Shown: one piece after another, positions 1 through 64,000 of the stretch
Numbering within the stretch: position 1 is the stretch's first letter
Layout: each line of letters opens with the position of its first letter
NCBI RefSeq assembly: GCF_003096275.1
Contig: NZ_QENQ01000001.1
Span: forward strand, 1,605,855-1,669,854
Source: Sphingomonas pokkalii
GTDB taxonomy: Bacteria > Pseudomonadota > Alphaproteobacteria > Sphingomonadales > Sphingomonadaceae
Direction of reading: 5' to 3'
Length of the DNA: 64,000 nucleotides
The notes under the pieces: model-generated
The model's input: only the letters and a program-made list of their open reading frames with translations
What the model was told of the DNA's origin: nothing
Databases searched by the model: none
Made by a program: the position numbers and the translations under genes

Positions 1-1305
1 CAAAGCAACGCCGTTGAACCCGTCGTCGCGTGCCGCGTCGATCGCGTCCCGCCAATTCGCCGTCGAACCCTGCGGGCCGGGGGGCGCTGCGGTCGCGGCA
101 ACTGTCGTCGCAGCGGCAGCCGCCTCGCGTGCCGGTGGCTGTCGCGTTGCCTTCAGCAAGGCATTCACCGACGCGACGGCCGAACCATCGCCGGTCAGCG
201 CGACGGCGGCAAAGGCATGGTCGGCAGGCGCATAGACGACGAGGGCGCTGGCGCCCGGCGTCCCCCCCGCATGGCCGATCCACAGTAGGCGCCGGTCGCC
301 GTCAGGCGCGTCGAATACCATCGCGCCTAGGCCATAGAAAGTGCCGGAGTCGAACATCGGATACAGCGTCCCGGTCATTTCCTGCACCAGCGACGGCGCA
401 ATCAGCCGGCCGCCGAGCAGCGCGGACCAGAAGCGCACCATGTCGCTGGCCGACCCGACGATCGGACCGGCGGCACCGGCCCAGCTCGGATCGATCGGCT
501 TCGCCTGCGCGGAGACGAGCGGCGCCACGCCCTCGGCCCCGCCGCCCGGCGGCAGTGCGCGTAGCGACGTGAGGCCAAGCGGCGTGAGGATCCGCGCGGT
601 AATGGCCGCGTCGATCGACCGGCCATCGACTCGCCGAACGATTTCGCCGAGCAGGTCATAGCCGGTATTGGAGTAGCGCCAGTTCGCGCCCGGACAGAAG
701 AGCGCACCATGCTTGCGCGCGATGGCAAGGGTTTCAGCCGGATCGCGATAGCGCGGCGCGGCATGGGCCTTTTTGTCCTCGTTCGCGCTGAAAAGACCGC
801 CCGTGTGCGCCAGCAGATCGCGCACCGTCACGACTTTGCCATTGGGTACGCCGGGGATCCATGTGGACACCGTATCGTCGAGCGACAATTTGCGCTCCTG
901 CACGAGTTGCAGGACGACGATGGCGGTGAAGGTCTTGCCGGCGCTTGCCCAGAACAGGGGGCGCTGGCCAGCCGCGTCGCCGCTCCACATGCCCTTGCCT
1001 TCGATTCCCACTGCCGCCGTTATCGATGGTGCATGGGTGGCCGCCTTGATCGCGGCGAGAGCGGCGTCGAGGCGGGCGGTCGTTGCCGGATCCAGCGCGC
1101 TATCCGGAACCGCTGCGGGCGGGGGCACGGCCACCGCTGCGTGCAGGGGCCGCCCGGCATAGGGCGCGCGCGCCGTGCAGACGACCGGCTTATAGTCCTC
1201 GGCCCGTGCGATGGCAGGCGCCAGGCAGGAAAGCGCCACGAGGATGCCGCCGGCCCTCAGGAAGCGGCTGCGCGCTCGCGCGATTCGGGCAGGCAGGTTC
1301 AGCAT
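1..1305 (-). CDS. Serine hydrolase, beta-lactamase (class C/esterase VIII) fold, truncated by window edge
   Basis: The reading frame is open from an ATG at 1305 to base 1, so the C-terminus lies outside the window (435 codons seen). The N-terminus is a signal peptide (hydrophobic stretch about residues 20-33 ending in ARA). The catalytic SxxK is SAGK at residues 121-124, the second motif is YSN at 211-213, and a GHAGGTPG segment sits where the third motif of the family falls. It is expected to act in the periplasm on a peptide, ester or beta-lactam; substrate cannot be read from sequence. It is last in a run of minus-strand genes, with a 190-bp gap to the lipoprotein gene. Confidence 0.85.
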   Translation of the reverse strand, partial: MLNLPARIARARSRFLRAGGILVALSCLAPAIARAEDYKPVVCTARAPYAGRPLHAAVAVPPPAAVPDSALDPATTARLDAALAAIKAATHAPSITAAVGIEGKGMWSGDAAGQRPLFWASAGKTFTAIVVLQLVQERKLSLDDTVSTWIPGVPNGKVVTVRDLLAHTGGLFSANEDKKAHAAPRYRDPAETLAIARKHGALFCPGANWRYSNTGYDLLGEIVRRVDGRSIDAAITARILTPLGLTSLRALPPGGGAEGVAPLVSAQAKPIDPSWAGAAGPIVGSASDMVRFWSALLGGRLIAPSLVQEMTGTLYPMFDSGTFYGLGAMVFDAPDGDRRLLWIGHAGGTPGASALVVYAPADHAFAAVALTGDGSAVASVNALLKATRQPPAREAAAAATTVAATAAPPGPQGSTANWRDAIDAARDDGFNGVAL

Positions 1306-1495
1306 GGATAAGCCTTGTTGTAGCGGATGAGCCCGTCGAACGGATCGAGATCGGGCGGGCATGGCTTCCTGCTCGCCGCGATAGGCGGCCAGCGGATCGG
1401 CGATCTCGGGGCCGCATGGACGCTGATCGAACCTACGCCATTCGCCCGAGAGTTCCGGTTCGGCAGCCTGCCGCCCGTTTGAAAGGAAACGCAGC

Positions 1496-1900
1496 TCAAC
1501 AGCCGAATTCGGGACGCTCGAAATCCTCGATCTGCCAGCCATATGCCGCGCGACGTGCGTAGAAGGTATAGAAGCACTTGCGTTCCCTGGTTGTCGTCGG
1601 CGCGTATTCGGTGCGACTCCGCGGGTGACCATTGCCCCCGCGCTCGACTCTTGTGGTGGCATCGCCCCCGCTCGTCTCAAATTCGCTCTGCATCCACTGA
1701 TAGGCACGGCGGCCGTCCGGCAGGTCGCGGACATCGACCGGCGGGCCGTAGCGTGCCATCACGGCCTCGGGAGGCCGGCCAACATAGCCACGCATGATAT
1801 CAGCGGCGCAGCCGGAGAGGGCCAAGGCGAGGACGAAACAACCGGGCAGGGGGCTGCGGCAACGCAGGACCGGAAGAAACGAATAGCGCTTCATACGCAA
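1496..1900 (-). CDS. Small lipoprotein, function unknown
   Basis: 134 aa. A basic N-terminus is followed by a hydrophobic segment and a lipobox (LALSGC, Cys about residue 31), so the mature part would be a lipid-anchored envelope protein of about 100 residues. A GRPPEAVMARYGPP segment resembles the start of small outer-membrane lipoproteins that sense or assemble envelope components, but I cannot assign a family. ATG at 1900 and a second ATG two codons later are both possible starts. It lies 43 bp after the histidine kinase gene in the same direction and may share its transcript. Confidence 0.75.
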   Translation of the reverse strand: MRMKRYSFLPVLRCRSPLPGCFVLALALSGCAADIMRGYVGRPPEAVMARYGPPVDVRDLPDGRRAYQWMQSEFETSGGDATTRVERGGNGHPRSRTEYAPTTTRERKCFYTFYARRAAYGWQIEDFERPEFGC

Positions 1901-1943
1901 ACTCCAGTGGATAGCCGCACTTGTTTGCGCTGCGAAGATTGCG

Positions 1944-3281
1944 TCAGCCTTGCGTCCACACGGCGAACTCCAGCCGGATAATCGTGCCGCCCGAAGGTGC
2001 CTCGATCGCAGCTACCGATCCGCAGTGCCGTGTCATGACCTGGCGAACGAGATGGAGACCGAGACCAGCCCCCGTTGCCCGTGGACGCAAACGATGGAAG
2101 GGCTCGAATATCCGGTCGCGTTCGTCGGCCGGAATGCCTGGACCGTCATCCTCCACCTCGATCATTCTTCCCGTGATCCGCACGATGATGCGGTGCCCGC
2201 CATGCTCCATCGCATTTTGGATCAGGTTCGCGAGCACACGCGCAATCGCTGCGGTGTCGCCGCAGACTGTCTCCCCGCCGAGATCATCGACCTCGATCTC
2301 GACGCCGGCCACGAGCACCAGCGGCGCCAGATCCGCCGCAACCTCCCGCGCGATCGCGGCGAGATCGACCGTCTGGCGCAACGGCGCATGGCGGTCGATG
2401 CGTTGAAGATCGAGCATCTGCTCGGCGAGGGTGGCGAGACGCGCAACGTCACGCTGTAGCCGTCGTCCCAACTCCGTGTCGGGCGCTGCATCGATCTTTG
2501 CCTGGAGAATGGCGATCGGCGTGCGAAGCTCGTGCGCGGCATCGACGAGAAAGCGCTGGTGTCTGTCATAGCCGTCGTCGAGGCGCCGGAGGGCGCCGTT
2601 CATCGCCTCGACCAGCGGCACAAGTTCTACCGGGAGGTGGTCTGTCGGCAGTCGAGCGCCGCGGCGATCGATGTCGATTGCGCCCGCCTTCTCCGCGATC
2701 ATCGCCAAGCCATGGAGCGCGCGCCGCACAATCACTGGCGTTGCAACGATAGTGATCAATGCCAATAGACCGAGCACCGGGATCATCATCAGGTTTGAAA
2801 GGAACAGCACGACGAAGGTCGCACTGAACAGGCTGCCTTTGCCGAGCACGGTCAGTTCTCCGGCAGGTCCAGAGGCGCGGCGTACGATGGCCAGATACTG
2901 AAACGGCGGCTTCGTATCGCGGATATCCGCGAAGGTGATGGAGCCGAGATGATGAGCCAGCGGACGATATAGCGCCGGTATCTCGCCGAAGGTGATCGTG
3001 TCACCGCGATCGCTTCGCGCGACGAACCAGAGGTCGGCGTTGGCGGCACGCAACGCCGCGAACTCCCTCGTCTCCACGATATGGAGCCTGCCATCCACGC
3101 CACGTGTCACGGAACGTGCCGCTACTTCGGCGAACTTGGGGCTGACCAGCACGCCCCCCTCGTCGGTGAGGACCAGATAGCCGACGAAGGCAAAGCCGAA
3201 CAGAAGCAGGATGCTCATCTGGAATCCCAGCAGCCGCCCGATCAGGCGGCGCTTGAGCGAGCCGGGCCGTTTCTTGGTCAA
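1944..3281 (-). CDS. Sensor histidine kinase (OmpR-type two-component system)
   Basis: 445 aa. Two transmembrane segments (about residues 19-38 and 157-185) enclose a periplasmic sensor loop of about 115 residues. A HAMP-like linker leads to the dimerisation box AHELRTPIAIL (phospho-His about residue 250), then an HATPase domain with N box NLIQNAMEH (about 353-360), DDGPGIP and GAGLGLHL. It should autophosphorylate and pass phosphate to the regulator encoded just upstream; ATG of the kinase and stop of the regulator overlap by 4 bp (ATGA), so the two are translationally coupled. The stimulus is unknown. Confidence 0.93.
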   Translation of the reverse strand: MTKKRPGSLKRRLIGRLLGFQMSILLLFGFAFVGYLVLTDEGGVLVSPKFAEVAARSVTRGVDGRLHIVETREFAALRAANADLWFVARSDRGDTITFGEIPALYRPLAHHLGSITFADIRDTKPPFQYLAIVRRASGPAGELTVLGKGSLFSATFVVLFLSNLMMIPVLGLLALITIVATPVIVRRALHGLAMIAEKAGAIDIDRRGARLPTDHLPVELVPLVEAMNGALRRLDDGYDRHQRFLVDAAHELRTPIAILQAKIDAAPDTELGRRLQRDVARLATLAEQMLDLQRIDRHAPLRQTVDLAAIAREVAADLAPLVLVAGVEIEVDDLGGETVCGDTAAIARVLANLIQNAMEHGGHRIIVRITGRMIEVEDDGPGIPADERDRIFEPFHRLRPRATGAGLGLHLVRQVMTRHCGSVAAIEAPSGGTIIRLEFAVWTQG

Positions 3282-3952
3282 TCTTGCCGTCGCAGCAGGT
3301 AGCCTACGCCACGAATGGCGTGGATCTCTACTTCAGCGCCTGCTTCCGCGAGCCGCTTCCGCAGCCGGGAAACATGCGAATCCAGCGTATTCGACTGGAT
3401 CGCATCGTCGAAGCCATAGACCGCGTCCTCCAGCGCGCCACGCTGCACTGTCCGTCCGCGCCGCCGCATCAACGCCGCGAGCACGCGCAATTCGCGGCGC
3501 GGCAGGTCGAGCCTTACGCCACCGACAAGCGCCTCGTCGTTTGCCATGTCGTAGACCAGTTCACCCAATTGCACCTGCTGGAGCGGCAGTGCAGTCGGGC
3601 GTCGGCGGACCGCACGCATGCGCGCCAGCATCTCCTCCATCGCGAAGGGCTTTGCGAGATAGTCGTCGGCACCGGCGTCGAGCCCGGCAACGCGATCGGG
3701 AACGTCGCCACGCGCGGTGAGGACGATCACCGGCACGCCCGGATTTGTGCGCCGCAGCTCGGCGATCGCGTTGAGTCCGTCACCGTCAGAGAGCGTGCGG
3801 TCGAGCAGCACCAAATCACTGATGGCAATCGTTGTCGCTTCATGCAGTTCGGCGAGCGAGGCGACATGGTCGACGACATAGCCCTCGCGCTCCAGCACCG
3901 CACGGACCGCGATCGCCATCTCCGCCTCGTCCTCGACCAGCAATATTCTCAA
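3278..3952 (-). CDS. OmpR-family response regulator
   Basis: 224 aa from the TTG at 3952, which has a good Shine-Dalgarno (GGGAGGG) 7 nt upstream and starts directly on the first receiver strand (LRILLVEDE). An in-frame ATG at 4015 would add 21 residues that do not look like family sequence. The receiver domain has the acidic pocket EDE, phospho-acceptor Asp about residue 51 (LVLLDRT) and Lys 101 (LAKPF). The C-terminal winged helix (LDSHVSRLRKRL, then GVGYLLR) binds DNA. It pairs with the overlapping kinase gene. The outer-membrane protein gene lies 66 bp upstream on the same strand and is a candidate operon member or target. Confidence 0.92.
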   Translation of the reverse strand: MRILLVEDEAEMAIAVRAVLEREGYVVDHVASLAELHEATTIAISDLVLLDRTLSDGDGLNAIAELRRTNPGVPVIVLTARGDVPDRVAGLDAGADDYLAKPFAMEEMLARMRAVRRRPTALPLQQVQLGELVYDMANDEALVGGVRLDLPRRELRVLAALMRRRGRTVQRGALEDAVYGFDDAIQSNTLDSHVSRLRKRLAEAGAEVEIHAIRGVGYLLRRQD

Positions 3953-4018
3953 CCTCGCGCCCTCCCAGGGCCGGGCAGACGGTCGGTCCGACCAATCGCC
4001 TGCCCAACCGTTCACGGC

Positions 4019-4627
4019 TCAAAAGCCGATCGACATTCCGATCTGGACCTTCGACGAAGTCAATCCGCCACCATAGTTGACGCGATTATATTCCGCGCGC
4101 GTGAAGACCCCCGGTATGAGCGCGACCTCGGCACCGCCGCCCCACAGGAAGCCGCTCTTGGTGCTGCTTGCATGGACATCGGCAAGGTTCGTTGCCCGGA
4201 AATCCGTGGTTTCGCGGGTCCGCAGCCAGCTATACCCCGTCCGACCATATAGCAGCACGCGCGGCGCTGGCAGCACACCGACACGACCAGAGACGTCCCA
4301 AGCCCATCTTGGCTTCAGCGCATAATCGCCGATGGTGCTCGCGGCCTTGAGCGTGCCGCCGCCGCGGCCGATCCCGCCTTCGCCGCCGATCACCAGAACG
4401 TTGCCGAGCTGGACATCGTAGCCGATATGACCGCGATAGCCGATCCCGCCCTTCTTCTCGTCGAGCATCGAGGCGATGCGGGGCAACGCATAGTCGCCTT
4501 CCTGCCAGCGATAGTCGACCGATGCGCCGATCTTGACCCCCGTAAAGGTCACGTCATCGTACGATTGCGCGCGGGCAACAGTGGGTGCCAGCGCCAGGGC
4601 GCAGAGCAGCAAACAGATACGCTTCAT
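4019..4627 (-). CDS. Outer-membrane beta-barrel protein (Omp25/OMP_b-brl type)
   Basis: 202 aa from ATG 4627, preceded by AAGGGA; a longer frame from 4774 exists but the signal peptide (MKRICLLLC..., cleavage after ARAQ) starts here. The mature part is rich in Gly and in alternating aromatic/polar strands and ends in an aromatic residue (MSIGF), the usual C-terminal signature for Bam-dependent barrel insertion. It resembles the small porin-like surface antigens common in Alphaproteobacteria. Role is probably structural or a small pore; no catalytic motif is seen. Confidence 0.85.
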   Translation of the reverse strand: MKRICLLLCALALAPTVARAQSYDDVTFTGVKIGASVDYRWQEGDYALPRIASMLDEKKGGIGYRGHIGYDVQLGNVLVIGGEGGIGRGGGTLKAASTIGDYALKPRWAWDVSGRVGVLPAPRVLLYGRTGYSWLRTRETTDFRATNLADVHASSTKSGFLWGGGAEVALIPGVFTRAEYNRVNYGGGLTSSKVQIGMSIGF

Positions 4628-4936
4628 CACAGATCCCTTCGATCCTTCTACCGGCTGCCCCAAATGCAGCCGAACGCCCGGATGGACACGGAACCTTGTG
4701 TCAGCATTGCGGACGCCGGATCCGGCGATCAAAACCGCGCCCGGCCGCCCGCGCCTGCTGCCTGATTCTCTCAAGATCAGAACGCGCGCGCATGGGATCG
4801 CCTTTCAGCTATGCCCTCCAGGCGATCCATGCGCGCTGTCCCGCTGAACTACATTGCGCCGACACGGCTGCCGCGTTTTTGACTTGCCTTGACAGTGCGT
4901 TTGGCATGATCCAACTCCCCACCATTGGGGGGAAGC
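4628..4936. other. Divergent intergenic region with imperfect inverted repeat
   Basis: 309 bp between the outer-membrane protein gene and the amidohydrolase gene, transcribed apart, so both promoters should lie here. No ORF is convincing. An imperfect inverted repeat occupies about 4785-4803 and 4820-4836 (arms read gcgcgcatgg(g)atcgcct and its complement, one base unpaired, 16-nt loop). It could fold as a hairpin or be the trace of a mobile element end. I cannot place a clear -35/-10 pair. Confidence 0.5.
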
Positions 4937-5821
4937 ATGCGCAAAGCTCTTGGCCTGGCTGCGGTGGCCATTGCGGCGGTCCTTTCAGGCGGGGCCACCC
5001 TGGCGACGGACGGCTACACGGGGCCGGTGATCGACACCCATGCCCATGTGCGGACCAGCCAGACCAACGGTTTGACCGACACCCATCCTATGGGCACGGC
5101 GGCTCTCCGCGCCCTGGACGCTGCCGCCGGCGTCCAGCGCAGCGCCCTGATCGACATGGCCGACAAGGGCGACATGCCAGCCACACGCGCCCTCAACGAC
5201 GCCCTGCTCGCGGCGGTGGCGGCCGATCCTGACCATTTCTATCCCATCGCCTCGGTCCATCCGGCGGACGGCGACGCGGCGCTGGCGGAGCTGGAGCGCT
5301 TGGCGCGGCTGGGCGTTCGGGAGATCAAGCTGCATCCGAACAGCCAGCAGCTGGATGTCGCCGACCCGGCAGTGGCCCGCGTGACCGAGAAGGCAGGCGA
5401 GCTGGGCATGGCCGTGCTGTTCGACAGCTACAACCCGATGGATACCAACCAGCCGGGCAAGCTGATGATGCTGTCGTTCCGGCAACCGGGCACGAATTTC
5501 ATCTTCGCCCATATGGGCTTCACGGAATTTCGCGAGTTCCAGAGCCTGGCAACGCTGCGCAAGCTGGGCCGCGGCGGCAACGTCTGGCTGGACGTCTCGG
5601 CCATCGCCTCGGCTTATGCGGGATCACCGGTGGCGCCGGAACTGGTCTGGACATTGCGCCGGCATGGCATGGACCATGTGTTGTTCGGTTCGGACTGGCC
5701 CGTGGACACCCCCGCCGAAGCGTTGAAGGCGGTCCGCGCCCTGGGCCTGACGGCCGCTGAGGAGAAGCTGGTGCTGCACGACAACGCCGTCAAGCTGCTG
5801 AAGCTGGACCAAGGCTCGTGA
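4937..5821 (+). CDS. Exported amidohydrolase-2 family metal hydrolase
   Basis: 294 aa from ATG 4937 with a GGGGGGA ribosome site; the signal peptide (MRKALGLAAVAIAAVLSGGA) supports this over the TTG at 4925. TIM-barrel amidohydrolase motifs are visible: DTHAHV near the mature N-terminus (first metal-ligand pair), REIKLHPNSQQ, FIFAHMGF with a conserved His, and LFGSDWPVDTP near the end with the catalytic Asp. Such enzymes hydrolyse or decarboxylate lactones and carboxylic acids; substrate is unknown and a secreted form is unusual. Its 3' end overlaps the convergent LytTR gene by 32 bp. Its codon choice (strong CTG/GGC bias) looks somewhat different from its neighbours, which may indicate transfer. 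Confidence 0.85.
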   Translation: MRKALGLAAVAIAAVLSGGATLATDGYTGPVIDTHAHVRTSQTNGLTDTHPMGTAALRALDAAAGVQRSALIDMADKGDMPATRALNDALLAAVAADPDHFYPIASVHPADGDAALAELERLARLGVREIKLHPNSQQLDVADPAVARVTEKAGELGMAVLFDSYNPMDTNQPGKLMMLSFRQPGTNFIFAHMGFTEFREFQSLATLRKLGRGGNVWLDVSAIASAYAGSPVAPELVWTLRRHGMDHVLFGSDWPVDTPAEALKAVRALGLTAAEEKLVLHDNAVKLLKLDQGS

Positions 5822-7214
5822 ACGCGCGCAGCGCGGAAGCATAGGCCCGGCCAATCGGCAGGACGATCGCACCCGACAGCTCGGCCACGCGACCGTTAGG
5901 CCCGGCTTTCGTGCCGTGAAGGTGCCGGACATTGATGGCATGACTGCGATGGATGCGGACGAAATCGGATGGCAGAAGCGCGAGGACGGCTTTCAGCGTC
6001 ATCGTGACCACGATTTCACGACCATCACGCATGTGGAGGCTACAATAATCATCGTCAGCCTTTAGGAACACGATCTGGGAAGGGGCTACCAGATGGTGGC
6101 GGGCGCCGTCCCGCAATGTCACGACCGGTTCGACGGCAGGAATCGCGACCGGCACTTCCGCGACAGTTGCCGGTCGCAATATGGCCCCAATCACTAGCAC
6201 GATCGCGGCGATGGCGGCAGAAACGTAATAGCCGGTATCGAGGAAATCGGGGCCGGCGACGTACGCCCAGACCGCCAGCGCCGCCGCTATCAGCGCAAGA
6301 GCGATCGCACGTCGATCATGGCGGAGGGCTGCCTGCATCGTAAGCGCGGCGATCGCCAGCATTGCGATCTCGAAGACGGCCAGCGACTGGCGGTCGGGCC
6401 CGCCGATGATCAGGCACGCCACCCCCATCGCCATGCCGGTGATACCGACGACGATACGGGGCTTGAGCGGCACCAACAGGCGGCTCGTCATGCCAACCAG
6501 CAGCAGACCGACGATCACTGTCAGTCCGGTCAGCACCTCCATGCGGGCGAGGTGCCACGGATAGGTGTAGGATATCGCGATCTTGCTGATCTCGACAAAA
6601 CCCTGCGCGACGATCGCAGCCAGCACGGCCATCGCCGGGGCCGCCTGTCGCCCGATCCGGCCCGCGAGCAATAGTGCGCCGAGCACCAGCAGCGCGACGG
6701 CCGGAAGCGCCAGCGTCGCCAGCGTCGGCAGATAGTGGCGCAGCGTATAGCCTTGCGCGTCGCGTGGCGGTCCGGTCGCGATGCGGTGGATCGGCTGCCC
6801 GATTGGCAGCCACAGATGATGCGCGGACAGGACGATTGTCACCCTGTTGTCCCCGTCACGGACCAAGGCGCGGGGCACGACCAGTCTGGCGCTATAACGA
6901 CCCGGCGTTTCGCTTGCCCTGTCCGCGCCAGGGAAACCGTTCGCGCCGATAACGACGCCGTTCCAGCGGACGAGCGCGCTTGCCATCGCATCGATCTCCA
7001 CCGCGATCGGGTCGCCGATGGCACCGGGTGGCACGCGAACGGTCGTGGAGAGTGTCGTGAGGGGTGCTGTCAGTCTTTCATATTCCGGCGTGACGATACG
7101 GCAATGGACCGTTTGTGCATCATCGCACGCCTGCCAGCGAGCCGGCGCGATGGCCCAGGCAGGAGACCCGAAGCACAGGGCCAGTATTACGGCAAAGACA
7201 CGGTACGCCATCAT
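5790..7214 (-). CDS. Membrane-bound LytTR-family transcriptional regulator
   Basis: About 474 aa from ATG 7214 (or the adjacent ATG 7211); the longer frame to 7331 adds sequence with no signal-peptide character. Order: signal peptide/first TM, an extracytoplasmic domain of about 170 residues, a block of about seven transmembrane helices (7TMR-like), then a C-terminal LytTR DNA-binding domain (IVFLKADDDYCSLHMRDG... DFVRIHRSHAINVRHL). There is no receiver domain, so signal reception is probably through the membrane part. The layout parallels other membrane-anchored LytTR regulators. It is convergent with the amidohydrolase gene and divergent from the acetamidase-like gene, its likely partner or target. 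Confidence 0.88.
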   Translation of the reverse strand: MMAYRVFAVILALCFGSPAWAIAPARWQACDDAQTVHCRIVTPEYERLTAPLTTLSTTVRVPPGAIGDPIAVEIDAMASALVRWNGVVIGANGFPGADRASETPGRYSARLVVPRALVRDGDNRVTIVLSAHHLWLPIGQPIHRIATGPPRDAQGYTLRHYLPTLATLALPAVALLVLGALLLAGRIGRQAAPAMAVLAAIVAQGFVEISKIAISYTYPWHLARMEVLTGLTVIVGLLLVGMTSRLLVPLKPRIVVGITGMAMGVACLIIGGPDRQSLAVFEIAMLAIAALTMQAALRHDRRAIALALIAAALAVWAYVAGPDFLDTGYYVSAAIAAIVLVIGAILRPATVAEVPVAIPAVEPVVTLRDGARHHLVAPSQIVFLKADDDYCSLHMRDGREIVVTMTLKAVLALLPSDFVRIHRSHAINVRHLHGTKAGPNGRVAELSGAIVLPIGRAYASALRAFTSLGPASAA

Positions 7215-7342
7215 TCTGCTGATGGTAGCATGGCACTGGCGGTCGTTCACCGATCCGGACGGTCGTCTACCGATCGGTGATGTCCATCCACAGGCGAACA
7301 CCGGCACGGTCGCCCAATCATTCCTGCGCACGAGTAGCCCGC

Positions 7343-8641
7343 ATGTCCCCGATTCGCTTCGCCACCCTGCTTCTATGCGTCACCACTTCGATCGTCGCCA
7401 CCTCCGCAGCAGCAGCGGAGAGCTGGATCGTGCGCACCGATCTCTGGGGTAATCCTGCCTTCTCGACGCTCACTGTCGAGCGTCGCGGCAAGGACGTGAC
7501 CGGCGATCTGGACGGCGACCGCATCGAGGGGCGCGTGACGGGCGACCGGCTCACCCTGACCGCAACCGACGGCAAGGGCCGCACATCGACCTACACGGTG
7601 AGGGTACGCGGGACCGAACTGGCCGGCACCGCCGATATGCCTGACACCAACGATCCTGCCGCTCGCGTCACGCATGCGGTGACGGGATGGCGTGTCCCCG
7701 AACGCCAGGGCGGAGGTCCCCGCACTGTCGAGTACACGCCGACTGACTATTCCAATAGCTGGAACGCCGATCGCCGTCCGGTGCTGGTCGTCTGGCCGGG
7801 CGACACGATCCATACCACCACGATCGATTCCGGCGGGGTGGACAAGGACGGCAAGACCCGCGCCCTGTACGGCAATCCGCAGACTGGTCCGTTCTTCATC
7901 GCCGGCGCACAGCCCGGCGATACGCTGGCGGTCCATATCCGCCGTCTCAAGCTCAACCGCGACTGGGCCGACAGCCTCGATGCCATCGTCGGGCGTGCGC
8001 TCGGCACGTCGCTGGTGCCGGAGGCGGGCCAGCTCAACAAACCCGTCAAGTGGCTGCTCGATCGTGAGGCCGGTCGTGCCCGTCCCGAGAAGGCCGAGGG
8101 CGCGCTTGCAGGTTATTCAGTGCCGGTGAAGCCGATGCTGGGCGGACTTGCAGTCGCGCCCGGGTTCGGGATGCCGGCGATCTCAACCGGCGACACCGGC
8201 CGCTTCGGCGGCAACATGGATTTCCCCGAGGTAGCCGAAGGCAACACCGTGTACCTTCCCGTCCAACAGCCAGGAGCGCTGCTCTACTTCGGCGACGCCC
8301 ACGCTCTGCAAGGCGATGGCGAGACGACGCAATATGCCCTCGAAACTTCGATGGACGTGACCGTCACCGTCCAGCTCATTAAGGGCCGCAGCGTATCGAT
8401 GCCGCGCGTCGAATCGCCCACGCAGATCATGGTACTGGGCCAGGCCGGCTCGCTCGACGAGGCGCTGAAGTTCGCCAGCACCGGCATGATTCAGTGGCTG
8501 CGGCAGGACTATGGCATGACGCTGCCGCAGGTCGCGCAGGTGCTGGGTACGGCGATGCACTACAGCGTCCCCAATCTTGCTGGGCGCAACGTCGGCGTCG
8601 CGGCTCGGATCGACAAGGCGCTGTTGCCGGCGAGAGAATAA
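7343..8641 (+). CDS. Acetamidase/formamidase family protein, exported
   Basis: 432 aa from ATG 7343, where a signal peptide begins (MSPIRFATLLLCVTTSIVATSAAAAES). A short N-terminal beta-rich module (residues about 25-110) precedes the FmdA/AmdA-type domain, recognisable by WPGDTIHTTTIDSGG, GPFFIAGAQPGDTL, GRFGGNMDFPE and LYFGDAHALQGDGE. These enzymes release ammonia from short amides. An exported version with an extra N-terminal domain differs from classical cytosolic formamidase, so substrate is open. The divergent LytTR regulator gene starts about 130 bp upstream. Confidence 0.88.
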   Translation: MSPIRFATLLLCVTTSIVATSAAAAESWIVRTDLWGNPAFSTLTVERRGKDVTGDLDGDRIEGRVTGDRLTLTATDGKGRTSTYTVRVRGTELAGTADMPDTNDPAARVTHAVTGWRVPERQGGGPRTVEYTPTDYSNSWNADRRPVLVVWPGDTIHTTTIDSGGVDKDGKTRALYGNPQTGPFFIAGAQPGDTLAVHIRRLKLNRDWADSLDAIVGRALGTSLVPEAGQLNKPVKWLLDREAGRARPEKAEGALAGYSVPVKPMLGGLAVAPGFGMPAISTGDTGRFGGNMDFPEVAEGNTVYLPVQQPGALLYFGDAHALQGDGETTQYALETSMDVTVTVQLIKGRSVSMPRVESPTQIMVLGQAGSLDEALKFASTGMIQWLRQDYGMTLPQVAQVLGTAMHYSVPNLAGRNVGVAARIDKALLPARE

Positions 8642-9010
8642 TTTGCATCGTGCAGCGCTTCGGTCGGGTGGGTCCCAAAAATAGCCGATCGGTCGATCGG
8701 CCGATCGCGAGAGCAACGCTTGACTATCAATGCTTTGGTGGGGGCATGGGGCCGCGCACCGGCCTTTGCTACAGGATCGCCATCGTCGCACAGACACACC
8801 AGTGCCGCGACCTCGGCCTCGGCAGGCGGGATGTACGGCCACCTTGTCGCATTCATGCTGACTGCCATCCGGCATTTTGTGATCTTCGAGCAGCAGCGTC
8901 CTCGAAGCGGAGCCGCCAGGCACTTGCACGACGAACTCTATCGCGATGGCCAAGGAGGGCAGGCCTATTTCGGCGCTGTCGAGCAGCTACGCGGCCACTT
9001 GGACAGGTGC

Positions 9011-9100
9011 CTACCGTTCCGCCGCAGCTCGGCGCGAACTCCCAGCCGCCACCGCCTCGACCACACGAGCACGCAAATCATCCGACCGACATTCGCCCAT
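9011..9100 (-). pseudogene. IS630-family transposase, N-terminal remnant
   Basis: Reading from the ATG at 9100, 29 codons encode MGECRSDDLRARVVEAV, AAGSS and RRAAAER, then a TAG. This closely matches the helix-turn-helix N-terminus typical of IS630-family transposases (S-x-D-L-R-x-R-V-V-x-A-V, A-x-G-x-S-x-R-x-A-A-x-R-F). The usual continuation (F-G-V-S-x-S and the DDE domain) is absent or scrambled. It is therefore a decayed insertion, not a working element. Confidence 0.7.
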
Positions 9101-9240
9101 GATCCACCTCCAAAAGAGGTTGAATCACAATCAGCATCGCTCGGGAATCCTTCGATTCACAAAAGCGGCGCGCCGCTCTAAGATCTGGCAGTAAGTACAA
9201 CATTGCTTCGCCGTAACGGAGTGTACCAGCCGGCTCGGCG

Positions 9241-9256
9241 CTTACAAAAGCTTACA
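9241..9256. promoter_or_regulatory. Direct repeat, candidate response-regulator site upstream of RcnB-like gene
   Basis: CTTACA is repeated with a 10-bp period (9241-9246, 9251-9256), giving TTAC-N6-TTAC. The same pattern occurs at 11891-11905 beside the two-component system encoded 2 kb away. Tandem half-sites spaced one helical turn are typical of OmpR-family regulator binding; the assignment is inference. Confidence 0.4.
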
Positions 9257-9322
9257 GAGGCACATTCCTGCGTTGCATTCGGGGGCAAGAAGAAGCGCGT
9301 TCTTCTTGCGGAGTCAGAGCAC

Positions 9323-9769
9323 ATGATCCTCGAAATCGTCATCGCCTGCGCGCGCCAGGCGGGCATGGCAGCGGTGCTGCTAGCGTCGTCCGTTGCCAGT
9401 TCGCAGCCGGTGTCGGTTGCGCCGGTGCAGGTCTCTCGGCCCGGACCGCGCGTGGTGGTCGTCGATCGGACCCGTCCCGGCTGGTGGCGTGGTCGGCCGG
9501 AATTCACCGTCTATGCCGGCCCACGGCGAGGCTATTACTTCGCACCCGGCTATGGCTATTATCTGCCGCCGCGCGGGGTCCATGGACGCGTGTGGGTGGT
9601 TGGAGTGACCTTGCCGCCGCCGATGCGACGCTATGTCGTCGTCGAGCCGCGCGTCTATGGGCTGCGCAGACCGCCGGCCGGCTATCGCTGGTATTATGCG
9701 GGCGATCGCATCGTGCTGGCCGCGATGGCCACGGGCATCATCCTGGAGTCAGTGCCCGGCGGCTGGTAG
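9323..9769 (+). CDS. RcnB-family periplasmic protein
   Basis: 148 aa from ATG 9323, which has GCGGAG upstream and begins a signal peptide (about residues 1-27); an in-frame TTG at 9203 is less likely. The C-terminal region has the RcnB-like pattern RYVVVEPRVYGLRRPP then GYRWYYAGDRIVLAAMATG. RcnB proteins in enterobacteria help nickel/cobalt homeostasis in the periplasm; many alphaproteobacterial homologues have no proven metal role. The middle is rich in Arg, Gly, Pro and Tyr. It converges with the histidine kinase gene, whose stop is 8 bp past its own stop. Confidence 0.85.
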   Translation: MILEIVIACARQAGMAAVLLASSVASSQPVSVAPVQVSRPGPRVVVVDRTRPGWWRGRPEFTVYAGPRRGYYFAPGYGYYLPPRGVHGRVWVVGVTLPPPMRRYVVVEPRVYGLRRPPAGYRWYYAGDRIVLAAMATGIILESVPGGW

Positions 9770-9777
9770 CGGCGCGT

Positions 9778-11124
9778 TCAGCATGCCGCCCGAGGATAGT
9801 GCAGCACGACGCGGAGCCCGTGCGGCGTCGCCTGCTCGAACCGAACCGATGCCCGGTCGCGGCCGGCAAGCGCGCGCACGATCGCGAGCCCCAGCCCGGC
9901 GCCGCCCGTCTCGCGGCTGCGCGAAGGGTCGAATCGCTGGAACGGCAGGCCCAGCCGCGACAGCGCCGCTGCCGGCACGCCGGGGCCGTCGTCCTCGACG
10001 GTGATCGCGACCGAAGCATCTCCCGCCGCCGCTGCCGTCACGACCACGCGGGTGCCGTGGCGCAGCCCGTTGACGATCAGATTGTCGAGCACCCGTCGCA
10101 GCGCCAGGGGGGTCGCGGCGATGGCCAGGTCGGCGGGCACCGGTGCCAGAGTCACGGCATCGCCGAGCTCGGCATGCGCGGCGACGATTTCGCCGAGCGC
10201 GGTCGCCAGTGGCACGGGCTCGGGCCGCGCCGGTGGTGCGCTGTCGCGATCGGCGAGGAACAGCGTGTCGTCGATCAATGCGGCCATCTCGTCGAGGTCG
10301 CGCACGGTCCGATTCCGCTGCTCGCCATCGTCGATGAACTCGGCGCGCAGCCGCAGCCGCGTGAGATAGGTGCGCAGGTCATGCGCGATCGCGCCGAGCA
10401 CCCGGGTGCGCTCGCCAACCAGCGCGCGGATCTGTGCCTTCATCTCGTTGAACGCGGCGGCGAGCGCGCGGATCTCCCGCGGCCCCCGCACCGGCAGGTC
10501 CGGCGCATCGAGATCGTCCGCGAACCGGCGGACGCCCCGCGACAACCGCCCGAGCGGCCGCGTCGTCTGCCGTACCGCCAGCATCAGCGCGCCGAGCAGC
10601 ACCAGCGCCCCGGCTGCACCTACCATCGCCCGGCCCTGGATATAGGCGCGCAGATCGTCGGAGGGTTGGCTGGTGAGCAGCAGGATCTCGCCGTCGCGCA
10701 ACCCGATCGCCACGCGGATCGGCGCCAGAAAGCGCGCCGGCCGCGCCGCATCGCCGATCCATCGGCCGATCCGCGGTCTACGCCCATCGACACTGACGGC
10801 GCGCCCGTTCGCGGCAGCGCGATAGCGTGTGGCGAGGCCCTCCAACTCGTCCGAAGACCGCCAGCGTGGCGGAAGCGCGGACGCTAGCGACAGCGAATAG
10901 AGGCCGCCATCGAACGCGCAGACCAGCGCGCTCCGTTGCGCTGCCGGCGCGCGATCGAGCGCGTCCGCGATCGCTGCTGCTTCCGCCGGCTTCGGCAGGC
11001 CATAGGAGCGACCCGAGTCGGGTGATCCGGGCAGCACCACCACCGCGATCACCAGCTGGACCAGCAGGAAGCCGATCAGCAGGATCGCCGCCAGCCGCAG
11101 CGAAAGGTTCGAACCGATGCTCAC
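9778..11124 (-). CDS. Sensor histidine kinase, EnvZ/CpxA-like, with altered H box
   Basis: 448 aa from a GTG at 11124; GTG of the kinase overlaps the TGA of its regulator gene by 4 bp. A longer frame reaching 11418 is only an antiphase read of the regulator gene. TM1 is about residues 11-31, TM2 about 166-184, with a periplasmic loop of about 135 residues; HAMP follows (RPLGRLSRGV). The H box is AIAHDLRTYLTRLRLR (His about 248): the Pro that normally follows Thr is Tyr. The ATPase domain has NLIVNGLRHG, DDGPGVP and GGAGLGLAI. The Pro in the H box is often linked with phosphatase and kink geometry, so this change may shift the kinase/phosphatase balance. Confidence 0.92.
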   Translation of the reverse strand: MSIGSNLSLRLAAILLIGFLLVQLVIAVVVLPGSPDSGRSYGLPKPAEAAAIADALDRAPAAQRSALVCAFDGGLYSLSLASALPPRWRSSDELEGLATRYRAAANGRAVSVDGRRPRIGRWIGDAARPARFLAPIRVAIGLRDGEILLLTSQPSDDLRAYIQGRAMVGAAGALVLLGALMLAVRQTTRPLGRLSRGVRRFADDLDAPDLPVRGPREIRALAAAFNEMKAQIRALVGERTRVLGAIAHDLRTYLTRLRLRAEFIDDGEQRNRTVRDLDEMAALIDDTLFLADRDSAPPARPEPVPLATALGEIVAAHAELGDAVTLAPVPADLAIAATPLALRRVLDNLIVNGLRHGTRVVVTAAAAGDASVAITVEDDGPGVPAAALSRLGLPFQRFDPSRSRETGGAGLGLAIVRALAGRDRASVRFEQATPHGLRVVLHYPRAAC

Positions 11125-11837
11125 AGCCGTTCCACCGCGAGGGTGAACTGATAGCCGCCGCCGCGCACCGTCTTGATAATCGTGTCGCCGCCCGGCGCGC
11201 AGGCGAGCTTGCGGCGCAACCGGCTGAGCTGGACGTCGATGGCCCGGTCGAACGGTCCCGCGCTGCGGCCGCGCGTCCAGTCGAGCAGCTGGTCGCGGTT
11301 CAGCACCCGCTGCGGATGGGTGGCGAAACAATGCAGCAGGTCGAACTCGCCGGCGGTCAGTTCGATCTCGCGGCCGTCCGGCGCGGACACGGCCCGTGCG
11401 CCGACGTCGAGCGTCCATCCCCCGAAGCGATAGCGTTCGGTGGGGATCGGGGCGTGCACCCGGTGGCGCGGGCGGGTCCGGCGCAGGATCGCGCGCACGC
11501 GGGCGACCAGCTCGCGCGGGTTGAATGGCTTGGCGAGATAATCGTCTGCGCCGAGCTCCAGGCCGACGATCCGGTCGACATCATCGCTTTTCGCGGTGAC
11601 CATCAGAACGGGGAGGTCGCCGGCCGCATGCAGGCGGCGGCAGAGCGAGAACCCGTCCTCGCCGGGCAGCATCACGTCGAGCACCGCCAGATCGACGCGG
11701 CGACGCTCGTTGAGCTGATCGAACTCGGCTGCGGTCCGGCATCCCACCGCTTCGAAGCCCTCGCGGTGGAGCAGGTCCACCACGAGCGCGCGGATTTCCC
11801 GGTCGTCCTCGACGACGGCGATGCAGCTGGTTTCCAT
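11121..11837 (-). CDS. OmpR-family response regulator
   Basis: 238 aa. Receiver domain with EDD at 10-12, phospho-acceptor Asp 54 (LAVLDVMLPGEDGF) and Lys 103 (YLAKPF); C-terminal winged helix (ELTAGEFDLLHCF, RAIDVQLSRLRRKL, GGGYQF). Start ATG 11837 fits the family length. Followed with a 4-bp overlap by its kinase. Divergent from the small secreted-protein gene at 11997, and TTAC-type direct repeats lie in the 159-bp gap, so autoregulation and control of that gene are likely. Confidence 0.93.
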   Translation of the reverse strand: METSCIAVVEDDREIRALVVDLLHREGFEAVGCRTAAEFDQLNERRRVDLAVLDVMLPGEDGFSLCRRLHAAGDLPVLMVTAKSDDVDRIVGLELGADDYLAKPFNPRELVARVRAILRRTRPRHRVHAPIPTERYRFGGWTLDVGARAVSAPDGREIELTAGEFDLLHCFATHPQRVLNRDQLLDWTRGRSAGPFDRAIDVQLSRLRRKLACAPGGDTIIKTVRGGGYQFTLAVERL

Positions 11838-11890
11838 GGCCTATCAATAGCGCTGCCAGCGCCGCAGGTGAACGCGGCGAGGCCGCGCCG

Positions 11891-11915
11891 TTACACTCTG
11901 TTACCCTTCGTCACC
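11891..11915. promoter_or_regulatory. Tandem 10-bp repeats, candidate operator for the adjacent OmpR-type regulator
   Basis: GTTAC at 11891, GTTAC at 11901 and GTCAC at 11911 occur exactly 10 bp apart, in the gap between the divergent regulator gene (start 11837) and the gene at 11997. Head-to-tail half-sites with one-turn spacing are the usual binding mode of OmpR-family regulators. Seen in sequence; function inferred. Confidence 0.5.
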
Positions 11916-11996
11916 CAGAGGTCGCAGCGGGATTACAGCCACCCGCTAGATCCAACGCCAGCGGCGGCTTCCGTCGCCTGTGCAAGGAGTGACACG

Positions 11997-12482
11997 ATGT
12001 ACAAGCATGTTCTGGGCTTCGCCGCACTCGCCGCGGGGCTGACGGCCCTGGCCATACCAGCCGAGGCGCAGGTGCGTCGCGGCCATGCCGTCGTGGGGCG
12101 GACTGCTTCGGGGCAGGGCATTGCCCGGTGGCGATCGGCCACGCGGGAGCCAGGCGCGGCGACGGTCCGGCGTGGCCTGCAGCTGTCCGACGGACGCGGC
12201 TATCGGCACGAGCGGAGCCGCGACTATGGTCCGGGCCACGCTTCGGTCGATCGCAGCACCCAGTTCAACAATGGGCGCGGCGCCACCATCGCACGCGACG
12301 CGAGCTGGGGCGACGGCAGCTTCAGCGGCAGCCGCACGACCACGCTGAACAACGGCGACAGCTATCGCCGCACGACCACCGCCACCGCCAATGGCGACGG
12401 CACCGCGAACTATTCCAGCAGCTTCACCGGCCCGCAGGGCGCGACCCGGACGGTTAGCGGCACCGTGCCCACCCGGCGCTGA
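11997..12482 (+). CDS. Small secreted protein, function unknown
   Basis: 161 aa from ATG 11997 with AAGGAG 8 nt upstream. A signal peptide is clear (MYKHVLGFAALAAGLTALAI, cleavage after AEAQ). The mature chain is rich in Gly, Ser, Thr, Asn and Arg with repeated short units (SRTTTLNNGDSYRRTTTAT), suggesting an extended or beta-structured repeat protein, perhaps surface-attached. I recognise no family. It is divergent from an OmpR-type two-component system with putative operator repeats between them, which suggests it is a target of that system. Confidence 0.8.
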   Translation: MYKHVLGFAALAAGLTALAIPAEAQVRRGHAVVGRTASGQGIARWRSATREPGAATVRRGLQLSDGRGYRHERSRDYGPGHASVDRSTQFNNGRGATIARDASWGDGSFSGSRTTTLNNGDSYRRTTTATANGDGTANYSSSFTGPQGATRTVSGTVPTRR

Positions 12483-12552
12483 CTCTTTCCCCCGCGGCCG
12501 CGTCTTCAGCCCCCTGGGCGCGGCTGCACCCACGCTTCGAGGCTCTCATTGC

Positions 12553-12978
12553 ATGAAGACATATCTGTTCCTTCCGATCGCCCTGCTGATGGCGAGCCCC
12601 GCACTGGCGCAGATGCAGCGCGATCCCGCTGCCGCGCTGGCCAATGCCGATGCCGACGGCGACGGCGTGACCACCCGCGAGGAGTTCCGCCAGTCGCGCG
12701 CGGCCCGGTTCGACAAGGCCGATCGCAACCATGACGGTGTGGTGAGCCATGACGATTTCAAGCGTCTTGCGCGGTTCCGGCCCGATGCCGTCGAGCGGCT
12801 CGACGCGCTGATTGCCGAGGCCGATGCCGATCACGATGGCCGCCTGACCCGAGACGAACTCGCGCGGGCGCCGATGCCGATGTTCGATCGCGCCGACGCC
12901 GATCAGGATGGCAGGGTGACCCAGGCCGAACTCGCCGCGTTCAAGGCCAGGGTCGCCGCACTGCGCGATCAGCGCTGA
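12553..12978 (+). CDS. Periplasmic EF-hand protein
   Basis: 141 aa from ATG 12553, beginning a signal peptide (MKTYLFLPIALLMASPALAQ). Four EF-hand-like loops can be read: DADGDGVTTREE, DRNHDGVVSHDD, DADHDGRLTRDE and DADQDGRVTQAE, each with Asp/Asn at positions 1, 3, 5 and an acidic residue at 12. It should bind calcium outside the cytoplasm. It sits 70 bp after the secreted-protein gene on the same strand, so the pair may be co-transcribed. Confidence 0.88.
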   Translation: MKTYLFLPIALLMASPALAQMQRDPAAALANADADGDGVTTREEFRQSRAARFDKADRNHDGVVSHDDFKRLARFRPDAVERLDALIAEADADHDGRLTRDELARAPMPMFDRADADQDGRVTQAELAAFKARVAALRDQR

Positions 12979-13028
12979 TCGTCCCTTCCGCAGCGTTGGC
13001 CGTGATGGCATGATTGCGCGCGATCGTC

Positions 13029-14084
13029 ATGCCCGAGCGCCGTCTTCTCCGCCTCGCCGCGATCTGGGTCTTGTGGCTTCTGGTGGCCCTGATCACCTCG
13101 GCGCAGACCTATGTCGCCGGCCTTGCCGCCGGAGCGGCCCAGCCCTGGCATGTGGCGTTCGCCAACGGTGTCCTTTGGTATGCGCCCTGGGCGATACTGA
13201 CGCCGGCGGTGGTGGCGGTGGCGCGCCGCTTCGCCGGCGAGCGGCGCATGCCGCTGCTCGCGGCGGTCCATCTGGCGGCAGGCATCTGCATCGCCATCCT
13301 GCACACAGCGCTCTACACAATGTTGAACGCGGTGATCTACGGCAGGACGGCATGGGCCGCCTGGAGCACGGAGCTGCTGCTGCGCAAGCTGACGAGCGCT
13401 GTTCATGTGAACCTGATGATCTATGCGATCCTCGTCGGCATCGTGCTCGGCGCCCGTGCCTATCGGGCGCTGCGCGACCGCGAAGTCGCCGCGGCCCGCC
13501 TACAGGCGCAGCTCGCCGAGGTGGAGACGGCGGCGCTGCGGGCGCAGCTGCAGCCGCACTTCCTGTTCAACACGCTCAACGCCATCTCGGCGCTGGTGCC
13601 TGACGATCCGGTGACCGCGCAGCGGCTGATCGCGCGGCTCGGCGACCTGTTGCGGCTGTCGATCGAGGACCGACGCGCCGAGCGATGCCCGCTCGCCGAC
13701 GAACTCGAATTCGCAGACGCCTATCTCGCCATGGAGGAAGCGCGGCTGGGCGACCGGCTCCGCGTGATACGCCGTGTCGATCCCGAAGCGCTGGCGACCG
13801 ACGTGCCGGCACTGTTGCTCCAGCCGCTGGTCGAGAATGCGGTGCGCCACGGTATCGCGCCGATCGTCGCGGGCGGCACGATCGACATCCATGCGGCGCT
13901 GCTGGGCGACACCGTCCGGATCGTGGTGGCCGATGATGGCGCGGGTGCGGGCGCGGTGGTTGAGCGGGTCGGCCTGGGCAATGCGCGTCGGCGCCTCCGC
14001 CAGTTGTACGGCGATCGGCAGTCGCTGGAGATAGATAGCGCACCGGGAAAGGGTTTCCGCGTGACGCTGATGCTACCCCGATGA
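13029..14084 (+). CDS. LytS/YehU-type sensor histidine kinase
   Basis: 351 aa from ATG 13029; a TTG five codons earlier is less likely. Four hydrophobic segments (about 8-25, 43-65, 75-100, 125-145) form a membrane sensor block. They are followed by a short coiled linker and the His_kinase signature LQAQLQPHFLFNTLNAIS-like region (QLQPHFLFNTLN, phospho-His about 177), then an HATPase with LVENAVRHG, DDGAGAG and GLGNARRRL. These kinases pair with LytTR regulators; the next gene starts within its stop codon (ATGA overlap) but that partner is disrupted (see next entry). Confidence 0.92.
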   Translation: MPERRLLRLAAIWVLWLLVALITSAQTYVAGLAAGAAQPWHVAFANGVLWYAPWAILTPAVVAVARRFAGERRMPLLAAVHLAAGICIAILHTALYTMLNAVIYGRTAWAAWSTELLLRKLTSAVHVNLMIYAILVGIVLGARAYRALRDREVAAARLQAQLAEVETAALRAQLQPHFLFNTLNAISALVPDDPVTAQRLIARLGDLLRLSIEDRRAERCPLADELEFADAYLAMEEARLGDRLRVIRRVDPEALATDVPALLLQPLVENAVRHGIAPIVAGGTIDIHAALLGDTVRIVVADDGAGAGAVVERVGLGNARRRLRQLYGDRQSLEIDSAPGKGFRVTLMLPR

Positions 14085-15268
14085 TCCGGACGCTCATCGT
14101 CGACGACGAACCGCTCGCGCGCCGTGCCATTCGCGCGCCGTTGGGCTCGCAACCCGATTTCACTGTGATCGGTGAGGCGGGGCATGGCGCCGCTGCGATC
14201 GCTGCGATCGAGGCGCTGCGCCCCGACCTGGTCTTTCTCGACGTGCAGATGCCCGAGATGACCGGGTTCGACGTGATCGAAGCCGTCGGCGTGGATGCGA
14301 TGCCGCTGATCGTGTTCGTGACGGCGTTCGACGCCTACGCCCTCCGCGCCTTCGAGGAGCAGGCGCTCGATTATCTTCTCAAGCCCTTCGACGATCTTCG
14401 CTTTGGTATGCGCGAGATCCTGCGGCAAGGGCGCTATGCGCGCGGCATCATCCTGCTGTCCCTCGATCTCGACCGGCAGGATCTGGACGAACTCCAGGCG
14501 GAGGCGGGGAGCACGATCCAGATCTGGTCGCTGGCGCGGCTTGACGAACTCACCAGCGGCGATGCCATTCTCGCAGAGCGGCTGGAGCTGCTTGCCCTCG
14601 ATACCGCCATGGAATGGTCCCCGGTATCGCCGTTAATCCAGCCACAGCCAACACCGCGTCAGGATTCGTTTTCTCCCATCCGCGTGCCGCAGCAAATGCC
14701 AGTAACCGCCGCAGCGATTGCACCACCACTACCGCCGGGAGCCGCGATCGCGGCCCGGTTGCGCGGGACCGCGCCTGGGCACGCAGGCTGGCAGGCCTAT
14801 GAGGCGGGCTGTATTGATGCCGTGCGGTTTCTCTTCGGTAAGGAGCTGCACCAGCCCACCCGGCAGAAACGTAGCGCAGACGGGCATCACCGCAAGGACC
14901 TGATCTGTCGTATCCGCTCGGAGCCAAGCTCCTTCTGGTCAATGATCGAGTCCGATTTCTCGACGCGCTATGTCGTGTTCGAGGCGAAGAATTCGGCCGA
15001 GGCGGTCGGCCAGAACGAAGTGGAGCTCACCGCCAAATATCTGTTCGCCAAGGGGCTCCGCACGGTCGCGATCCTGTTTGCCCGTGCCGGCAGCTCCGAC
15101 AGTGCGCGCATCGCCGCGGAGCAGACGCTGCGGGACCGCGGAACGTTGGTCCTGATCCTCAGCCTCACCGATCTCTGCGGAATGCTCGAGGGCGCGGACG
15201 CCGGCGATCCGCCCCAGAACTTCATGTTTGAGAAGGTCGACGAGTTTCTGATGTCGCTGGGCCGCTAA
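14081..15268 (+). CDS. Chimeric protein: LytTR-type receiver domain joined to PD-(D/E)xK nuclease-like domain
   Basis: 395 aa in one open frame. Residues 1-105 are a normal receiver domain as in LytTR regulators: VDDEPLARRAI, phospho-acceptor Asp 54 (VFLDVQMPEMTGF), Lys 101 (DYLLKPFDD). The expected LytTR DNA-binding domain is missing. From about residue 106 (nt about 14396) the sequence changes to RGIILLSLDLDRQDLDEL and IQIWSLARL, a Pro-rich linker (180-220), then a restriction-endonuclease-like domain: GWQAYEAGCIDAVRFLFGKE, RRKDL-like site at HRKDLICRI (Asp 273), FEAKN (Glu 301, Lys 303) and GQNEVE. The nuclease part resembles the C-terminus of defence-type restriction proteins and seems to lack its own N-terminus. 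I read this as an in-frame recombination junction at an island edge; a functional fusion is less likely but possible. Confidence 0.75.
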   Translation: MIRTLIVDDEPLARRAIRAPLGSQPDFTVIGEAGHGAAAIAAIEALRPDLVFLDVQMPEMTGFDVIEAVGVDAMPLIVFVTAFDAYALRAFEEQALDYLLKPFDDLRFGMREILRQGRYARGIILLSLDLDRQDLDELQAEAGSTIQIWSLARLDELTSGDAILAERLELLALDTAMEWSPVSPLIQPQPTPRQDSFSPIRVPQQMPVTAAAIAPPLPPGAAIAARLRGTAPGHAGWQAYEAGCIDAVRFLFGKELHQPTRQKRSADGHHRKDLICRIRSEPSSFWSMIESDFSTRYVVFEAKNSAEAVGQNEVELTAKYLFAKGLRTVAILFARAGSSDSARIAAEQTLRDRGTLVLILSLTDLCGMLEGADAGDPPQNFMFEKVDEFLMSLGR

Positions 15269-15728
15269 TCGCCGCGTTGATATGAAATCTTATAGCTCGC
15301 AAACCTCGGATGTGATCACCTGGCTGCAATTTCGTAGGTCGGTCATGGAAGATAGCATTGAGATTCCTGCCCATATCTCACCGTATCCTGGCGCCCATTC
15401 AACTGACGCATCAGGCAGCTGAGATGCGCCCTAACCTCGGTCGTGAAACTGCCCGCCAGCCGTCCCGAAAGCGGCCACCATCTATGATATTCGTGAAATT
15501 GAACGGAGCTAGCGCAGCTTTTGCCAAAGTCCAAGGGCTGAACGCCAAGCCGTTAGCTTGACCAAAGACCTAGATAAGTGCCTATAAAATCAGGATTGAT
15601 TGGCTGCGCTTGTCTCGATACGCCCAATGTACGCGGAGAACGAAGATTTACGCTCCATTCTTGACTTTGCAGCTTACGAACCCATCTTCCTCCGACCGCT
15701 GGAGGCAGCGGCATACAGGGGATGCATC
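15269..15728. other. Intergenic region without recognisable gene
   Basis: 460 bp between the nuclease-like tail and the winged-helix gene. Short frames exist on both strands (for example 15343-15534 minus) but none shows a domain, a good ribosome site or codon structure. Base composition is more AT-rich than the core regions. The promoter of the following two-gene unit should lie near its right end. Confidence 0.5.
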
Positions 15729-16220
15729 ATGACAGCGAAGGTTCGTATTAAAGCTGGCCCGGTCGAGTTCGAGTACGAGGGCGAGACCGAACTTGGTGTT
15801 TCCGACATCAAGGACCTGTTCACGCACATCGAAACGCTCTTCAAGGTACCGGTTCTTGCGGAGGTTCCAGATAGTCATTTTCCGGCGACACCGCCTGCGT
15901 CGAATCTATCCGCTGGTGCTGCGCCGCCCCAGAAGCTCCACATTAATAGCATCGCAACCAAGCTGAAAGCCAAGACTGGCCCAGAGGTGGCTGAAGCTGC
16001 TGCCGCTGCACTTCAAATTTACGAGCAGAAGCAGACGTTCAATCGCGCTGAATTGCTTGAGATGATGAAAAAGGCCACCATGCATTACAAAGATAGTATG
16101 GCTGGGAACCTGAGCAAGATTTTGATCACGCTGGTCGGTTCGAAATTCAATCAGGTTAGCGACGGGGTATATTCGTTGTCTGCGGATGCATATCAGTCAT
16201 TGGAAGCACAGCTTGCTTGA
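15729..16220 (+). CDS. Hypothetical protein with C-terminal winged-helix-like domain, first gene of HEPN unit
   Basis: 163 aa from ATG 15729, chosen because the conserved-looking start MTAKVRIKAGPVEFEYEG follows it and GGGG precedes it; an upstream TTG at 15600 is unlikely. The N-terminal 45 residues form a short beta/alpha module (strand, EGETELGV, then an amphipathic helix). After an Ala/Pro linker, residues about 75-163 look like a winged helix (FNRAELLEMMKKAT, MAGNLSKILITLVGSKF, VSDGVYSLS). No catalytic motif is seen. Its 3' end overlaps the next gene by 35 bp, so the two are probably co-translated and may work as a pair (regulator or antitoxin-like partner). Function is unknown. Confidence 0.75.
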   Translation: MTAKVRIKAGPVEFEYEGETELGVSDIKDLFTHIETLFKVPVLAEVPDSHFPATPPASNLSAGAAPPQKLHINSIATKLKAKTGPEVAEAAAAALQIYEQKQTFNRAELLEMMKKATMHYKDSMAGNLSKILITLVGSKFNQVSDGVYSLSADAYQSLEAQLA

Positions 16221-16941
16221 ACCGTCCGGGCTGAAGGACTGGCTGCATCGCGATCTTCCGGTTCGCGATAAGCTCCTGCTAATCTTGGCCACGTTTGATC
16301 AGCCAGTACAGCTTTCCGACATGCGAACCCGAGCCGAAGAGGCAGGCTTTAGAGTTCCAAAGAAGTGGAACATGTCCGACGTGCTGGGTCGCAGCGGCGG
16401 ATTGGGCATCCGTGTTCCGTCAGGATGGGAGCTTACCGACACAGGCAAGAACCATCTCCGTAACCTGGGGGTCGAGTCAGTTAGCCCAGCAGCGATGCAG
16501 GTTGCGGCAGACCTCCGCAAGCATCTCGACAACGTGCAGAATGTGACCACACGCGCGTTCGTTGAGGAAGCCATCAAGTGCCACGAGGCGAAGCTGTACC
16601 GTTCAGCCATCGTCATGTCGTGGGTAGCTGCGGTGGACGTGCTCTATCGTGAGGTCGTCGCCAATCACCTCGCAGCGTTCAATACGGAGGCCCATAAGGC
16701 CAACGCCAAATGGAAGGAGGCGGTCAATGAGGACGGCCTTGCGAAGATGCAGGAGGCCGATTTTCTCGACCGTCTCGTGCCGATTGGCATCATCGGTAAG
16801 AACGTGAAGGAGGAGCTGGCGAAGGCGTTGAAGCTGCGGAACGGGTGTGGTCATCCCAACAGCCTCAAGATCGAACCCAATATGGTGGCGAGCCATATCG
16901 AAACGCTCATTCTGAACGTGTTCGAGCAGTTCCCAGCCTGA
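16186..16941 (+). CDS. Winged-helix plus HEPN-like protein, putative RNase-type effector
   Basis: 251 aa from ATG 16186; a TTG at 16213 is an alternative start. Residues about 28-95 look like a winged helix (LLILATFDQPVQLSDMRTRA ... GWELTDTGKNHL). The C-terminal half is all-helical with VEEAIKCHEAKLYRSAIVMS, a helix pattern typical of HEPN folds, and ends in LRNGCGH: Arg 218 and His 223 form an R-x4-H motif, the HEPN ribonuclease active-site signature. HEPN proteins often serve in toxin-antitoxin or antiphage defence. The overlap with the upstream gene and the island setting support such a role, but activity is inferred. Confidence 0.72.
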   Translation: MHISHWKHSLLEPSGLKDWLHRDLPVRDKLLLILATFDQPVQLSDMRTRAEEAGFRVPKKWNMSDVLGRSGGLGIRVPSGWELTDTGKNHLRNLGVESVSPAAMQVAADLRKHLDNVQNVTTRAFVEEAIKCHEAKLYRSAIVMSWVAAVDVLYREVVANHLAAFNTEAHKANAKWKEAVNEDGLAKMQEADFLDRLVPIGIIGKNVKEELAKALKLRNGCGHPNSLKIEPNMVASHIETLILNVFEQFPA

Positions 16942-17371
16942 TCGTTCCTAGGGCGCAGAGTCGGCAGATTCGCGACATCAATAGAACGGCCCGCTTACAC
17001 CGAGTGGGTCGGGAGCTGACTGGCTGCTTCCTCAGGCAAGCATCCGTTATCCGCCAGTCAGCAAACGGCCCAGCTTCAGTCGTCACGCCGCACCGGGCTG
17101 ACGAGTGCTGAACGTCGGCTGCTGATAAGAGCAGACGCTCAACCTGCGGCATCGGAACGACGGGTTCGTGCCACGACTCGGCACTCGATTCCGGCGACAG
17201 CCGGCCACAATGTGTCGTTCCGCGGAATGGCCCAAATGGCTGAAATTGCCCAAACCTACCACTTTCCCAGCGCGCAACCGCGGAGAGGCTTTGCTTCCAT
17301 CACCATTCAACGTCGCGATCGGAGATCCAGCAGGCCGCCATCAATATTCTTCAACATTTGTGTTGGCGGTC
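16942..17371. other. Intergenic region, no gene recognised
   Basis: 430 bp between the HEPN gene stop and the stop of the convergent frameshifted gene. It contains short frames on both strands, none with family features. The sequence around 17090-17270 looks like decayed spacer DNA; I see no terminator with a U-tract and no repeat. Confidence 0.45.
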
Positions 17372-18032
17372 CTACCCGCCCAAAATCGAACCAGCCATCG
17401 TTACGATCCCGCTCGCGACCAAATTGCCAGCGGCCCCTTCGGCGACCGATTTAATCGAGCGCAACGCGCCTAAGATCTTTGACGGTTCCGGGCTCGAACT
17501 GTGGATCGCCGCCTCAAGCATGGCCAGCGGCTCTGCGATTTTCTGACGCTGAGCGTCAGGAAGCGAGGCTTTCGCAGACCGGACCTGCGCGGCGAAATCC
17601 CGCACCAGCTCCAAATTGAAGCCCGATTGAATATTAATAGAATTATCGGTCGAATTGATGTTTGCACGAGAATTGCTCCCGTGAAATATATTGGTGATGT
17701 GCTGGATCGCCGTCTGCGTCGGCTGAGCCGCCGCCCCTTTGCAAACATCTACCTCGTAATAGGTGATGCCAAGGCCCGAATGCGGAGTGACTTCCATCAC
17801 GCTATAATCTTCGACCATACTGTTCGGAAGCTTGCGCAGCAGATGGTCGCCGGCATCAATCGGTACTTGTGCCATCATGCAGTTGGATTTTCCCCTTCAT
17901 CACAACAGCGAGCAGGTCCTCGCGGACGACGCGACCATCAGCTTTTACCAGGTTCACTCGATCCGAATACATGCGCGACAAGTTTACCACGGCTTGATCT
18001 CCAAACTTCACATTCTGGCTAATAAATCGCAT
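17372..18032 (-). pseudogene. Small island protein with apparent frameshift
   Basis: Two adjoining minus-strand frames appear to be one gene. The first runs from ATG 18032 to a TGA at 17856 (58 aa, MRFISQNVKFGDQ ... KGKIQLHDG). The second, from about 17867 to 17372, carries VPIDAGDHLLRKLPNSMVED onward. Removing one A from the ACAAG near 17866-17868 would join them as QLHDGTVPIDAGDHLLRKLP, the continuity expected from family resemblance. The C-terminal part has INSTDNSINIQ, then a helical domain ending AAGNLVASGIVTMAG, a layout seen in small accessory proteins of defence islands. If the second frame were used alone from ATG 17878 it would give 168 aa without the N-terminal domain. Function unknown. 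Confidence 0.6.
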
Positions 18033-18288
18033 TCTTTATGACGTAAATGCTCTCACTATCCACCGGAGCTCCAGTAAGCTGACTTCCAGATAGTGACCAT
18101 GGGGGGGGCGTGGTGACGTCCATCTTGTAAGCGAATTAATAATTCCTACCATTTTTATATTGGCCGTTACATCAATATTTAATGAATGAATCCGAGTGCA
18201 TTACGAGGATGTTGTCGTAGAAAGGGATGTCCCGCTTGTATTTGGTTTGGGAGAGAGCCAATCCCCACAGAAAAATCAACTAATCCTG
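18033..18288. other. AT-rich intergenic segment
   Basis: 256 bp between two minus-strand genes, with strikingly low GC for this replicon (for example ATTAATAATTCC near 18135 and TATTTAATGAATGAATCC near 18175). It should contain the promoter of the frameshifted gene. No ORF or repeat recognised. Confidence 0.45.
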
Positions 18289-19035
18289 TCATTTGATGCC
18301 TTCCTTCTTGCGCGACCGTGAGCGACCGTGGCCTTTGCGAATGATCGGCAGGAGTTCCTCGTCCAAGGTCGCAATTCCAGCGTTGATAGCTTCTTCGACC
18401 TCATCGACCTCCGGTGGAACGGAGCAGTCCCAAAAGGTGCGCTCGAGGTTTCTCAACGTCTCGTCGCGTCGCTTAGCTTCTTCCTCCGACCGTGCCGGAC
18501 CTGTGTCTTTGATCGCGCCGTAGGATCGTACGGCAGCGACGACGGCGGCGCGTTGCAGCCAGAAGCAGCTAAGGGCTTTCTCGATTTCGTCATCAAACAC
18601 GGCCTTGGTCACCGGTAGTATGTCTAGCAGCTGATCCCACCGTTCGGCTTGATTCTGAACACGGGTGAGGGTGACTTGCGCTTGTATGAGCCGGGATTTC
18701 TCGCCCTCGTCCATGCCGTCATAGACGGTATCGCTATCGCGGAGGATTTTCTCTGCAGCGTCGTGTTCGCTCCTGAACGAACCACCCGAACGGATCGACT
18801 TCATGATCTCGCGCATTTTGTATGCGAGCGCGAGAATCTGCTCGGCCAATTGCATCCGCCGTTCGGCAAGCTTCTGTTCACGCCATTGCTTAAACCCCTG
18901 CGTTGCCCCGTAGACGACCGCTACAGCGCCGATCAGCGTTCCGTAGCCGGACAGCATTGTGCCGGTGGCTGTCCAGTCCACAGGGGCATCGCAGAAAGCG
19001 ATAGCATGGGCTGATGTGCTGCAAAGGCTTGTCAC
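18289..19035 (-). CDS. Membrane-anchored helical protein, function unknown
   Basis: 248 aa. One hydrophobic segment near the N-terminus (about residues 27-46, MLSGYGTLIGAVAVVYGA) would anchor it, followed by long charged helices with coiled-coil character (REQKLAERRMQLAEQILALA, RSEEEAKRRDETLRNLERTF) and a basic tail (RKGHGRSRSRKKEGIK). No enzyme motif is seen. Its start overlaps the stop of the upstream gene by 4 bp, so the two form a cassette. Similar single-TM coiled-coil proteins occur in prophages and defence islands; I make no firm assignment. Confidence 0.7.
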   Translation of the reverse strand: MTSLCSTSAHAIAFCDAPVDWTATGTMLSGYGTLIGAVAVVYGATQGFKQWREQKLAERRMQLAEQILALAYKMREIMKSIRSGGSFRSEHDAAEKILRDSDTVYDGMDEGEKSRLIQAQVTLTRVQNQAERWDQLLDILPVTKAVFDDEIEKALSCFWLQRAAVVAAVRSYGAIKDTGPARSEEEAKRRDETLRNLERTFWDCSVPPEVDEVEEAINAGIATLDEELLPIIRKGHGRSRSRKKEGIK

Positions 19036-19385
19036 GCGGTCGGCTCCATACTGATCGAATGGATGTTTAAGCCGGGGAAGTGCTTGATCATCATCGGTTT
19101 GAACTCTTTGCAGAGCCGGGTCAGTATTTCGACGTTCGCCGAAGACAGTTGCCGAGACGATACGACCATGGTGCCAAGCGGGATGAGGTGGGGGGGCAGT
19201 TCGAGCATTTGCTGTCGGGTCGGCAAGAATGAGACGATCTGGCCGTTCACCATTTGCGGGGGAGGCATCAGCGTCAGCACCACGTCGCGCCGTGATTTGT
19301 ATTCGAGAAGCCCGCGCAGGATAGATTCATGTCGTGCGAGGCATTCCGAGAAATCCATAAGGTAGTCGTCCTGCTTGAGCAGCAT
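19032..19385 (-). CDS. Hypothetical protein, partner of membrane-anchored gene
   Basis: About 117 aa from ATG 19385 (MLLKQDDYLMDFSECLARHE); a longer frame starts at 19439 but its first 18 codons are antisense to an AlpA-like remnant and lack protein character. A still shorter start at 19358 is possible. Recognisable features are few: ESILRGLLEYKSRRDVVLTL and a C-terminal alpha/beta stretch (SSANVEILTRLCKEFKPMMI). It overlaps the next gene by 4 bp (ATGA). No family recognised. Confidence 0.6.
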   Translation of the reverse strand: MLLKQDDYLMDFSECLARHESILRGLLEYKSRRDVVLTLMPPPQMVNGQIVSFLPTRQQMLELPPHLIPLGTMVVSSRQLSSANVEILTRLCKEFKPMMIKHFPGLNIHSISMEPTA

Positions 19386-19432
19386 CAGCAGGTCTCTTCG
19401 CCAGTCGCCAGTCTGCGAACCGCCGCACCAGC

Positions 19433-19582
19433 CTGTCACGCGCGACGCTGTACCGGAAGATCCAGAAGGGGACCTTCCCCAAGCAGGTGCGTATAGCGAC
19501 CCGCTGCGCCGGCTGGCGGGAGTCCGCGGTCAACGAGTGGATGCACAATCCCATCTTCTACCATGTGGACGATGTTCGCTGA
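19433..19582 (+). pseudogene. AlpA-family phage-type transcriptional regulator, 3' remnant
   Basis: The plus-strand frame reads LSRATLYRKIQKGTFPKQVR then AGWRESAVNEWMHNPIFYH and stops at 19582. This is the helix-turn-helix and C-terminal part of AlpA-type excisionase/regulator proteins (GLSRSTLYRKI, GTFPxPV, GWRESxVxxW). The usual start (M-K-x-L-R-L-P-E-V) is missing: upstream codons in frame are not family-like and no start codon fits. It overlaps, antisense, the 5' end of the hypothetical gene at 19032. AlpA genes normally sit next to integrases of integrative elements, so this is a trace of such an element. Confidence 0.65.
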
Positions 19583-19739
19583 TGCCGACCGTACGTTGAC
19601 GCCGACCATCAACGCCGACGAGGTTGTGGAAGGCAGAAGGCGCGGGGAGACGAGACCCGATCAGGCCGCCGTAGACGCAGGTTTGCATCATGGACCGTCA
19701 GCTTGCTACTGGCCGCACCGGCGAAGCGCTGGGGATCGT

Positions 19740-20495
19740 TCAGTAATTCGGCAAGACGGTCTCGACCCAAGGTACCGTTGATGTGCCATCGTGGACATAG
19801 TCTAGCTTCCACTGTTTGAGGAAACGCGTGATGTAGAAGCTGCTTCGATAACGGAACCATTGATGATAGCGGTTTACGACGACCACCTCTGCTATCGACC
19901 TGAGATTGCGAGGCTTGGGCTTGAGCTCGCCAGGCGGGGTGAAGCGGTGGTCAGTCCGGGCCAGTGTATAATGCGCCGCCTCGTGGAAGCGGATGTTCTC
20001 GCGCGACAGCCCATCGGGAAGATCATGGTCGGGGGGCGAGTAGAGATAGTCGACCAGCCGATCGAGCCCAAGCTTGCGGAAGCGGTATTGCGAATAATAA
20101 GCGAGCGACTCGGTATAGCAGATGAGCAGGGTGCCGCGCCGGCTAAGTTCCTCGAGCGTCGCCAGGACACCTGGATAGAATTCGAGCGTCTGCTGGCGCG
20201 CGGCACGGAAGGCGTCTATCGCCGGCGCATAGAAGTCGAGCACGGGCGTGTCGCCAGCCGGGCCGCGCAGAACCTCGAGCTCGCCGATCAGGAACGAATA
20301 TTCCGACGTGCCGGCCCGCTGATGGACCTTTCGAATCTCCGCAAGCAGGACCGCCTCGTCGAGCGCGCTCAGCCGCAGTAGCTCGGCGAGCATCGCTGAG
20401 AAGGCCGAGTGCCAGACATGGACCCAGTCGAACAGGGTATTGTCGACATCGGTGATCAGAACCGAGCGTATCGGCTTCGCGTCTAACCCCATCAT
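19740..20495 (-). CDS. HAD-superfamily phosphatase with replaced C-terminus
   Basis: 251 aa from ATG 20495 (or the adjacent ATG 20492). HAD motif I is ITDVDNTLFDW near residue 16-26, motif II LICYTES, and the motif III lysine lies in KPKPRNL. Motif IV (the acidic pair that completes the Mg site, usually VGDSxxxD) is absent. After about nt 19887 the sequence changes to an unrelated, aromatic-rich tail (NRYHQWFRYRSSFYITRF). Downstream, another frame continues DRLAELLNDPQRFAG, so the tail belongs to a second, also frameshifted, gene. The gene is probably inactive, cut at the right edge of the inserted DNA. A complete protein would be a cytosolic phosphomonoesterase of the phosphoglycolate phosphatase type. 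Confidence 0.6.
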   Translation of the reverse strand: MMGLDAKPIRSVLITDVDNTLFDWVHVWHSAFSAMLAELLRLSALDEAVLLAEIRKVHQRAGTSEYSFLIGELEVLRGPAGDTPVLDFYAPAIDAFRAARQQTLEFYPGVLATLEELSRRGTLLICYTESLAYYSQYRFRKLGLDRLVDYLYSPPDHDLPDGLSRENIRFHEAAHYTLARTDHRFTPPGELKPKPRNLRSIAEVVVVNRYHQWFRYRSSFYITRFLKQWKLDYVHDGTSTVPWVETVLPNY

Positions 20496-20612
20496 ACCCC
20501 TTAATCGCCACGGCGATGCGCGCATCCTCGATGACCCGGTTCGCCGCAAATCTATCGCCCGCACACCGAGCCGCCAACAGATTTGTTTCGTATATGTTCT
20601 TTTTAAGAGCAA

Positions 20613-20924
20613 GGTGGGATAGTTACGCGGCGCCAGCGGCGATGCTCCGCGCCGGCGTTTGATCTTCGGAAAGCCGCAGCTACTCGACGCGATTGTGCGT
20701 AAAGGTAGCTGGCGCGATCATCAGGCCTAGATCGAGGCGGCCTATGCAGGCGGTGAAAACAACCTTCGATTCTGAGGCCCATTCCCGCGAGAAAATCGCA
20801 AAGAGCTCCGAGGGCATTCCAACGGTTGCCACTACAGCTAAGAAAAAGTGTGGGACAGAAAGTGGGATTCGCGCCTACCGTATCGTCAGAAATGGCAGAA
20901 ATTCGCCATTTTTCTGCTTGACGA
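20613..20924. other. Intergenic region next to tRNA-Glu
   Basis: 312 bp between the HAD gene and the 3' end of tRNA-Glu. This is where an integrase gene would normally lie if an element had used this tRNA as attachment site, but no recombinase motif is found on either strand. Inverted TCAGAAATGGCAGAAATTC / GCCATTTTTCTG-like sequence occurs near 20885-20916. I did not find a second copy of the tRNA-Glu 3' end within the island. Confidence 0.45.
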
Positions 20925-21000
20925 TGGTGACCCCTACGGGACTCGAACCCGTGTTTTCGCCGTGAGAGGGCGACGTCCTAGACCGCTAGACGAAGGGGCC
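20925..21000 (-). tRNA. tRNA-Glu (CTC)
   Basis: 76 nt including encoded CCA. Acceptor stem GGCCCCT pairs with AGGGGTC; the anticodon loop is CTCTCAC with anticodon CTC between stem TCGCC/GGCGA; T-loop GGGTTCGAGTCCC is standard. It borders the island at its 3' end, a common integration site for genomic islands. Confidence 0.95.
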
Positions 21001-21068
21001 ATTGCTTGGCGGAGGCGGCCAATTACGTTCCGGGGCCCGCGCCGTCAAGCAATGTTTTTACACTTGTT

Positions 21069-21422
21069 TCAGCCCGCCACCGGCAGGCGCAGGCTGCCGT
21101 CCGGCTCGTAGGCGACCTCGCTGTACGCCGTCACCGCGTCGAGCGGCAGCGGGCCGTAGATGTGCGGGAAGAGCTGGCCGCCGCGCGAGGGTTCCCAGCG
21201 CACCGTGTCGCCCAGAGCGGCGAGATCCACCGCGGCGAGCCACAGGCCCGTCTGGCCGGCGAAATGCTTCTCCAGCGTCTCCTGCGCCTGCTCGGCGGTG
21301 GAGAGGTGGATATAGCCGTCGGTCAGGTCGATCGGCGCGCCCAGGAAGACACGCGCGTGCTCGAGCGTGTCCATCTGGTCCTGGGTCAGGATCTTGTAGG
21401 CGATGAGGGGCATCTCGGCCAT
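21069..21422 (-). CDS. DUF952 family protein
   Basis: 117 aa, close to the normal family length. Typical family segments are AYKILTQDQMD, LTDGYIHLSTAEQAQETLEK and FPHIYGPLPLDAV. These small cytosolic proteins are widespread in Alphaproteobacteria; the fold resembles ADP-ribosyltransferase-like domains in some analyses but biochemical function is not established. It starts 3 bp after the gyrA stop on the same strand and is likely co-transcribed with gyrA. Confidence 0.88.
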   Translation of the reverse strand: MAEMPLIAYKILTQDQMDTLEHARVFLGAPIDLTDGYIHLSTAEQAQETLEKHFAGQTGLWLAAVDLAALGDTVRWEPSRGGQLFPHIYGPLPLDAVTAYSEVAYEPDGSLRLPVAG

Positions 21423-21425
21423 GGC

Positions 21426-24170
21426 TCAGGCCTCGCCGCCATCGGCTAGGTCTTCGCCCGGCACCGCGTCCGGCGTCGCTTCGCCTGTCACCGCGCCGTC
21501 GCCCAGGTTCATCTCGGCCTCGTCCTCGCTCTCTTCGATGCGCGCCGCCGAGACGACATGCTCGTTCGCCGCGACGTTGAACAGCCGCACGCCCGCCGAG
21601 TTGCGCCCGATGACGCGCAGGTCGCCCAGCGACATGCGGATCATCTTGGCCTGGTCGGTCACCAGCATCAGCTGGTGCCCCTTGGTTGCCGGGAAGCTCG
21701 CCACCACCGGCCCGTTGCGGGCGATGTTGTCGATGTTGGTGATGCCCTGGCCGCCGCGACCCGTGCGGCGATATTCATAGGCCGAGCTGAGCTTGCCATA
21801 ACCGTTGGCACAGACGGTGAGGATGAACTGCTCGCGCTCCTTCATCTCCTCGTAGCGGTCGGCCGGCAGATCGCATTCGCCCTCGCGCTCGCCCTTCCAG
21901 GGCGCGAAGCGGAGATACGAATCGCGCTCTTCCTGGCTCGCGCCCGAGCGGTGGAGGATCGAGAGCGACATCACCTGGTCGCCATCGGCGAGGCGCATGC
22001 CGCGCACGCCGGTGGAGGCGCGGCTCTGGAAGGCGCGGACGTCCTCGCCGGGGAAGCGGATTGCTTTGCCGGCGCGGGTGGCGAGAAGCACATCGTCACC
22101 TTCGTTGAGCAGGGCGACGCCGATCAGGCGATCGTCCTCGTCCTCGCCTTCGAACTTCATCGCGATCTTGCCGTTCGAGGGCACGTTCGTGAACAGATCC
22201 ATGCTGTTACGACGCACATTGCCCTTGGCGGTGGCGAACATCACGTGGAGGTTCGCCCATTCTTCCTCGTCCTCCGGCAGCGGGAGCACGGTGGAGATGG
22301 TCTCGCCCCCCGCGAGCGGCAGCAGGTTGATCATCGGCCGGCCGCGGGTGGCAGGGCCGCCCTCGGGCAGCTTCCACACCTTCATGCGATAGACGCGGCC
22401 GAGCGTGGAGAAGAACAAGACCGGGGTGTGCGTCGAGGTGACGAACAGCTCGGTGATCGCATCCTCGTCCTTGGTCGCCATGCCGGCGCGGCCCTTGCCG
22501 CCGCGCGCCTGGGCGCGGAAGGCATCGAGCGGGGTGCGCTTGATATAGCTCTGGACCGTGACGGTGACGACCATGTCCTCGCGCTCGATCAGGTCCTCGT
22601 CGTCGATGCCGTCTGCGGCAGCGGCGATCTCGGTCTTGCGCGGGGTGGCATAGGTGTCGCGGATCAGCACCAGCTCGCCGCGCAGCACTTCATACAGCTT
22701 CGCACGATTGCCGAGAATCTCGAGCAGCTCGGCGATCGAATCGGCGAGTTCCTTAAGTTCGTCACCGATCTCGTCGCGGCCGAGCGCGGTGAGGCGGTGC
22801 AGACGCAGGTCGAGGATCGCGCGGACCTGGGTGTCGGACAGGCGATAGCTGTCGCCGGTGACCTCGGTGTCCACCGCCTCGACCAGGCGGATGTACGGCG
22901 CGATTTCGGCGATCGGCCATTCGCGGGCGAGCAGCGCCTCGCGCGCGGCGGCCGGGCTCGACGAGCCGCGGATGATCTTCACCATCTCGTCGAGATTGGT
23001 GACCGCGATCACCAGGCCGAGCAAGATGTGCGCACGGTCGCGCGCCTTGGCCAGCTCGAACTTGGAGCGGCGGGTGATGACCTCCTCGCGGAACTTGACG
23101 AAGGCCTCGATGATGTCGCGCAGGTTGAGCAGTTCCGGGCGGCCGCCGCGGATCGCTAGCATGTTCGCCGGGAAGCTCGACTGTGCCGGCGTGTTCCGCC
23201 AGATTTGGTTGAGCACCACCTCGGGCGTCGCGTCGCGGCGCAGGTCGATGACGATGCGCACGCCCTCGCGCGAGCTTTCGTCGCGAATGTCGGAGACGCC
23301 TTCGATCCGCTTTTCCTTGGCGGCCTCGGCGATCTTCTCGACCAGCGCGTTCTTGCCCTGCTGGTAGGGAATTTCGGTGAGCACGATCGAGCGGCGCTCG
23401 CCGCGCTGCTCGAATTCGTGGCGCGAGCGGACCAGGATCGAGCCGCGGCCGGTCTGATAGGCCGAGCGGCAGCCCGAGCGGCCGAGGATCACCGCGCCGG
23501 TCGGGAAGTCCGGACCCGGCACCAGTTCCATCAGCTCTTCGAGCGTGACCGCGCCATTGTCGATGTACGCCAGGCAGGCGTTGATCACTTCGCCGAGATT
23601 GTGCGGCGGAATGTTGGTCGCCATGCCGACCGCGATGCCGCCCGCGCCGTTGACCAGCAGGTTGGGGAAGCGGGCAGGGAGGACCGACGGCTCGCTTTCC
23701 GAGCCGTCATAGTTCGGCACGAAGTCGACAGTGTCCTTCTCGATATCGTCGAGCAGCGCCGTCGCCACGCGGGCGAGGCGCGCTTCGGTGTAGCGCATCG
23801 CGGCGGGCGGATCGGGGTCCATCGAGCCGAAATTGCCCTGGCCGTCGATCAGCGGCACGCGCATCGCCCAGTCCTGCGCCATGCGGGCCATCGCATCGTA
23901 GATCGAGCTGTCGCCGTGCGGATGGTATTTACCCATCACGTCACCGACCAGGCGGGCGGACTTGCGGTAGGGGCGTCCGGCGACATAGCCGCCTTCCTGC
24001 GCGGCATAGAGGATGCGGCGGTGGACGGGCTTCAGGCCGTCGCGAACGTCGGGCAGGGCGCGCGCCACGATCACGCTCATCGCGTAATCGAGGTACGAGG
24101 TCTTCATCTCGTCGACGATCGAGATCGGGGTAATGTCAGAAGGGTCGGCGAGCATGGTCTCGTCGGTCAA
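21426..24170 (-). CDS. gyrA: DNA gyrase subunit A
   Basis: 914 aa. Full gyrase A: N-terminal breakage-reunion domain ([16 protein letters not shown], catalytic Tyr in AMRYTEARL) and a C-terminal beta-pinwheel with GyrA box [12 protein letters not shown]. The quinolone-resistance region reads [10 protein letters not shown]: positions equal to E. coli Ser83 and Asp87 are Ser and Asp, the sensitive forms. It introduces negative supercoils together with GyrB. The frame starts at a TTG (24170); the ATG five codons later at 24155 ([10 protein letters not shown]) is also plausible and I cannot decide. It is divergent from the TPR gene. Confidence 0.97.
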
Positions 24171-24427
24171 AGCGGTATACTTTCGGGTTTTTGTTACGCT
24201 GTGATGGCTCTAGCGGGGTGCACGCCTCCTGCCAACCCCGCGCCCGCGCGTACGCACGCGCGTGGGGAGCATTGGGAGCCAAGTACCCGAATAAACGTTT
24301 CTCGTTCGCAATGGCGGTTGTTCAAGCCGCATTCAGCCCGCCGGCCACACGGCAAGCGTGCTTGAATGGTGTACACTGCGCCTTTAGAGGAACCGCGACG
24401 CCGCCTGGCCGACGAGGAGAGTTGCAG

Positions 24428-25711
24428 ATGAAGTTTGTTTCGAAGCTTGCGCTGACCGCGATGCTTGCGCTGGGTTCGACCGCGATGGTGACGACGCCGG
24501 CGCTGGCCCAGAAGGACAAGAAGGGCGCATCCAAGGAAGATCCCAACGCGCTGAAGGTAAGCGACGCCTTCCGCAAGGCCGCACAGCCGGCCGTGGACGC
24601 GGTGCAGGCCAAGAACTGGGCCGCAGCCGCACCGGCGCTCGATGCGCTGGACCAGGTAGCCCAGAACGACGATGAGAAATATTACGCTGCCTATCTCCGT
24701 TCGCGGATGAACATCGGCAAGAACGACATGGTCGCGCTGAACAAGGATCTCGCGATCCTGATCGCCAATCCGCGCACCCCGCCGAACGAGCTGGTCGCCT
24801 ATAAGCGCCAATATTTCTACATGCTCGGCGATCAGGCGATGAAGGACAAGAAGTACCCGGAAGCCATCGACGCGCTGCTCAAGTCGCGTGAGGCGGGTAA
24901 CAACGAGTTCGATCTCTCGCTCGCGCTGGCCAATGCCTATGCGGCGACCAATCGGCCGAACGAATCGGTTGCCGAAGTGGATCGCGCGATCAAATCGGTG
25001 AAGGCCACCGGCCAGAAGCCGCCGGTCGCCTGGTACCAGTTCGCCATTCCGCGCGTTTACGCCACGGGTAATCGCGCTGAAACGGCCAAGTGGCTGCAGC
25101 AGATGATCCAGGAATATCCCACCGCCAAGAACTGGCGCTGGGGCGTGATGATGCTGCGCGGCAGCGCCGACCAGGCCGGCACCCGCCTGACCAACGTGCA
25201 GCGCATCGATCTGTATCGCCTGCTCCGGGCGACGAAGGTGCTGGCCGACCAGAATGATTATGTCGAATATGCCGAATCGGTGAACTCGGCGGGTCTGCCC
25301 TGGGAAGCCGTTGCGGTGCTCGACGAGGGCAAGAGCAACGGCAAGGTGCCGGCCGGAAATCCGGACGCGACCCGCATCTACACGTCGGCGCAGGGCAAGG
25401 TGAAGGCGGAAGGTTCGCTTGCACCGCTCTTGAAGCAGTCGCAGGCGGCACCGAACGGCAAGATGGCAGCGCAGACCGGGGATGCCTATCTGGCGTCCGG
25501 CGATTTCGCCAAGGCGGTCGAACTCTATGACATCGCGCTTCAGAAGGGCGGCGTGACCGCGGACGAGGTGAACCTGCATCGCGGCATGGCGCTCTACAGC
25601 CTTGGCCGAAAGGACGATGCCCGCACCGCGTTCGGCCAGGTCAAGGGCGCACCGGCCGTCGACCTCGCCACGCTGTGGACGGTTGCGCTGGATCTTCCCG
25701 CGCTTTCCTGA
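24428..25711 (+). CDS. Exported TPR-repeat protein
   Basis: 427 aa from ATG 24428 with GAGGAGAG upstream. Signal peptide (MKFVSKLALTAMLALGSTAM, cleavage after ALAQ). The rest is helical with TPR-like repeats (AAYLRSRMNIGKNDMVALNK, YPEAIDALLKSREAGNNEFD, YLASGDFAKAVELYDIALQK, MALYSLGRKDDARTAFGQV). It is expected to be a periplasmic scaffold for protein-protein contacts. Partner unknown. A strong hairpin terminator follows 30 bp after its stop. Confidence 0.85.
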   Translation: MKFVSKLALTAMLALGSTAMVTTPALAQKDKKGASKEDPNALKVSDAFRKAAQPAVDAVQAKNWAAAAPALDALDQVAQNDDEKYYAAYLRSRMNIGKNDMVALNKDLAILIANPRTPPNELVAYKRQYFYMLGDQAMKDKKYPEAIDALLKSREAGNNEFDLSLALANAYAATNRPNESVAEVDRAIKSVKATGQKPPVAWYQFAIPRVYATGNRAETAKWLQQMIQEYPTAKNWRWGVMMLRGSADQAGTRLTNVQRIDLYRLLRATKVLADQNDYVEYAESVNSAGLPWEAVAVLDEGKSNGKVPAGNPDATRIYTSAQGKVKAEGSLAPLLKQSQAAPNGKMAAQTGDAYLASGDFAKAVELYDIALQKGGVTADEVNLHRGMALYSLGRKDDARTAFGQVKGAPAVDLATLWTVALDLPALS

Positions 25712-25741
25712 TCGGTTTTCCCGGTCGAGACCCACAAAAGG

Positions 25742-25771
25742 AAAGGGGCGGCCCCACGGGCCGCCCCTTTT
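25742..25771 (+). terminator. Rho-independent terminator, possibly bidirectional
   Basis: The stem AAAGGGGCGGCCC / GGGCCGCCCCTTT with a short loop is followed by a T run. It lies between the converging TPR and Lrp-family genes and has A and T tracts on both sides, so it can serve either direction. Confidence 0.9.
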
Positions 25772-25805
25772 CGTATATCGAGGCCCTGCGCAACGCAGGG
25801 GCCAT

Positions 25806-26273
25806 TCAAAGCTCGGGCACGGGTACGCCGGGAAGCGCCTTCGCGGTTCGGATCGTGAGCGAGGTCTTCACATGCTCGACATTCGGTGCCGTGGTGAGCC
25901 GCGTGGTGAGGATCGTCTGGAAGCTCTGCAGGTCGGACGCCACGATCTTCAGGATGAAGTCGATTTCGCCATTGAGCATATGGCATTCGCGCACTTCGGG
26001 GATTTCGGCGACAAGCTGCTCGAATGCACGCAGATCACTTTCGGCCTGACTTTTCAGGCTGACCATGGCAAAGACGGTGAGGTTATAGCCCAGCGCGCCG
26101 GGATCGAGCGCGGCATGATAGCCCTTGATCGCGCCTTCCTGTTCAAGTGCGCGCACCCGCCGCAGGCAGGGTGGTGCCGTCAGGCCGACCCGATCGGCAA
26201 GCTCGACATTCGTCATGCGGCCATTTTCCTGGAGTAGTCCAAGGATACGGACGTCGATCTCGTCGAATCGCAT
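25806..26273 (-). CDS. Lrp/AsnC family transcriptional regulator
   Basis: 155 aa, normal for the family. N-terminal helix-turn-helix (DEIDVRILGLLQENGRMTNV, then TAPPCLRRVRALEQEGAI) and C-terminal RAM ligand-binding domain (FAMVSLKSQ, VRECHMLNGEIDFILKIV). It should respond to an amino acid and control transport or catabolism; no target is adjacent, so it may act elsewhere. The gap to the plus-strand histidine kinase gene holds both promoters. Confidence 0.93.
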   Translation of the reverse strand: MRFDEIDVRILGLLQENGRMTNVELADRVGLTAPPCLRRVRALEQEGAIKGYHAALDPGALGYNLTVFAMVSLKSQAESDLRAFEQLVAEIPEVRECHMLNGEIDFILKIVASDLQSFQTILTTRLTTAPNVEHVKTSLTIRTAKALPGVPVPEL

Positions 26274-26452
26274 TGTGTTCTATGGCTCCTGTGGGGCTTC
26301 GTTTCTTATCGCGCGTTGTTAGCACAATATAATTACACGGCAACGCAATTGTCCCACATTGCGACGTGCCGAAATGGACTGTTTCCACGGCGTCTTCGCA
26401 CCCGCTATGTATGTGTTGCAGCGCAAGATCGCTGCGGGGAAGGGCGTTGGCG

Positions 26453-28030
26453 TTGCGCTTTGATGATTCGCTGGAAACGGTGTTGGCCGGTGACGTGCAG
26501 TCGCCGTTCGGCGCGCAATCGGCATGGCGGCAGATCGTCGATCTGATCGGGCGCGGCCGGGTTGCGCCCGATCATCGCGCGCTGCATCTGCTGGAAACGC
26601 TTCGGCACCGCGTTCCCATCGCGGTTCGGGAGGCCAGCGTGCGTACGGTCGAATGGGCCGCGGCCCCGGCGGCGCTGGTCCGCCTGCTGGTGCTGGATGC
26701 CTTGCCGATCGCCCTGCCGATATTGCGTGGAGCGCGGATGGCGGACGCAGATTGGCTGGCGCTGCTGCCGCGGCTTACGCCGGAAGGGCGACATGTGCTG
26801 CGCAACCGGCGCGACCTTGCGCCGGTGGTACAGCATGGGCTGGAAGCCTTCGGCGCCGCCGATTTCGTGCTGAAGGACCAGCGTGTCGCCCCGGCCGAGG
26901 AGGGGGAGAACCAGGCAGGGCTTTTCGCGGTTGCCGATCTGGTCGCGAGGATAGATGCCCATTGGCAGGCGCGCCAACATGCGCAGCCGGGCACCAGGCC
27001 CCTCCCGATGCGGGCGAGCGACTTCCGTTTCGAAACGGATGCCGCCGGCATCGTCCGTTGGGTGGATGGCATCGATCGGGCGCCGTTGATCGGCCTTTCG
27101 CTCGATTTGCAGGGAATGGCGAGCGGCAGCCGCGTGGACGGGGTGGCGACGGGTGCGTTCCGGCGCCGGGCAGCCTTCAGCAACGCGCGCATGACGATCG
27201 AGGGCGAATCCGATGCGGCCGGCGACTGGCTGATTTCGGCGATGCCCAACTTCGAGCCGCTCGGCGGCCGTTTTTGCGGCTATCGGGGAACCGCCCGGCG
27301 GCCGCGGATGGACGAGCGCGCGGAGCCGCTGCGGCCCTCTCCGGTCGAACCCGATCTCCTGCGCCAGTTGGTGCACGAGCTGCGCACGCCCACCAATGCC
27401 ATCGCCGGGTTCGCGGAAATGATCGAGGCGGAGATGCTCGGCCCGGTTCCCCCCGAATATCGCACGCGCGCCGCCTTCATTCGCGGGCAGGTTCGGGAGC
27501 TGCTTGGCGCGATCGACGATCTCGATCTGGCAGCGCGGATCGAGAGCGCGGCGCTGGCGCTGGTGCCCGGCACGGTTGCGCTCCGAGGGCTGTTGTCGGG
27601 CATCGTTGCCGACCTTTCCGAACTCCTCACGCTGCGGGGTTCGGCGCTGCACCTGCCGGAGGAAGAGGCCTTGGTTTCGGGCGACCCCCGCGCCGTCGAA
27701 CGCCTGTTTTCGCGTCTGCTGGCCACGTTGGCGTCGGCAAGCACGCAAGGGGAGGGGCTGCATATCCGCTTCGTGCCGGGCGAGGCGGGGATGCTGTCGA
27801 TTGCCATCGATCGGCCAAGGGCATTGCGGGACTATCCGGGCGACGCCATCCTGGCGATCGACGACGAACATGCCGAGGATCTGGCGTTGCTCGGCGCAGG
27901 CTTTGCGCTGCGCCTGGCGCGCAATCTCGCGCGCGAGCTGGGAGGAAGCCTCACCATCGCCAGCGACTGCCTCGCAATCCAACTGCCAATCGCAGATGGC
28001 CCCGCGAGAGCGTGTGTCCAGCAGAGCTGA
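26453..28030 (+). CDS. Soluble histidine kinase
   Basis: About 525 aa if started at TTG 26453, which has GGGAAGG 9 nt upstream and begins LRFDDSLETVLAGD; in-frame GTG 26366, ATG 26411 and TTG 26447 are alternatives. The N-terminal 200 residues are helical without transmembrane segments. A PAS-like region follows (about 215-290: FRFETDAAGIVRWVDGID). The dimerisation box is LVHELRTPTNAIAGFAEMIE, and a weak HATPase region ends in GFALRLARNLARELGGSL. The N and G boxes are poorly conserved. It is cytoplasmic and orphan: no response regulator lies beside it. Confidence 0.8.
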   Translation: MRFDDSLETVLAGDVQSPFGAQSAWRQIVDLIGRGRVAPDHRALHLLETLRHRVPIAVREASVRTVEWAAAPAALVRLLVLDALPIALPILRGARMADADWLALLPRLTPEGRHVLRNRRDLAPVVQHGLEAFGAADFVLKDQRVAPAEEGENQAGLFAVADLVARIDAHWQARQHAQPGTRPLPMRASDFRFETDAAGIVRWVDGIDRAPLIGLSLDLQGMASGSRVDGVATGAFRRRAAFSNARMTIEGESDAAGDWLISAMPNFEPLGGRFCGYRGTARRPRMDERAEPLRPSPVEPDLLRQLVHELRTPTNAIAGFAEMIEAEMLGPVPPEYRTRAAFIRGQVRELLGAIDDLDLAARIESAALALVPGTVALRGLLSGIVADLSELLTLRGSALHLPEEEALVSGDPRAVERLFSRLLATLASASTQGEGLHIRFVPGEAGMLSIAIDRPRALRDYPGDAILAIDDEHAEDLALLGAGFALRLARNLARELGGSLTIASDCLAIQLPIADGPARACVQQS

Positions 28031-28240
28031 GCACGCGTTGCAGAGCGTGGTGGCGGGGGGCAGCCGGAGAGGCGAGGGGGGCGCGGTCCGCCGCCGACCC
28101 CGTTCGGGCGGTGCGCCGATCCTGTCCGAAAGCGAGAGGATGAACCGCACGGTCGGCGCGATGGAAGACATCGATCCGCTGCCAGCCGGCGTCACCGGCG
28201 ACGGTCGTCGGCAGGCCGCTATATCCAGGGGGCGGGAAAG

Positions 28241-28317
<77 letters not shown>

Positions 28318-28376
28318 ACGTTCTCGCCGCCTAGGGCTTTGTTGCGCTCTGCACAACCCCGGAAGCGAAAAGGTGC

Positions 28377-28452
28377 TGGTGGGCCCGGCAGGATTCGAAC
28401 CCGCGACCTAGCCGTTATGAGCGGCCAGCTCTAACCGCTGAGCTACAGGCCC
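28377..28452 (-). tRNA. tRNA-Ile2 (CAT, lysidine type)
   Basis: 76 nt with encoded CCA. Acceptor GGGCCTG/CGGGCCC. The anticodon is CAT, but the D-arm and anticodon arm (GTTAGAGC, CTCATAACGG, TAGGTCGC) match the minor isoleucine tRNA rather than tRNA-Met, so C34 should be converted to lysidine by TilS to read AUA. Confidence 0.88.
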
Positions 28453-28575
28453 CCAGCGTGACCGCCCCTAGCGGAGCTTTGGGGCAGCCTGCAAGCCGTT
28501 CGCGTGCAACGGTCCGGCCGTTCTGCCCGCGCGGCATGCGGCGATCCGGCGGACGTCGCAGGGGGGCGCGCGCGC

Positions 28576-29352
28576 TTACTGCAGGTGGGCCGGCATTTTC
28601 TCGTCGCTGCGCAGGGTCAGCACCTCGACCCCCTTGGCGGTGACTGCCACGGTATGTTCGAACTGGGCGGAGAGCTTGCGGTCGTTGGTGACCACCGTCC
28701 AGCCATCGTCGAGCGTCGTCACGCGGCGCGTCCCCTGGTTGAGCATCGGCTCGATGGTGAAGGTCATGCCTTCGCGCAGCGTCATGCCGGTGCCGGGGCG
28801 GCCGAAATGGAGGATGGAGGGCTCCTCATGCATCTCGCGGCCGATGCCGTGGCCGCAATAATCGCGCACCACCGCATAGCCGTGCCGCATGGCGTGTCGC
28901 TCGATCGCGGCGCCGATGTCACCCAGCGTCGCGCCCGGGCGAACCTGGGCGATGCCCTTCCATAGCGCCTCCTGCGTCACCTTTACCAGCCGCCGCGCCT
29001 GGGGTGAGACCGCACCGACCATGTAGGTCTTGCTCGAATCGGCGATGAAGCCGTTCTTTTCCAGCGTGATGTCGAGATTGAGGATGTCGCCGTCGCGGAC
29101 GATCGTGCGGGCATCGGGCACGCCGTGGCAGACCACTTCGTTCGGCGAGCAGTTGAGCACGAAGCCATAGCCGTACTGCCCCTTGCTGGCGGGGCGGGCG
29201 GCGAGGTCCTCGATGATGAAGCGTTCGACCAGCGCGTCGATCTCCAGCGTCGACATGCCGGCGAGCGGCGTGCGGTCGAGCATCTCGAACACCTGGGCGA
29301 GCAGCCGCCCGGCGGTGCGCATCAGGCCGATTTCCTGCGGCGTCTTGATCAT
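28576..29352 (-). CDS. map: Methionine aminopeptidase, type I
   Basis: 258 aa, the expected size. Metal-binding residues of the pita-bread fold are visible: Asp in LNLDITLE and GFIADSSKTY, His in DYCGHGIGREMHEEP, Glu in FTIEPML and QFEHTV. It removes the initiator methionine from nascent proteins in the cytosol. The ParD-like gene ends 1 bp before its start on the same strand. Confidence 0.97.
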   Translation of the reverse strand: MIKTPQEIGLMRTAGRLLAQVFEMLDRTPLAGMSTLEIDALVERFIIEDLAARPASKGQYGYGFVLNCSPNEVVCHGVPDARTIVRDGDILNLDITLEKNGFIADSSKTYMVGAVSPQARRLVKVTQEALWKGIAQVRPGATLGDIGAAIERHAMRHGYAVVRDYCGHGIGREMHEEPSILHFGRPGTGMTLREGMTFTIEPMLNQGTRRVTTLDDGWTVVTNDRKLSAQFEHTVAVTAKGVEVLTLRSDEKMPAHLQ

Positions 29353-29353
29353 T

Positions 29354-29560
29354 TCAGGCTGCCGCGTGCGCCGCGGCGCCGACCTGCGCCTCGGCGAGCT
29401 GACGGCGGACGATTTCGTTGAAGGGGAGGGTAGGGTGCGCCTCGGCGAGCATGCCGATCTTCATCCAATATTCGGCCTGGGCGTTGATCGAGCGGCACAG
29501 GACCGCACTGGCGCGGCGCGCCTCCTCGTGGAGGTCGTCGGCGATTTTCACGATGCCCAT
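29354..29560 (-). CDS. ParD-like family protein
   Basis: 68 aa from ATG 29560 (MGIVKIADDLHEEARRASAV); the longer frame from 29671 runs through repeats and is unlikely. The sequence fits the ParD_like family: KIADDLHEEAR, INAQAEYWMKIGMLAEAHP, FNEIVRRQL, resembling ribbon-helix-helix antitoxins. No ParE-type toxin is adjacent; instead it is followed directly by map. It may be a solitary regulator. Three GTATA repeats with an 11-bp period stand just upstream and may be its operator. Confidence 0.8.
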   Translation of the reverse strand: MGIVKIADDLHEEARRASAVLCRSINAQAEYWMKIGMLAEAHPTLPFNEIVRRQLAEAQVGAAAHAAA

Positions 29561-29578
29561 GGGTACTCCGGGTGATGT

Positions 29579-29605
29579 GTATACGGAGCGTATATGGTTC
29601 GTATA
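29579..29605. promoter_or_regulatory. Three GTATA direct repeats, 11-bp period, candidate operator
   Basis: GTATA occurs at 29579, 29590 and 29601, exactly one helical turn apart, 19-45 bp upstream of the ParD-like start. Ribbon-helix-helix proteins bind such phased short repeats, so autoregulation is plausible. The AT-rich repeats may also supply the -10 element. Confidence 0.45.
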
Positions 29606-29672
29606 TTGGCGAGGGCAAGGGTGCACGGAGTTCAGCCCCTCCCCTGAAGGGGAGGGGCTTATGAAGGGCAAG

Positions 29673-30290
29673 TTAGCGCGGCAGCGCGGCGGCTTCGCGG
29701 GCCTTGGCTTCCACTTCCTCCAGCGAGCCGCTGGTGATCCAGCTGCCGCCGACGCAGAGGATCGGCTCGAACGCCAGCCAATCGGGTGCGGTCGCGGGGG
29801 TGATGCCGCCGGTCGGGCAGAACTTGGCTTCGTAGAAGGGGCCGGCGAGCGCCTTGAGGGCCTTCAGGCCGCCCGACGTCTCCGCCGGGAAGAATTTGAA
29901 GTGGCTGAGGCCGAGATCCATCCCGCGCATGATATCACCGGCGTTGGCGACGCCCGGCAGATAGGGCACGCCGCTGCGGGCGATCGCGTCGCCCAGCCGA
30001 TCGGTGAGGCCGGGGGAGACGATGAACTCCGCGTCTTCCTTCATCACCTGTTCGAACTGCCGGGTGTTGACCACGGTGCCGGCGCCGACGATCGCGCCCG
30101 GCACCTTCTTCATCTCGCGAATGGCGTCCAGCGCGGCGGGCGTGCGCATCGTCACTTCGAGCACGCGCAGGCCGCCTTTCACCAGCGCTTCGGCAAGCGG
30201 ACGCGCCTTGGCGGCGTCGTCAATCACCAGCACCGGGATGACGGGCGCGGTGCGCATGATGGCTTCGATCGAAGGGCGGGTATCGCTCAC
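29673..30290 (-). CDS. eda: 2-keto-3-deoxy-6-phosphogluconate aldolase
   Basis: 205 aa TIM-barrel aldolase. The Schiff-base lysine lies in SHFKFFPAE; other family motifs are VVEVTMRTPAAL-like (RVLEVTMRTPAAL), GAGTVVNTRQ and FCPTGGI. It splits KDPG to pyruvate and glyceraldehyde-3-phosphate, the last step of the Entner-Doudoroff pathway. ATG overlaps the glk stop by 4 bp, so it is co-translated with glucokinase. Confidence 0.96.
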   Translation of the reverse strand: MSDTRPSIEAIMRTAPVIPVLVIDDAAKARPLAEALVKGGLRVLEVTMRTPAALDAIREMKKVPGAIVGAGTVVNTRQFEQVMKEDAEFIVSPGLTDRLGDAIARSGVPYLPGVANAGDIMRGMDLGLSHFKFFPAETSGGLKALKALAGPFYEAKFCPTGGITPATAPDWLAFEPILCVGGSWITSGSLEEVEAKAREAAALPR

Positions 30291-31255
30291 TGTGCATGCT
30301 CCTGGGCGAAGGCGGCGGCTGCGCCGTACAAGCCCGGCTGGGGATGGGTAATCAGCTTGACGGGGATCGTCGCCATCAGGGAACGGAAGCGCCCCTTGGC
30401 GACGAATCGCTCGCCGAAGCCCGATTGCAGCAGATGGTCCTTCAGGCGCAAGCCCAGACCACCGGCAATCACCACCGCCGAGGGGCCGTGGGCGAGCGCA
30501 AGATCGCCCGCCACCGCGCCGAGACTGAGGCAGAACCGGTCGAGCGCCGCCACCGCGAGGCTGTCCTTGCCTTCCAGTGCCAGGGTCCAGATCGCCTTGT
30601 CGTCGAGCCGGCTGACGGGCACGCCTTCCAGATCGGCCAGCGTTTCGTAGATCGACACGATCGCCGGGCCGGCGACGATCCGTTCCTTGGAGACGCGCTG
30701 ATAGGTGCGGCGCAGGCGCTTGACGAAGGCATCCTCGATCGCGTCCAGCGGCGCGAAATCGCTATGCCCGCCTTCGGTGGCGATGATGTGATAGCCGCCG
30801 CGATGGCGGAACACCTGCGCGACGCCCAGCCCGGTGCCGGGCCCGCAGACCGTGATCGATCCCTTGTCCGGCAGCCCCGTTTCGGGCCCGCACAGATGCA
30901 GGAACGCATCGTCCTCGAGCTGGGCGACGGCATGGCCGATCGCTTCGAAATCATTGACGATCGTCCAGGTTTCGGCACCCAGCCGATCGGGAATCAGCGG
31001 CGGGCGGATGATCCAGGGATTATTGGTGAGTTTGATCAGATCGCCGTTGATCGGCGAGGCGACAGCGATCGCCGCGGCCTTGGGCACCGGCCGGCCGAGC
31101 TGTTCGCCGAATGCGCGCCAAGCGAGCTGGAGGCTGGGATGTTCGGCGACCTTCTGGGTGACTGGCTCGCTCATCGAGACGACGCGGCCTTCCGCCACCT
31201 CCGCCACCGCGAAGCGCGCGTGGGTGCCCCCAATGTCGACGGCGACGACTTCCAT
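30287..31255 (-). CDS. glk: Glucokinase
   Basis: 322 aa, proteobacterial Glk type. ATP site VDIGGTHARFAVAEV at the N-terminus, INGDLIKLTNNPW, NDFEAIGHA with the catalytic Asp, and GPGTGLGVAQV. It phosphorylates glucose to feed Zwf. It lies between edd and eda in the same direction; a 116-bp gap separates it from edd, so a secondary promoter is possible. Confidence 0.96.
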   Translation of the reverse strand: MEVVAVDIGGTHARFAVAEVAEGRVVSMSEPVTQKVAEHPSLQLAWRAFGEQLGRPVPKAAAIAVASPINGDLIKLTNNPWIIRPPLIPDRLGAETWTIVNDFEAIGHAVAQLEDDAFLHLCGPETGLPDKGSITVCGPGTGLGVAQVFRHRGGYHIIATEGGHSDFAPLDAIEDAFVKRLRRTYQRVSKERIVAGPAIVSIYETLADLEGVPVSRLDDKAIWTLALEGKDSLAVAALDRFCLSLGAVAGDLALAHGPSAVVIAGGLGLRLKDHLLQSGFGERFVAKGRFRSLMATIPVKLITHPQPGLYGAAAAFAQEHAQ

Positions 31256-31371
31256 CCGATTCCGATCCTCTCTCTTTCGCTTCTGTCAACGTTGCCAGAG
31301 CGCGGCGCCGTTCTTCCGCCGTCGCGGGCGCTTGTAAAGCCCGCGAACGGCGTAGATGCGATTTACATGTG

Positions 31372-33195
31372 TTACAGCCCGGCTTCGTGCAGCATCGCGG
31401 AGGCGCCCTTTTCGGCCTCGTCGCAATAGTGCCGCATCATCGCGAACAGCTCGCGGCCGGTGCCGATGGCAGGCGGCGGAGCTGCGGCGTGTTCCCGAGC
31501 ATTCCATTCCTCGGCAGGGACCAGCGCTTCGAGCACGCCGGCTTCGGCATCGAGGCGAATGATGTCGCCGTCGCGGACCTTGCCGATCGGGCCGCCACCC
31601 AGCGCTTCCGGCGAAAGATGGATCGCCGCCGGCACCTTGCCGCTGGCGCCCGACATGCGGCCATCGGTGACGAGCGCCACCTTGAAGCCGCGGTTCTGGA
31701 GCACGCCCAGCTGCGGGGTAAGCTTGTGCAGTTCCGGCATCCCGTTGGCGCGTGGGCCCTGGAAGCGGACCACCACGACCACGTCGCGCTCCAGTTCACC
31801 GGCCTTGAACGCGGCGAGCACTTCGGACTGGTCGGAGAAGACACGGGCCGGGGCCTCGATGATCCAGCGCTCGCGCTCGACCGCCGACACCTTGATGCAG
31901 GCGCGGCCGATATTGCCCTTTAGGATGCGGAAGCCGCCCTCGGGCGAGAAGGCGGTTTCGACCGTGCGGACGATATTCTCGTCGTTGCTGGTCGCGCCAT
32001 GCTCGGTCCAGACCAGCGCGTCCTCGACGATGTCGGGCTTGCGGCCATAGGCGGCCATGCCGTCCTTGGCGATGGTCAGCGCGTCGCCATGCATCAGGCC
32101 CGCGCGCAGCAGTTCCTTGATGACGAAGGACGGGCCGCCGGCATCCTCGAACTGGTTCACGTCGGCCGAGCCGTTCGGATAGACGCGCGTCATCAACGGC
32201 ACCACGCGCGAGAGGCGATCAAAATCCTCCCAGTCGATGACGATGCCGGCCGCGCGCGCAAAGGCGGGGACGTGGATCAGGTGGTTGGTCGAGCCGCCGG
32301 TGGCCAGCAGCACGATCGCGGCGTTCACGATCGCGCGTTCATCGACGACATGACCGATCGGGCGATAGTCGTCGCCGTTCCAGCCGATTTCGGCGAGCCG
32401 ATGCACGGCGGCGCGGGTCAGCTCCTGGCGCAGCTTGGTCTGCGGGTTGGCGAAGGCGGCGCCGGGGACATGGAGGCCCATCGCCTCCATCATCATCTGG
32501 TTGGAATTGGCCGTGCCGTAGAAAGTGCAGGTGCCCTTGCCGTGATAGGCGGCGATTTCCGCTTCGAGCAGTTCCTCGCGCGTCGCCTTGCCCTCGGCGA
32601 AGCGCTCGCGGACCGCGGCCTTTTCCTTGTTCGGCAGGCCCGAGCGCATCGGGCCGCCGGGGATCAGCACCATCGGCAGATGGCCGAAGCGCAGCGCCCC
32701 CATCAGCAGGCCCGGCACGATCTTGTCGCAGATGCCGAGCAGCGCCGCGCCTTCGAACACGCGGTGGCTGAGCGATACCGCCGTCGCCATCGCGATCGTG
32801 TCGCGGCTGAACAGCGACAGCTCCATGCCCTGATAGCCCTGGGTCACGCCGTCGCACATCGCCGGGACGCCGCCCGCCACCTGCGCGGTGGCGCCGGCTT
32901 CGAGCGCCCAGATCTTCATCTGCTCGGGGTAGCGATAATAGGGGGCGTGGGCGGAAAGCATGTCGTTATAGGCGGTGACGATGCCGATGTTCATCCGCGT
33001 GCCGGACTTCAGCTCCTCGCGCTGTTCATCGGTGCCGGCATAGGCGTGCGCCAGGTTGGCACAGCCGAGCTTCGGCCGGTCATTGCCCGATTCGCGCTCG
33101 CGGCGGATGAGATCGAGATAGGCGGCGCGGCCGACCTTGGAGCGTTCGATCACGCGATCGGTGACGGCGGCGATTTCGGCGTGGAGGGTGGTCAT
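31372..33195 (-). CDS. edd: 6-Phosphogluconate dehydratase
   Basis: 607 aa, IlvD/Edd family at normal length. Cysteines for the iron-sulfur cluster lie in [14 protein letters not shown] and [11 protein letters not shown]; other signatures are [20 protein letters not shown] and [18 protein letters not shown]. It converts 6-phosphogluconate to KDPG. Its ATG overlaps the pgl stop by one base (TGATG), so translation is coupled. Confidence 0.97.
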
Positions 33196-33902
33196 CAGAC
33201 GCTCCAGTGGATGTCGACGGGCAGTTCGGTTTCGGCGAGCACGCGGCCGATCGGCAGCGTCGAGCCCGCGCCTTCGGCAATAGCACGCTCCAGTACGTCG
33301 CGCTTCTCCTGGCCGGTGATCGCGATCATCAGCGCGCGCGCCGAGACGATTGCGGCGAGCGAGAGCGACACGCGGGCGACCGGCGCCTCGGGCGGCAGCG
33401 GATCGGGCATCACGCCGAGCGCGCGGCGCTCCTTGGGGCCGGTCAGCGCTTCCTGGAGATCGGGGCCGGGGAAGATCGAGGCGGTGTGGCCATCGGCACC
33501 CATGCCGAGCAGGCAGAGATCGAGCGGCCAGTGGAAGTCCTGGAGGCGGGCATCCGCCGCGCGGCCGGCGGCCTTGTAGTCGTCGGCCTTCTCGCTGACG
33601 ACCGGGATCACGCGTGCGCCGAGCGGCAGGAAGACCTTGGCGAGGCCGGTGACGTTCGACATCGGATCGCCCATCGGCACGATGCGATCGTCGGTGGGGA
33701 TGATCGTCACGCGCTTCCAGTCGAGCTTGGCCTTGCTCAGCTTGGCGTAGATCGGGCCGGGGGTACGACCGCCGGCAAGCGCGATGACCGCGGCGCCGCG
33801 CGCGTCGATCGCGCTTTCGATGATGAACTGGACGTCGCCGGCGAGCGCTTCGCCCATTTCGGCGGTGTCGTCATAGTCCCACCATTCGATTTCGGTCGTC
33901 AT
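33195..33902 (-). CDS. pgl: 6-Phosphogluconolactonase
   Basis: 235 aa, DevB/Pgl type. Motifs: [16 protein letters not shown] near residue 40, [17 protein letters not shown], and [16 protein letters not shown]. It hydrolyses the lactone made by Zwf. It stands between zwf (256 bp upstream) and edd. Confidence 0.95.
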
Positions 33903-34012
33903 GTCAGCTCCTTGAATTTCGGTGGGACCGCGTCAACGGCCGGGCGGCCGTGCGGGTCCGATATGGGGTGGATTGGGCGATTTGGCATGAACGCGCGGAG
34001 GTCCCTCTAGCT

Positions 34013-34108
34013 GTCATCTCCGCGAAGGCGGGAATCCATTCGCCTGTGCGCTTTGAGGAAAGAACCGACGCCGCCAGGGCAATGGATCCCCGCCTTCGCG
34101 GGGATGAC
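34013..34108. repeat. REP-like inverted repeat pair between zwf and pgl
   Basis: Arm 1 (34013-34040) carries GTCATC..CCGCGAAGGCGGG and ends AATCCATT; arm 2 (34081-34108) is its near complement, AATGGATCC..CGCCTTCGCGGGGATGAC. Each arm is itself a small palindrome. A second, similar pair lies at 40616-40708. Such elements are common between genes of sphingomonads and can form hairpins in mRNA. Confidence 0.75.
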
Positions 34109-34158
34109 GACTGCCCGGGAGGCGGTTCGGACTTTTCCATCACGCCGCCTCTATTCCC

Positions 34159-35619
34159 TCATTCGTGCCAGTGCACCCCGTCGCGCTCGGTGAGCGCGAT
34201 CGCGAGCGACGGGCCCCAGCTGCCCGAGGCATAGGGCTTGGGCTTGAGATCGTTGGCGTCCCAGCCGGCGCGGATCGCATCGATCCACTCCCACTGCGCC
34301 TCGACTTCGTCGCGGCGGACGAACAAGGTGGGATCGCCCTCGATCAGGTCGAGCAGCAGGCGTTCATAGGCGATGCGGCGGCGGGTGCCGGCGAATTCGG
34401 CGTCGAGGCTGAGGTTCAGCGGCACTTCGCGCAGGCGATAGCCTTCGCGATCGAGGCCGGGCTGCTTGGCCATCACCAGCAGCTGGACATATTCCTCCGG
34501 CTGCAGGCGGATCACCAGCGCGTTCGGCTGGAGCATCCCGCCGCGTTCCGCGAAGATCGAATGCGGCACCGGCTTGAAGCGGATGACGATTTCCGAACGA
34601 CGCTCGGCAAGGCGCTTGCCGGTGCGCAGGTAGAAGGGCACGCCCTGCCAGCGCCAGTTGTCGACATGCGCCTTGATCGCGACGAAGGTCTCGGTGCGCG
34701 AGGATTTGCCAAGATCGGTGGTATAGTCGCGGACGATCTCGCCCTTCACCGCGCCGCCACCATATTGGCCGATTACGGTAAGGTTCGGCGCATCGGCGAT
34801 CGCGATCTTGCGGAGCGAGCGCAGCACCTTGACCTTCTCGTCGCGCACCGAGGTGCCGTCGAGCCGGGCAGGGGGCTCCATCGCGATCAGCGCGACGAGC
34901 TGGAGCATGTGGTTCTGCACCATGTCGCGCAGCGCGCCGGTATCGTCATAGAAGCCGGCACGGCCTTCGAGGCCCACCGTTTCCGAGACGGTGATCTGCA
35001 CGCTGTCGATGCCGCGGGCGTTCCACACAGGTTCGAACAGCGAATTGCCGAAGCGCAGCGCCAGGATGTTCTGGACGGTTTCCTTGCCGAGATAATGGTC
35101 GATGCGGAAGGTGCGCTCCTCGGGGAAGGCTTCCGCCACGATGTCGTTGATCTCGCGGCTGGACGCGAGGTCGCGGCCGAGCGGCTTTTCCAGGCTGATG
35201 CGGACATTGTCGCCCGCCAGCCCGGCCGATTCCAGGCCCTTGATGGTGGGGCCGAACAGCCAGGGTGCCGTCGACAGGAAGATCGCGAGGCCGCCGGAGA
35301 TATCGCCGATCTTTTCCTTCAGCTCGGCATAGCCTTCGATCGTCGATGCATCGAGCGTCTGATAAAACAGCCGCTGCAGGAAGCTCTGGACAGCGCTGTC
35401 GTCCTTGCGATCGGCGGGCAGGAACTGGTCGAGCGCCTTGGCGGCGAAGGCGCGATAGCCATCGTCGTCATGGTCCGATCGGGCGGTGCCGGTGATGGTG
35501 AGATCCGGCGGCAGCAGGCCATCGGCGTGCAGCGCATAAAGCGAAGGAAGCAGCATCCGCTGGGCGAGATCGCCGGTGGCACCGAACAGAAGCAATTTGC
35601 CGACGGGCTGCTGCATCAT
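34159..35619 (-). CDS. zwf: Glucose-6-phosphate 1-dehydrogenase
   Basis: 486 aa from ATG 35619 (35616 also fits; GAGGG just upstream favours one of these over ATG 35628). NAD(P) fold LLFGATGDLAQRMLLPSL, active-site RIDHYLGKETVQNI, and SLEKPLGRDLASS. It oxidises glucose-6-phosphate to the lactone, the entry step to the Entner-Doudoroff route. First gene of the zwf-pgl-edd-glk-eda block; a REP-like repeat separates it from pgl. Confidence 0.97.
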   Translation of the reverse strand: MMQQPVGKLLLFGATGDLAQRMLLPSLYALHADGLLPPDLTITGTARSDHDDDGYRAFAAKALDQFLPADRKDDSAVQSFLQRLFYQTLDASTIEGYAELKEKIGDISGGLAIFLSTAPWLFGPTIKGLESAGLAGDNVRISLEKPLGRDLASSREINDIVAEAFPEERTFRIDHYLGKETVQNILALRFGNSLFEPVWNARGIDSVQITVSETVGLEGRAGFYDDTGALRDMVQNHMLQLVALIAMEPPARLDGTSVRDEKVKVLRSLRKIAIADAPNLTVIGQYGGGAVKGEIVRDYTTDLGKSSRTETFVAIKAHVDNWRWQGVPFYLRTGKRLAERRSEIVIRFKPVPHSIFAERGGMLQPNALVIRLQPEEYVQLLVMAKQPGLDREGYRLREVPLNLSLDAEFAGTRRRIAYERLLLDLIEGDPTLFVRRDEVEAQWEWIDAIRAGWDANDLKPKPYASGSWGPSLAIALTERDGVHWHE

Positions 35620-35724
35620 TTCCCTCATGATTGGTTCGCCCCGCGAGACACCAATGCGCGCGAAAGATCAAGCCGGAGGTCAACGAAACCCCCTCGCGCC
35701 GGAGGCGGAGGGGGAAAAGCGGCC

Positions 35725-36663
35725 TTACAATACCAACCCGGCCGTGGGATCGAGCCCGGCCATGATGTTGAGGTTCTGGACCGCGGCCCCGGCCGCGCCC
35801 TTGCCGAGATTGTCGAGCGTGGCGACCAGCCGTGCCTGGCGGGTTTCGTCGTTCCCGAAGACGCGAATCGCCAGCCGGTCGGAACCGGCATTTTCCTCGA
35901 TAGCGATCGTGGGAACATCTGCCGGCAGAACCTGCACGACCGGCGAGTCGCGATAGGCGTCGCGCAGCACATTCTCCAGCGCTTCGACCGACGGCTTGCG
36001 CGTGAAGGCGAAGAGCGGCAGCGGCACTTCGACCACCATCCCGCGATAGGTGCGCGCGACCGACGGCATGAAGATCGGCGGATGGACGATCCGGGCGTGC
36101 TTCTGCATTTCCGGTACGTGCTTGTGCGCCAGCGCGAGGCCATAGGGGCGGTACGCCGTGGTGCTCCGTTCCGCGTCGGCGCCTTCGAACTCGGCGATCA
36201 TCGACCGGCCACCGCCCGAATAACCGGACACGGCGTTGACGCTCAGCGGGAAATCATGCGGGATCAGCCCGGCGCGGATCAGCGGGCGGACCAGCGCCAG
36301 GAAACCGGTCGGGTAGCAGCCGGGATTGCTGACCCGGCCTGCCTCGGCGATCGCGGTCACCTGGCCCGGTTCCAGCTCGGCAAAGCCATAGGTCCAATCC
36401 GGCGCGGTGCGGAACGCCGTCGAGGCATCGATCACGCGGGTCCGCTCGTTGCGGATCATCGCGACCGCTTCCCGCGCCGCATCGTCGGGCAGGCAGAGGA
36501 TCACGAAATCGGCGCTGTTCAGGGCCTCATCGCGCTTGCCCGGATCCTTGCGGTCCTGGTCATCCAGCACGACCAGCTGGATCTCGGGCCGCCCGCCGAG
36601 CCGTTCGCGAATCTCCAGGCCGGTGGTGCCGGCGGCGCCGTCGATGAAAACCTGCGCGATCAT
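35725..36663 (-). CDS. argC: N-acetyl-gamma-glutamyl-phosphate reductase, short type
   Basis: 312 aa, the short (type 2) ArgC. NADP site FIDGAAGTTGLEIRERL, active-site Cys in VSNPGCYPTGFL, and AHKHVPEMQKHA with the catalytic His. It reduces N-acetylglutamyl phosphate in arginine synthesis. Its ATG overlaps the stop of the SH3-like gene by 4 bp. Confidence 0.96.
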   Translation of the reverse strand: MIAQVFIDGAAGTTGLEIRERLGGRPEIQLVVLDDQDRKDPGKRDEALNSADFVILCLPDDAAREAVAMIRNERTRVIDASTAFRTAPDWTYGFAELEPGQVTAIAEAGRVSNPGCYPTGFLALVRPLIRAGLIPHDFPLSVNAVSGYSGGGRSMIAEFEGADAERSTTAYRPYGLALAHKHVPEMQKHARIVHPPIFMPSVARTYRGMVVEVPLPLFAFTRKPSVEALENVLRDAYRDSPVVQVLPADVPTIAIEENAGSDRLAIRVFGNDETRQARLVATLDNLGKGAAGAAVQNLNIMAGLDPTAGLVL

Positions 36664-36938
36664 TCGGATTCCCCCAAAGCCGAAGCATCGATATAGCCGA
36701 CCAGCGCCGGCCCGGGCGCAACGCCCCAGGCCTTGCCGCCGGCGAATTCAAGCACTTCGAACACGTCGCCCTTCTGCAGGGTCAGCAGCGGCGGATCCGC
36801 GCGCGTGGAGGCGGCGTGCAAGGTCGTTTCCTGCCGAACGACGCGCGGGAGCGGCGCCGCATAATGCGGTGCGAATACCCTTCCGGCCAGCCGAATGTCC
36901 GCCAGGTCGGGACGCACCGCATCAACCCGCGGATCCAT
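36660..36938 (-). CDS. SH3-like domain protein
   Basis: 92 aa from ATG 36938 (MDPRVDAVRPDLADIRLAGR); the longer frame from 37040 runs antiphase to the MarR gene. The C-terminal half is a small beta-barrel of the bacterial SH3 type (LLTLQKGDVFEVLEFAGGKA, then GYIDASAL). There is no signal peptide, so it is probably cytosolic, linked to argC by a 4-bp overlap. Function unknown. Confidence 0.75.
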   Translation of the reverse strand: MDPRVDAVRPDLADIRLAGRVFAPHYAAPLPRVVRQETTLHAASTRADPPLLTLQKGDVFEVLEFAGGKAWGVAPGPALVGYIDASALGESE

Positions 36939-36969
36939 GGTGACCGACCTGCCCCCCAGAGCGAGTCGT

Positions 36970-37323
36970 TTACGCGTCGGCGCGCTGTGGGACCGGCTCG
37001 CTGAGGTGGTTGCCAGCGAGGAAATGCCCGAACTCTGCAAGAAACTCTGCCCCTTCCGCGGTGCGCGCTACGAAGATGTTGCGCTTATCGGTGTCGTCAC
37101 GTTGGCGGCGCAGATAGCCGAGCGTGCCCAGCCGATTCAAGGCGCGGGTGACGACCGGCTTCGACACGTTCAGCGCCCGCGCCAGCCCGCGCACCGTATG
37201 GGGGCCGGGATCGAGATACACAAGCATCAGAAGCGCCATTTGCCGATTGGTCAGGTCGGGCTCTCCCGAACGCACATAATCGATCAGCGTATTCTTCCAC
37301 GACCCCAGGGTCTGTTCGGACAT
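36970..37323 (-). CDS. MarR-family transcriptional regulator
   Basis: 117 aa from ATG 37323 (MSEQTLGSWKNTLIDYVRSG); an ATG 6 codons earlier is possible. Winged helix: TNRQMALLMLVYLDPGPHTV, recognition helix in VSKPVVTRALNRLGTLGYL, wing RDDTDKRNIFVARTAEG. The sequence RQRDDTDKRN is the usual MarR wing. It lies upstream of the SH3/argC pair on the same strand with a 31-bp gap, so it may control them or itself. Confidence 0.88.
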   Translation of the reverse strand: MSEQTLGSWKNTLIDYVRSGEPDLTNRQMALLMLVYLDPGPHTVRGLARALNVSKPVVTRALNRLGTLGYLRRQRDDTDKRNIFVARTAEGAEFLAEFGHFLAGNHLSEPVPQRADA

Positions 37324-37565
37324 AGTGTTCACAAGCATCACTCGTTCGTTTCAGGCCCGGCACGGCATCGAACCATCCGAACAAACGCGCATTTTGCGAC
37401 TAGGTTTCAGTGCGTGTGCGAAATGTTGTGCTAAATCTTCGACGAAAATTCAGCCGGCGCATGGGGTTGCGGATCGGCACGTTCGCGGGGCGCCGAACGG
37501 GCGGTTGATTGCCGGGGGATGCTCGCCTATGTCGCCCGCTTCCTGATACGGGCTCCGAAACATCC

Positions 37566-37922
37566 ATGTTCACGTTCCTCCTCGTCGTTCAGTTCATCAT
37601 CGCCGCCCTGCTGGTGACGGTGATCCTTTTGCAGAAGTCCGAGGGGGGCGGCCTCACCACGGGCGGTAGCCCGGCGGGGCTGATGTCGGCACGCGGTGCT
37701 GCCGATTTCCTGACGCGGTCGACCGCGATTCTCGCCACGCTGTTCATCACCATGAGCATCGTGCTCGCGTTCCTTGCGGCAACCCGGCATTCGACGACGA
37801 TCGATGCGACGTTGCAGCGCCAGGCAGCGCCGGCGGCGGCGGCACCGGCCGTTGCCCCGGCACCGAACCCCGCACCGGCGAATGAGACTGCGGGCAACAG
37901 CCAGGTTCCGTTCAGCCAGTAA
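37566..37922 (+). CDS. secG: Preprotein translocase subunit SecG
   Basis: 118 aa from ATG 37566. Two transmembrane helices (about 3-21 and 53-72) with the conserved LLQKSEGGGL and SARGAADFLTRSTAILATLF between them. The Ala/Pro-rich C-terminal tail is typical of alphaproteobacterial SecG. It is an accessory part of the SecYEG channel. In many relatives it follows tpiA and precedes pyrG; here pyrG follows and tpiA is not seen. Confidence 0.95.
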   Translation: MFTFLLVVQFIIAALLVTVILLQKSEGGGLTTGGSPAGLMSARGAADFLTRSTAILATLFITMSIVLAFLAATRHSTTIDATLQRQAAPAAAAPAVAPAPNPAPANETAGNSQVPFSQ

Positions 37923-38028
37923 TCTCCGTATTTCGCCGCTTCGGCGGCGGATTGACCGTAAAATTTGCGCAGCCGGCGGATTCGAACGCTTGCCGGTCTG
38001 CGCCCTTTGACGTTAGGCGTTTTCTCCC

Positions 38029-39660
38029 ATGGCGCGGTACATCTTCATCACCGGCGGCGTGGTCTCCTCGCTCGGCAAGGGTCTCATGGCAGCGAGCCTC
38101 GCGGCGCTGCTCCAGGCCCGTGGCTATCGAGTCCGCATCCGCAAGTTCGATCCCTATCTCAACGTCGATCCCGGCACGATGTCGCCGCACCAGCATGGTG
38201 AGGTGTACGTCACCGACGACGGCGCGGAGACCGATCTCGACCTCGGCCATTATGAGCGCTTCACCGGCGTGACGGCACGCCAGGCCGACAACGTCACCTC
38301 TGGCCGGATCTACAAGACGATCATCGAGCGCGAGCGGCGCGGCGATTATCTGGGTGCCACCGTGCAGGTGGTCCCGCACGTCACCGACGCGATCAAGGCG
38401 TTCGCACAGGCGGAGACCGAGGATCTCGACTTCGTGCTGTGCGAGATCGGCGGCACGGTGGGCGATATCGAATCGCTGCCGTTCATCGAGGCGATTCGCC
38501 AGCTGCGCAACGATCTCGGCCGCGGCCAGACCGTCAGCATCCACGTCACCCTGGTGCCGTACATCGCCGCCGCCGGCGAGCTGAAGACCAAGCCGACCCA
38601 GCACAGCGTGCGTGAACTCGCGGCGCTGGGCGTACAGCCCGATGTGCTGGTGTGCCGCGCCGAACGGCCGCTGCCGGCCGGCGAGCGCGCCAAGATCGCC
38701 CAGTTCTGCAACGTGCCGACCTCGGCGGTGATCCCCGCGCTCGATGCCAAGAGCATCTATGCGGTGCCGCTGCAATATCACGGCGAAGGGCTGGACGGCG
38801 AAGTGCTCAAGGCGTTCGGCATCGAGCCGGGCCCGTCGCCCGACCTCAGCCGCTGGAGCGGCATCGTCGAGCGGCTGCAGAACCCCGAAGGCGAAGTCAC
38901 CATCGGCGTGGTCGGCAAATATATGGGCGTGCCGGACGCCTATAAGTCGCTCACCGAGGCGCTGGTCCATGGCGGCATCGCCAATCGCGTCAAGGTCAAC
39001 ATCCGCTGGCTCGACGCCGAACTCTTCGAGCAGGAACAGGCCGAGGTCGCGGCGATGCTCGAGCCGATGCACGGCATCCTCGTGCCCGGCGGGTTCGGTG
39101 AGCGCGGCAGCGAGGGCAAGATCGCCGGCGTGCGGTTCGCCCGCGAGCGCAATGTGCCGTTCTTCGGCATCTGCCTCGGCATGCAGATGGCGTGCATCGA
39201 GGGCGTCCGCGCGCAGGGCATCGCCAATGCTTCGACCACCGAATTCGGCCCCACGCAGGAGCCGGTGGTCGGCATGATCACCGAATGGATGACCGCCGAC
39301 GGCCTGCAGAAGCGCGAAGAAGGCGGCGATCTGGGCGGCACGATGCGGCTCGGCGCCTATCCCGCCAAGCTCGGCGGCAACAGCGTGGTCGCCTCGATCT
39401 ACGGCACCGATTCGATCAGCGAGCGCCACCGCCACCGCTATGAGGTGAACACCGCCTACAAGCCGGTGCTGGAAGAGGGCGGCCTCGTCTTCTCGGGCAT
39501 GTCGCCCGACGGCACGCTGCCCGAGATCGTCGAGCGGCCCGACCATCCCTGGTTCGTCGGCGTACAGTTCCACCCCGAGCTCAAGTCCAAGCCCTTCGAT
39601 CCGCACCCGCTGTTCGCGGGCTTCATCGAAGCCGCCGTCAAGCACTCGCGGCTCGTCTAA
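38029..39660 (+). CDS. pyrG: CTP synthase
   Basis: 543 aa, full length. N-terminal synthase domain ([52 protein letters not shown]) and C-terminal glutamine amidotransferase (GICLGMQ with the nucleophile Cys; His and Glu in [12 protein letters not shown]). It makes CTP from UTP, ATP and glutamine. Confidence 0.98.
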
Positions 39661-39664
39661 GCGC

Positions 39665-40321
39665 GTGCTGCGACGGGCTTTCGTCGCCGGGCTGGCGTTG
39701 CTGGCGGTATCGGCAGCGCCGGTGCCGCAGGGGCGGGCATCGCCGGGCAAGGTCCGGGTACGGCTGGTGACGAGCATGGGGGCGATCACCGTCGCGCTTG
39801 ATGCCGGGCGTGCGCCGAAGACCGTCGCCAACTTCCTGGCCTATGTCGATGACGGTCGGTTCGAGGGCACAACCTTTTACCGCACCGCTCGGCGAAAGAC
39901 CGAGCCGACCAAGGGTTTCATCCAGGGCGGCGTCGGCACGGATGCCCGGCGGATGCTCGATCCGCTGCCGCTGGAGCCGACCAGCAAGACCGGGCTCCGC
40001 CACTTGCACGGCACCATTTCGATGGCGCACGGGCCGAACCCCAATTCGGCCAACGGCAATTTCTCGATCATGGTCGGCGACAATCCCGGCCTCGATGCGC
40101 GCGGCGCCAATCCCGGCTTCGCGGCGTTCGGGCAGGTGGTGGGCGGCATGGACGTGGTCCAGCGTATCCTGGCGCTGCCCAGCGGCGGCGGACGCGACGC
40201 GATGAAGGGGCAGATGATCCTGAAGCCGGTTACGATCGTCCGTGCCGAGCGGCTGGACGGGGTGGCGAGGCCGACCGGCCGGGTAAAGCCTTGGCAATTG
40301 GGGCTGAAGCCGGCGAACTGA
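39665..40321 (+). CDS. Exported cyclophilin-type peptidyl-prolyl isomerase
   Basis: 218 aa from GTG 39665. Signal peptide (MLRRAFVAGLALLAVSAAPV). Cyclophilin motifs: VANFLAYVDDGRFEGTTFYR (with active-site Arg in FYRTAR), GFIQGG, GTISMAH and NGNFSIMVGDN, FAAFGQVVGGMDVV. It should act on prolyl bonds in periplasmic folding. It begins 4 bp after pyrG. Confidence 0.92.
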   Translation: MLRRAFVAGLALLAVSAAPVPQGRASPGKVRVRLVTSMGAITVALDAGRAPKTVANFLAYVDDGRFEGTTFYRTARRKTEPTKGFIQGGVGTDARRMLDPLPLEPTSKTGLRHLHGTISMAHGPNPNSANGNFSIMVGDNPGLDARGANPGFAAFGQVVGGMDVVQRILALPSGGGRDAMKGQMILKPVTIVRAERLDGVARPTGRVKPWQLGLKPAN

Positions 40322-40961
40322 AGCCTTGCAGGTGCGGCATGTCCACCCGCGCCATCAAGAGCTTGCGCTGCCGTTCCGCCCCATGGCCATCATGCAGCCA
40401 TGGCATGGAGCCGTTTCGATATCGTCGAGTCGTCGAAGGGGGCCGATTCGAAACTCGCCCGATCGCGGCTGGGGCAGGCCGGACTTTGAACAGGTTCTGA
40501 TTCGACAACACCAGCCCCGATTGCGCCTGATGATCCATAGGTTTGCCAGAGTATGGCCCGAAATGGACGTTCATACCAAGTTGCACGGATAAGAACCCAT
40601 CGCTGCCACCCTATCGTCACCCCGGCGAAAGCCGGGGTCCATTGGGGTTTCGCTATCGGCCTTTGCTGCAACCGAGCGGCGAATGGATCCCGGCTTCGCC
40701 GGGATGACGGCGTGCGGCGGGTTGGGTCTTCCTCGATGCACCTTGGTATGAGACGGGGCCTTAGCAGATATAAAAGACGCCTGATCCAAGAATAGTTCCT
40801 GCATGGATAGGGTGCCGAACGTTTGCTACCACGATATCGAGCAAATCGCCGTCGTACCTTTACGTCCGAGTCGGACTTTTCGTGCTTTGATAGTGTTTTC
40901 TTTGAAGCGTCATACTTTCGCGGCCCGATGCAACGTTCGGGATTATTCGAAGGGCGATGCA
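40322..40961. other. Long intergenic region with REP-like repeats
   Basis: 640 bp with no convincing gene; short frames are interrupted by the repeat. A REP-like inverted pair lies at 40616-40708. The 80 bp before 40962 are AT-richer (TTTTCTTTGAAGCG near 40897) and likely hold the promoter of the next pair of genes. Confidence 0.55.
40616..40708. repeat. REP-like inverted repeat pair
   Basis: Arm 1 (40616-40643, GTCACCCCGGCGAAAGCCGG then GGTCCATT) is complemented by arm 2 (40682-40708, AATGGATCCCGGCTTCGCCG then GGATGAC). Same architecture and ends as the pair at 34013-34108, with changed inner palindrome. Confidence 0.75.
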
Positions 40962-41357
40962 ATGATTGCTGTATCGGCACCGATCGAAAGCCAGATCGGC
41001 ACCGACGAAATCCGGCAGATCCAGCTGCTGGCGGTTCTCCTCTCTGCACTGCCGCCAAAGGGCACGTTGTGCGAGCTCCTGGACACTGCTTCTGCCGCTG
41101 AGGCGCACAGCACGATCATGCTCCGCATGGAAAGCCGCCTGTTCGACTGCCCCTTTACCGACACGGCGCTGTTTCTGACGGTAGCCGACCCCGAATTCCG
41201 CCGGGACACGGATGATCGCTGGGCCTTCGGCTGTTCCATTCGCTCGGACTGGCGGCAGCGGCTCGCCATAGCGCGCACAGCCGCACCGCCGCCGCGCCTG
41301 TCTGTCGCAACTTCAACGCGTTCTACAACAGGGGAGACCATCAATGACGTTGCCTAA
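40962..41357 (+). CDS. Hypothetical protein
   Basis: 131 aa from ATG 40962 (MIAVSAPIESQIGTDEIRQI) with AAGGGCG upstream; an earlier ATG at 40803 is unlikely. An N-terminal helical region (IQLLAVLLSALPPKGTLCEL) is followed by ALFLTVADPEFRRDTDDRWA. No family recognised, no signal peptide. Its 3' end overlaps the phosphoesterase gene by 14 bp, so the two may be expressed together. Confidence 0.55.
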   Translation: MIAVSAPIESQIGTDEIRQIQLLAVLLSALPPKGTLCELLDTASAAEAHSTIMLRMESRLFDCPFTDTALFLTVADPEFRRDTDDRWAFGCSIRSDWRQRLAIARTAAPPPRLSVATSTRSTTGETINDVA

Positions 41358-42795
41358 CATCACGCATGTGTTTGTCTTGATGCTGGAAAACCGATCCTTC
41401 GACCATATGCTCGGGGCATCGGGCCTTCCGGGAATTGCCGTTCCGCCAGCGGGCACCTCCAACAGCTATAACGGCGCCAGCTATCCCTTCGGTAATCAAC
41501 CCCCCGCCGTGATGGCGGTTGATCCGGGCCATGAATTTCCGGATGTCGTTGTCCAGCTCGCAGGCAAAGGCGCCTCCTATCCGTCGGGCGGTCCGTACCC
41601 GCCGATAGAAATGAGCGGATTCGTCGCCGACTATGCTTCGTCGCCAAGCTCGGGAGAAGGGAACGCGCCTTCGGCAGATCTGGGGCAGATCATGCAGGGA
41701 TTTCCGGCCAGCGCGTTGCCTGTCCTCAATACACTCGCGTCCGAATTTGCGGTGTGCGACCATTGGTTCGCATCGATGCCGGGGCCGACCTGGCCCAACC
41801 GCTTCTTCGTCGCCGCGGCATCGTCTGGGGGACTGGACCACAGCCCCACCACTGCAGAGATGATCACCTGGGAAACGGTGAAGGGCTTCTCCTTCCCGAA
41901 CGGAACGATCTTCGACAAGCTCGGCAGCCGCCGCTGGCGCTTGTATGCCGATGGCGTCCTGACGATCTTCGGCGGATTGAAGGGCATTTTCCCGTGGAAT
42001 ATCCACGGGTTCGCCGATTTCGCCGGCGACGTTGCGAGCAGCAGCTATCCCGGCGGCTTCACCTTCATCGAGCCGAACTATGGCAATGTCGTCACCTTCA
42101 AGGGCGGTACATCCCAGCACCCGCTGGATACCGTTTCGGGTGGGGAACTGCTGATAAAACAGACCTATGAGGCCATCCGCAATTCGCCGCATTGGGAGAC
42201 AAGCCTGCTGATCATCACCTATGACGAGCATGGCGGGTTCTTCGATCACGTGCGGCCGGGGCCGGCGCCGGCGCCGAGTGATGGGTCGTCCAGCAAATAC
42301 AATCAGTACGGCTTTGATTTCAAACAATATGGCGTGCGGGTACCGGCCGTGATCGTGTCGCCGCTTATCCCCAAGGGCTCCGTCAACAGCCAAGTGTACG
42401 ACCACAGTTCCGTGCTCGCCACGGTAGAAGCGGTGTTCGGTATCGCGCCGCTTACCGCACGCGACAAGGCTGCAAACAACCTGCTCTCGCTGCTCTCGCT
42501 GTCCGCGCCCCGGACCGACACGCCGACGGTTCTGCCCAACCCCGCACCGACGCCGACATCCGAGCTTGGCTATGTCGCGCCGCCGCCGGCCAGTTCGACG
42601 GTGGACGCGGGGAATCTGCCGGGGTTCCTGCATTCGGCCATGGTGCAGCATGCGGCGATGCTTCCGGAAAGTCAGCAGAATGACCTGCTGGCGCGCGTGC
42701 AGGCCATCCGCACCAAGGGTGATGCCGCCGATTACATCATGGAAGCGGAACCCCAGCTGAGGCTTGCGCGAAGCAAGGGCTTCGTCCAGCCTTGA
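41344..42795 (+). CDS. Phospholipase C/acid phosphatase (phosphoesterase) family protein
   Basis: 483 aa. Alkaline-phosphatase-fold phosphoesterase of the PLC/AcpA type: metal site FVLMLENRSFDHMLG at the N-terminus, DHWFASMPGPTWPNRFF, TYDEHGGFFDHVRPG and GVRVPAVIVSPLIPKGSV, with VYDHSSVLATVEAVFG. Members cleave phosphate esters such as phosphatidylcholine. No signal peptide can be seen, unusual for a family that is mostly exported, so it may be cytosolic or use another route. A strong GC hairpin follows the gene. Confidence 0.9.
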   Translation: MTLPNITHVFVLMLENRSFDHMLGASGLPGIAVPPAGTSNSYNGASYPFGNQPPAVMAVDPGHEFPDVVVQLAGKGASYPSGGPYPPIEMSGFVADYASSPSSGEGNAPSADLGQIMQGFPASALPVLNTLASEFAVCDHWFASMPGPTWPNRFFVAAASSGGLDHSPTTAEMITWETVKGFSFPNGTIFDKLGSRRWRLYADGVLTIFGGLKGIFPWNIHGFADFAGDVASSSYPGGFTFIEPNYGNVVTFKGGTSQHPLDTVSGGELLIKQTYEAIRNSPHWETSLLIITYDEHGGFFDHVRPGPAPAPSDGSSSKYNQYGFDFKQYGVRVPAVIVSPLIPKGSVNSQVYDHSSVLATVEAVFGIAPLTARDKAANNLLSLLSLSAPRTDTPTVLPNPAPTPTSELGYVAPPPASSTVDAGNLPGFLHSAMVQHAAMLPESQQNDLLARVQAIRTKGDAADYIMEAEPQLRLARSKGFVQP

Positions 42796-42801
42796 AGAAG
42801 A

Positions 42802-42835
42802 AACCGCCGCCGCCGCGAAGCGCGCGGCGGCGGTT
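42802..42835 (+). terminator. GC-rich hairpin after phosphoesterase gene
   Basis: AACCGCCGCCGC / GCGGCGGCGGTT, a 12-bp perfect stem with a 10-nt loop, starts 7 bp after the stop codon. The following T-tract is weak (TTGCCTT), so termination may be partial or the hairpin may protect mRNA. Confidence 0.6.
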
Positions 42836-42971
42836 GCCTTCCGGGTATTCGTTGGCGATTCTCGCGCACAGGATCCGGTACCGGCTCAACTCCTGATAGG
42901 CGGGGGCGGGGCCGAGGCGGACAGGGGAGTACGCTGCTGGAAGACGCGTTGTCTGAACGTTGCGCGAAACC

Positions 42972-43979
42972 TCAGGCAACGGTGGACTTGCGGACGATCA
43001 ATCGCGGTTCCAGGCGCAGGGTTTGCGGTGCGGCGCCGGCCCCTGCGCTCAGATCAAGAACGCGTTTCGCCGCCAACTCCCCCAGCCGATGACTGCTCTG
43101 GTCGACGGAGGTCAGCGGCACCCGCAGATATTCGGCATATCGCAGATTGCCGCAGCCGATGAAGGCGATGTCCTGGGGAATGCGCAGACCCGCCTGCATC
43201 GCAGCCTCCATGGCGCCGATGGCGGACAGATCATTGTAGCAGAACACGGCGTCCGGCGGTTCGCGCAGCGACAGCAATTCCTGCATGGCATGGTAGCCGG
43301 TGGCATCGCCGCTTTCTTCAAAGCCGTCGCGCATCACCACATAGGCTTCGGCAAGGTCGACACCCGCCGCGGCCAGCGCGCGCTGGAAGCCCTGGAGCCG
43401 GTCCGCCGTCGGGCTGATGCCGCGCCCGCCGATATGGGCGATCCGTCGGCGGCCGATGCCGACCAGATGGCGCCCCGCCAGTTCACCGACCATCAGGTCG
43501 TTGGTGCCGACGAAATCCATCGGCAAATCGAGGAAATGACGATCGACGAGCAGCACCGGCGTGCTCGCTTCCGCCAGCGCCGGAGAGGGATGCGTTGCCG
43601 GGCGGCACGATGCCACCAGCAGGACATCGACACCGCGTGCCAGCAGCGTCTTGATTTCCTGTTCTTCGATCTCCGGATCTTCTTCGGAAGAGGCCAGCAC
43701 CAGCACCAACCCTTCCGACCGCAGCGCCCCGGCCAGCGACCGGGCGAACTCGCCGAAAAAGGGATGGATCAGATCCGGCACGACCAGCCCGACCGCCTGG
43801 GACCGTCCACCCGCCAGCGCCCGCGCCAGCATATTGGGCTGATAGTTCAGCTCGCGCATCCGCTTCAGCACGCGCTCGCGGGTCTTGTCGCTGATATCGG
43901 TCTGGCCGCGCAAGACCTTCGAAACGGTGACCGTCGAAACGCCGAGATCGCGGGCTATGTCTTTGAGCGTGACCGCCAT
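42972..43979 (-). CDS. LacI-family transcriptional regulator
   Basis: 335 aa from ATG 43979 (MAVTLKDIARDLGVSTVTVS); the frame continues upstream antiphase and is not protein. N-terminal LacI helix-turn-helix with hinge PNMLARALAGGRSQAVGL, then a periplasmic-binding-protein-like ligand domain (VLLVDRHFLDLPMDFVGTND, AFIGCGNLRYAEYLRVPLTS). It probably controls the transporter and inositol oxygenase genes next to it; palindromes suited to LacI proteins lie between those genes. Confidence 0.92.
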   Translation of the reverse strand: MAVTLKDIARDLGVSTVTVSKVLRGQTDISDKTRERVLKRMRELNYQPNMLARALAGGRSQAVGLVVPDLIHPFFGEFARSLAGALRSEGLVLVLASSEEDPEIEEQEIKTLLARGVDVLLVASCRPATHPSPALAEASTPVLLVDRHFLDLPMDFVGTNDLMVGELAGRHLVGIGRRRIAHIGGRGISPTADRLQGFQRALAAAGVDLAEAYVVMRDGFEESGDATGYHAMQELLSLREPPDAVFCYNDLSAIGAMEAAMQAGLRIPQDIAFIGCGNLRYAEYLRVPLTSVDQSSHRLGELAAKRVLDLSAGAGAAPQTLRLEPRLIVRKSTVA

Positions 43980-44055
43980 GGGGGAGCTTTTCAAACGCGT
44001 TGGAACCGTTGGGGGCTCTATGCACACACGCCCCCAACGGCGTCCAGTCAGGCGC

Positions 44056-45339
44056 CTAGTTGAAGCGTGTGCGTGTCCACAATGCCCAGCAGCCCGCCGC
44101 CAGCGTCGCCAGCAACAGGGCACAAAGCACGGCAACCCATTCCCATTGCATCGCCAGCGGCGGTACGGCTGCCGCCGCGCCCAGCCAGACGAACAGCGAG
44201 ACGGCGGCGGCGACGATCGCCCAGTCCCACCAGCGCCGTTCGCCAGACTGCTTGGCGGTCCCGCCATGCTGGGCGCTCAGCGCATCGCCATAGTCAAGGC
44301 CATAGCGGTCGCATTCGCGGCGCAAGGCGGCATCCCGGCTGCCCATCTCCGCCGCGCCCGCGGCCGCCGTGCTGATCGCCAGCGCGCCCAGGATCATGAG
44401 CAGCGACCCGCCGACGACCAGCCCGATATGGGCGCTGTCGGCCGTCGCCAGCTCGCCGAATACCAGCGCGCCCCAGGCCAGTCCCCAGAGCTGATTGGTA
44501 TTGGACAGCGGAATGCCCCGGCTGATGCCGAGATATTTGGTGGCATATTGCTGGAACAGGTCGCCGATCACCCACACAAAGCCGCCGAGAAACAGCCAGA
44601 ACAGCACCTCGCGATGGTGCAGCAGCTGCAGGGCGGAGGAATTCGGGCCGCCGTCGAAGCACCAGGTCAGCGCCAGCATCGTGCCCAGCTCGCCGATCGT
44701 GAAGATGGTGACGAACGACAGCGGGCTCATGCCGCTCAGATAGGCTTTGCGATAGGGGACATACATGGTGCCCCACATCAGGCTGGCACCGGCGGCCGCA
44801 GCCAGGCCCCGCGCGGCGTGCGGCGATGCCCCGGCATCGTGCAGCGTGCTGAAGCCCAGCATGATGGCAGCGGCGATGATCGCCAGCGTACCGAGCACCA
44901 CCTTGCCGATGGTGCGCGCGCCGGCACCGCGCATCTCCCGGAACAGCAGCCAGCCCCATAACAGCCCGACCAGCGAATTGGTGTTCCACAGCGGAAAGGC
45001 GGTGGCGAGGCCCACATCCCGAATGGCGAAGACGGTCAGCGTGTTCGCAACCGCCCAGAGTGCGCCCGCCAGCAGCCCCCAGAGGATCAAATGCGGCTTG
45101 GACGCGATGTCCGAAAACACGAAACCCGTGCCCTTCATCAGCGTCGGGAAGGTCCAGCGCGCCGCAAAAACGCCCGCCACCATGCACAGCGATATGGCGA
45201 AGGGCGAAAACCCCGCCGTCACCAATTTGGTCGGCGCTTCCGCGGCGCCAAGCCAGGCGCCGGCGGCCAGGCCGCACAATACGCCCAGCATATGTTGCGG
45301 ATTGGCCGATGCCGCAGCCGTGTTCTGTGAAGACGCCAT
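44056..45339 (-). CDS. GRP-family (drug/metabolite superfamily) sugar transporter
   Basis: 427 aa from ATG 45339, with GAAAGGAG upstream. About ten or more transmembrane helices; signature-like segments are LWNTNSLVGLLWGW, ASLMWGTMYVPYRKAYLSGM and ISRGIPLSNTNQLWGLAWGA, as in the glucose/ribose porter branch. A C-terminal extension carries two more helices after a soluble loop (about residues 330-380). Located between a LacI regulator and inositol oxygenase; import of inositol or a related polyol is inferred, not shown. Confidence 0.78.
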   Translation of the reverse strand: MASSQNTAAASANPQHMLGVLCGLAAGAWLGAAEAPTKLVTAGFSPFAISLCMVAGVFAARWTFPTLMKGTGFVFSDIASKPHLILWGLLAGALWAVANTLTVFAIRDVGLATAFPLWNTNSLVGLLWGWLLFREMRGAGARTIGKVVLGTLAIIAAAIMLGFSTLHDAGASPHAARGLAAAAGASLMWGTMYVPYRKAYLSGMSPLSFVTIFTIGELGTMLALTWCFDGGPNSSALQLLHHREVLFWLFLGGFVWVIGDLFQQYATKYLGISRGIPLSNTNQLWGLAWGALVFGELATADSAHIGLVVGGSLLMILGALAISTAAAGAAEMGSRDAALRRECDRYGLDYGDALSAQHGGTAKQSGERRWWDWAIVAAAVSLFVWLGAAAAVPPLAMQWEWVAVLCALLLATLAAGCWALWTRTRFN

Positions 45340-45391
45340 GATGGCGCTCCTTTCTTTCCTGGGAGTGTATGCGCCTTCGGGGAGGCGTGTT

Positions 45392-45517
45392 TTAGTTGAG
45401 GATCGCAAGAAGAAGGATGCCGCCGGCAAGAACCAGCGCGGGAATCCAGAACTGAATATCCGTTAGAACTGCGCGCACCATGGACGCACGTATCGCGTGC
45501 CGTTCGTTCATCCGCAT
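45392..45517 (-). CDS. 41-aa membrane microprotein
   Basis: A 42-codon frame from ATG 45517 (a second ATG lies at 45511) to a TAA at 45392, preceded by AGGAAACGAGG. It encodes a short basic N-terminus (MRMNERHAIRASMVRAVL) and one transmembrane helix (FWIPALVLAGGILLLAILN) to the end. It is first in the transcript that continues into the GRP transporter 52 bp downstream. Small single-helix proteins next to transporters often modulate them; that role is inferred. Confidence 0.6.
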   Translation of the reverse strand: MRMNERHAIRASMVRAVLTDIQFWIPALVLAGGILLLAILN

Positions 45518-45575
45518 CCTCGTTTCCTATGGGCTCGCCCTTCTCTCTGCGGGAAGGTTTGGAGCAGGGCTGGAG

Positions 45576-45589
45576 CGTTACCCATAACG
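45576..45589. promoter_or_regulatory. Palindrome, candidate LacI-type operator 1
   Basis: CGTTA-CCCA-TAACG, a perfect 5-bp inverted repeat, lies 59 bp upstream of the microprotein/transporter start in the divergent promoter region. The half site recurs at 45661-45679. Binding by the adjacent LacI protein is inference. Confidence 0.5.
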
Positions 45590-45660
45590 TTGGAGGTGTC
45601 AAGGCGCCCTTGCCAGCGGAGCAAAGCACTTGTTGAGCTTTGGCGCGACTTGCGATACGC

Positions 45661-45681
45661 CGTTACGTAAGCGATAACGCT
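45661..45681. promoter_or_regulatory. Palindromes, candidate LacI-type operator 2
   Basis: CGTTA at 45661 and TAACG at 45675 repeat the half sites of the palindrome at 45576. Inside, TTACGTAA (45663-45670) is a perfect palindrome with central CG, and AGCG-ATAA-CGCT (45670-45681) is another inverted repeat. They stand 33-53 bp before the inositol oxygenase start, over its likely promoter or leader. Confidence 0.5.
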
Positions 45682-45713
45682 GGCAGAACAGCAAGACGAG
45701 AGGATGTAGATCG

Positions 45714-46538
45714 ATGGGTGCAACCGCGACACAGGCTGTCGATGAAGGCCGCTACAAGGAAGGCAAGGCCGAGGACGCGTTTCGCCAGTATGACGCCGCC
45801 GCCGTTCCGGGCGTCGCGCAGTTTTATCGCAACAATCATGAGCAGATGACCGTCGACTATGTGCTGCGCAAGGAAGCCGAATATTTCGGCCTGACGCGGG
45901 GACAGAAGTCGATCTGGGAGGCCGCCGAATTTCTGAATGCGCTGGTCGACGAGAGCGATCCGGACACCGATCTGTCGCAGACCGATCACCTGTTGCAGAC
46001 GTCGGAGGCGATGCGCCGCGACGGACAGCCGCGCTGGATGATCCTGACGGGCTTCCTGCACGATCTGGGCAAATGCCTGTGCCTGTGGGGCGAGCCGCAA
46101 TGGGGCGTGGTCGGCGATACCTATCCCGTGGGCTGCGCCTGGTCGGAGCATATTGTCTTCCACGAATATTTCGCCGGCAACCCGGATCGCAACGTACCGG
46201 AATACCAGACGAAATATGGTATCTACGAACCCAATTGCGGCCTTGAGAAGGTGCATATGTCGTTCGGCCACGATGGCTATATCGCCGAGGTGATGAAGCC
46301 CTATCTGCCGGATGAAGCGCTGTACATGCTCCGCTTCCATTCCTTCTATCCGTGGCACAAGCATGGCGCCTATGATCATTTGTGCAATGACAAGGATCGC
46401 GCCATGCTGAAGTGGGTGCTGGAGTTCAACAAGTACGACCTGTACTCGAAAGGTCATGCCAAGCCGGACCTGGCCCAGCTGAAGCCCTATTATGATGATC
46501 TGTTTGCCGAGTTCCTGCCTGCGCAGCTCGCCTGGTAG
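45714..46538 (+). CDS. Myo-inositol oxygenase
   Basis: 274 aa, MIOX family at the usual length. The HD-domain di-iron ligands are visible: His 92 in DHLLQTSEAMRRDG, His 116-Asp 117 in LTGFLHDLGKCLCLWGE, GWAC-like SEHIVFHEYF, MSFGHDGYIAEV and FHSFYPWHKHGAYDHL. The family converts myo-inositol with oxygen to D-glucuronate. It is best known from eukaryotes and is patchy in bacteria. Divergent from the transporter unit with LacI-type palindromes between, so induction by its substrate is likely. Confidence 0.92.
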   Translation: MGATATQAVDEGRYKEGKAEDAFRQYDAAAVPGVAQFYRNNHEQMTVDYVLRKEAEYFGLTRGQKSIWEAAEFLNALVDESDPDTDLSQTDHLLQTSEAMRRDGQPRWMILTGFLHDLGKCLCLWGEPQWGVVGDTYPVGCAWSEHIVFHEYFAGNPDRNVPEYQTKYGIYEPNCGLEKVHMSFGHDGYIAEVMKPYLPDEALYMLRFHSFYPWHKHGAYDHLCNDKDRAMLKWVLEFNKYDLYSKGHAKPDLAQLKPYYDDLFAEFLPAQLAW

Positions 46539-46627
46539 AAACCTTGTCGAGGAGCGTCCTGCGGACAACTGTGATGATCTGGCGCGGGCGATAGGCTGTC
46601 GTTTACGGATCAGGGCGTTGAGGGGTG

Positions 46628-47785
46628 TCACCCGACAGGGGTATCGATCGCCGATAGGATCGCCGAGTGGATGCCGATCCGGGCTTCGGCGATGCGCTTG
46701 TTGTCGCGGGTGGGGTTCACCCGGTTCGTCAGCAGCACGATGAAGGCGTGGCGACGCCGGTCGATGTAGAGCGAGGTGCCGGTGAAGCCGGTATGGATCA
46801 ACGCGTCCGGGGATGCGCGCGGACCGGCGAAGCTGCCCGACGCCTCCGTCATGTCCCATCCAAGCGCGCGCGACGTTCCCGGCGGTTCGGACTGGCGGGT
46901 GGTGAAGGCGGCGATGCTGGCGGGTTTCAGCAGTCCCCTGCCATGGTGCAGATAGAGTTCGGCGAGCTTTGCGAGATCCCGTGCGGTCGAGAAGAGGCCG
47001 GCATGTCCGGCGACCCCGCCCAGCACATAGGCATTTTCGTCATGCACCACCCCCCGCACCAGCCGGTGGCGGAACATGTCGTCCTGCTCGGTCGGCGGAA
47101 TCCTGGCGAACTGGCTTGCCGGCGGGTTGAACCCGGTATCCTTCATGTTGAGCGGCGCGAAGGCGTTGTCGTGCAGGAAGCGGTCCAGCGGCTGGCCTGA
47201 GAGGCGCTCGACGATCTCGCCCATCAGGATCATGTTCTCGTCGCGATACTGATAGCGCGAACCGGGTTTCCACGCGACCGGCATGTGATCGATCAGGGCG
47301 AGCAGCTCCTGCCGGTTGCGGCTGTGCTGCCAGAGGAGATCGGTGGTGAACAGGCCGGAGCTGTGGCTGAGCAGGTGGCGGACGGTGATCCGCGCATGTC
47401 CGGGCGTGCCGGCAAAGGCCGGGAGATAGGCGATCACCGGCCGGTCCAGGTCCAGCAGCCCGCGGTTGTAGAGAAGCTCGGCGGCGGTGGTGGTGCCGAC
47501 CACCTTGGTGAGCGAGGCGAGATCGAAGATCGCGTCGCGGGGCATGGGGGGCGCATCCGGTGCGGACGACAGCTTCCCGAAGCTCCGCAGCGCCACCCGC
47601 CGCCCGTGCATACCGATCGCGACGACAGCCCCTGGAAAGGCCTTACCCACCCAGGAGTCGATCTCGTCAAAGGCGGCGGCGAACCGCAGGTCGCGCGCCG
47701 TGGCGGCGGCCGCACGCCCGGCGCGGCCGGCGAACAGCGGCGCGACGGCCATCGCCTGCACAAAGCGCCGCCGTCCGATCCTCAT
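46628..47785 (-). CDS. Exported serine hydrolase, beta-lactamase fold
   Basis: 385 aa from ATG 47785. The N-terminus has a Tat-like signal (RRRFVQAMAVAPLFAGRAG). SxxK is SLTK at residues 91-94; ISHSSGLF-type segment LLSHSSGL; the second motif reads YQYRDENMI rather than the common YSN; a late HTGFTGTS corresponds to the third motif. Such proteins include esterases and D-aminopeptidases. It overlaps the acylase gene by 4 bp and is third in the TonB receptor-acylase-hydrolase operon, so action on peptide or amide products of D-amino acids is suggested. Confidence 0.88.
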   Translation of the reverse strand: MRIGRRRFVQAMAVAPLFAGRAGRAAAATARDLRFAAAFDEIDSWVGKAFPGAVVAIGMHGRRVALRSFGKLSSAPDAPPMPRDAIFDLASLTKVVGTTTAAELLYNRGLLDLDRPVIAYLPAFAGTPGHARITVRHLLSHSSGLFTTDLLWQHSRNRQELLALIDHMPVAWKPGSRYQYRDENMILMGEIVERLSGQPLDRFLHDNAFAPLNMKDTGFNPPASQFARIPPTEQDDMFRHRLVRGVVHDENAYVLGGVAGHAGLFSTARDLAKLAELYLHHGRGLLKPASIAAFTTRQSEPPGTSRALGWDMTEASGSFAGPRASPDALIHTGFTGTSLYIDRRRHAFIVLLTNRVNPTRDNKRIAEARIGIHSAILSAIDTPVG

Positions 47786-50166
47786 GGGTGAAGCTCCGTG
47801 ACGTGGCGAACATGCGCGTCCACCGCCTGACGGCTGAACGGAAACGGCCGCGCCTGGCCGGCCAGCCATGGCGCATAGCTGTCGCGATAATGCGGGGAAC
47901 GGGGATCGATCGACTGGCCGGGCAGAGCGAGGACGCGGCTGGCATCCCAATTGCCGACATCGCAGACGACCAGGAAACTCGCGCCGTGGCTGACGGTGCA
48001 GTCGCGGGCGGCGACATAGCCGCGCGCCATCACGGTGAAGCCGTCGCCGCCCGAACGGCCGCCCTCGATCGCGGGCAGCGCCGCGGCGATTGCGGGGCGG
48101 CTCGACAGTGGGTGGCGGAGGACGACGCGGTGGGCATCGCCCCAGCGCCAATCCGCCGGATCGGCACCGAATGTGCGCAGCGCCGCCTCCCAGGCCCGCC
48201 CGAGCGACGCCGCCAGCAGCGCATCGCGCGCCGCTTCCGGCTGGGCCCCAAGCCGTGCGTCGGGGCGGGTCAGCAGCGCGAGCATCGGCCGCGGATCGAT
48301 CGACTTGACGAGGTCACGCGCGGCTTCCGGCACGATCGCTTCCAGGCAGGCCTTGCCGAGTTCGATCCACAGCATCTCGAACAGCGCGGCGGGGGCGCTG
48401 TCCACCCCCAGCCGGGCGTCCCAGCCGCGCAGCATGGCGGCCGCCTGCGCCGCCGTGCCTTCGAGCCCCCGCGGCAACAGCGGCACCAGCGCCTGCGCGG
48501 GCAGCGACAGATCGTCATGCTGCAACGCCACGCTGTCGTTCAGGCCGTGTCTGCCCGGCCTGCCCAGCACCTGCGCGATGCGATCATAGCGATAGGGCGC
48601 GTTCCAGGTGAAGCTCGTCACGCGCTTGCCCGGCGACCAGTCCGGCGGAAGGTTGAACTGGTTGGCCGAGGCGAACCAGCCGCTTTCGGGGTTCCGGAGC
48701 GACGGCATCTCCGCGGCCGGGAGGATGCCCTGCCAATCGTATTGCCCGTCGCCCGGCACCGGCAACAGCCCGTCATGCCGGGTGCGGACCGGCACATGGC
48801 CGAGCAGCCGCCAGCCGATATTGCCGTCGATATCGGCATAATGGAGGTTGGTCGGCGCCACATGCAGCCGCGCCGCCTGGGCGAGCTCGTCCCAGTTCCT
48901 GGCGAGGTTGAGCGCGATGATGGCGAAGGTCATGTTGGCGCCGGGACGCAGCGAGACCGAGGCCATCGCGGTGGCGCGGTGACGGGCGGGATCGTGCAGC
49001 AGGACCGGGCCGTGTTCGGCGGTGCGGACCGTCACCACCACATCTGCGGCGTCCTTCACACGGATCACTTCGGTCACCGTTGCGAACCGCTTCCATTGGC
49101 CCTGGTGGCGGTAGCATTCGGGATCGTCGGGCTTCAGTTCCAGGACGTACAGATCTTCCTGATCGATATGCGAATTGGTCCGTCCGAAAGCGTAATAGTC
49201 GGTATGGCCCTGCATGATGCCGGGCATCCCCGGGCTGCCGGCACCGATCACGTCGAAGCCGGGCGCGGTCAGATGGGCGAGGTGGCGGGGCGAAAAGCCG
49301 CCGATGCCGAGATGCGGATCATTGGCGAGGATCGGGCGACCGGTGGCGGAACGCGCTGCCGAGATCGTCCAGGCGTTGCTGCCATGGGCTTCGCGATCGA
49401 GCCGATCATAGACCGGATCGTAATAGGCAAGCACCGCATCGCTCCAGGGCAGGGGACCTTCGGTTTCGCCGAGGATGCCCAGATCGGCCTTCGACACGGC
49501 CGCGAGATCGAGACCCTCGGGCAGCCGGGGCTTCCAATCCCAGGCCAGCGGCGCGATCAGCGCGTCGAGATCCAGCAATCCGCGCGCGGCCAGCTGGGCG
49601 CGGCGGACCTCGTCGGCGGTGCTGCCCATATCGCCGCTGCGGATGCGAACCAGATCGGCAATGTGCCAGTGCAGCGGCCGCAGCTGCAGCACGCCATATT
49701 CGGGTGGCAGCAACGACGGGTCTGCTTCCAGCTCGGCGATGCGGGCGTTGATCCCGTCGACATAGGCACGGGCACAGGCTGCGACGTCGGCAGGCAGGCT
49801 GGCCAGCTCCGCGTCGACATCGCCGCGATAGAGGCGCAGGCGGGCGGCATGATCATGGGGGACAAAGCGGGCGCCGAACGCTTCCGCCAGCCGGCCGAGA
49901 TCACGTCGCAGCTGAAGGTCGATCTGGAACAGCCGATCGCGGGCGACGACATAGCCCTGCCCGAAATAGGCATCGGGAATGGAGGACGCCCGGATATGCG
50001 GCACCCCCCATGCGTCGTCGGCGATGGTCACGGGGCCCCGTATGCCCATGGCGTTCACCCTCCTCGCAGGCTTGGTACGCCCAATCCGCGCCATCGCCGT
50101 GCTGCCCCATCCGGCACAGGCGATCGCCGCACAGGATTGGAGGAGGGCGCGGCGGGGATGGATCAC
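47782..50166 (-). CDS. Penicillin-acylase-family (Ntn) hydrolase 1
   Basis: 794 aa from GTG 50166, which begins an export-type sequence (RRALLQSCAAIACAGWGSTA); the frame extends upstream antiphase to the receptor gene. Family motifs: DAWGVPHIRASS, ARDRLFQIDLQLR, and the autoprocessing site GSNAW with nucleophile Ser about 263, followed by GRPILANDPHLGIGGF. A mature enzyme would be alpha/beta chains in the periplasm. It hydrolyses an acyl amide; homologues act on penicillin G, acyl-homoserine lactones or N-acyl amino acids. About 38 bp after the receptor stop, same strand. Paralogue of the acylase at 53419. Confidence 0.92.
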   Translation of the reverse strand: MIHPRRALLQSCAAIACAGWGSTAMARIGRTKPARRVNAMGIRGPVTIADDAWGVPHIRASSIPDAYFGQGYVVARDRLFQIDLQLRRDLGRLAEAFGARFVPHDHAARLRLYRGDVDAELASLPADVAACARAYVDGINARIAELEADPSLLPPEYGVLQLRPLHWHIADLVRIRSGDMGSTADEVRRAQLAARGLLDLDALIAPLAWDWKPRLPEGLDLAAVSKADLGILGETEGPLPWSDAVLAYYDPVYDRLDREAHGSNAWTISAARSATGRPILANDPHLGIGGFSPRHLAHLTAPGFDVIGAGSPGMPGIMQGHTDYYAFGRTNSHIDQEDLYVLELKPDDPECYRHQGQWKRFATVTEVIRVKDAADVVVTVRTAEHGPVLLHDPARHRATAMASVSLRPGANMTFAIIALNLARNWDELAQAARLHVAPTNLHYADIDGNIGWRLLGHVPVRTRHDGLLPVPGDGQYDWQGILPAAEMPSLRNPESGWFASANQFNLPPDWSPGKRVTSFTWNAPYRYDRIAQVLGRPGRHGLNDSVALQHDDLSLPAQALVPLLPRGLEGTAAQAAAMLRGWDARLGVDSAPAALFEMLWIELGKACLEAIVPEAARDLVKSIDPRPMLALLTRPDARLGAQPEAARDALLAASLGRAWEAALRTFGADPADWRWGDAHRVVLRHPLSSRPAIAAALPAIEGGRSGGDGFTVMARGYVAARDCTVSHGASFLVVCDVGNWDASRVLALPGQSIDPRSPHYRDSYAPWLAGQARPFPFSRQAVDAHVRHVTELHP

Positions 50167-50204
50167 GCGCAGCCCCACAGAGGCGCCATCCCCGCCCTGG
50201 CTGC

Positions 50205-53162
50205 TCACCGCATCTCGAACCGGACGCCGACGCGGAAGGCGCGCCCCAGCAGGTCCGAATAGGTGCTGTTCGCTGCCAGCCCGGTTTCGGGCAGCAGGAT
50301 CGGATCGCGATCGAGCAGGTTGGTGACGTTCAGGAACACCTCGCCGCGCATGCGATCGCCCTGCGTGATCTTGGCGGTCAGGTTCAGATCGACATAGGCC
50401 GCACCCGAAATGTGGTTGTTGTCGATCGTCGGGAACTGCGAGACCGTCGCGGCGGGGCGCCCGACCGGGCAATTTCCGTTGCAGACGATATAGTTGTTAC
50501 CATAGGTGCCGCTGCTCACGCCGCGTACGGTGCCGGTGACCGAGAAGTGATCGGTCTCGTAGCTGGCGTTGACGCGATAGATCCACTTGGGCGGGCTGAT
50601 CCCGCTCAGCTGGCCGACGGCATCGACGGGCACCACGTTCGGCACGCCGCTGTCGGTGATGTTGTGGATGTAGCGGGTCGCCAGGCCGTGCAAGGTGATG
50701 GCGCCGGGCGCTTTGCCGAAGATCTGGTCGAGCGCGACGCGGTAGCCCGCATCGAAATCGATGCCACGTACCCATTGGCGGGCGAAGTTGAACGGGCTGG
50801 CCTTGAAGAACAACTCGCGATCGCCCGTCGGATCGGGACCATAGGCGTTGCAGAACTCTTTCCGCCCTTCATAGCAGCGGTTGATGATGTCCTGCGCGAA
50901 GAACTGGCCGATCGCATCCTTCAGCTTGATGTCGAACCCGTCGACTGAGGCCGAGAAGCCGCGCAGGAAGCGGGGCTGGAGCACGACGCCGATATTGACC
51001 GAGTCCGCCTTTTCCGGACGGAGATTGGGGTTGCCGGTGGTCAGTTCGCGGAAGGTGACGGTGGTACGCCCGGTCGCCGGGTCGGTCAGCGTATTGGTGC
51101 GCGAGGTGCCCGACTGGAACAGCTCGCTGAGGTTGGGCGCGCGGATGTCGCGCGAGCGGGTGGCGCGGAAGCGGATATCCTCGATCGGCTGCCAGGTGGC
51201 GCCGACCTTCCACGTCGTGACATAGCCCGAGGTGGAATAATCGGTCGCACGGACCGCGCCGTTGAACTCGATGCCCAGCCCGAGCGGGACGACGGTTTCG
51301 AGATAGGCTTCCTTGACGTTGTAGCTGCCGAAGGTGGGCAGGAAGTTGCCGACCGACCAGCCGGTCTGGAAGTCGGTAGGCACGAAGCCGGAAACCGATT
51401 CCTTGCGATATTCGCCACCCACCGCGATGCTGACGTCGCCCGCCCAGGTCGCGAACGGCGTCAGCGAGAGGTTGGCGCCCACGACCGTCTGCTTCAGCTT
51501 CTGGTCGCGATAGGGATCGCCGAGCACATAGTCGATCGCGGCGGGGTTGGTCACGCCGAGGCCCAGCCGGTTGAGCGGCACACACCCATTGGTCGGTGCG
51601 GTGAGCGACGAGCGGCACACCGTCGTCCCCGCCGGCACGCCGAGCGCGTTGCCTGCAGGCGCTGCGACGGCATCGGTCGCGTTGGCCATGCGGGTGGTGT
51701 TCATGATGTCGCGCAACTGCTCGTGCGCATTGGTCTCGCCATATTGGGCATAGGCGTTCCACACCGCCTTCTTGCCGAACGCCTGGAACTCGCCCTCCGC
51801 GCCGATCGCGTAACGCTGCACATCGCGGGTGCTGTTGTTCTTGCGATAGGGCAGGTCGACGGCGGTGGTGCCGATCGTCACCGAGGTGACGGCGGTGCGC
51901 TCCGCCGGGGTGATGAGCCCGGCCGAAACGGCGTTGGCCAGGGCGGTCTGCAAATAGGGATTGGCGGCGCTGAGCGTGGTGCTGGTGGTCAATTGCGGGC
52001 CGGCGTTGAACAGCGTCTTCTGCCAGTTGTACGATGCCTCGGCGAAGATCGACACGCCGCTCGCGACGTCGTAGCTCACGCGGCCGAACACGCCGCGGCG
52101 ATCGTCGTCGGCGTCGAGGCCGATGTTGCGGCCCTGATCGTTCAGCTGCCAGTCGCCGCCCTGGGTGAGCGACGGAGCGGTGGCACCGCCAAGGGCAGGG
52201 AAGGTGAGGGCGCCATATTGGAACTGGCGCGCGGCACCGCCATTGCCGAAATAGATGCCACGCAGCCGGTTGGCCACGCCACCGCTGGAATTGAGGATGA
52301 TCCCGCCCGGGGTCGCGTTGGCGACGCCCACCGGCTGCCGGATCAGATATTGCGGCTGGCCGTTGGTGTTGGTGTAATTCGGGTTGGTGATGCGCACCCG
52401 CCCGCGCGCATTCCAATCGCGGTCGACCTGGAAGATGCCGTCGCGGTGCGCCCACTCGCCGCTCAGCAGGACATGGCCGCGATCGTCGCTGCCGAAGGCG
52501 GTGCCGGCGGCGAGGCTGAACGAATAGTTGGCGCCGTCACCGCGCCCGGTGATGCCGCTGTCGGCGCTGGCCTTGATGCCGGTATATTTCTTGTCGAGCA
52601 CGAAGTTGACGACGCCTGCCACGGCGTCCGAACCATAGGCGGCCGAAGCGCCGCCGGTGACGATCTCGACGCTCTTCACCAACGCCTGCGGGAAGGTGTT
52701 GACGTCGACCAGCCCGGTTACGGACGATCCTACCGTCCGTCGACCGTCGAGCAGCACCAGCGTGCGAATCTCGCCCAGCCCGCGCAGGTTGAGTGCGTTG
52801 ATGCCGGCGAGGCCGGAGCTGATCGCCAGCCGCGAATTGGAGGGTCGGGTGGAGCCTGCCAGTGCGGGCAACTGGTTGACGAAATCGGCGATGTTGTTGG
52901 TCGGGGACGTGTTGCGGATATCCTCCTGCGTCGCCACCGTCAGCGGCGTCGGCGATTGGAAGCCGTTGCGCACGATGCGTGTCCCGGTGACGATCAGGTC
53001 GTCGGGGGAGACGCTCTCCGCTTCGCTGCGCGCCTGGGCTGCCTCGGTGCCGACGGATGTCTCGGTCTGGGCGAAAGCCGGCGCTGCCAGCGCCATCGAC
53101 AAGGCGGTCAGCCCCGTCCCGGCTGAAAGTAGCCGGCGCCATGATCCGTCGGTCATCTGCAA
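50205..53162 (-). CDS. TonB-dependent outer-membrane receptor
   Basis: 985 aa. Signal peptide (about 1-31, ending FAQ), TonB-box-like DDLIVTGTRI at about 54-63, plug domain (NIADFVNQLPALAG, LNLRGLGEIRTLVLLDGRRT, VEIVTGGASAAYGSDAVAGV) and a long beta-barrel ending in a terminal aromatic-rich strand (RAFRVGVRFEMR). It imports a substrate too big for porins. The neighbours (acylases, D-aminoacylase, D-Glu enzymes) suggest acylated peptides or amino acids. First gene of a leftward operon, divergent from the second acylase. Confidence 0.95.
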   Translation of the reverse strand: MQMTDGSWRRLLSAGTGLTALSMALAAPAFAQTETSVGTEAAQARSEAESVSPDDLIVTGTRIVRNGFQSPTPLTVATQEDIRNTSPTNNIADFVNQLPALAGSTRPSNSRLAISSGLAGINALNLRGLGEIRTLVLLDGRRTVGSSVTGLVDVNTFPQALVKSVEIVTGGASAAYGSDAVAGVVNFVLDKKYTGIKASADSGITGRGDGANYSFSLAAGTAFGSDDRGHVLLSGEWAHRDGIFQVDRDWNARGRVRITNPNYTNTNGQPQYLIRQPVGVANATPGGIILNSSGGVANRLRGIYFGNGGAARQFQYGALTFPALGGATAPSLTQGGDWQLNDQGRNIGLDADDDRRGVFGRVSYDVASGVSIFAEASYNWQKTLFNAGPQLTTSTTLSAANPYLQTALANAVSAGLITPAERTAVTSVTIGTTAVDLPYRKNNSTRDVQRYAIGAEGEFQAFGKKAVWNAYAQYGETNAHEQLRDIMNTTRMANATDAVAAPAGNALGVPAGTTVCRSSLTAPTNGCVPLNRLGLGVTNPAAIDYVLGDPYRDQKLKQTVVGANLSLTPFATWAGDVSIAVGGEYRKESVSGFVPTDFQTGWSVGNFLPTFGSYNVKEAYLETVVPLGLGIEFNGAVRATDYSTSGYVTTWKVGATWQPIEDIRFRATRSRDIRAPNLSELFQSGTSRTNTLTDPATGRTTVTFRELTTGNPNLRPEKADSVNIGVVLQPRFLRGFSASVDGFDIKLKDAIGQFFAQDIINRCYEGRKEFCNAYGPDPTGDRELFFKASPFNFARQWVRGIDFDAGYRVALDQIFGKAPGAITLHGLATRYIHNITDSGVPNVVPVDAVGQLSGISPPKWIYRVNASYETDHFSVTGTVRGVSSGTYGNNYIVCNGNCPVGRPAATVSQFPTIDNNHISGAAYVDLNLTAKITQGDRMRGEVFLNVTNLLDRDPILLPETGLAANSTYSDLLGRAFRVGVRFEMR

Positions 53163-53418
53163 TCCCCCTTCATATATGCGCCTGGAGCGTGATTTCCCTG
53201 CGGACGGTCATGTTCTTGTCGCTGATCCGTGCTGTAGGCGATGGTGCCGGGCGAATGCGCGCCAGGTCAAGGCTCCCGCGACAATCGATCGTTGGGTATG
53301 CCATAGCCTTGGATTATGGTGCGATTGCGCTGGCGTTGCGCCGCCTTATGCTCCCCTCCACGCGCCACGCCGCCCCTTCGAGGAGCATCGCGCCGCGTGG
53401 CTGGCACGAGGGGACATC
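53163..53418. promoter_or_regulatory. Divergent promoter region of the D-amino-acid cluster
   Basis: 256 bp between the TonB receptor (leftward) and acylase 2 (rightward). Both main transcripts of the cluster must start here. I cannot identify a certain -35/-10 or a LysR box; the LysR gene lies 7 kb to the right. Confidence 0.5.
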
Positions 53419-55755
53419 ATGGTCGATCGCCGCAGCTTCCTGTTCGGCGCCACCGCGTTCGGCGCGGTCGGCACTGCGCGCGCGCAGGCGTGGCCGGTCG
53501 AGGTGCCTTCCCACGCGACCGTTGCAGGGCTGTCGCAGCCGATCGAGATCGTCGACGACCGCTGGGGCGTGCCGCACATCCGCGCCGCGACCAAGGCGGA
53601 TGCCTTTTTCGGCCAGGGCTATGTCGTCGCGCGCGACCGGCTGTTTCAGATCGATTTCGGGCATCGCCGTGCCATGGGGCGGATGGCGGAAGTGTTCGGT
53701 GCCGATTTCGCCGAACATGATGCCGCTGCGCAGCTGTTCCATTATCGCGGCGATCTGGATGCGGAACTGGCCCGCATTCCGCGACCGGTGCTGGAATGCG
53801 TGCGGGGCTATGTCGCGGGGATCAATGCGCGCATCGCGGAGGTGGAGGGCGATCCGACGCTGTTGCCGCTGGAATACCGCATCCTGGGCGTGCTGCCGCT
53901 GCGCTGGGAGGTGCGCGACCTGGTGCTGGCGCGTGGCGGTTCGGTCGGCAATGTCGACGACGAGATCCGCCGCGCCCGGCTGGCGGCGATGGACCTGCTC
54001 GCGCTGGACCGGCTGGTCGCGCCGCTGCGCCCCGCCATCGCGATGACGGTGCCGGAGGGGCTGGATGCCGCGCAGGTGCGCGAGGCGGATATGGGCGTGC
54101 TGCGGCTGGGGCCGCTCCCGTTCGGCCGCGAGACCCCGACCCAGGACCCGGACGAGCTGCTCAGCGCCACCAATGCCGGATCGAACGCCTGGACGGTGGC
54201 CGGCAGCCGCACCGCCACCGGCCGCCCGATCCTGGCCAACGATCCGCATCTGGGCATCGGCGGGTTCGGGCCGCGCCATGTTGCCCATCTCACCGCCCCC
54301 GGCCTGGACGTGATCGGCGGCGGCGCGCCGGGGCTGGCAGGGATCATGCAGGGGCATACCGATCGCTTCGCCTTCGGCCGCACCAATTTCCACATCGACC
54401 AGGAAGACCTGTTCGTGCTGGAGCTCGATCCCCAGGACCCCGAACGCTACCGCCATGACGGCGGCTGGAAGCGCTTCACGCGCGTAGAGATCGATATTCC
54501 GGTAAAGGATGCCCCGCCGCACCGGGCGGTGCTGCGCTATGCCGTGCAGGGGCCGGTGGTGTCGCACGACCCCGGCCGGTTGCGCGCGACGGCGCTCGCC
54601 TCGGTAGGGATGCAGCCGGGCGGGTCGGGCGCCTTTTCGATGGTGGCGATCAACCTCGCACAGGATTGGGCCAGCCTGCGTGAGGCATTCAAGCTGCACC
54701 CGGCACCGACCAATTTCCATTATGCCGATGTGCGCGGACATCACGGTCGGCAGGTGATCGGCTTCTGGCCGCAGCGCAAGCGCGGCAACGGCCTGCTGCC
54801 GGTTCCAGGCGATGGCCGCTATGACTGGGTGGGGATGCGCGACTTCCGCGCCTTGCCCAGCGACTATGATCCGCCCGCGGGCTGGTTCGCCTCGGCCAAC
54901 CAGAACAACCTGCCGCCCGGCTGGCCCGCCGCGCGGAGCCCGGCCTATTCGTTCCGCGACTCCGCCCGCTACGATCGGATCGCACAGGTCTTGTCGAAGC
55001 AGACCCGCCACAGCATCGCCGACAGCATCGCGCTTCAGCACGACACGCTGTCGCTGCTGGCCCAGCGCTTCCAGGCGATGCTGCCGCGCCAGCCATCGCC
55101 CGGAGCCGCCGCCGCCACGGCGATGCTGGCCCGCTGGGACGCCCGGATCGACGGGGCGAGCGGCGCGGCGGCGCTCTACGAGATCGTGCTGCGCCAGCTC
55201 AACGCACAGATGCTCGCCGCGTTGGTGCCGGAAGGGGCGCGCAGCCTGATCCCGGCGATCGAGCCGCCCGAGCTGCTCCGTGTCGCCGCCGAGCGGCCGG
55301 ACCTGGTCGACGCGTCGCTCGCCGCCAGCTGGACGGAAGCGACGAAGCTGCTGGGCAGCGATCCCGCGGCATGGCGGTGGGACGCGCTCCACCGCGTCCG
55401 CATCGCCCATCCGCTGGCCCGCATCCCGGCGATCGCGGCGGCCTTTCCGCCGATCGAGGCGGGCGGCTCCGGCGGCGACAGCTTCACGGTGATGGCGCGC
55501 TGGCTGGGCAACGGGCCGGACTGGCGTGTCGGCGGCGGCGCGAGCTATCTCGAAGTGATCGATGTCGGCGACTGGGATCGTTCGGTGATGCTCAACCTGC
55601 CGGGCCAGTCCAACGATCCGCGCTCCCTCCATGCCCGCGACCAGACAATTCCCTGGATCGCCGGCACGATGCAGCCCATGCCGTTCAGCCGCGCCGCCGT
55701 GGATGCGGCGGCCGCCCGTACCACGCATCTCCACCCCGAAAGGAGCCCGCGATGA
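53419..55755 (+). CDS. Penicillin-acylase-family (Ntn) hydrolase 2
   Basis: 778 aa from ATG 53419 with GAGGGGAC upstream. Tat-type signal (MVDRRSFLFGATAFGAVG, cleavage after ARAQ). Same family marks as acylase 1: DDRWGVPHIRAATK, ARDRLFQIDFGHRR, autoprocessing site GSNAW (Ser about 255), GRPILANDPHLGIGGF, and FGRTNFHIDQEDLFVLEL. The two are co-linear paralogues of similar size, suggesting duplication with possible difference in acyl specificity. Its stop overlaps the D-aminoacylase ATG (ATGA). Confidence 0.92.
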   Translation: MVDRRSFLFGATAFGAVGTARAQAWPVEVPSHATVAGLSQPIEIVDDRWGVPHIRAATKADAFFGQGYVVARDRLFQIDFGHRRAMGRMAEVFGADFAEHDAAAQLFHYRGDLDAELARIPRPVLECVRGYVAGINARIAEVEGDPTLLPLEYRILGVLPLRWEVRDLVLARGGSVGNVDDEIRRARLAAMDLLALDRLVAPLRPAIAMTVPEGLDAAQVREADMGVLRLGPLPFGRETPTQDPDELLSATNAGSNAWTVAGSRTATGRPILANDPHLGIGGFGPRHVAHLTAPGLDVIGGGAPGLAGIMQGHTDRFAFGRTNFHIDQEDLFVLELDPQDPERYRHDGGWKRFTRVEIDIPVKDAPPHRAVLRYAVQGPVVSHDPGRLRATALASVGMQPGGSGAFSMVAINLAQDWASLREAFKLHPAPTNFHYADVRGHHGRQVIGFWPQRKRGNGLLPVPGDGRYDWVGMRDFRALPSDYDPPAGWFASANQNNLPPGWPAARSPAYSFRDSARYDRIAQVLSKQTRHSIADSIALQHDTLSLLAQRFQAMLPRQPSPGAAAATAMLARWDARIDGASGAAALYEIVLRQLNAQMLAALVPEGARSLIPAIEPPELLRVAAERPDLVDASLAASWTEATKLLGSDPAAWRWDALHRVRIAHPLARIPAIAAAFPPIEAGGSGGDSFTVMARWLGNGPDWRVGGGASYLEVIDVGDWDRSVMLNLPGQSNDPRSLHARDQTIPWIAGTMQPMPFSRAAVDAAAARTTHLHPERSPR

Positions 55756-57338
55756 AGCGCCTTGTCCTGACTGCCCTGGTCTGGTGTGCCGCCACGGCGG
55801 CGAGTGCACCGCGCGTCGATGTCGTGATCCGGGGCGGCACCATCTATACGGGGGCGGAGGCGCCGCCCTTTGTCGGCGATGTCGAGCTGGAAGGCGATCG
55901 CATCGTCTATGTCGGCCGTGCGCGCGGGACGACGGCGGGCACGGTGATCGACGCGCGCGGCATGATCGTCGCGCCCGGCCTGATCGACGCGCACACCCAT
56001 CCGGACAGCTATATCCGTTCGCCCGATGCCAAGGCACGGCTCAACCTGCCCTGGCTGGCCCAGGGCGTTTCCACCGTGGTGATCGGCGTCGACGGCTATG
56101 GCACGTTCGAGGTCGCCAAGGATGCCCGCGCGCTGGAGGCGAGCGGCATCGGCACCAATGTCGTGCCGTTCGTCGGCTTCGGCGCGATCCGCGAGCATGT
56201 GCTGGGGCAGGACGCCCGCGCGCCGACCCCGGCGGAACTGGCGGAGGAAAAGCGCCTTGCCGCCAGCGCGATGTGCGAAGGCGCCTATGGCCTTTCCACC
56301 GGCCTGTTCTACCCGCCGCAGAGCTTCGCCAAGACCGACGAAGTGGCCGCCGTCGCCAGCGAATCCGGCAAGCGCGGCGGCATGTACGACACCCATCAGC
56401 GCGACGAATCCAACTATTCGATCGGCCTGCTCGCTTCGACCCGGGAGGCGATCGAAATCGGCCGCATCGCCGGCACGCCGGTGCATTTCGCCCATCTGAA
56501 GGCGCTCGGCGTGCCGGTGCAGGGGCAGGCGCCCGCGCTGATCGCCACGATCGAGGCGGCGCGGCGCGCGGGCCAGACCGTCACCGCCGATCAGTATCCC
56601 TGGCTCGCCTCGGGCTCCAGCGTCGATGCCGCGCTGGTGCCGAGCTGGGCGATGGATGGCGGCTACCGGAAGCTGCTCGCCCGCTTCGACGATCCGCCGA
56701 CGATGGCGCGGCTGAAGACCGAGATGGTGGAGAATCTGCGGCGGCGGGGCGGGGCGGAATCGCTGCTGCTGACCGCGCAGGACCAGCCCTGGACCGGCAA
56801 GACGCTGGCGCAGATGGCGCGCCAGTGGCAGCTATCGCCGATCGACGCGGCGATCCGGATCCTGCGCACCCCCGATGCGGCGGGCACCGGCCCGGCGGGC
56901 ACGGACGTGGCCAGCTTCAACATGATCGATCGCGATGTCGATCTGATCATGCGGCAGCCCTGGGTGGTCACCTCGTCGGACGGATCGAACGGGCACCCGC
57001 GCCAATATGCCACCTTCCCACGGCTCTATCGCACCTATGTCGTCGAGCGGAAGGTGATCACCCTCCAGCAGTTCATCCGCCGCTCCACCGGCGCGACGGC
57101 GGACATGTATCGCATCCCGCAGCGCGGCTATCTGCGGAAGGGCTATTATGCCGATGTCGTGGTGCTCGATCCCAAGACCTACGCGCCGCGTGCCGATTAC
57201 CTCCATCCGCGTATCCCCAGCGTCGGCGTGGCGGCGTTGTTCGTCAACGGCCGGCTGGCGCTGTCCGACAGCGCGGCGACGGGCGTCGCGGCGGGGCGGG
57301 CGCTGCTGCGGCCCCGGCCCAATGGCTGCGGCCAATAG
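55752..57338 (+). CDS. N-acyl-D-amino-acid deacylase (D-aminoacylase), exported
   Basis: 528 aa. Signal peptide (MKRLVLTALVWCAATAASA). Amidohydrolase superfamily: metal ligands in GLIDAHTHPDSY (His 81, His 83), the family hallmark GAYGLSTGLFYPP, DTHQRDESNY, VHFAHLKALG and SDGSNGHPRQYATFPR with the catalytic Asp. It should free D-amino acids from their N-acyl (or carbamoyl) forms. Location outside the cytosol and link to two acylases and D-Glu enzymes suggest N-acyl-D-glutamate or a D-amino-acid peptide as substrate. Confidence 0.92.
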   Translation: MKRLVLTALVWCAATAASAPRVDVVIRGGTIYTGAEAPPFVGDVELEGDRIVYVGRARGTTAGTVIDARGMIVAPGLIDAHTHPDSYIRSPDAKARLNLPWLAQGVSTVVIGVDGYGTFEVAKDARALEASGIGTNVVPFVGFGAIREHVLGQDARAPTPAELAEEKRLAASAMCEGAYGLSTGLFYPPQSFAKTDEVAAVASESGKRGGMYDTHQRDESNYSIGLLASTREAIEIGRIAGTPVHFAHLKALGVPVQGQAPALIATIEAARRAGQTVTADQYPWLASGSSVDAALVPSWAMDGGYRKLLARFDDPPTMARLKTEMVENLRRRGGAESLLLTAQDQPWTGKTLAQMARQWQLSPIDAAIRILRTPDAAGTGPAGTDVASFNMIDRDVDLIMRQPWVVTSSDGSNGHPRQYATFPRLYRTYVVERKVITLQQFIRRSTGATADMYRIPQRGYLRKGYYADVVVLDPKTYAPRADYLHPRIPSVGVAALFVNGRLALSDSAATGVAAGRALLRPRPNGCGQ

Positions 57339-57409
57339 CCCAGCGTTATAGGCGGCGGTGCGAGCGCGATTGGCAGCGCTGGCCCCGCCGCCCCTATCAT
57401 GCTCGCATC

Positions 57410-58456
57410 ATGACCATTCCCGCTCCCTACCTCCTCTATCTCGGCCATTCCGATGACGAGATCGGCCTCAAGACCTCGCGCGGCCTGGCTGCCTTTCGCG
57501 GCGACGATTGCGTGGGGGAATGGCGGCACGACGATTGCCCCTTCACCCTCGGCCTGCCGCGCATGGACGCCGCCGCCGGCCGCGCCGCCGGTGCGCGCAC
57601 GCTGGTGCTGGGGATCGCCAATCCGGGCGGGCGCTTTCCCGACTGGATGATCGGCGATGCGCTCACCGCGATCCGCGCCGGGCTGAATATCGCCTGCGGA
57701 CTGCACCAGCGGCTGCGCGACGTGCCCGAACTGGTCGCGGCAGCGGCGGAGGTGGGCGTCACCCTGTTCGATGTGCGCGATGCGCCCGAAGATTTGCCGG
57801 TGGGCAATGGCCGGCGGCGGGCGGGCAATCGGCTGCTCACCGTCGGCACCGATTGCTCGGTCGGCAAGATGTACGCCACCTTGTGCCTGCGCGATGCGCT
57901 GCGGGCGCGGGGCGTTGCCGCCGATTTCCGTGCCACCGGCCAGACCGGGATCCTGATCGCCGGGGACGGCGTGCCGCTCGACGCGGTGATCGCCGATTTC
58001 ATCGCCGGCGCGATCGAGACGCTGGCGCCGGCGCGCGACGATGGTGGCTGGGATCTGATCGAGGGGCAGGGATCGCTGTTCCATCCGGCCTTTGCCGGGG
58101 TGTCCACCGGCCTGCTCCACGGCGCGCAGCCGGCGGCGCTGGTGCTGTGCCACGATCCGTTGCGCCCCCATATGCGCGGCCTGCCGCACTTTCCGATGCC
58201 GGGGCTGGCCGAATGCCTGGAGGCCAATCTCCGCGTCGCCCGGCTGACCAGCCCGGCGGTGCGCGCGGTCGGCGTGGCGCTCAACACCGCCAAGCTGGAC
58301 GAGGCAGAGGCCCGTCGGCTGTGCCGCGATACCGAGGATGCGCTGGGCCTGCCCTGCACCGATCCCTATCGCTTCGGTTCGGAACCGATCCTCGACTGCT
58401 TGCTGGAGACGCCATGCGCCGCACCCTCGACGCTCGCCACGACCGCTTCCCGCTAA
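57410..58456 (+). CDS. dgcN: DUF1611 family protein, DgcN-type D-glutamate N-acetyltransferase
   Basis: 348 aa from ATG 57410. The N-terminal part has a Rossmann-like half (RTLVLGIANPGGRFPD); the C-terminal half has a P-loop-like GTDCSVGKMYATLCLRDAL, TGQTGILIAGDGVPLDAVIA and DLIEGQGSLFHPAF. In the DgcN-DgcA pathway of D-glutamate breakdown, DgcN acetylates D-Glu and DgcA racemises the product. The gene pair here has the same order and an overlap of 43 bp. The symbol is by homology and context. Confidence 0.85.
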   Translation: MTIPAPYLLYLGHSDDEIGLKTSRGLAAFRGDDCVGEWRHDDCPFTLGLPRMDAAAGRAAGARTLVLGIANPGGRFPDWMIGDALTAIRAGLNIACGLHQRLRDVPELVAAAAEVGVTLFDVRDAPEDLPVGNGRRRAGNRLLTVGTDCSVGKMYATLCLRDALRARGVAADFRATGQTGILIAGDGVPLDAVIADFIAGAIETLAPARDDGGWDLIEGQGSLFHPAFAGVSTGLLHGAQPAALVLCHDPLRPHMRGLPHFPMPGLAECLEANLRVARLTSPAVRAVGVALNTAKLDEAEARRLCRDTEDALGLPCTDPYRFGSEPILDCLLETPCAAPSTLATTASR

Positions 58457-59412
58457 GCAAGCCCTTCCGCATCGCGCGCGGGGTGAAGACCGCCGCCGAT
58501 GTGGTGACGGTGACGATCGGCCAGGGCAGCGTGGCGGGGCGGGGCGAAGGCGTGCCCTATCCGCGCTATGGCGAGACGATCGAAGCCGCGCTTGCCGAGA
58601 TCGCGGCGGTACGGCCGCTGATCGAGCAGGGCGCCACCCGCGCCGATATCGCCGTGGCGATGCGGGCCGGGGCCGCGCGCAACGCGGTCGATTGCGCGCT
58701 ATGGGATCTGGAAGCGCGGCTGGCCGGCGCCAGCGTCGCTGTGCTGGCCGGTATTGCGCCGGTCGATGCGCTGGCCTCGGCGATCACCATCGGCATCGAT
58801 AGCCCCGAGGCGATGGCGCGCGCCGCGCGGGGGGCGGCGAATGTGCCGCTGCTCAAGATCAAGGTCGATCGCGACGCGGCCGACGAACAGATTGCCGCCG
58901 TCCGCGCCGTCGCCCCCGCGCCCCGGCTGATCGTCGATCCCAATGAAAGCTGGCGGGTGGAGGATCTGGCCGACCGGCTGCCGATGCTGCGAGCCCACCG
59001 GGTCGATCTGCTCGAACAGCCGGTGCCGGCGGGCGAGGATGCGGGGCTGGCGGCGCTGGCCGGCGCGATCCCGATCTGCGCCGACGAGGCGCTGCATATC
59101 CGTGCCGACCTCGATCGGCTTGCCGGCCTGTACAGCCATGTCAACGTCAAGCTCGACAAGACCGGCGGCTTGACCGAAGCTCTGGCGCTTGCGGCAGAAG
59201 CGAAGGCGCGGGGGTTCGGACTGATGGTGGGCTGCATGGTGTGTTCGTCGCTGGGGATCGCCCCGGCGATGCTGGTCGCGGGCGGAGCGGCGTTCGTCGA
59301 TCTCGACGGACCGCTCTGGCTGGCCGAGGACCGGGTGGGCGGCGCGCGCGATGATGGAGGCATCCTCGCCGCGCCCGCACCGGGCTTTTGGGGGACGCCG
59401 GCTTGCGCCTGA
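58414..59412 (+). CDS. dgcA: Enolase-superfamily epimerase, DgcA-type N-acetyl-D-Glu racemase or dipeptide epimerase
   Basis: 332 aa from ATG 58414, overlapping DgcN by 43 bp. Muconate-lactonising subgroup: KIKVDRDA (general base Lys), Mg ligands in DPNESW, LLEQPVPAGED and CADEALH, second base in VKLDKTGGL. Related to L-Ala-D/L-Glu epimerases; with a DgcN neighbour the racemisation of N-acetyl-glutamate is the better guess. Either way D-Glu becomes usable L-Glu. Confidence 0.88.
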   Translation: MRRTLDARHDRFPLSKPFRIARGVKTAADVVTVTIGQGSVAGRGEGVPYPRYGETIEAALAEIAAVRPLIEQGATRADIAVAMRAGAARNAVDCALWDLEARLAGASVAVLAGIAPVDALASAITIGIDSPEAMARAARGAANVPLLKIKVDRDAADEQIAAVRAVAPAPRLIVDPNESWRVEDLADRLPMLRAHRVDLLEQPVPAGEDAGLAALAGAIPICADEALHIRADLDRLAGLYSHVNVKLDKTGGLTEALALAAEAKARGFGLMVGCMVCSSLGIAPAMLVAGGAAFVDLDGPLWLAEDRVGGARDDGGILAAPAPGFWGTPACA

Positions 59413-60668
59413 TCCGCGGCTGGTTCGCCATTCCGCTGTGGAAGCGCGTGGTCGGCGGGTTGCTGCTGGGCGTCGCGATCGGCCTGTTCTGGCCCGAGGC
59501 GGCGGGCGCGATCGGGCTGGTCGGCGCGTTGTTCGTCCGGTTGATCAAGATGCTGGTGGTGCCTGTGGTGCTGATCACCATTGCTGCAGGCATCGCGACG
59601 CTGGGCGATCCGCGACGGCTGGGGCCGATCGGCGGGCGCACCGTCGGGCTGTTCGCCGTCACCACGCTGATCGCGGTATCGATCGGCATGGCGACAGGGC
59701 TGCTGCTGCGTCCCGGTGTGGCGATGCCGCTGGGCGGCGTGGTACCGCATCCGCTGGGGCCGCCGGTGCCGCCGTCCGAGCAGTTGCTGGCGATCGTGCC
59801 GCTCAACATCTTCGACGCGCTGGTGCGCGGTGACATGCTCGCGATCACTTTCATTGCGGTGTTGCTCGGCAGCGGCAGCGTGCTGGCCGGAGAGGCAGGG
59901 AAGCCCGTCGTCGCCCTGCTGCAAGGGCTGTCGGCGGTGCTGCTGCATATCGTTCGCGCAGTGATGGAAGTGACGCCGTTCGGCGTGCTGGCGCTGATCG
60001 CCCAGGCGGTGGCGGCGAACGGCGCGGCGGTGTTCGTCCATGTCGGCTGGCTCGCGCTGGGGGTGGTGCTCGCCTCGCTGATCCAGATGCTGGTGGTCCA
60101 TGCCGCGATGATCGGGCTGGTCGCGCGGCTGCCGGTCTTCCGCTTCTTCCGCGGGATCGTCGATGCGCTGGTCGTCGCCTTCTCGACCGCTTCATCCTCG
60201 GCCACCTTGCCGGTAGCGCTGCGGGTGGCGCAGGACAATCTCGGTGTGTCGCGCGGCGTCGCCTCCACCGTGCTCCCGCTCGGCGCGGCGATCGGCAAGG
60301 ACGGCACCGCCATGTATGTCGGGCTGCTCGGCCAGTTTGCCTTGCAGGCGCTGGGGATCGTGCCCGACGCGACGATGCTCGTCACGATGTTGCTGACCGG
60401 CGCACTCGCCGCGTTCGGCACGGCGCCGATCCCGTCCGCCTCCCTGTTCATGCTGGCGGCGATGCTCTCGGCAGTCGGCGTGGGGGCGGAGCAGACTGCG
60501 CTGATCGTCGGGCTGGTGTTGCCGTTCGACCGGCTGCTCGACATGACGCGCACCGTGCCGTCCGCTTCGGCCAACCTCGCGGTCGCCACGCTGGTCGCGC
60601 GCGGGGAGGGCGAGCTGGATGTGGCGCGCTTTCGCGGGCCGGTGGCCGATTGGGATCGGGAGCGCTAG
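59388..60668 (+). CDS. Dicarboxylate/amino acid:cation symporter (DAACS family)
   Basis: 426 aa from TTG 59388 (a TTG five codons later also fits). Eight or more transmembrane segments and the family's re-entrant loops: the Ser-rich FSTASSSATLPVAL, LPLGAAIGKDGTAMYVG and the late LPFDRLLDMTRTVPSASANL. It resembles glutamate/aspartate carriers, and would bring glutamate made or freed in the periplasm into the cytosol. It overlaps the epimerase gene by 25 bp. Confidence 0.93.
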   Translation: MGDAGLRLIRGWFAIPLWKRVVGGLLLGVAIGLFWPEAAGAIGLVGALFVRLIKMLVVPVVLITIAAGIATLGDPRRLGPIGGRTVGLFAVTTLIAVSIGMATGLLLRPGVAMPLGGVVPHPLGPPVPPSEQLLAIVPLNIFDALVRGDMLAITFIAVLLGSGSVLAGEAGKPVVALLQGLSAVLLHIVRAVMEVTPFGVLALIAQAVAANGAAVFVHVGWLALGVVLASLIQMLVVHAAMIGLVARLPVFRFFRGIVDALVVAFSTASSSATLPVALRVAQDNLGVSRGVASTVLPLGAAIGKDGTAMYVGLLGQFALQALGIVPDATMLVTMLLTGALAAFGTAPIPSASLFMLAAMLSAVGVGAEQTALIVGLVLPFDRLLDMTRTVPSASANLAVATLVARGEGELDVARFRGPVADWDRER

Positions 60669-60677
60669 GCTGCATCC

Positions 60678-61562
60678 ATGAACCTGCGCCATATCGAGAT
60701 TTTCCACGCCGTATACGTCAACGGTTCGGTCTCCGCCGCTGCCCGCGCGCTCAACGTTTCGCAGCCTTCGGTGTCGAAGACGCTCCGCCATGCCGAGAGC
60801 CTGCTCGGGTTCGAGCTGTTCCAGCGCTCCAATGGCCGGCTGCTGCCGACCGAGGATGCCCATGCGCTGTTCGCCGATGTCGCCGATATCCAGGAACGGG
60901 TCCGTGCGCTGCGCGAGGCGGGGCGCAATCTGCGGATCGGGGCGGGGACGACGCTGCGCATCTCGGCGCTGCCCAGCCTGGGGCTGGGGGTGCTGCCCGA
61001 TGCGGTGTCGCGCTTCCTGGCGCGGCGGCCGAACGTGCGCTTCGATCTGCAGACCGTCCACCACGACGATCTGCTCCGCAAACTCTATGAGCGCGAAAGC
61101 GACATCGCCATCGCCAGCGAGCCGCCGCGCGGCGTGGCGCTTACCCATAGCTGGCTCGGCGAAGGCGAACTGGTCGTCCTCTACCGCGAGCGCGACATGC
61201 CGGACGCGCCGCCGCGGCTGGAACTGTCGCAACTCACCGGGCGGCCGCTGATCTCGCTCAAGGGCAGTGGACCGATCGGCAAGCTGCTGTCGGAGGAGAT
61301 CGACCGGCTCGGCCTGGTGCTCGACGAAGTGGTGGTGGCGCGGACCTTCTACATTGCCGCGGCGCTGGTGCGGGCGGGCGTGGGGCTGGCGATCGTCGAC
61401 AATTTCACCGCGGCGGCCTCGATGGTGCCGGGCCTCGCGATGCGGCCGCTGCGCCCGTCGATCACCTTCGACGTGCACGCCATCCATCTGCTCGATCGGC
61501 CGCCCTCGATGTTGGCCGCCGAGTTTCTGAGCCTGCTGAGCGAGGAGATCGAGCGTCGATGA
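60678..61562 (+). CDS. LysR-family transcriptional regulator
   Basis: 294 aa. N-terminal helix-turn-helix (LRHIEIFHAVYVNGSVSAAA, LNVSQPSVSKTLRHAESLLG) and a substrate-binding domain. It starts 9 bp after the symporter and overlaps the carboxypeptidase by 4 bp (ATGA), so it sits inside the operon. It probably senses D-Glu or an acyl derivative and controls the cluster. Confidence 0.92.
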   Translation: MNLRHIEIFHAVYVNGSVSAAARALNVSQPSVSKTLRHAESLLGFELFQRSNGRLLPTEDAHALFADVADIQERVRALREAGRNLRIGAGTTLRISALPSLGLGVLPDAVSRFLARRPNVRFDLQTVHHDDLLRKLYERESDIAIASEPPRGVALTHSWLGEGELVVLYRERDMPDAPPRLELSQLTGRPLISLKGSGPIGKLLSEEIDRLGLVLDEVVVARTFYIAAALVRAGVGLAIVDNFTAAASMVPGLAMRPLRPSITFDVHAIHLLDRPPSMLAAEFLSLLSEEIERR

Positions 61563-62950
61563 CGTGGAGCCTGTTGCTGCCCCTGCTGTTGCTGGGCGCG
61601 CCCGCCGATGCGCCGCTGCCCCCGGAGGTTGCGGAGGCGCTGGCGAAGGCGCCGCCGGGTACCCGGATCGGTCTGGTCGTGGTCGATTCCCAAGGACGGG
61701 AGATCGTCGCGTTGCGGCCGGACGAACGTTTCATTCCTGCCTCGAACACGAAGCTGTTCACCACTGCCGCCGCCTTCGCTACGCTCGACGTGGCAGCCCC
61801 CGATGCGGCGGGCGGCGCGACCGTGGCGCTGGAGGGGCGTGGCACGCCGGACGTGGTACTGGCGGGGCATGGCGATGCCCGCCTTTCGTCCGCGCCCGAT
61901 TGTCACGTCGATTGCCTGGCGGAACTGGCGGCGGCGGTCGCACGGCAGACGCGGGCAGTAGGCGATGTCGTCGGTGACGACAGGGCCTTTGCCGACGAAC
62001 GCTGGCCGCAGGGCATGAGCTGGAACAACATGGCCGGGCCCTATGGTACCGGAATCTCCGCGCTTACGCTGGACGACAATATCGTCACGCTGACCGTGGC
62101 GCCCGGCGCGCCGGGAATGCCCCCGAAAGTGACGGGCGACGGCTATTACCGGATCGACAATGGTGCGACGACCGGCGCCGCGGAAAGCCGCCGGACGCTG
62201 GCGGCCGCGCGCCTGCCGGGCAGCGACCTGGTGCGCCTGACGGGCAGCATCGCGGCCGCCAGCGCCCCCTATCCGCTGGCGGTGGGGATAGACGATCCGG
62301 CGCATCGGGCGGCGTGGCGGTTCGCGCAGATGCTGCGCGCGGCGGGCGTGAAAGTGAACGGGCGGATCACGGTCCGGCATCGCCCGCCCGGCACCGATGC
62401 CGCCCCGACATCGCTGCCGGTGCTCGCGCGGCTGACGCCCGCGCCGCTCGCCGAGGATCTGCGCCAGACCAACAAGATGAGCCAGAATCTCCATGCCGAG
62501 CTGTTGCTGCGCCGGCTGGCGCCGGGCGGATCGGTCGGGGCCGGCCAGGCCGTGGTGGATGGGGTGCTCGCCCGCGCGGGCGTGGCAAAGGAAACCTATG
62601 AATTTGCCGATGGCGCCGGCATGTCCAGCTACAACCGGGTGACGCCAAGGGCGACGGTGGCCCTGTTGCGCTGGGCGGACAGCCAGCCCTGGGGAACGGC
62701 ATGGCGCGCCACCTTTCCCGTCGCTGCGACGGATGGGACGCTTGCCCGGCGGTTCATCGGTACGCCGCTGGCGGGTCGGCTATGGGCGAAGACCGGCACG
62801 CTCAACGCCGCCAATGCGCTGGCCGGCACCATGACCGCCGCGAGCGGGCGGACGCTGACGTTCGCCGCCTATGCCAACGACATGCCGGGTGGTGCAAGCG
62901 CAACGGGGGCGATCGACGCGGCACTCGTTGCGATCGCGGTGGCCAACTGA
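61559..62950 (+). CDS. dacB: D-alanyl-D-alanine carboxypeptidase/endopeptidase (PBP4, peptidase S13)
   Basis: 463 aa, within the family range. Signal peptide-like start (MTWSLLLPLLLLGAPADA), SxxK in ASNTK (Ser 62), SxN in KMSQNLHAELL, and KTG in WAKTGTLNAANALAG. PBP4 enzymes cut D-Ala-D-Ala and cross-links in peptidoglycan. Its presence in a D-amino-acid cluster links the pathway to cell-wall peptides. Confidence 0.93.
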   Translation: MTWSLLLPLLLLGAPADAPLPPEVAEALAKAPPGTRIGLVVVDSQGREIVALRPDERFIPASNTKLFTTAAAFATLDVAAPDAAGGATVALEGRGTPDVVLAGHGDARLSSAPDCHVDCLAELAAAVARQTRAVGDVVGDDRAFADERWPQGMSWNNMAGPYGTGISALTLDDNIVTLTVAPGAPGMPPKVTGDGYYRIDNGATTGAAESRRTLAAARLPGSDLVRLTGSIAAASAPYPLAVGIDDPAHRAAWRFAQMLRAAGVKVNGRITVRHRPPGTDAAPTSLPVLARLTPAPLAEDLRQTNKMSQNLHAELLLRRLAPGGSVGAGQAVVDGVLARAGVAKETYEFADGAGMSSYNRVTPRATVALLRWADSQPWGTAWRATFPVAATDGTLARRFIGTPLAGRLWAKTGTLNAANALAGTMTAASGRTLTFAAYANDMPGGASATGAIDAALVAIAVAN

Positions 62951-63035
62951 GCCGGCGATCGCATAACCGGGCGGTAGGCAGGCCATAGCCTTCAGGTATC
63001 TGGCCGCGCTGCTGCTCCCCGCGCATAATTCGGGC

Positions 63036-64000
63036 ATGTCGAGACACTTCGTTCCTGCTCGCCGCTTCCTGCTCCCTGCATTGCTGATGGGAACCGCGCT
63101 GTTCGCCGCCGCAGCCGCCCCGGCGGAACCCGATCACCGCCCGGCGATCGCCCGGTTGCTCGCGCTTCCGATGGCGGTGGGGCTGGTAGGGGCGAGCGAC
63201 CAGCCGGTATTCGCCTGGGTGGAACTCCGCGCGGGTGTTCGCAACATCTGGCTTTCGTCCAGCCGGGAACAGGCGCCGCGCCGCCTCACGGACCGGACCA
63301 TCGATGACGGCGTCGATCTCCATAGCCTCGCGTTAAGTCGCGACGGCACGTCCATCGCCTGGGTTCAAGGTGGCGATGCCGAATTTCCCGATCTGCCGCC
63401 GCCCAACAGCGGCCATGCGGCAAAGGGCGGCAGCCAAACCATCTGGGTCCGCGCGACGGCTGAGGGCGCGGTGGCTCGGTCGCTGGGGGAGGGGCACCTG
63501 CCGGTGTTCTCGCCCGATGGCCGCAGCATCGCCTTTGTGGCAGGCGGGACGCTGCTGCTTGCGTCGGTGGCGGAGGGCGGGCCTGCCACGCTCGCCCAAC
63601 TGCCCGGCACGATCGAGTATCTGTCCTGGTCGCCGGACGGCAAGCGGCTGCTTTTCGTCAGCCGGCGGGGTGATCACGGCCTGGTCGCACTGTTCGATCT
63701 GGCCAGCGGTGCACTTCGCTACCCCGATCCGGCGATGACGCAGGACGTATCGCCGATCTTCTCGCCCGACGGCCGCTCGATCGCCTTTGTCCGGTCCACC
63801 CCGCCGCCTTTCGGCGCCACCGGCACAGAGGCTTCCTATTGGAGCATACGCGTCGTCGATCTGGCGACGGGCCAGGCCCGCACCGCCTGGCAGGCGGCGG
63901 TCGGGGCGGGCGGGGACTATTATGGTACCCGGACTGCCAATCTGTTCTGGAGTGCCGACGATCGGCTGCTCTTCCCCTCCGAGGCGAGCGGCTGGGTGCA
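63036..64000 (+). CDS. S9-family (prolyl oligopeptidase) peptidase, N-terminal part, cut by window edge
   Basis: From ATG 63036 the frame runs off the window (321 codons seen). Signal peptide (about 1-30). WD/PD40-type beta-propeller repeats are seen: LPVFSPDGRSIAFVAGG, EYLSWSPDGKRLLFVSR, SPIFSPDGRSIAFVRS. This is the N-terminal propeller of DPP4/acylaminoacyl peptidase-type enzymes; the catalytic alpha/beta-hydrolase domain would lie beyond 64000. Same direction and 85 bp after dacB, so probably a part of the cluster, releasing dipeptides from the imported material. Confidence 0.85.
   Translation, partial: MSRHFVPARRFLLPALLMGTALFAAAAAPAEPDHRPAIARLLALPMAVGLVGASDQPVFAWVELRAGVRNIWLSSSREQAPRRLTDRTIDDGVDLHSLALSRDGTSIAWVQGGDAEFPDLPPPNSGHAAKGGSQTIWVRATAEGAVARSLGEGHLPVFSPDGRSIAFVAGGTLLLASVAEGGPATLAQLPGTIEYLSWSPDGKRLLFVSRRGDHGLVALFDLASGALRYPDPAMTQDVSPIFSPDGRSIAFVRSTPPPFGATGTEASYWSIRVVDLATGQARTAWQAAVGAGGDYYGTRTANLFWSADDRLLFPSEASGWV

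Follow-up and report, generated by a model that had tools for sequence, protein, structure and literature searches.

Organization of the locus

The window, a stretch of 64,000 nucleotides from Sphingomonas pokkalii, carries eleven genes between positions 46628 and 64000, as determined from the listing of open reading frames, a check of start codons and, for the first ten genes, Pfam profiles. Three genes on the minus strand encode an S12 (beta-lactamase-fold) serine hydrolase resembling PBP4B (46628-47785; PF00144, 227.7 bits), a D-succinylase-like Ntn (S45) acylase, here acylase 1 (47782-50166; PF01804, 606.9 bits), and a TonB-dependent outer-membrane receptor (50205-53156; PF00593 and PF07715). 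The plus strand encodes acylase 2, also a D-succinylase-like Ntn (S45) enzyme (53419-55755; PF01804, 558.6 bits), an amidohydrolase of the D-aminoacylase kind (55752-57338; Amidohydro_3, 60.7 bits), the D-glutamate N-acetyltransferase DgcN, a DUF1611 protein (57410-58456), the enolase-type N-acetyl-D-Glu racemase DgcA (58414-59412), an SDF/DAACS-type symporter (59388-60668; PF00375, 313.2 bits), a LysR-type regulator (60678-61562; PF00126 and PF03466), a PBP4/DacB (S13) D-Ala-D-Ala carboxypeptidase/endopeptidase (61559-62950), and an S9 prolyl-oligopeptidase-type hydrolase that begins at 63036 and is cut by the window end at 64000. In locus L195, which continues past this end, the whole S9 gene corresponds to 63036-65132 in window numbering and encodes 698 amino acids (PF00326, 126.1 bits).

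The arrangement in two divergent, overlapping transcripts, which a sequence-only reading of this DNA had described, is borne out. With the gene starts chosen in this analysis, on which all overlap and gap lengths depend, the S12 and acylase 1, acylase 2 and D-aminoacylase, and LysR and PBP4 genes each overlap by 4 nt, DgcN and DgcA by 43 nt, and DgcA and the symporter by 25 nt; the remaining same-strand joints are gaps of 9-85 nt, and the divergent gap between receptor and acylase measures 262 nt. The likely start of acylase 1 is a GTG at 50166 rather than a TTG further upstream in the longest frame. A genome-wide profile search found two Penicil_amidase genes, both at this locus, and the genome has one DUF1611 gene and one S13 gene. 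Chance neighbourhood as an explanation was rejected on copy number and on the distance tests described below. Together with the genes past the window end, the island spans about 24.6 kb, from 46628 to about 71190; the window holds its left 70%, and the last 7 kb lie outside.

Enzymes of the D-glutamate and peptide steps

The D-glutamate step is well supported, because both of its enzymes pass curated NCBI cut-offs. DgcN scores 493.6 bits against NF041892 (equivalog cut-off 480) and has a solved relative in 7xrj (E 8e-98), and DgcA, which shows the motifs KIK, DPNE, EQP, ADE and KLDK, scores 436 bits against NF042940 (equivalog cut-off 400). Assignment of DgcA as an L-Ala-D/L-Glu epimerase was rejected (PRK15129, 317.7 bits, below the cut-off of 343). 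The conversion of D-Glu to L-Glu by this pair, as proposed from the letters alone, is therefore supported. The DgcN-DgcA pathway was reportedly described by Yu and co-workers in 2023 in the ISME Journal (17:537; cited in PMC12363236); both enzymes here exceed the equivalog cut-offs bearing those names, whereas the pair is set here among a receptor, periplasmic hydrolases, a PBP4 and a muramic-acid arm. The best NCBIfam matches of the adjoining symporter are DctA and GltP, below their cut-offs, and its substrate is probably D-Glu.

For both acylases the best solved relative is the D-succinylase 7ea4 (E 1e-148 for acylase 1, with a GSN motif at residue 262; E 4e-133 for acylase 2, with GSN at residue 254). 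Acylase 2 carries a twin-arginine signal, and acylase 1 is probably periplasmic. The amidohydrolase, with a signal-like N-terminus and the motifs HTH, THQRD, AHLK, SSDG and HPR, is closest to the solved D-aminoacylases 1rjp and 1m7j (E 4e-58) and matches the N-acyl-D-glutamate deacylase 3gip at E 2e-43; its best NCBIfam score (PRK09061, 145.6 bits) lies below the cut-off of 340, and Pfam places it at superfamily level only. HTH, TH, AHLK, SDG and HPR align with 1rjp, but the Cys taken to be a metal ligand is paired with Asp in this alignment; the metal-binding and catalytic roles of the other aligned residues are assumed likewise.

The PBP4 exceeds its family cut-off (TIGR00666, 208.4 bits; cut-off 107.8) and has SNTK at 62, SQN at 308 and KTG at 411, corresponding to SxxK, SxN and KTG. 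The S12 protein, with twin arginines in its signal region, SLTK at residue 91 and HTG at 331, scores best against PBP4B (PRK03642, 144.2 bits, cut-off 385), and its assignment as a class C beta-lactamase was rejected (60.8 bits, cut-off 415).

Candidate muramic-acid genes beyond the window

Past the window end, the gene order in L195 is S9 hydrolase, kinase, GH84 hexosaminidase, S12 protein (PBP4B-like), SSF symporter and MurQ-type etherase. The sequence-only reading missed this muramic-acid half because it sits outside the window. The kinase is of the GlcNAc (BadF) type and reaches the PF01869 threshold, as the hexosaminidase does for PF07555; against the amino-sugar kinase model NF046058 the kinase scores 229.5 bits, below the cut-off of 370. 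The MurQ-type etherase is a SIS protein (L195, 8157-9047, outside the window) that exceeds two subfamily cut-offs (PRK05441, 334.8 bits against 168; PRK12570, 267.3 bits against 255) and falls below that of the equivalog TIGR00274 (245.6 bits against 302), which no protein reaches in 199 genomes of the family and 201 of the genus. Among the scanned genes, none was recognized as a muramoyl-L-alanine amidase or gamma-D-Glu-DAP endopeptidase.

Within 10 kb of DgcN in 80 named loci, the MurQ type occurs four times, the kinase five times, and GH84, the SSF symporter and D-lactate dehydrogenase once each; in one locus, L006, the dehydrogenase adjoins the kinase. Because the MurQ type and the sugar genes lie near DgcN in a minority of loci, the sugar arm is an optional partner.

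Co-occurrence and linkage across genomes

Two samples were compared, with linkage defined as a distance of at most 15 kb from DgcN: 199 genomes of the family, of which 27 have a DgcN above the cut-off and 172 do not, and 198 further genomes belonging to the genus, 81 DgcN-positive and 117 without an over-cut-off DgcN. Because the genomes are related, they are less independent than the Fisher and linkage values imply, and named and other loci may count one species twice. In the family sample, the S13 PBP4 is found in 18/27 DgcN genomes against 10/172 others and is linked in 16/18 (0.18 expected), and the MurQ type in 8/27 against 8/172, linked in 6/8 (0.07 expected) with a seventh at 15.05 kb. 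With limits of 540 bits for the acylase and 50% identity for the receptor, both set after the score gaps had been seen, the D-succinylase-band acylase occurs in 15/27 against 7/172 (linked in 10/15; 0.16 expected) and the receptor clade in 19/27 against 2/172 (linked in 18/19; 0.19 expected). The next 20 receptors by rank occur in 3/27 and 13/172 and are linked in none of the three. A second AmpG-family gene (E 1e-60 or better) is present in 16/27 against 2/172; the AmpG in the locus of one relative scores 321.7 bits, slightly short of the cut-off of 350, and the genome of the window has a single AmpG, 2.4 Mb from the locus. The genus sample agrees for PBP4 (75/81 against 32/117; linked in 58/75, about 0.63 expected) and for the MurQ type (40/81 against 3/117; linked in 14/40, about 0.35 expected), the other 26 of 40 MurQ-type genes being more than 15 kb from DgcN or on another contig.

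Gene order is shuffled while linkage is kept. The 25 loci compared have 22 distinct core orders, some of which differ only through the end of the fetched stretch (26 of 28 over-cut-off places, the window included, were considered; no DgcN was called in L138, and the two places omitted are L139 and L140), and inheritance as a single block was rejected on this count. The neighbourhood comparison that the sequence-only reading had named as its test thus finds the genes linked in relatives in both samples, and its joining of receptor, periplasmic amidases and symporter into one module agrees with their linkage in other genomes.

Among the copies listed for the family sample, with four candidates scored per genome, receptors of at least 50% identity lie near DgcN, PBP4 or the acylase in 20/20 other genomes. 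In L115, L122, L129, L131 and L137, whose receptors show 50-52% identity, D-aminoacylases are present and both PBP4 and acylase are lacking; because of these five loci, the receptor may bind something smaller than muropeptides.

The LysR gene and its putative operator

A LysR gene of at least 45% identity is co-located with DgcN in 51/80 named loci, and its product presumably regulates the module. The exact sequence CCATA-N9-TATGG, a putative LysR-type operator, has a single match in the window, at 53301-53319 (no strand assigned) in the divergent promoter region between receptor and acylase. As read by eye, the box recurs with at most one mismatch in 9/10 aligned regions, the window included, and is absent in L004; the presumed box marks the promoters of the receptor and of DgcN. 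For a wider count, 160 gene-called loci were grouped by hand from locus numbers into type I (the window and 67 loci), type II (52, including one over-cut-off locus, L140) and non-sphingomonads (36, at least three of which, L044, L077 and L080, are sphingomonads), with L040, L050, L139, L192 and L193 ungrouped. The box is present in 46/68 type I loci, and 57/61 matches are intergenic. A version with a 7-base spacer was rejected: its 46 matches seemed enriched, but 44 lie inside genes, and those listed come mostly from a single conserved segment where the DgcA gene begins. A scan of the divergent region for sigma-70 promoters and terminators found none.

A candidate island for the use of peptidoglycan fragments

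Gene identities by family, linkage, co-occurrence and the common promoter motif make it likely, in our judgement, that the locus is an island for the utilization of peptidoglycan fragments, one arm of it handling D-glutamate and the other muramic acid. Counting against this view are the scarcity of the MurQ type near DgcN, the below-cut-off scores of the etherase (equivalog model), the kinase and the AmpG of a relative, the single AmpG of this genome, the absence of a recognized amidase or endopeptidase among the scanned genes, and the genomes that have PBP4 without an over-cut-off DgcN. The scheme built on these observations makes predictions on the receptor substrate, the bond cut by each periplasmic enzyme, localization, transporter substrates and regulation. 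The TonB receptor would carry cell-wall peptides or muropeptides through the outer membrane into the periplasm. There, removal of D-Ala and cleavage of peptide bonds would fall to PBP4, the S12 hydrolases and the S9 peptidase, and both Ntn acylases and the D-aminoacylase would release D-Glu from amide bonds; D-Glu would then be imported by the DAACS symporter and acetylated by DgcN, and the product epimerized to the L form by DgcA. The sugar part may be imported by the SSF symporter, split by a cytoplasmic GH84 enzyme and phosphorylated by the BadF-type kinase, after which the MurQ-type etherase could convert muramic acid 6-phosphate to GlcNAc-6-phosphate and D-lactate. The LysR protein would work through the CCATA-N9-TATGG boxes. 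From the substrates listed by the sequence-only reading (cell-wall peptide, lipopeptide or polyglutamate), the cell wall is retained, on the basis of the PBP4 linkage, the etherase, kinase and hexosaminidase past the window and the extra AmpG in many relatives, and the other two are not favoured.

The same reading had put its emphasis on an acylated D-Glu compound, which was drawn from family names alone, and an acyl compound or lipopeptide is not the best interpretation. That the locus scavenges N-acylated D-Glu compounds, the acylases and D-aminoacylase acting as deacylases beside an unrelated PBP4 and unrelated sugar genes, is improbable. The closest solved relatives of these enzymes, with N-acyl-D-glutamate deacylase ranking lower, fit such a role, as do related loci with the receptor, D-aminoacylases and DgcN/DgcA and without PBP4; this explanation nevertheless leaves unaccounted for the PBP4 linkage of both samples, the MurQ co-occurrence in both and the second AmpG. 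Since D-Glu is also N-acylated in an L-Ala-D-Glu peptide, the same enzymes suit a cell-wall substrate. According to its papers (PMC7431475, PMC11241749, in the parts accessible), the D-succinylase of Cupriavidus sp. P4-10-C (PDB 7ea4/7eby), the S45 Ntn acylase nearest to both enzymes here among solved structures, is used on N-succinyl amino acids, and these parts tie it to neither D-Glu nor the cell wall.

It is very unlikely that the substrate is poly-gamma-glutamate or gamma-glutamyl peptides, including cyclic peptides with D-Glu such as microcystin, with the Ntn acylases as gamma-D-glutamyl hydrolases. Gamma-glutamyltransferase replaces the acylases in DgcN loci mostly outside sphingomonads (among 160 loci, acylase in 31, transferase in 13, both in one), and one representative scores 513.9 bits against TIGR00066 (cut-off 357.85); this exclusion may merely mirror lineage, and neither polymer accounts for PBP4, GH84, kinase, MurQ or AmpG. 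Equally little credence can be given to recycling of the cell's own wall combined with beta-lactam defence, for which the grouping of LysR, S12 proteins and PBP4, plus AmpG in relatives, would form an AmpR/AmpC/AmpG/DacB-like wall-damage module. The S12 protein is nearer to PBP4B than to a class C beta-lactamase, although neither cut-off is passed; the regulator gene accompanies DgcN and the symporter, with the presumed box at the receptor and DgcN promoters; 193/199 family genomes already own an AmpG; and recycling needs neither an outer-membrane receptor nor a D-Glu catabolic pair.

Comparison with known systems and implications

The ampG-murTKQ operon of Tannerella forsythia, for which growth on external muropeptides was shown, likewise combines the uptake of muropeptides with a MurQ etherase; it belongs to another phylum, no D-Glu arm is seen in the accessible part of the paper, and the term TonB does not occur in its text (PMC5388701). 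Caulobacter crescentus has AmpG, NagK and, within a GlcNAc cluster, a TonB-dependent receptor; according to the accessible part of the source, that receptor takes GlcNAc and a MurU route operates without MurQ (PMC13046382), whereas the island described here has a MurQ type. Searches of an open-access library found no description of such a gene combination, and those on DgcR, N-acyl-D-glutamate deacylase, peptidoglycan growth of sphingomonads and muropeptide receptors gave no lead.

A receptor-led island that takes both D-Glu and muramic acid would explain how a Gram-negative bacterium feeds on external wall fragments, as opposed to recycling its own wall. The D-Glu consumed by the DgcN/DgcA pathway would then have a natural origin, and the D-succinylase-like acylases a suggested place in physiology; the receptor clade and the operator are concrete objects for study. 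D-Glu and muramic acid are markers of long-lasting bacterial remains in soil and sea. More tentatively, and with doubt still the stronger, the receptor clade may be dedicated to D-Glu peptides of peptidoglycan and supply a self-contained island for wall consumption, with the acylases as gamma-D-glutamyl or L-Ala-D-Glu amidases that release D-Glu in the periplasm, in the role that gamma-glutamyltransferase has in other DgcN loci. If this is true, sphingomonads would possess a full pathway for a diet of external peptidoglycan, amino acid and sugar alike, with the D-Glu half under one LysR regulator.

Genes of the island and its flanks

The eleven island genes listed by the sequence-only reading, with their coordinates, were borne out by ORF listing, inspection of starts and profile searches. 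Three are read leftward (S12 hydrolase, Ntn acylase and TonB receptor; − strand) and eight rightward (Ntn acylase, D-aminoacylase-type amidohydrolase, DgcN, DgcA, DAACS symporter, LysR, PBP4 and S9; + strand). The genome (4.22 Mb, 18 contigs) contains one DUF1611 gene, one S13 PBP4 gene and two Penicil_amidase genes, both of the latter within the island.

Two further stretches of this genome were fetched to cover the flanks. The left flank carries a myo-inositol oxygenase, a sugar-type transporter and a LacI regulator, none of which looks related to the island. To the right, past the S9 gene and in continued window numbering, come a BadF-family kinase (65258-66142, −), whose best model is N-acetylglucosamine kinase, under cut-off; a GH84 hexosaminidase (66155-67219, −) in which no signal sequence is evident; an S12 hydrolase most similar to PBP4B (67210-68604, −; 195.3 bits, below the cut-off of 385); an SSF symporter, assigned by profile search (68632-70287, +); and a SIS-domain protein (70302-71192, +), which exceeds the cut-offs of two NCBIfam subfamily models of N-acetylmuramic acid 6-phosphate etherase (MurQ) and falls short of the equivalog one. 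Because an aldolase-type gene, a fatty-acyl regulator and methylmalonyl-CoA mutase come next, the island seems to end after this MurQ-type gene.

Predicted enzymes of the island

At 493.6 bits DgcN exceeds its NCBIfam equivalog cut-off of 480, as DgcA, at 436 bits, exceeds its own of 400, and the rival model for DgcA, an L-Ala-D/L-Glu epimerase, remains under its own. The solved structures nearest by sequence are 7xrj and 4gfi, respectively. Going by the family names, DgcN would acetylate D-Glu and DgcA would racemise the product; excerpts of two papers describe the pair as converting D-Glu to L-Glu (PMC10845958, PMC12363236). The DgcN family is strongly expanded in some sphingomonads, with four to seven matches per genome, a few of them fragments (G085, G140, G163, G150, G010, G168, G223, G244 and G354).

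For both Ntn acylases, D-succinylase (PDB 7ea4) is by far the nearest solved relative (E 4e-133 and 1e-148), followed by penicillin G acylases (~1e-48 and ~1e-57), and the GSN motif at the processing site is kept in both. According to the literature, the substrates of D-succinylase are N-succinyl amino acids, the D form being preferred and the L form also accepted (PMC7431475, PMC11241749). This kinship points to D-amino-acid chemistry, and it does not distinguish between a fatty acyl, a peptidyl and a gamma-glutamyl group. Among 160 loci, 31 contain an acylase, 13 a gamma-glutamyltransferase (GGT) and one contains both. Relatives of D-succinylase accept dicarboxylic acyl groups, and this property and the acylase/GGT exchange across lineages give rise to the idea that the acylases cleave gamma-D-glutamyl bonds; the exchange could also be explained by lineage alone. 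The loci combining DgcN with GGT, in gammaproteobacterial and Caulobacteraceae records (L040, L043, L046, L047, L049, L053, L054, L063, L065 and L079), several of which also hold a GltS-type glutamate symporter, are another route to D-Glu.

The amidohydrolase has D-aminoacylase and N-acyl-D-glutamate deacylase among its relatives and exceeds none of the curated subfamily cut-offs. Some enzymes of this group also cleave L-Xaa-D-Xaa dipeptides, an activity that would fit L-Ala-D-Glu as a substrate.

Association of DgcN with cell-wall genes

Named loci with a DgcN relative were collected, with flanks of up to 10 kb. Those closest to the window's, among the matches listed, are mostly from Sphingomonas and related taxa, here called sphingomonads. 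In the best 80 of the matches listed, tblastn with preset identity limits shows DgcN accompanied by DgcA (71), LysR (51), D-aminoacylase (50), DAACS (44), PBP4 (28), receptor (25), acylase (22), AmpG (21), GGT (12), kinase (5), MurQ (4), GH84, SSF and D-lactate dehydrogenase (1 each). Because these 80 loci were selected by similarity to the window, co-occurrence statistics were obtained from an evenly drawn genome sample instead. One named record, L002 (QDFQ01000001.1), labelled Arthrobacter sp. TPD3018, has this locus too, at 71-89% identity, and its DgcN is nearer to the window's than is any DgcN from a named Sphingomonas among the matches listed; the organism label is probably wrong.

The family sample comprises 199 genomes, the window's own included; DgcN is found in 50 at E ≤0.001 and over cut-off in 27. 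S13 PBP4 (>140 bits; two of the matches split or partial) was detected in 28 genomes. It is present in 18 of the 27 DgcN-positive ones versus 10 of the 172 others, and in 16 of the 18 the distance to DgcN is at most 15 kb (0.18 expected). Acylases above 540 bits show the same tendency (22 genomes; 15/27 versus 7/172), 10 of 15 being within 15 kb (0.16 expected), as does the MurQ-type etherase at E ≤1e-20 (16 genomes; 8/27 versus 8/172), of which six of eight are within 15 kb (0.07 expected), the seventh at 15.05 kb and the eighth on a separate contig. With four candidates scored per genome, the clade of the window's TonB receptor (50205..53156, −), taken at ≥50% identity, is present in 21 genomes (19/27 versus 2/172) and linked within 15 kb in 18 of 19 (0.19 expected). 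Each of the three receptors away from an over-cut-off DgcN has another such gene within 1.5 kb: PBP4 in G021 and G072, an acylase in G091. No enrichment was found for the 20 next-ranked receptors (45-49% identity, 16 genomes; 3/27 versus 13/172), with none of three linked. A receptor gene near a DgcN locus in G101 (C15:109481-112252), in which one in-frame TAG was read through, is possibly a decayed copy.

AmpG is near-universal in the family sample (193/199 at E ≤1e-60), and a second copy at this threshold is present in 16 of the 27 DgcN-positive versus 2 of the 172 other genomes. In many relatives an AmpG adjoins an S12 gene and PBP4 inside the locus; the one tested scored 321.7 bits, below the cut-off of 350. 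No second AmpG was found in the window's genome.

The prediction that PBP4 and MurQ accompany DgcN was put to a genus sample of 201 genomes, of which 198 were counted after removal of three shared with the family sample. PBP4 is present in 75 of 81 DgcN-positive versus 32 of 117 other genomes, within 15 kb in 58 of the 75 (~0.63 expected), and MurQ in 40 of 81 versus 3 of 117; since the genomes are related, the Fisher values of 8e-16 and 1.5e-21 are too small for a face-value reading. MurQ lies within 15 kb of DgcN in 14 of 40 (~0.35 expected) and within 20 kb in 16; of the rest, six share the contig at a greater distance and 18 are on a different contig. MurQ thus accompanies DgcN strongly by presence, and in the genus no more than about one in three lies beside it.

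A second, paralogous locus type (L150, L153, L156, L157, L162 and others among L140-L191) holds varying subsets of an HTH-cupin regulator, S12 hydrolases, DgcA, a POT peptide transporter, a different TonB receptor, an M19 dipeptidase, a DgcN under the equivalog cut-off and an unnamed protein, suggesting a parallel system that handles D-amino-acid dipeptides. A conserved hydrophobic protein of ~375 aa (L156:8368-9510, −, and 31 relatives) adjoins this DgcN; a search with one representative found no Pfam or NCBIfam match, and by eye we take it to resemble YkvI-type membrane transporters.

A putative operator

Alignment of the divergent receptor/acylase region from the window and nine relatives revealed an interrupted palindrome, CCATA-N9-TATGG, present with at most one mismatch in nine of the ten regions and missing from L004. 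It contains the T-N11-A core characteristic of LysR proteins. Within the window the palindrome occurs once exactly (53301-53319); allowing up to two mismatches gives 20 sites (9.1 expected). With the 9-base spacer, a hand-made group of 68 window-like loci yields 61 matches (≤1 mismatch), spread over 46 loci; 57 matches are intergenic, roughly half of them falling between LysR and DgcN or between receptor and acylase. Each of the other spacer lengths from 5 to 13 produces 1 to 8 intergenic matches. At the 9-base spacing, 52 other family-sample loci yield 11 matches (6 intergenic) and 36 other named loci 18 matches (16 intergenic), so the box extends past window-like loci. The LysR protein of the locus would bind this box. 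Two-mismatch copies, whose frequency is near chance level, stand before DgcN (57333-57351), before S9 (62983-63001) and, in the stretch past the window end, in the promoter region between the divergently read S12 and SSF genes (L195:6472-6490).

Peptidoglycan as the probable source

By their NCBIfam and Pfam names, PBP4 (acting on D-Ala-D-Ala-type wall peptides), MurQ (acting on muramic acid, a wall sugar) and AmpG (carrying muropeptides) would point to peptidoglycan. In a single locus, L006, a D-lactate dehydrogenase (830.8 bits, cut-off 391) adjoins the kinase; because D-lactate is the second product of the MurQ etherase reaction, this arrangement is a hint in favour of peptidoglycan. Family memberships, linkage and the operator-like motif are observed, and the substrate, the cellular places and the bonds cut are what we infer in the following scheme. 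Fragments would enter via the TonB receptor and be trimmed, with amide cleavage, in the periplasm; free D-Glu and sugar would then be taken up, and in the cytoplasm DgcN and DgcA would act on D-Glu, and the kinase, GH84 and MurQ on the sugar.

A search of the open-access PMC literature, outside which most subscription journals lie, found no paper joining DgcN/DgcA with a TonB receptor, PBP4 or MurQ. Since pieces of the system (DgcN/DgcA, MurQ, AmpG and muropeptide scavenging in Tannerella) are already known, the island is best seen as a variant of nutrient-uptake loci, not a new kind. Another alphaproteobacterium, Caulobacter, is described as recycling its own muramic acid via the MurU route without MurQ (PMC13046382), whereas the present island has a MurQ type. 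By this contrast, MurQ within a D-Glu island suggests that the fragments may serve as diet and not as recycled material.
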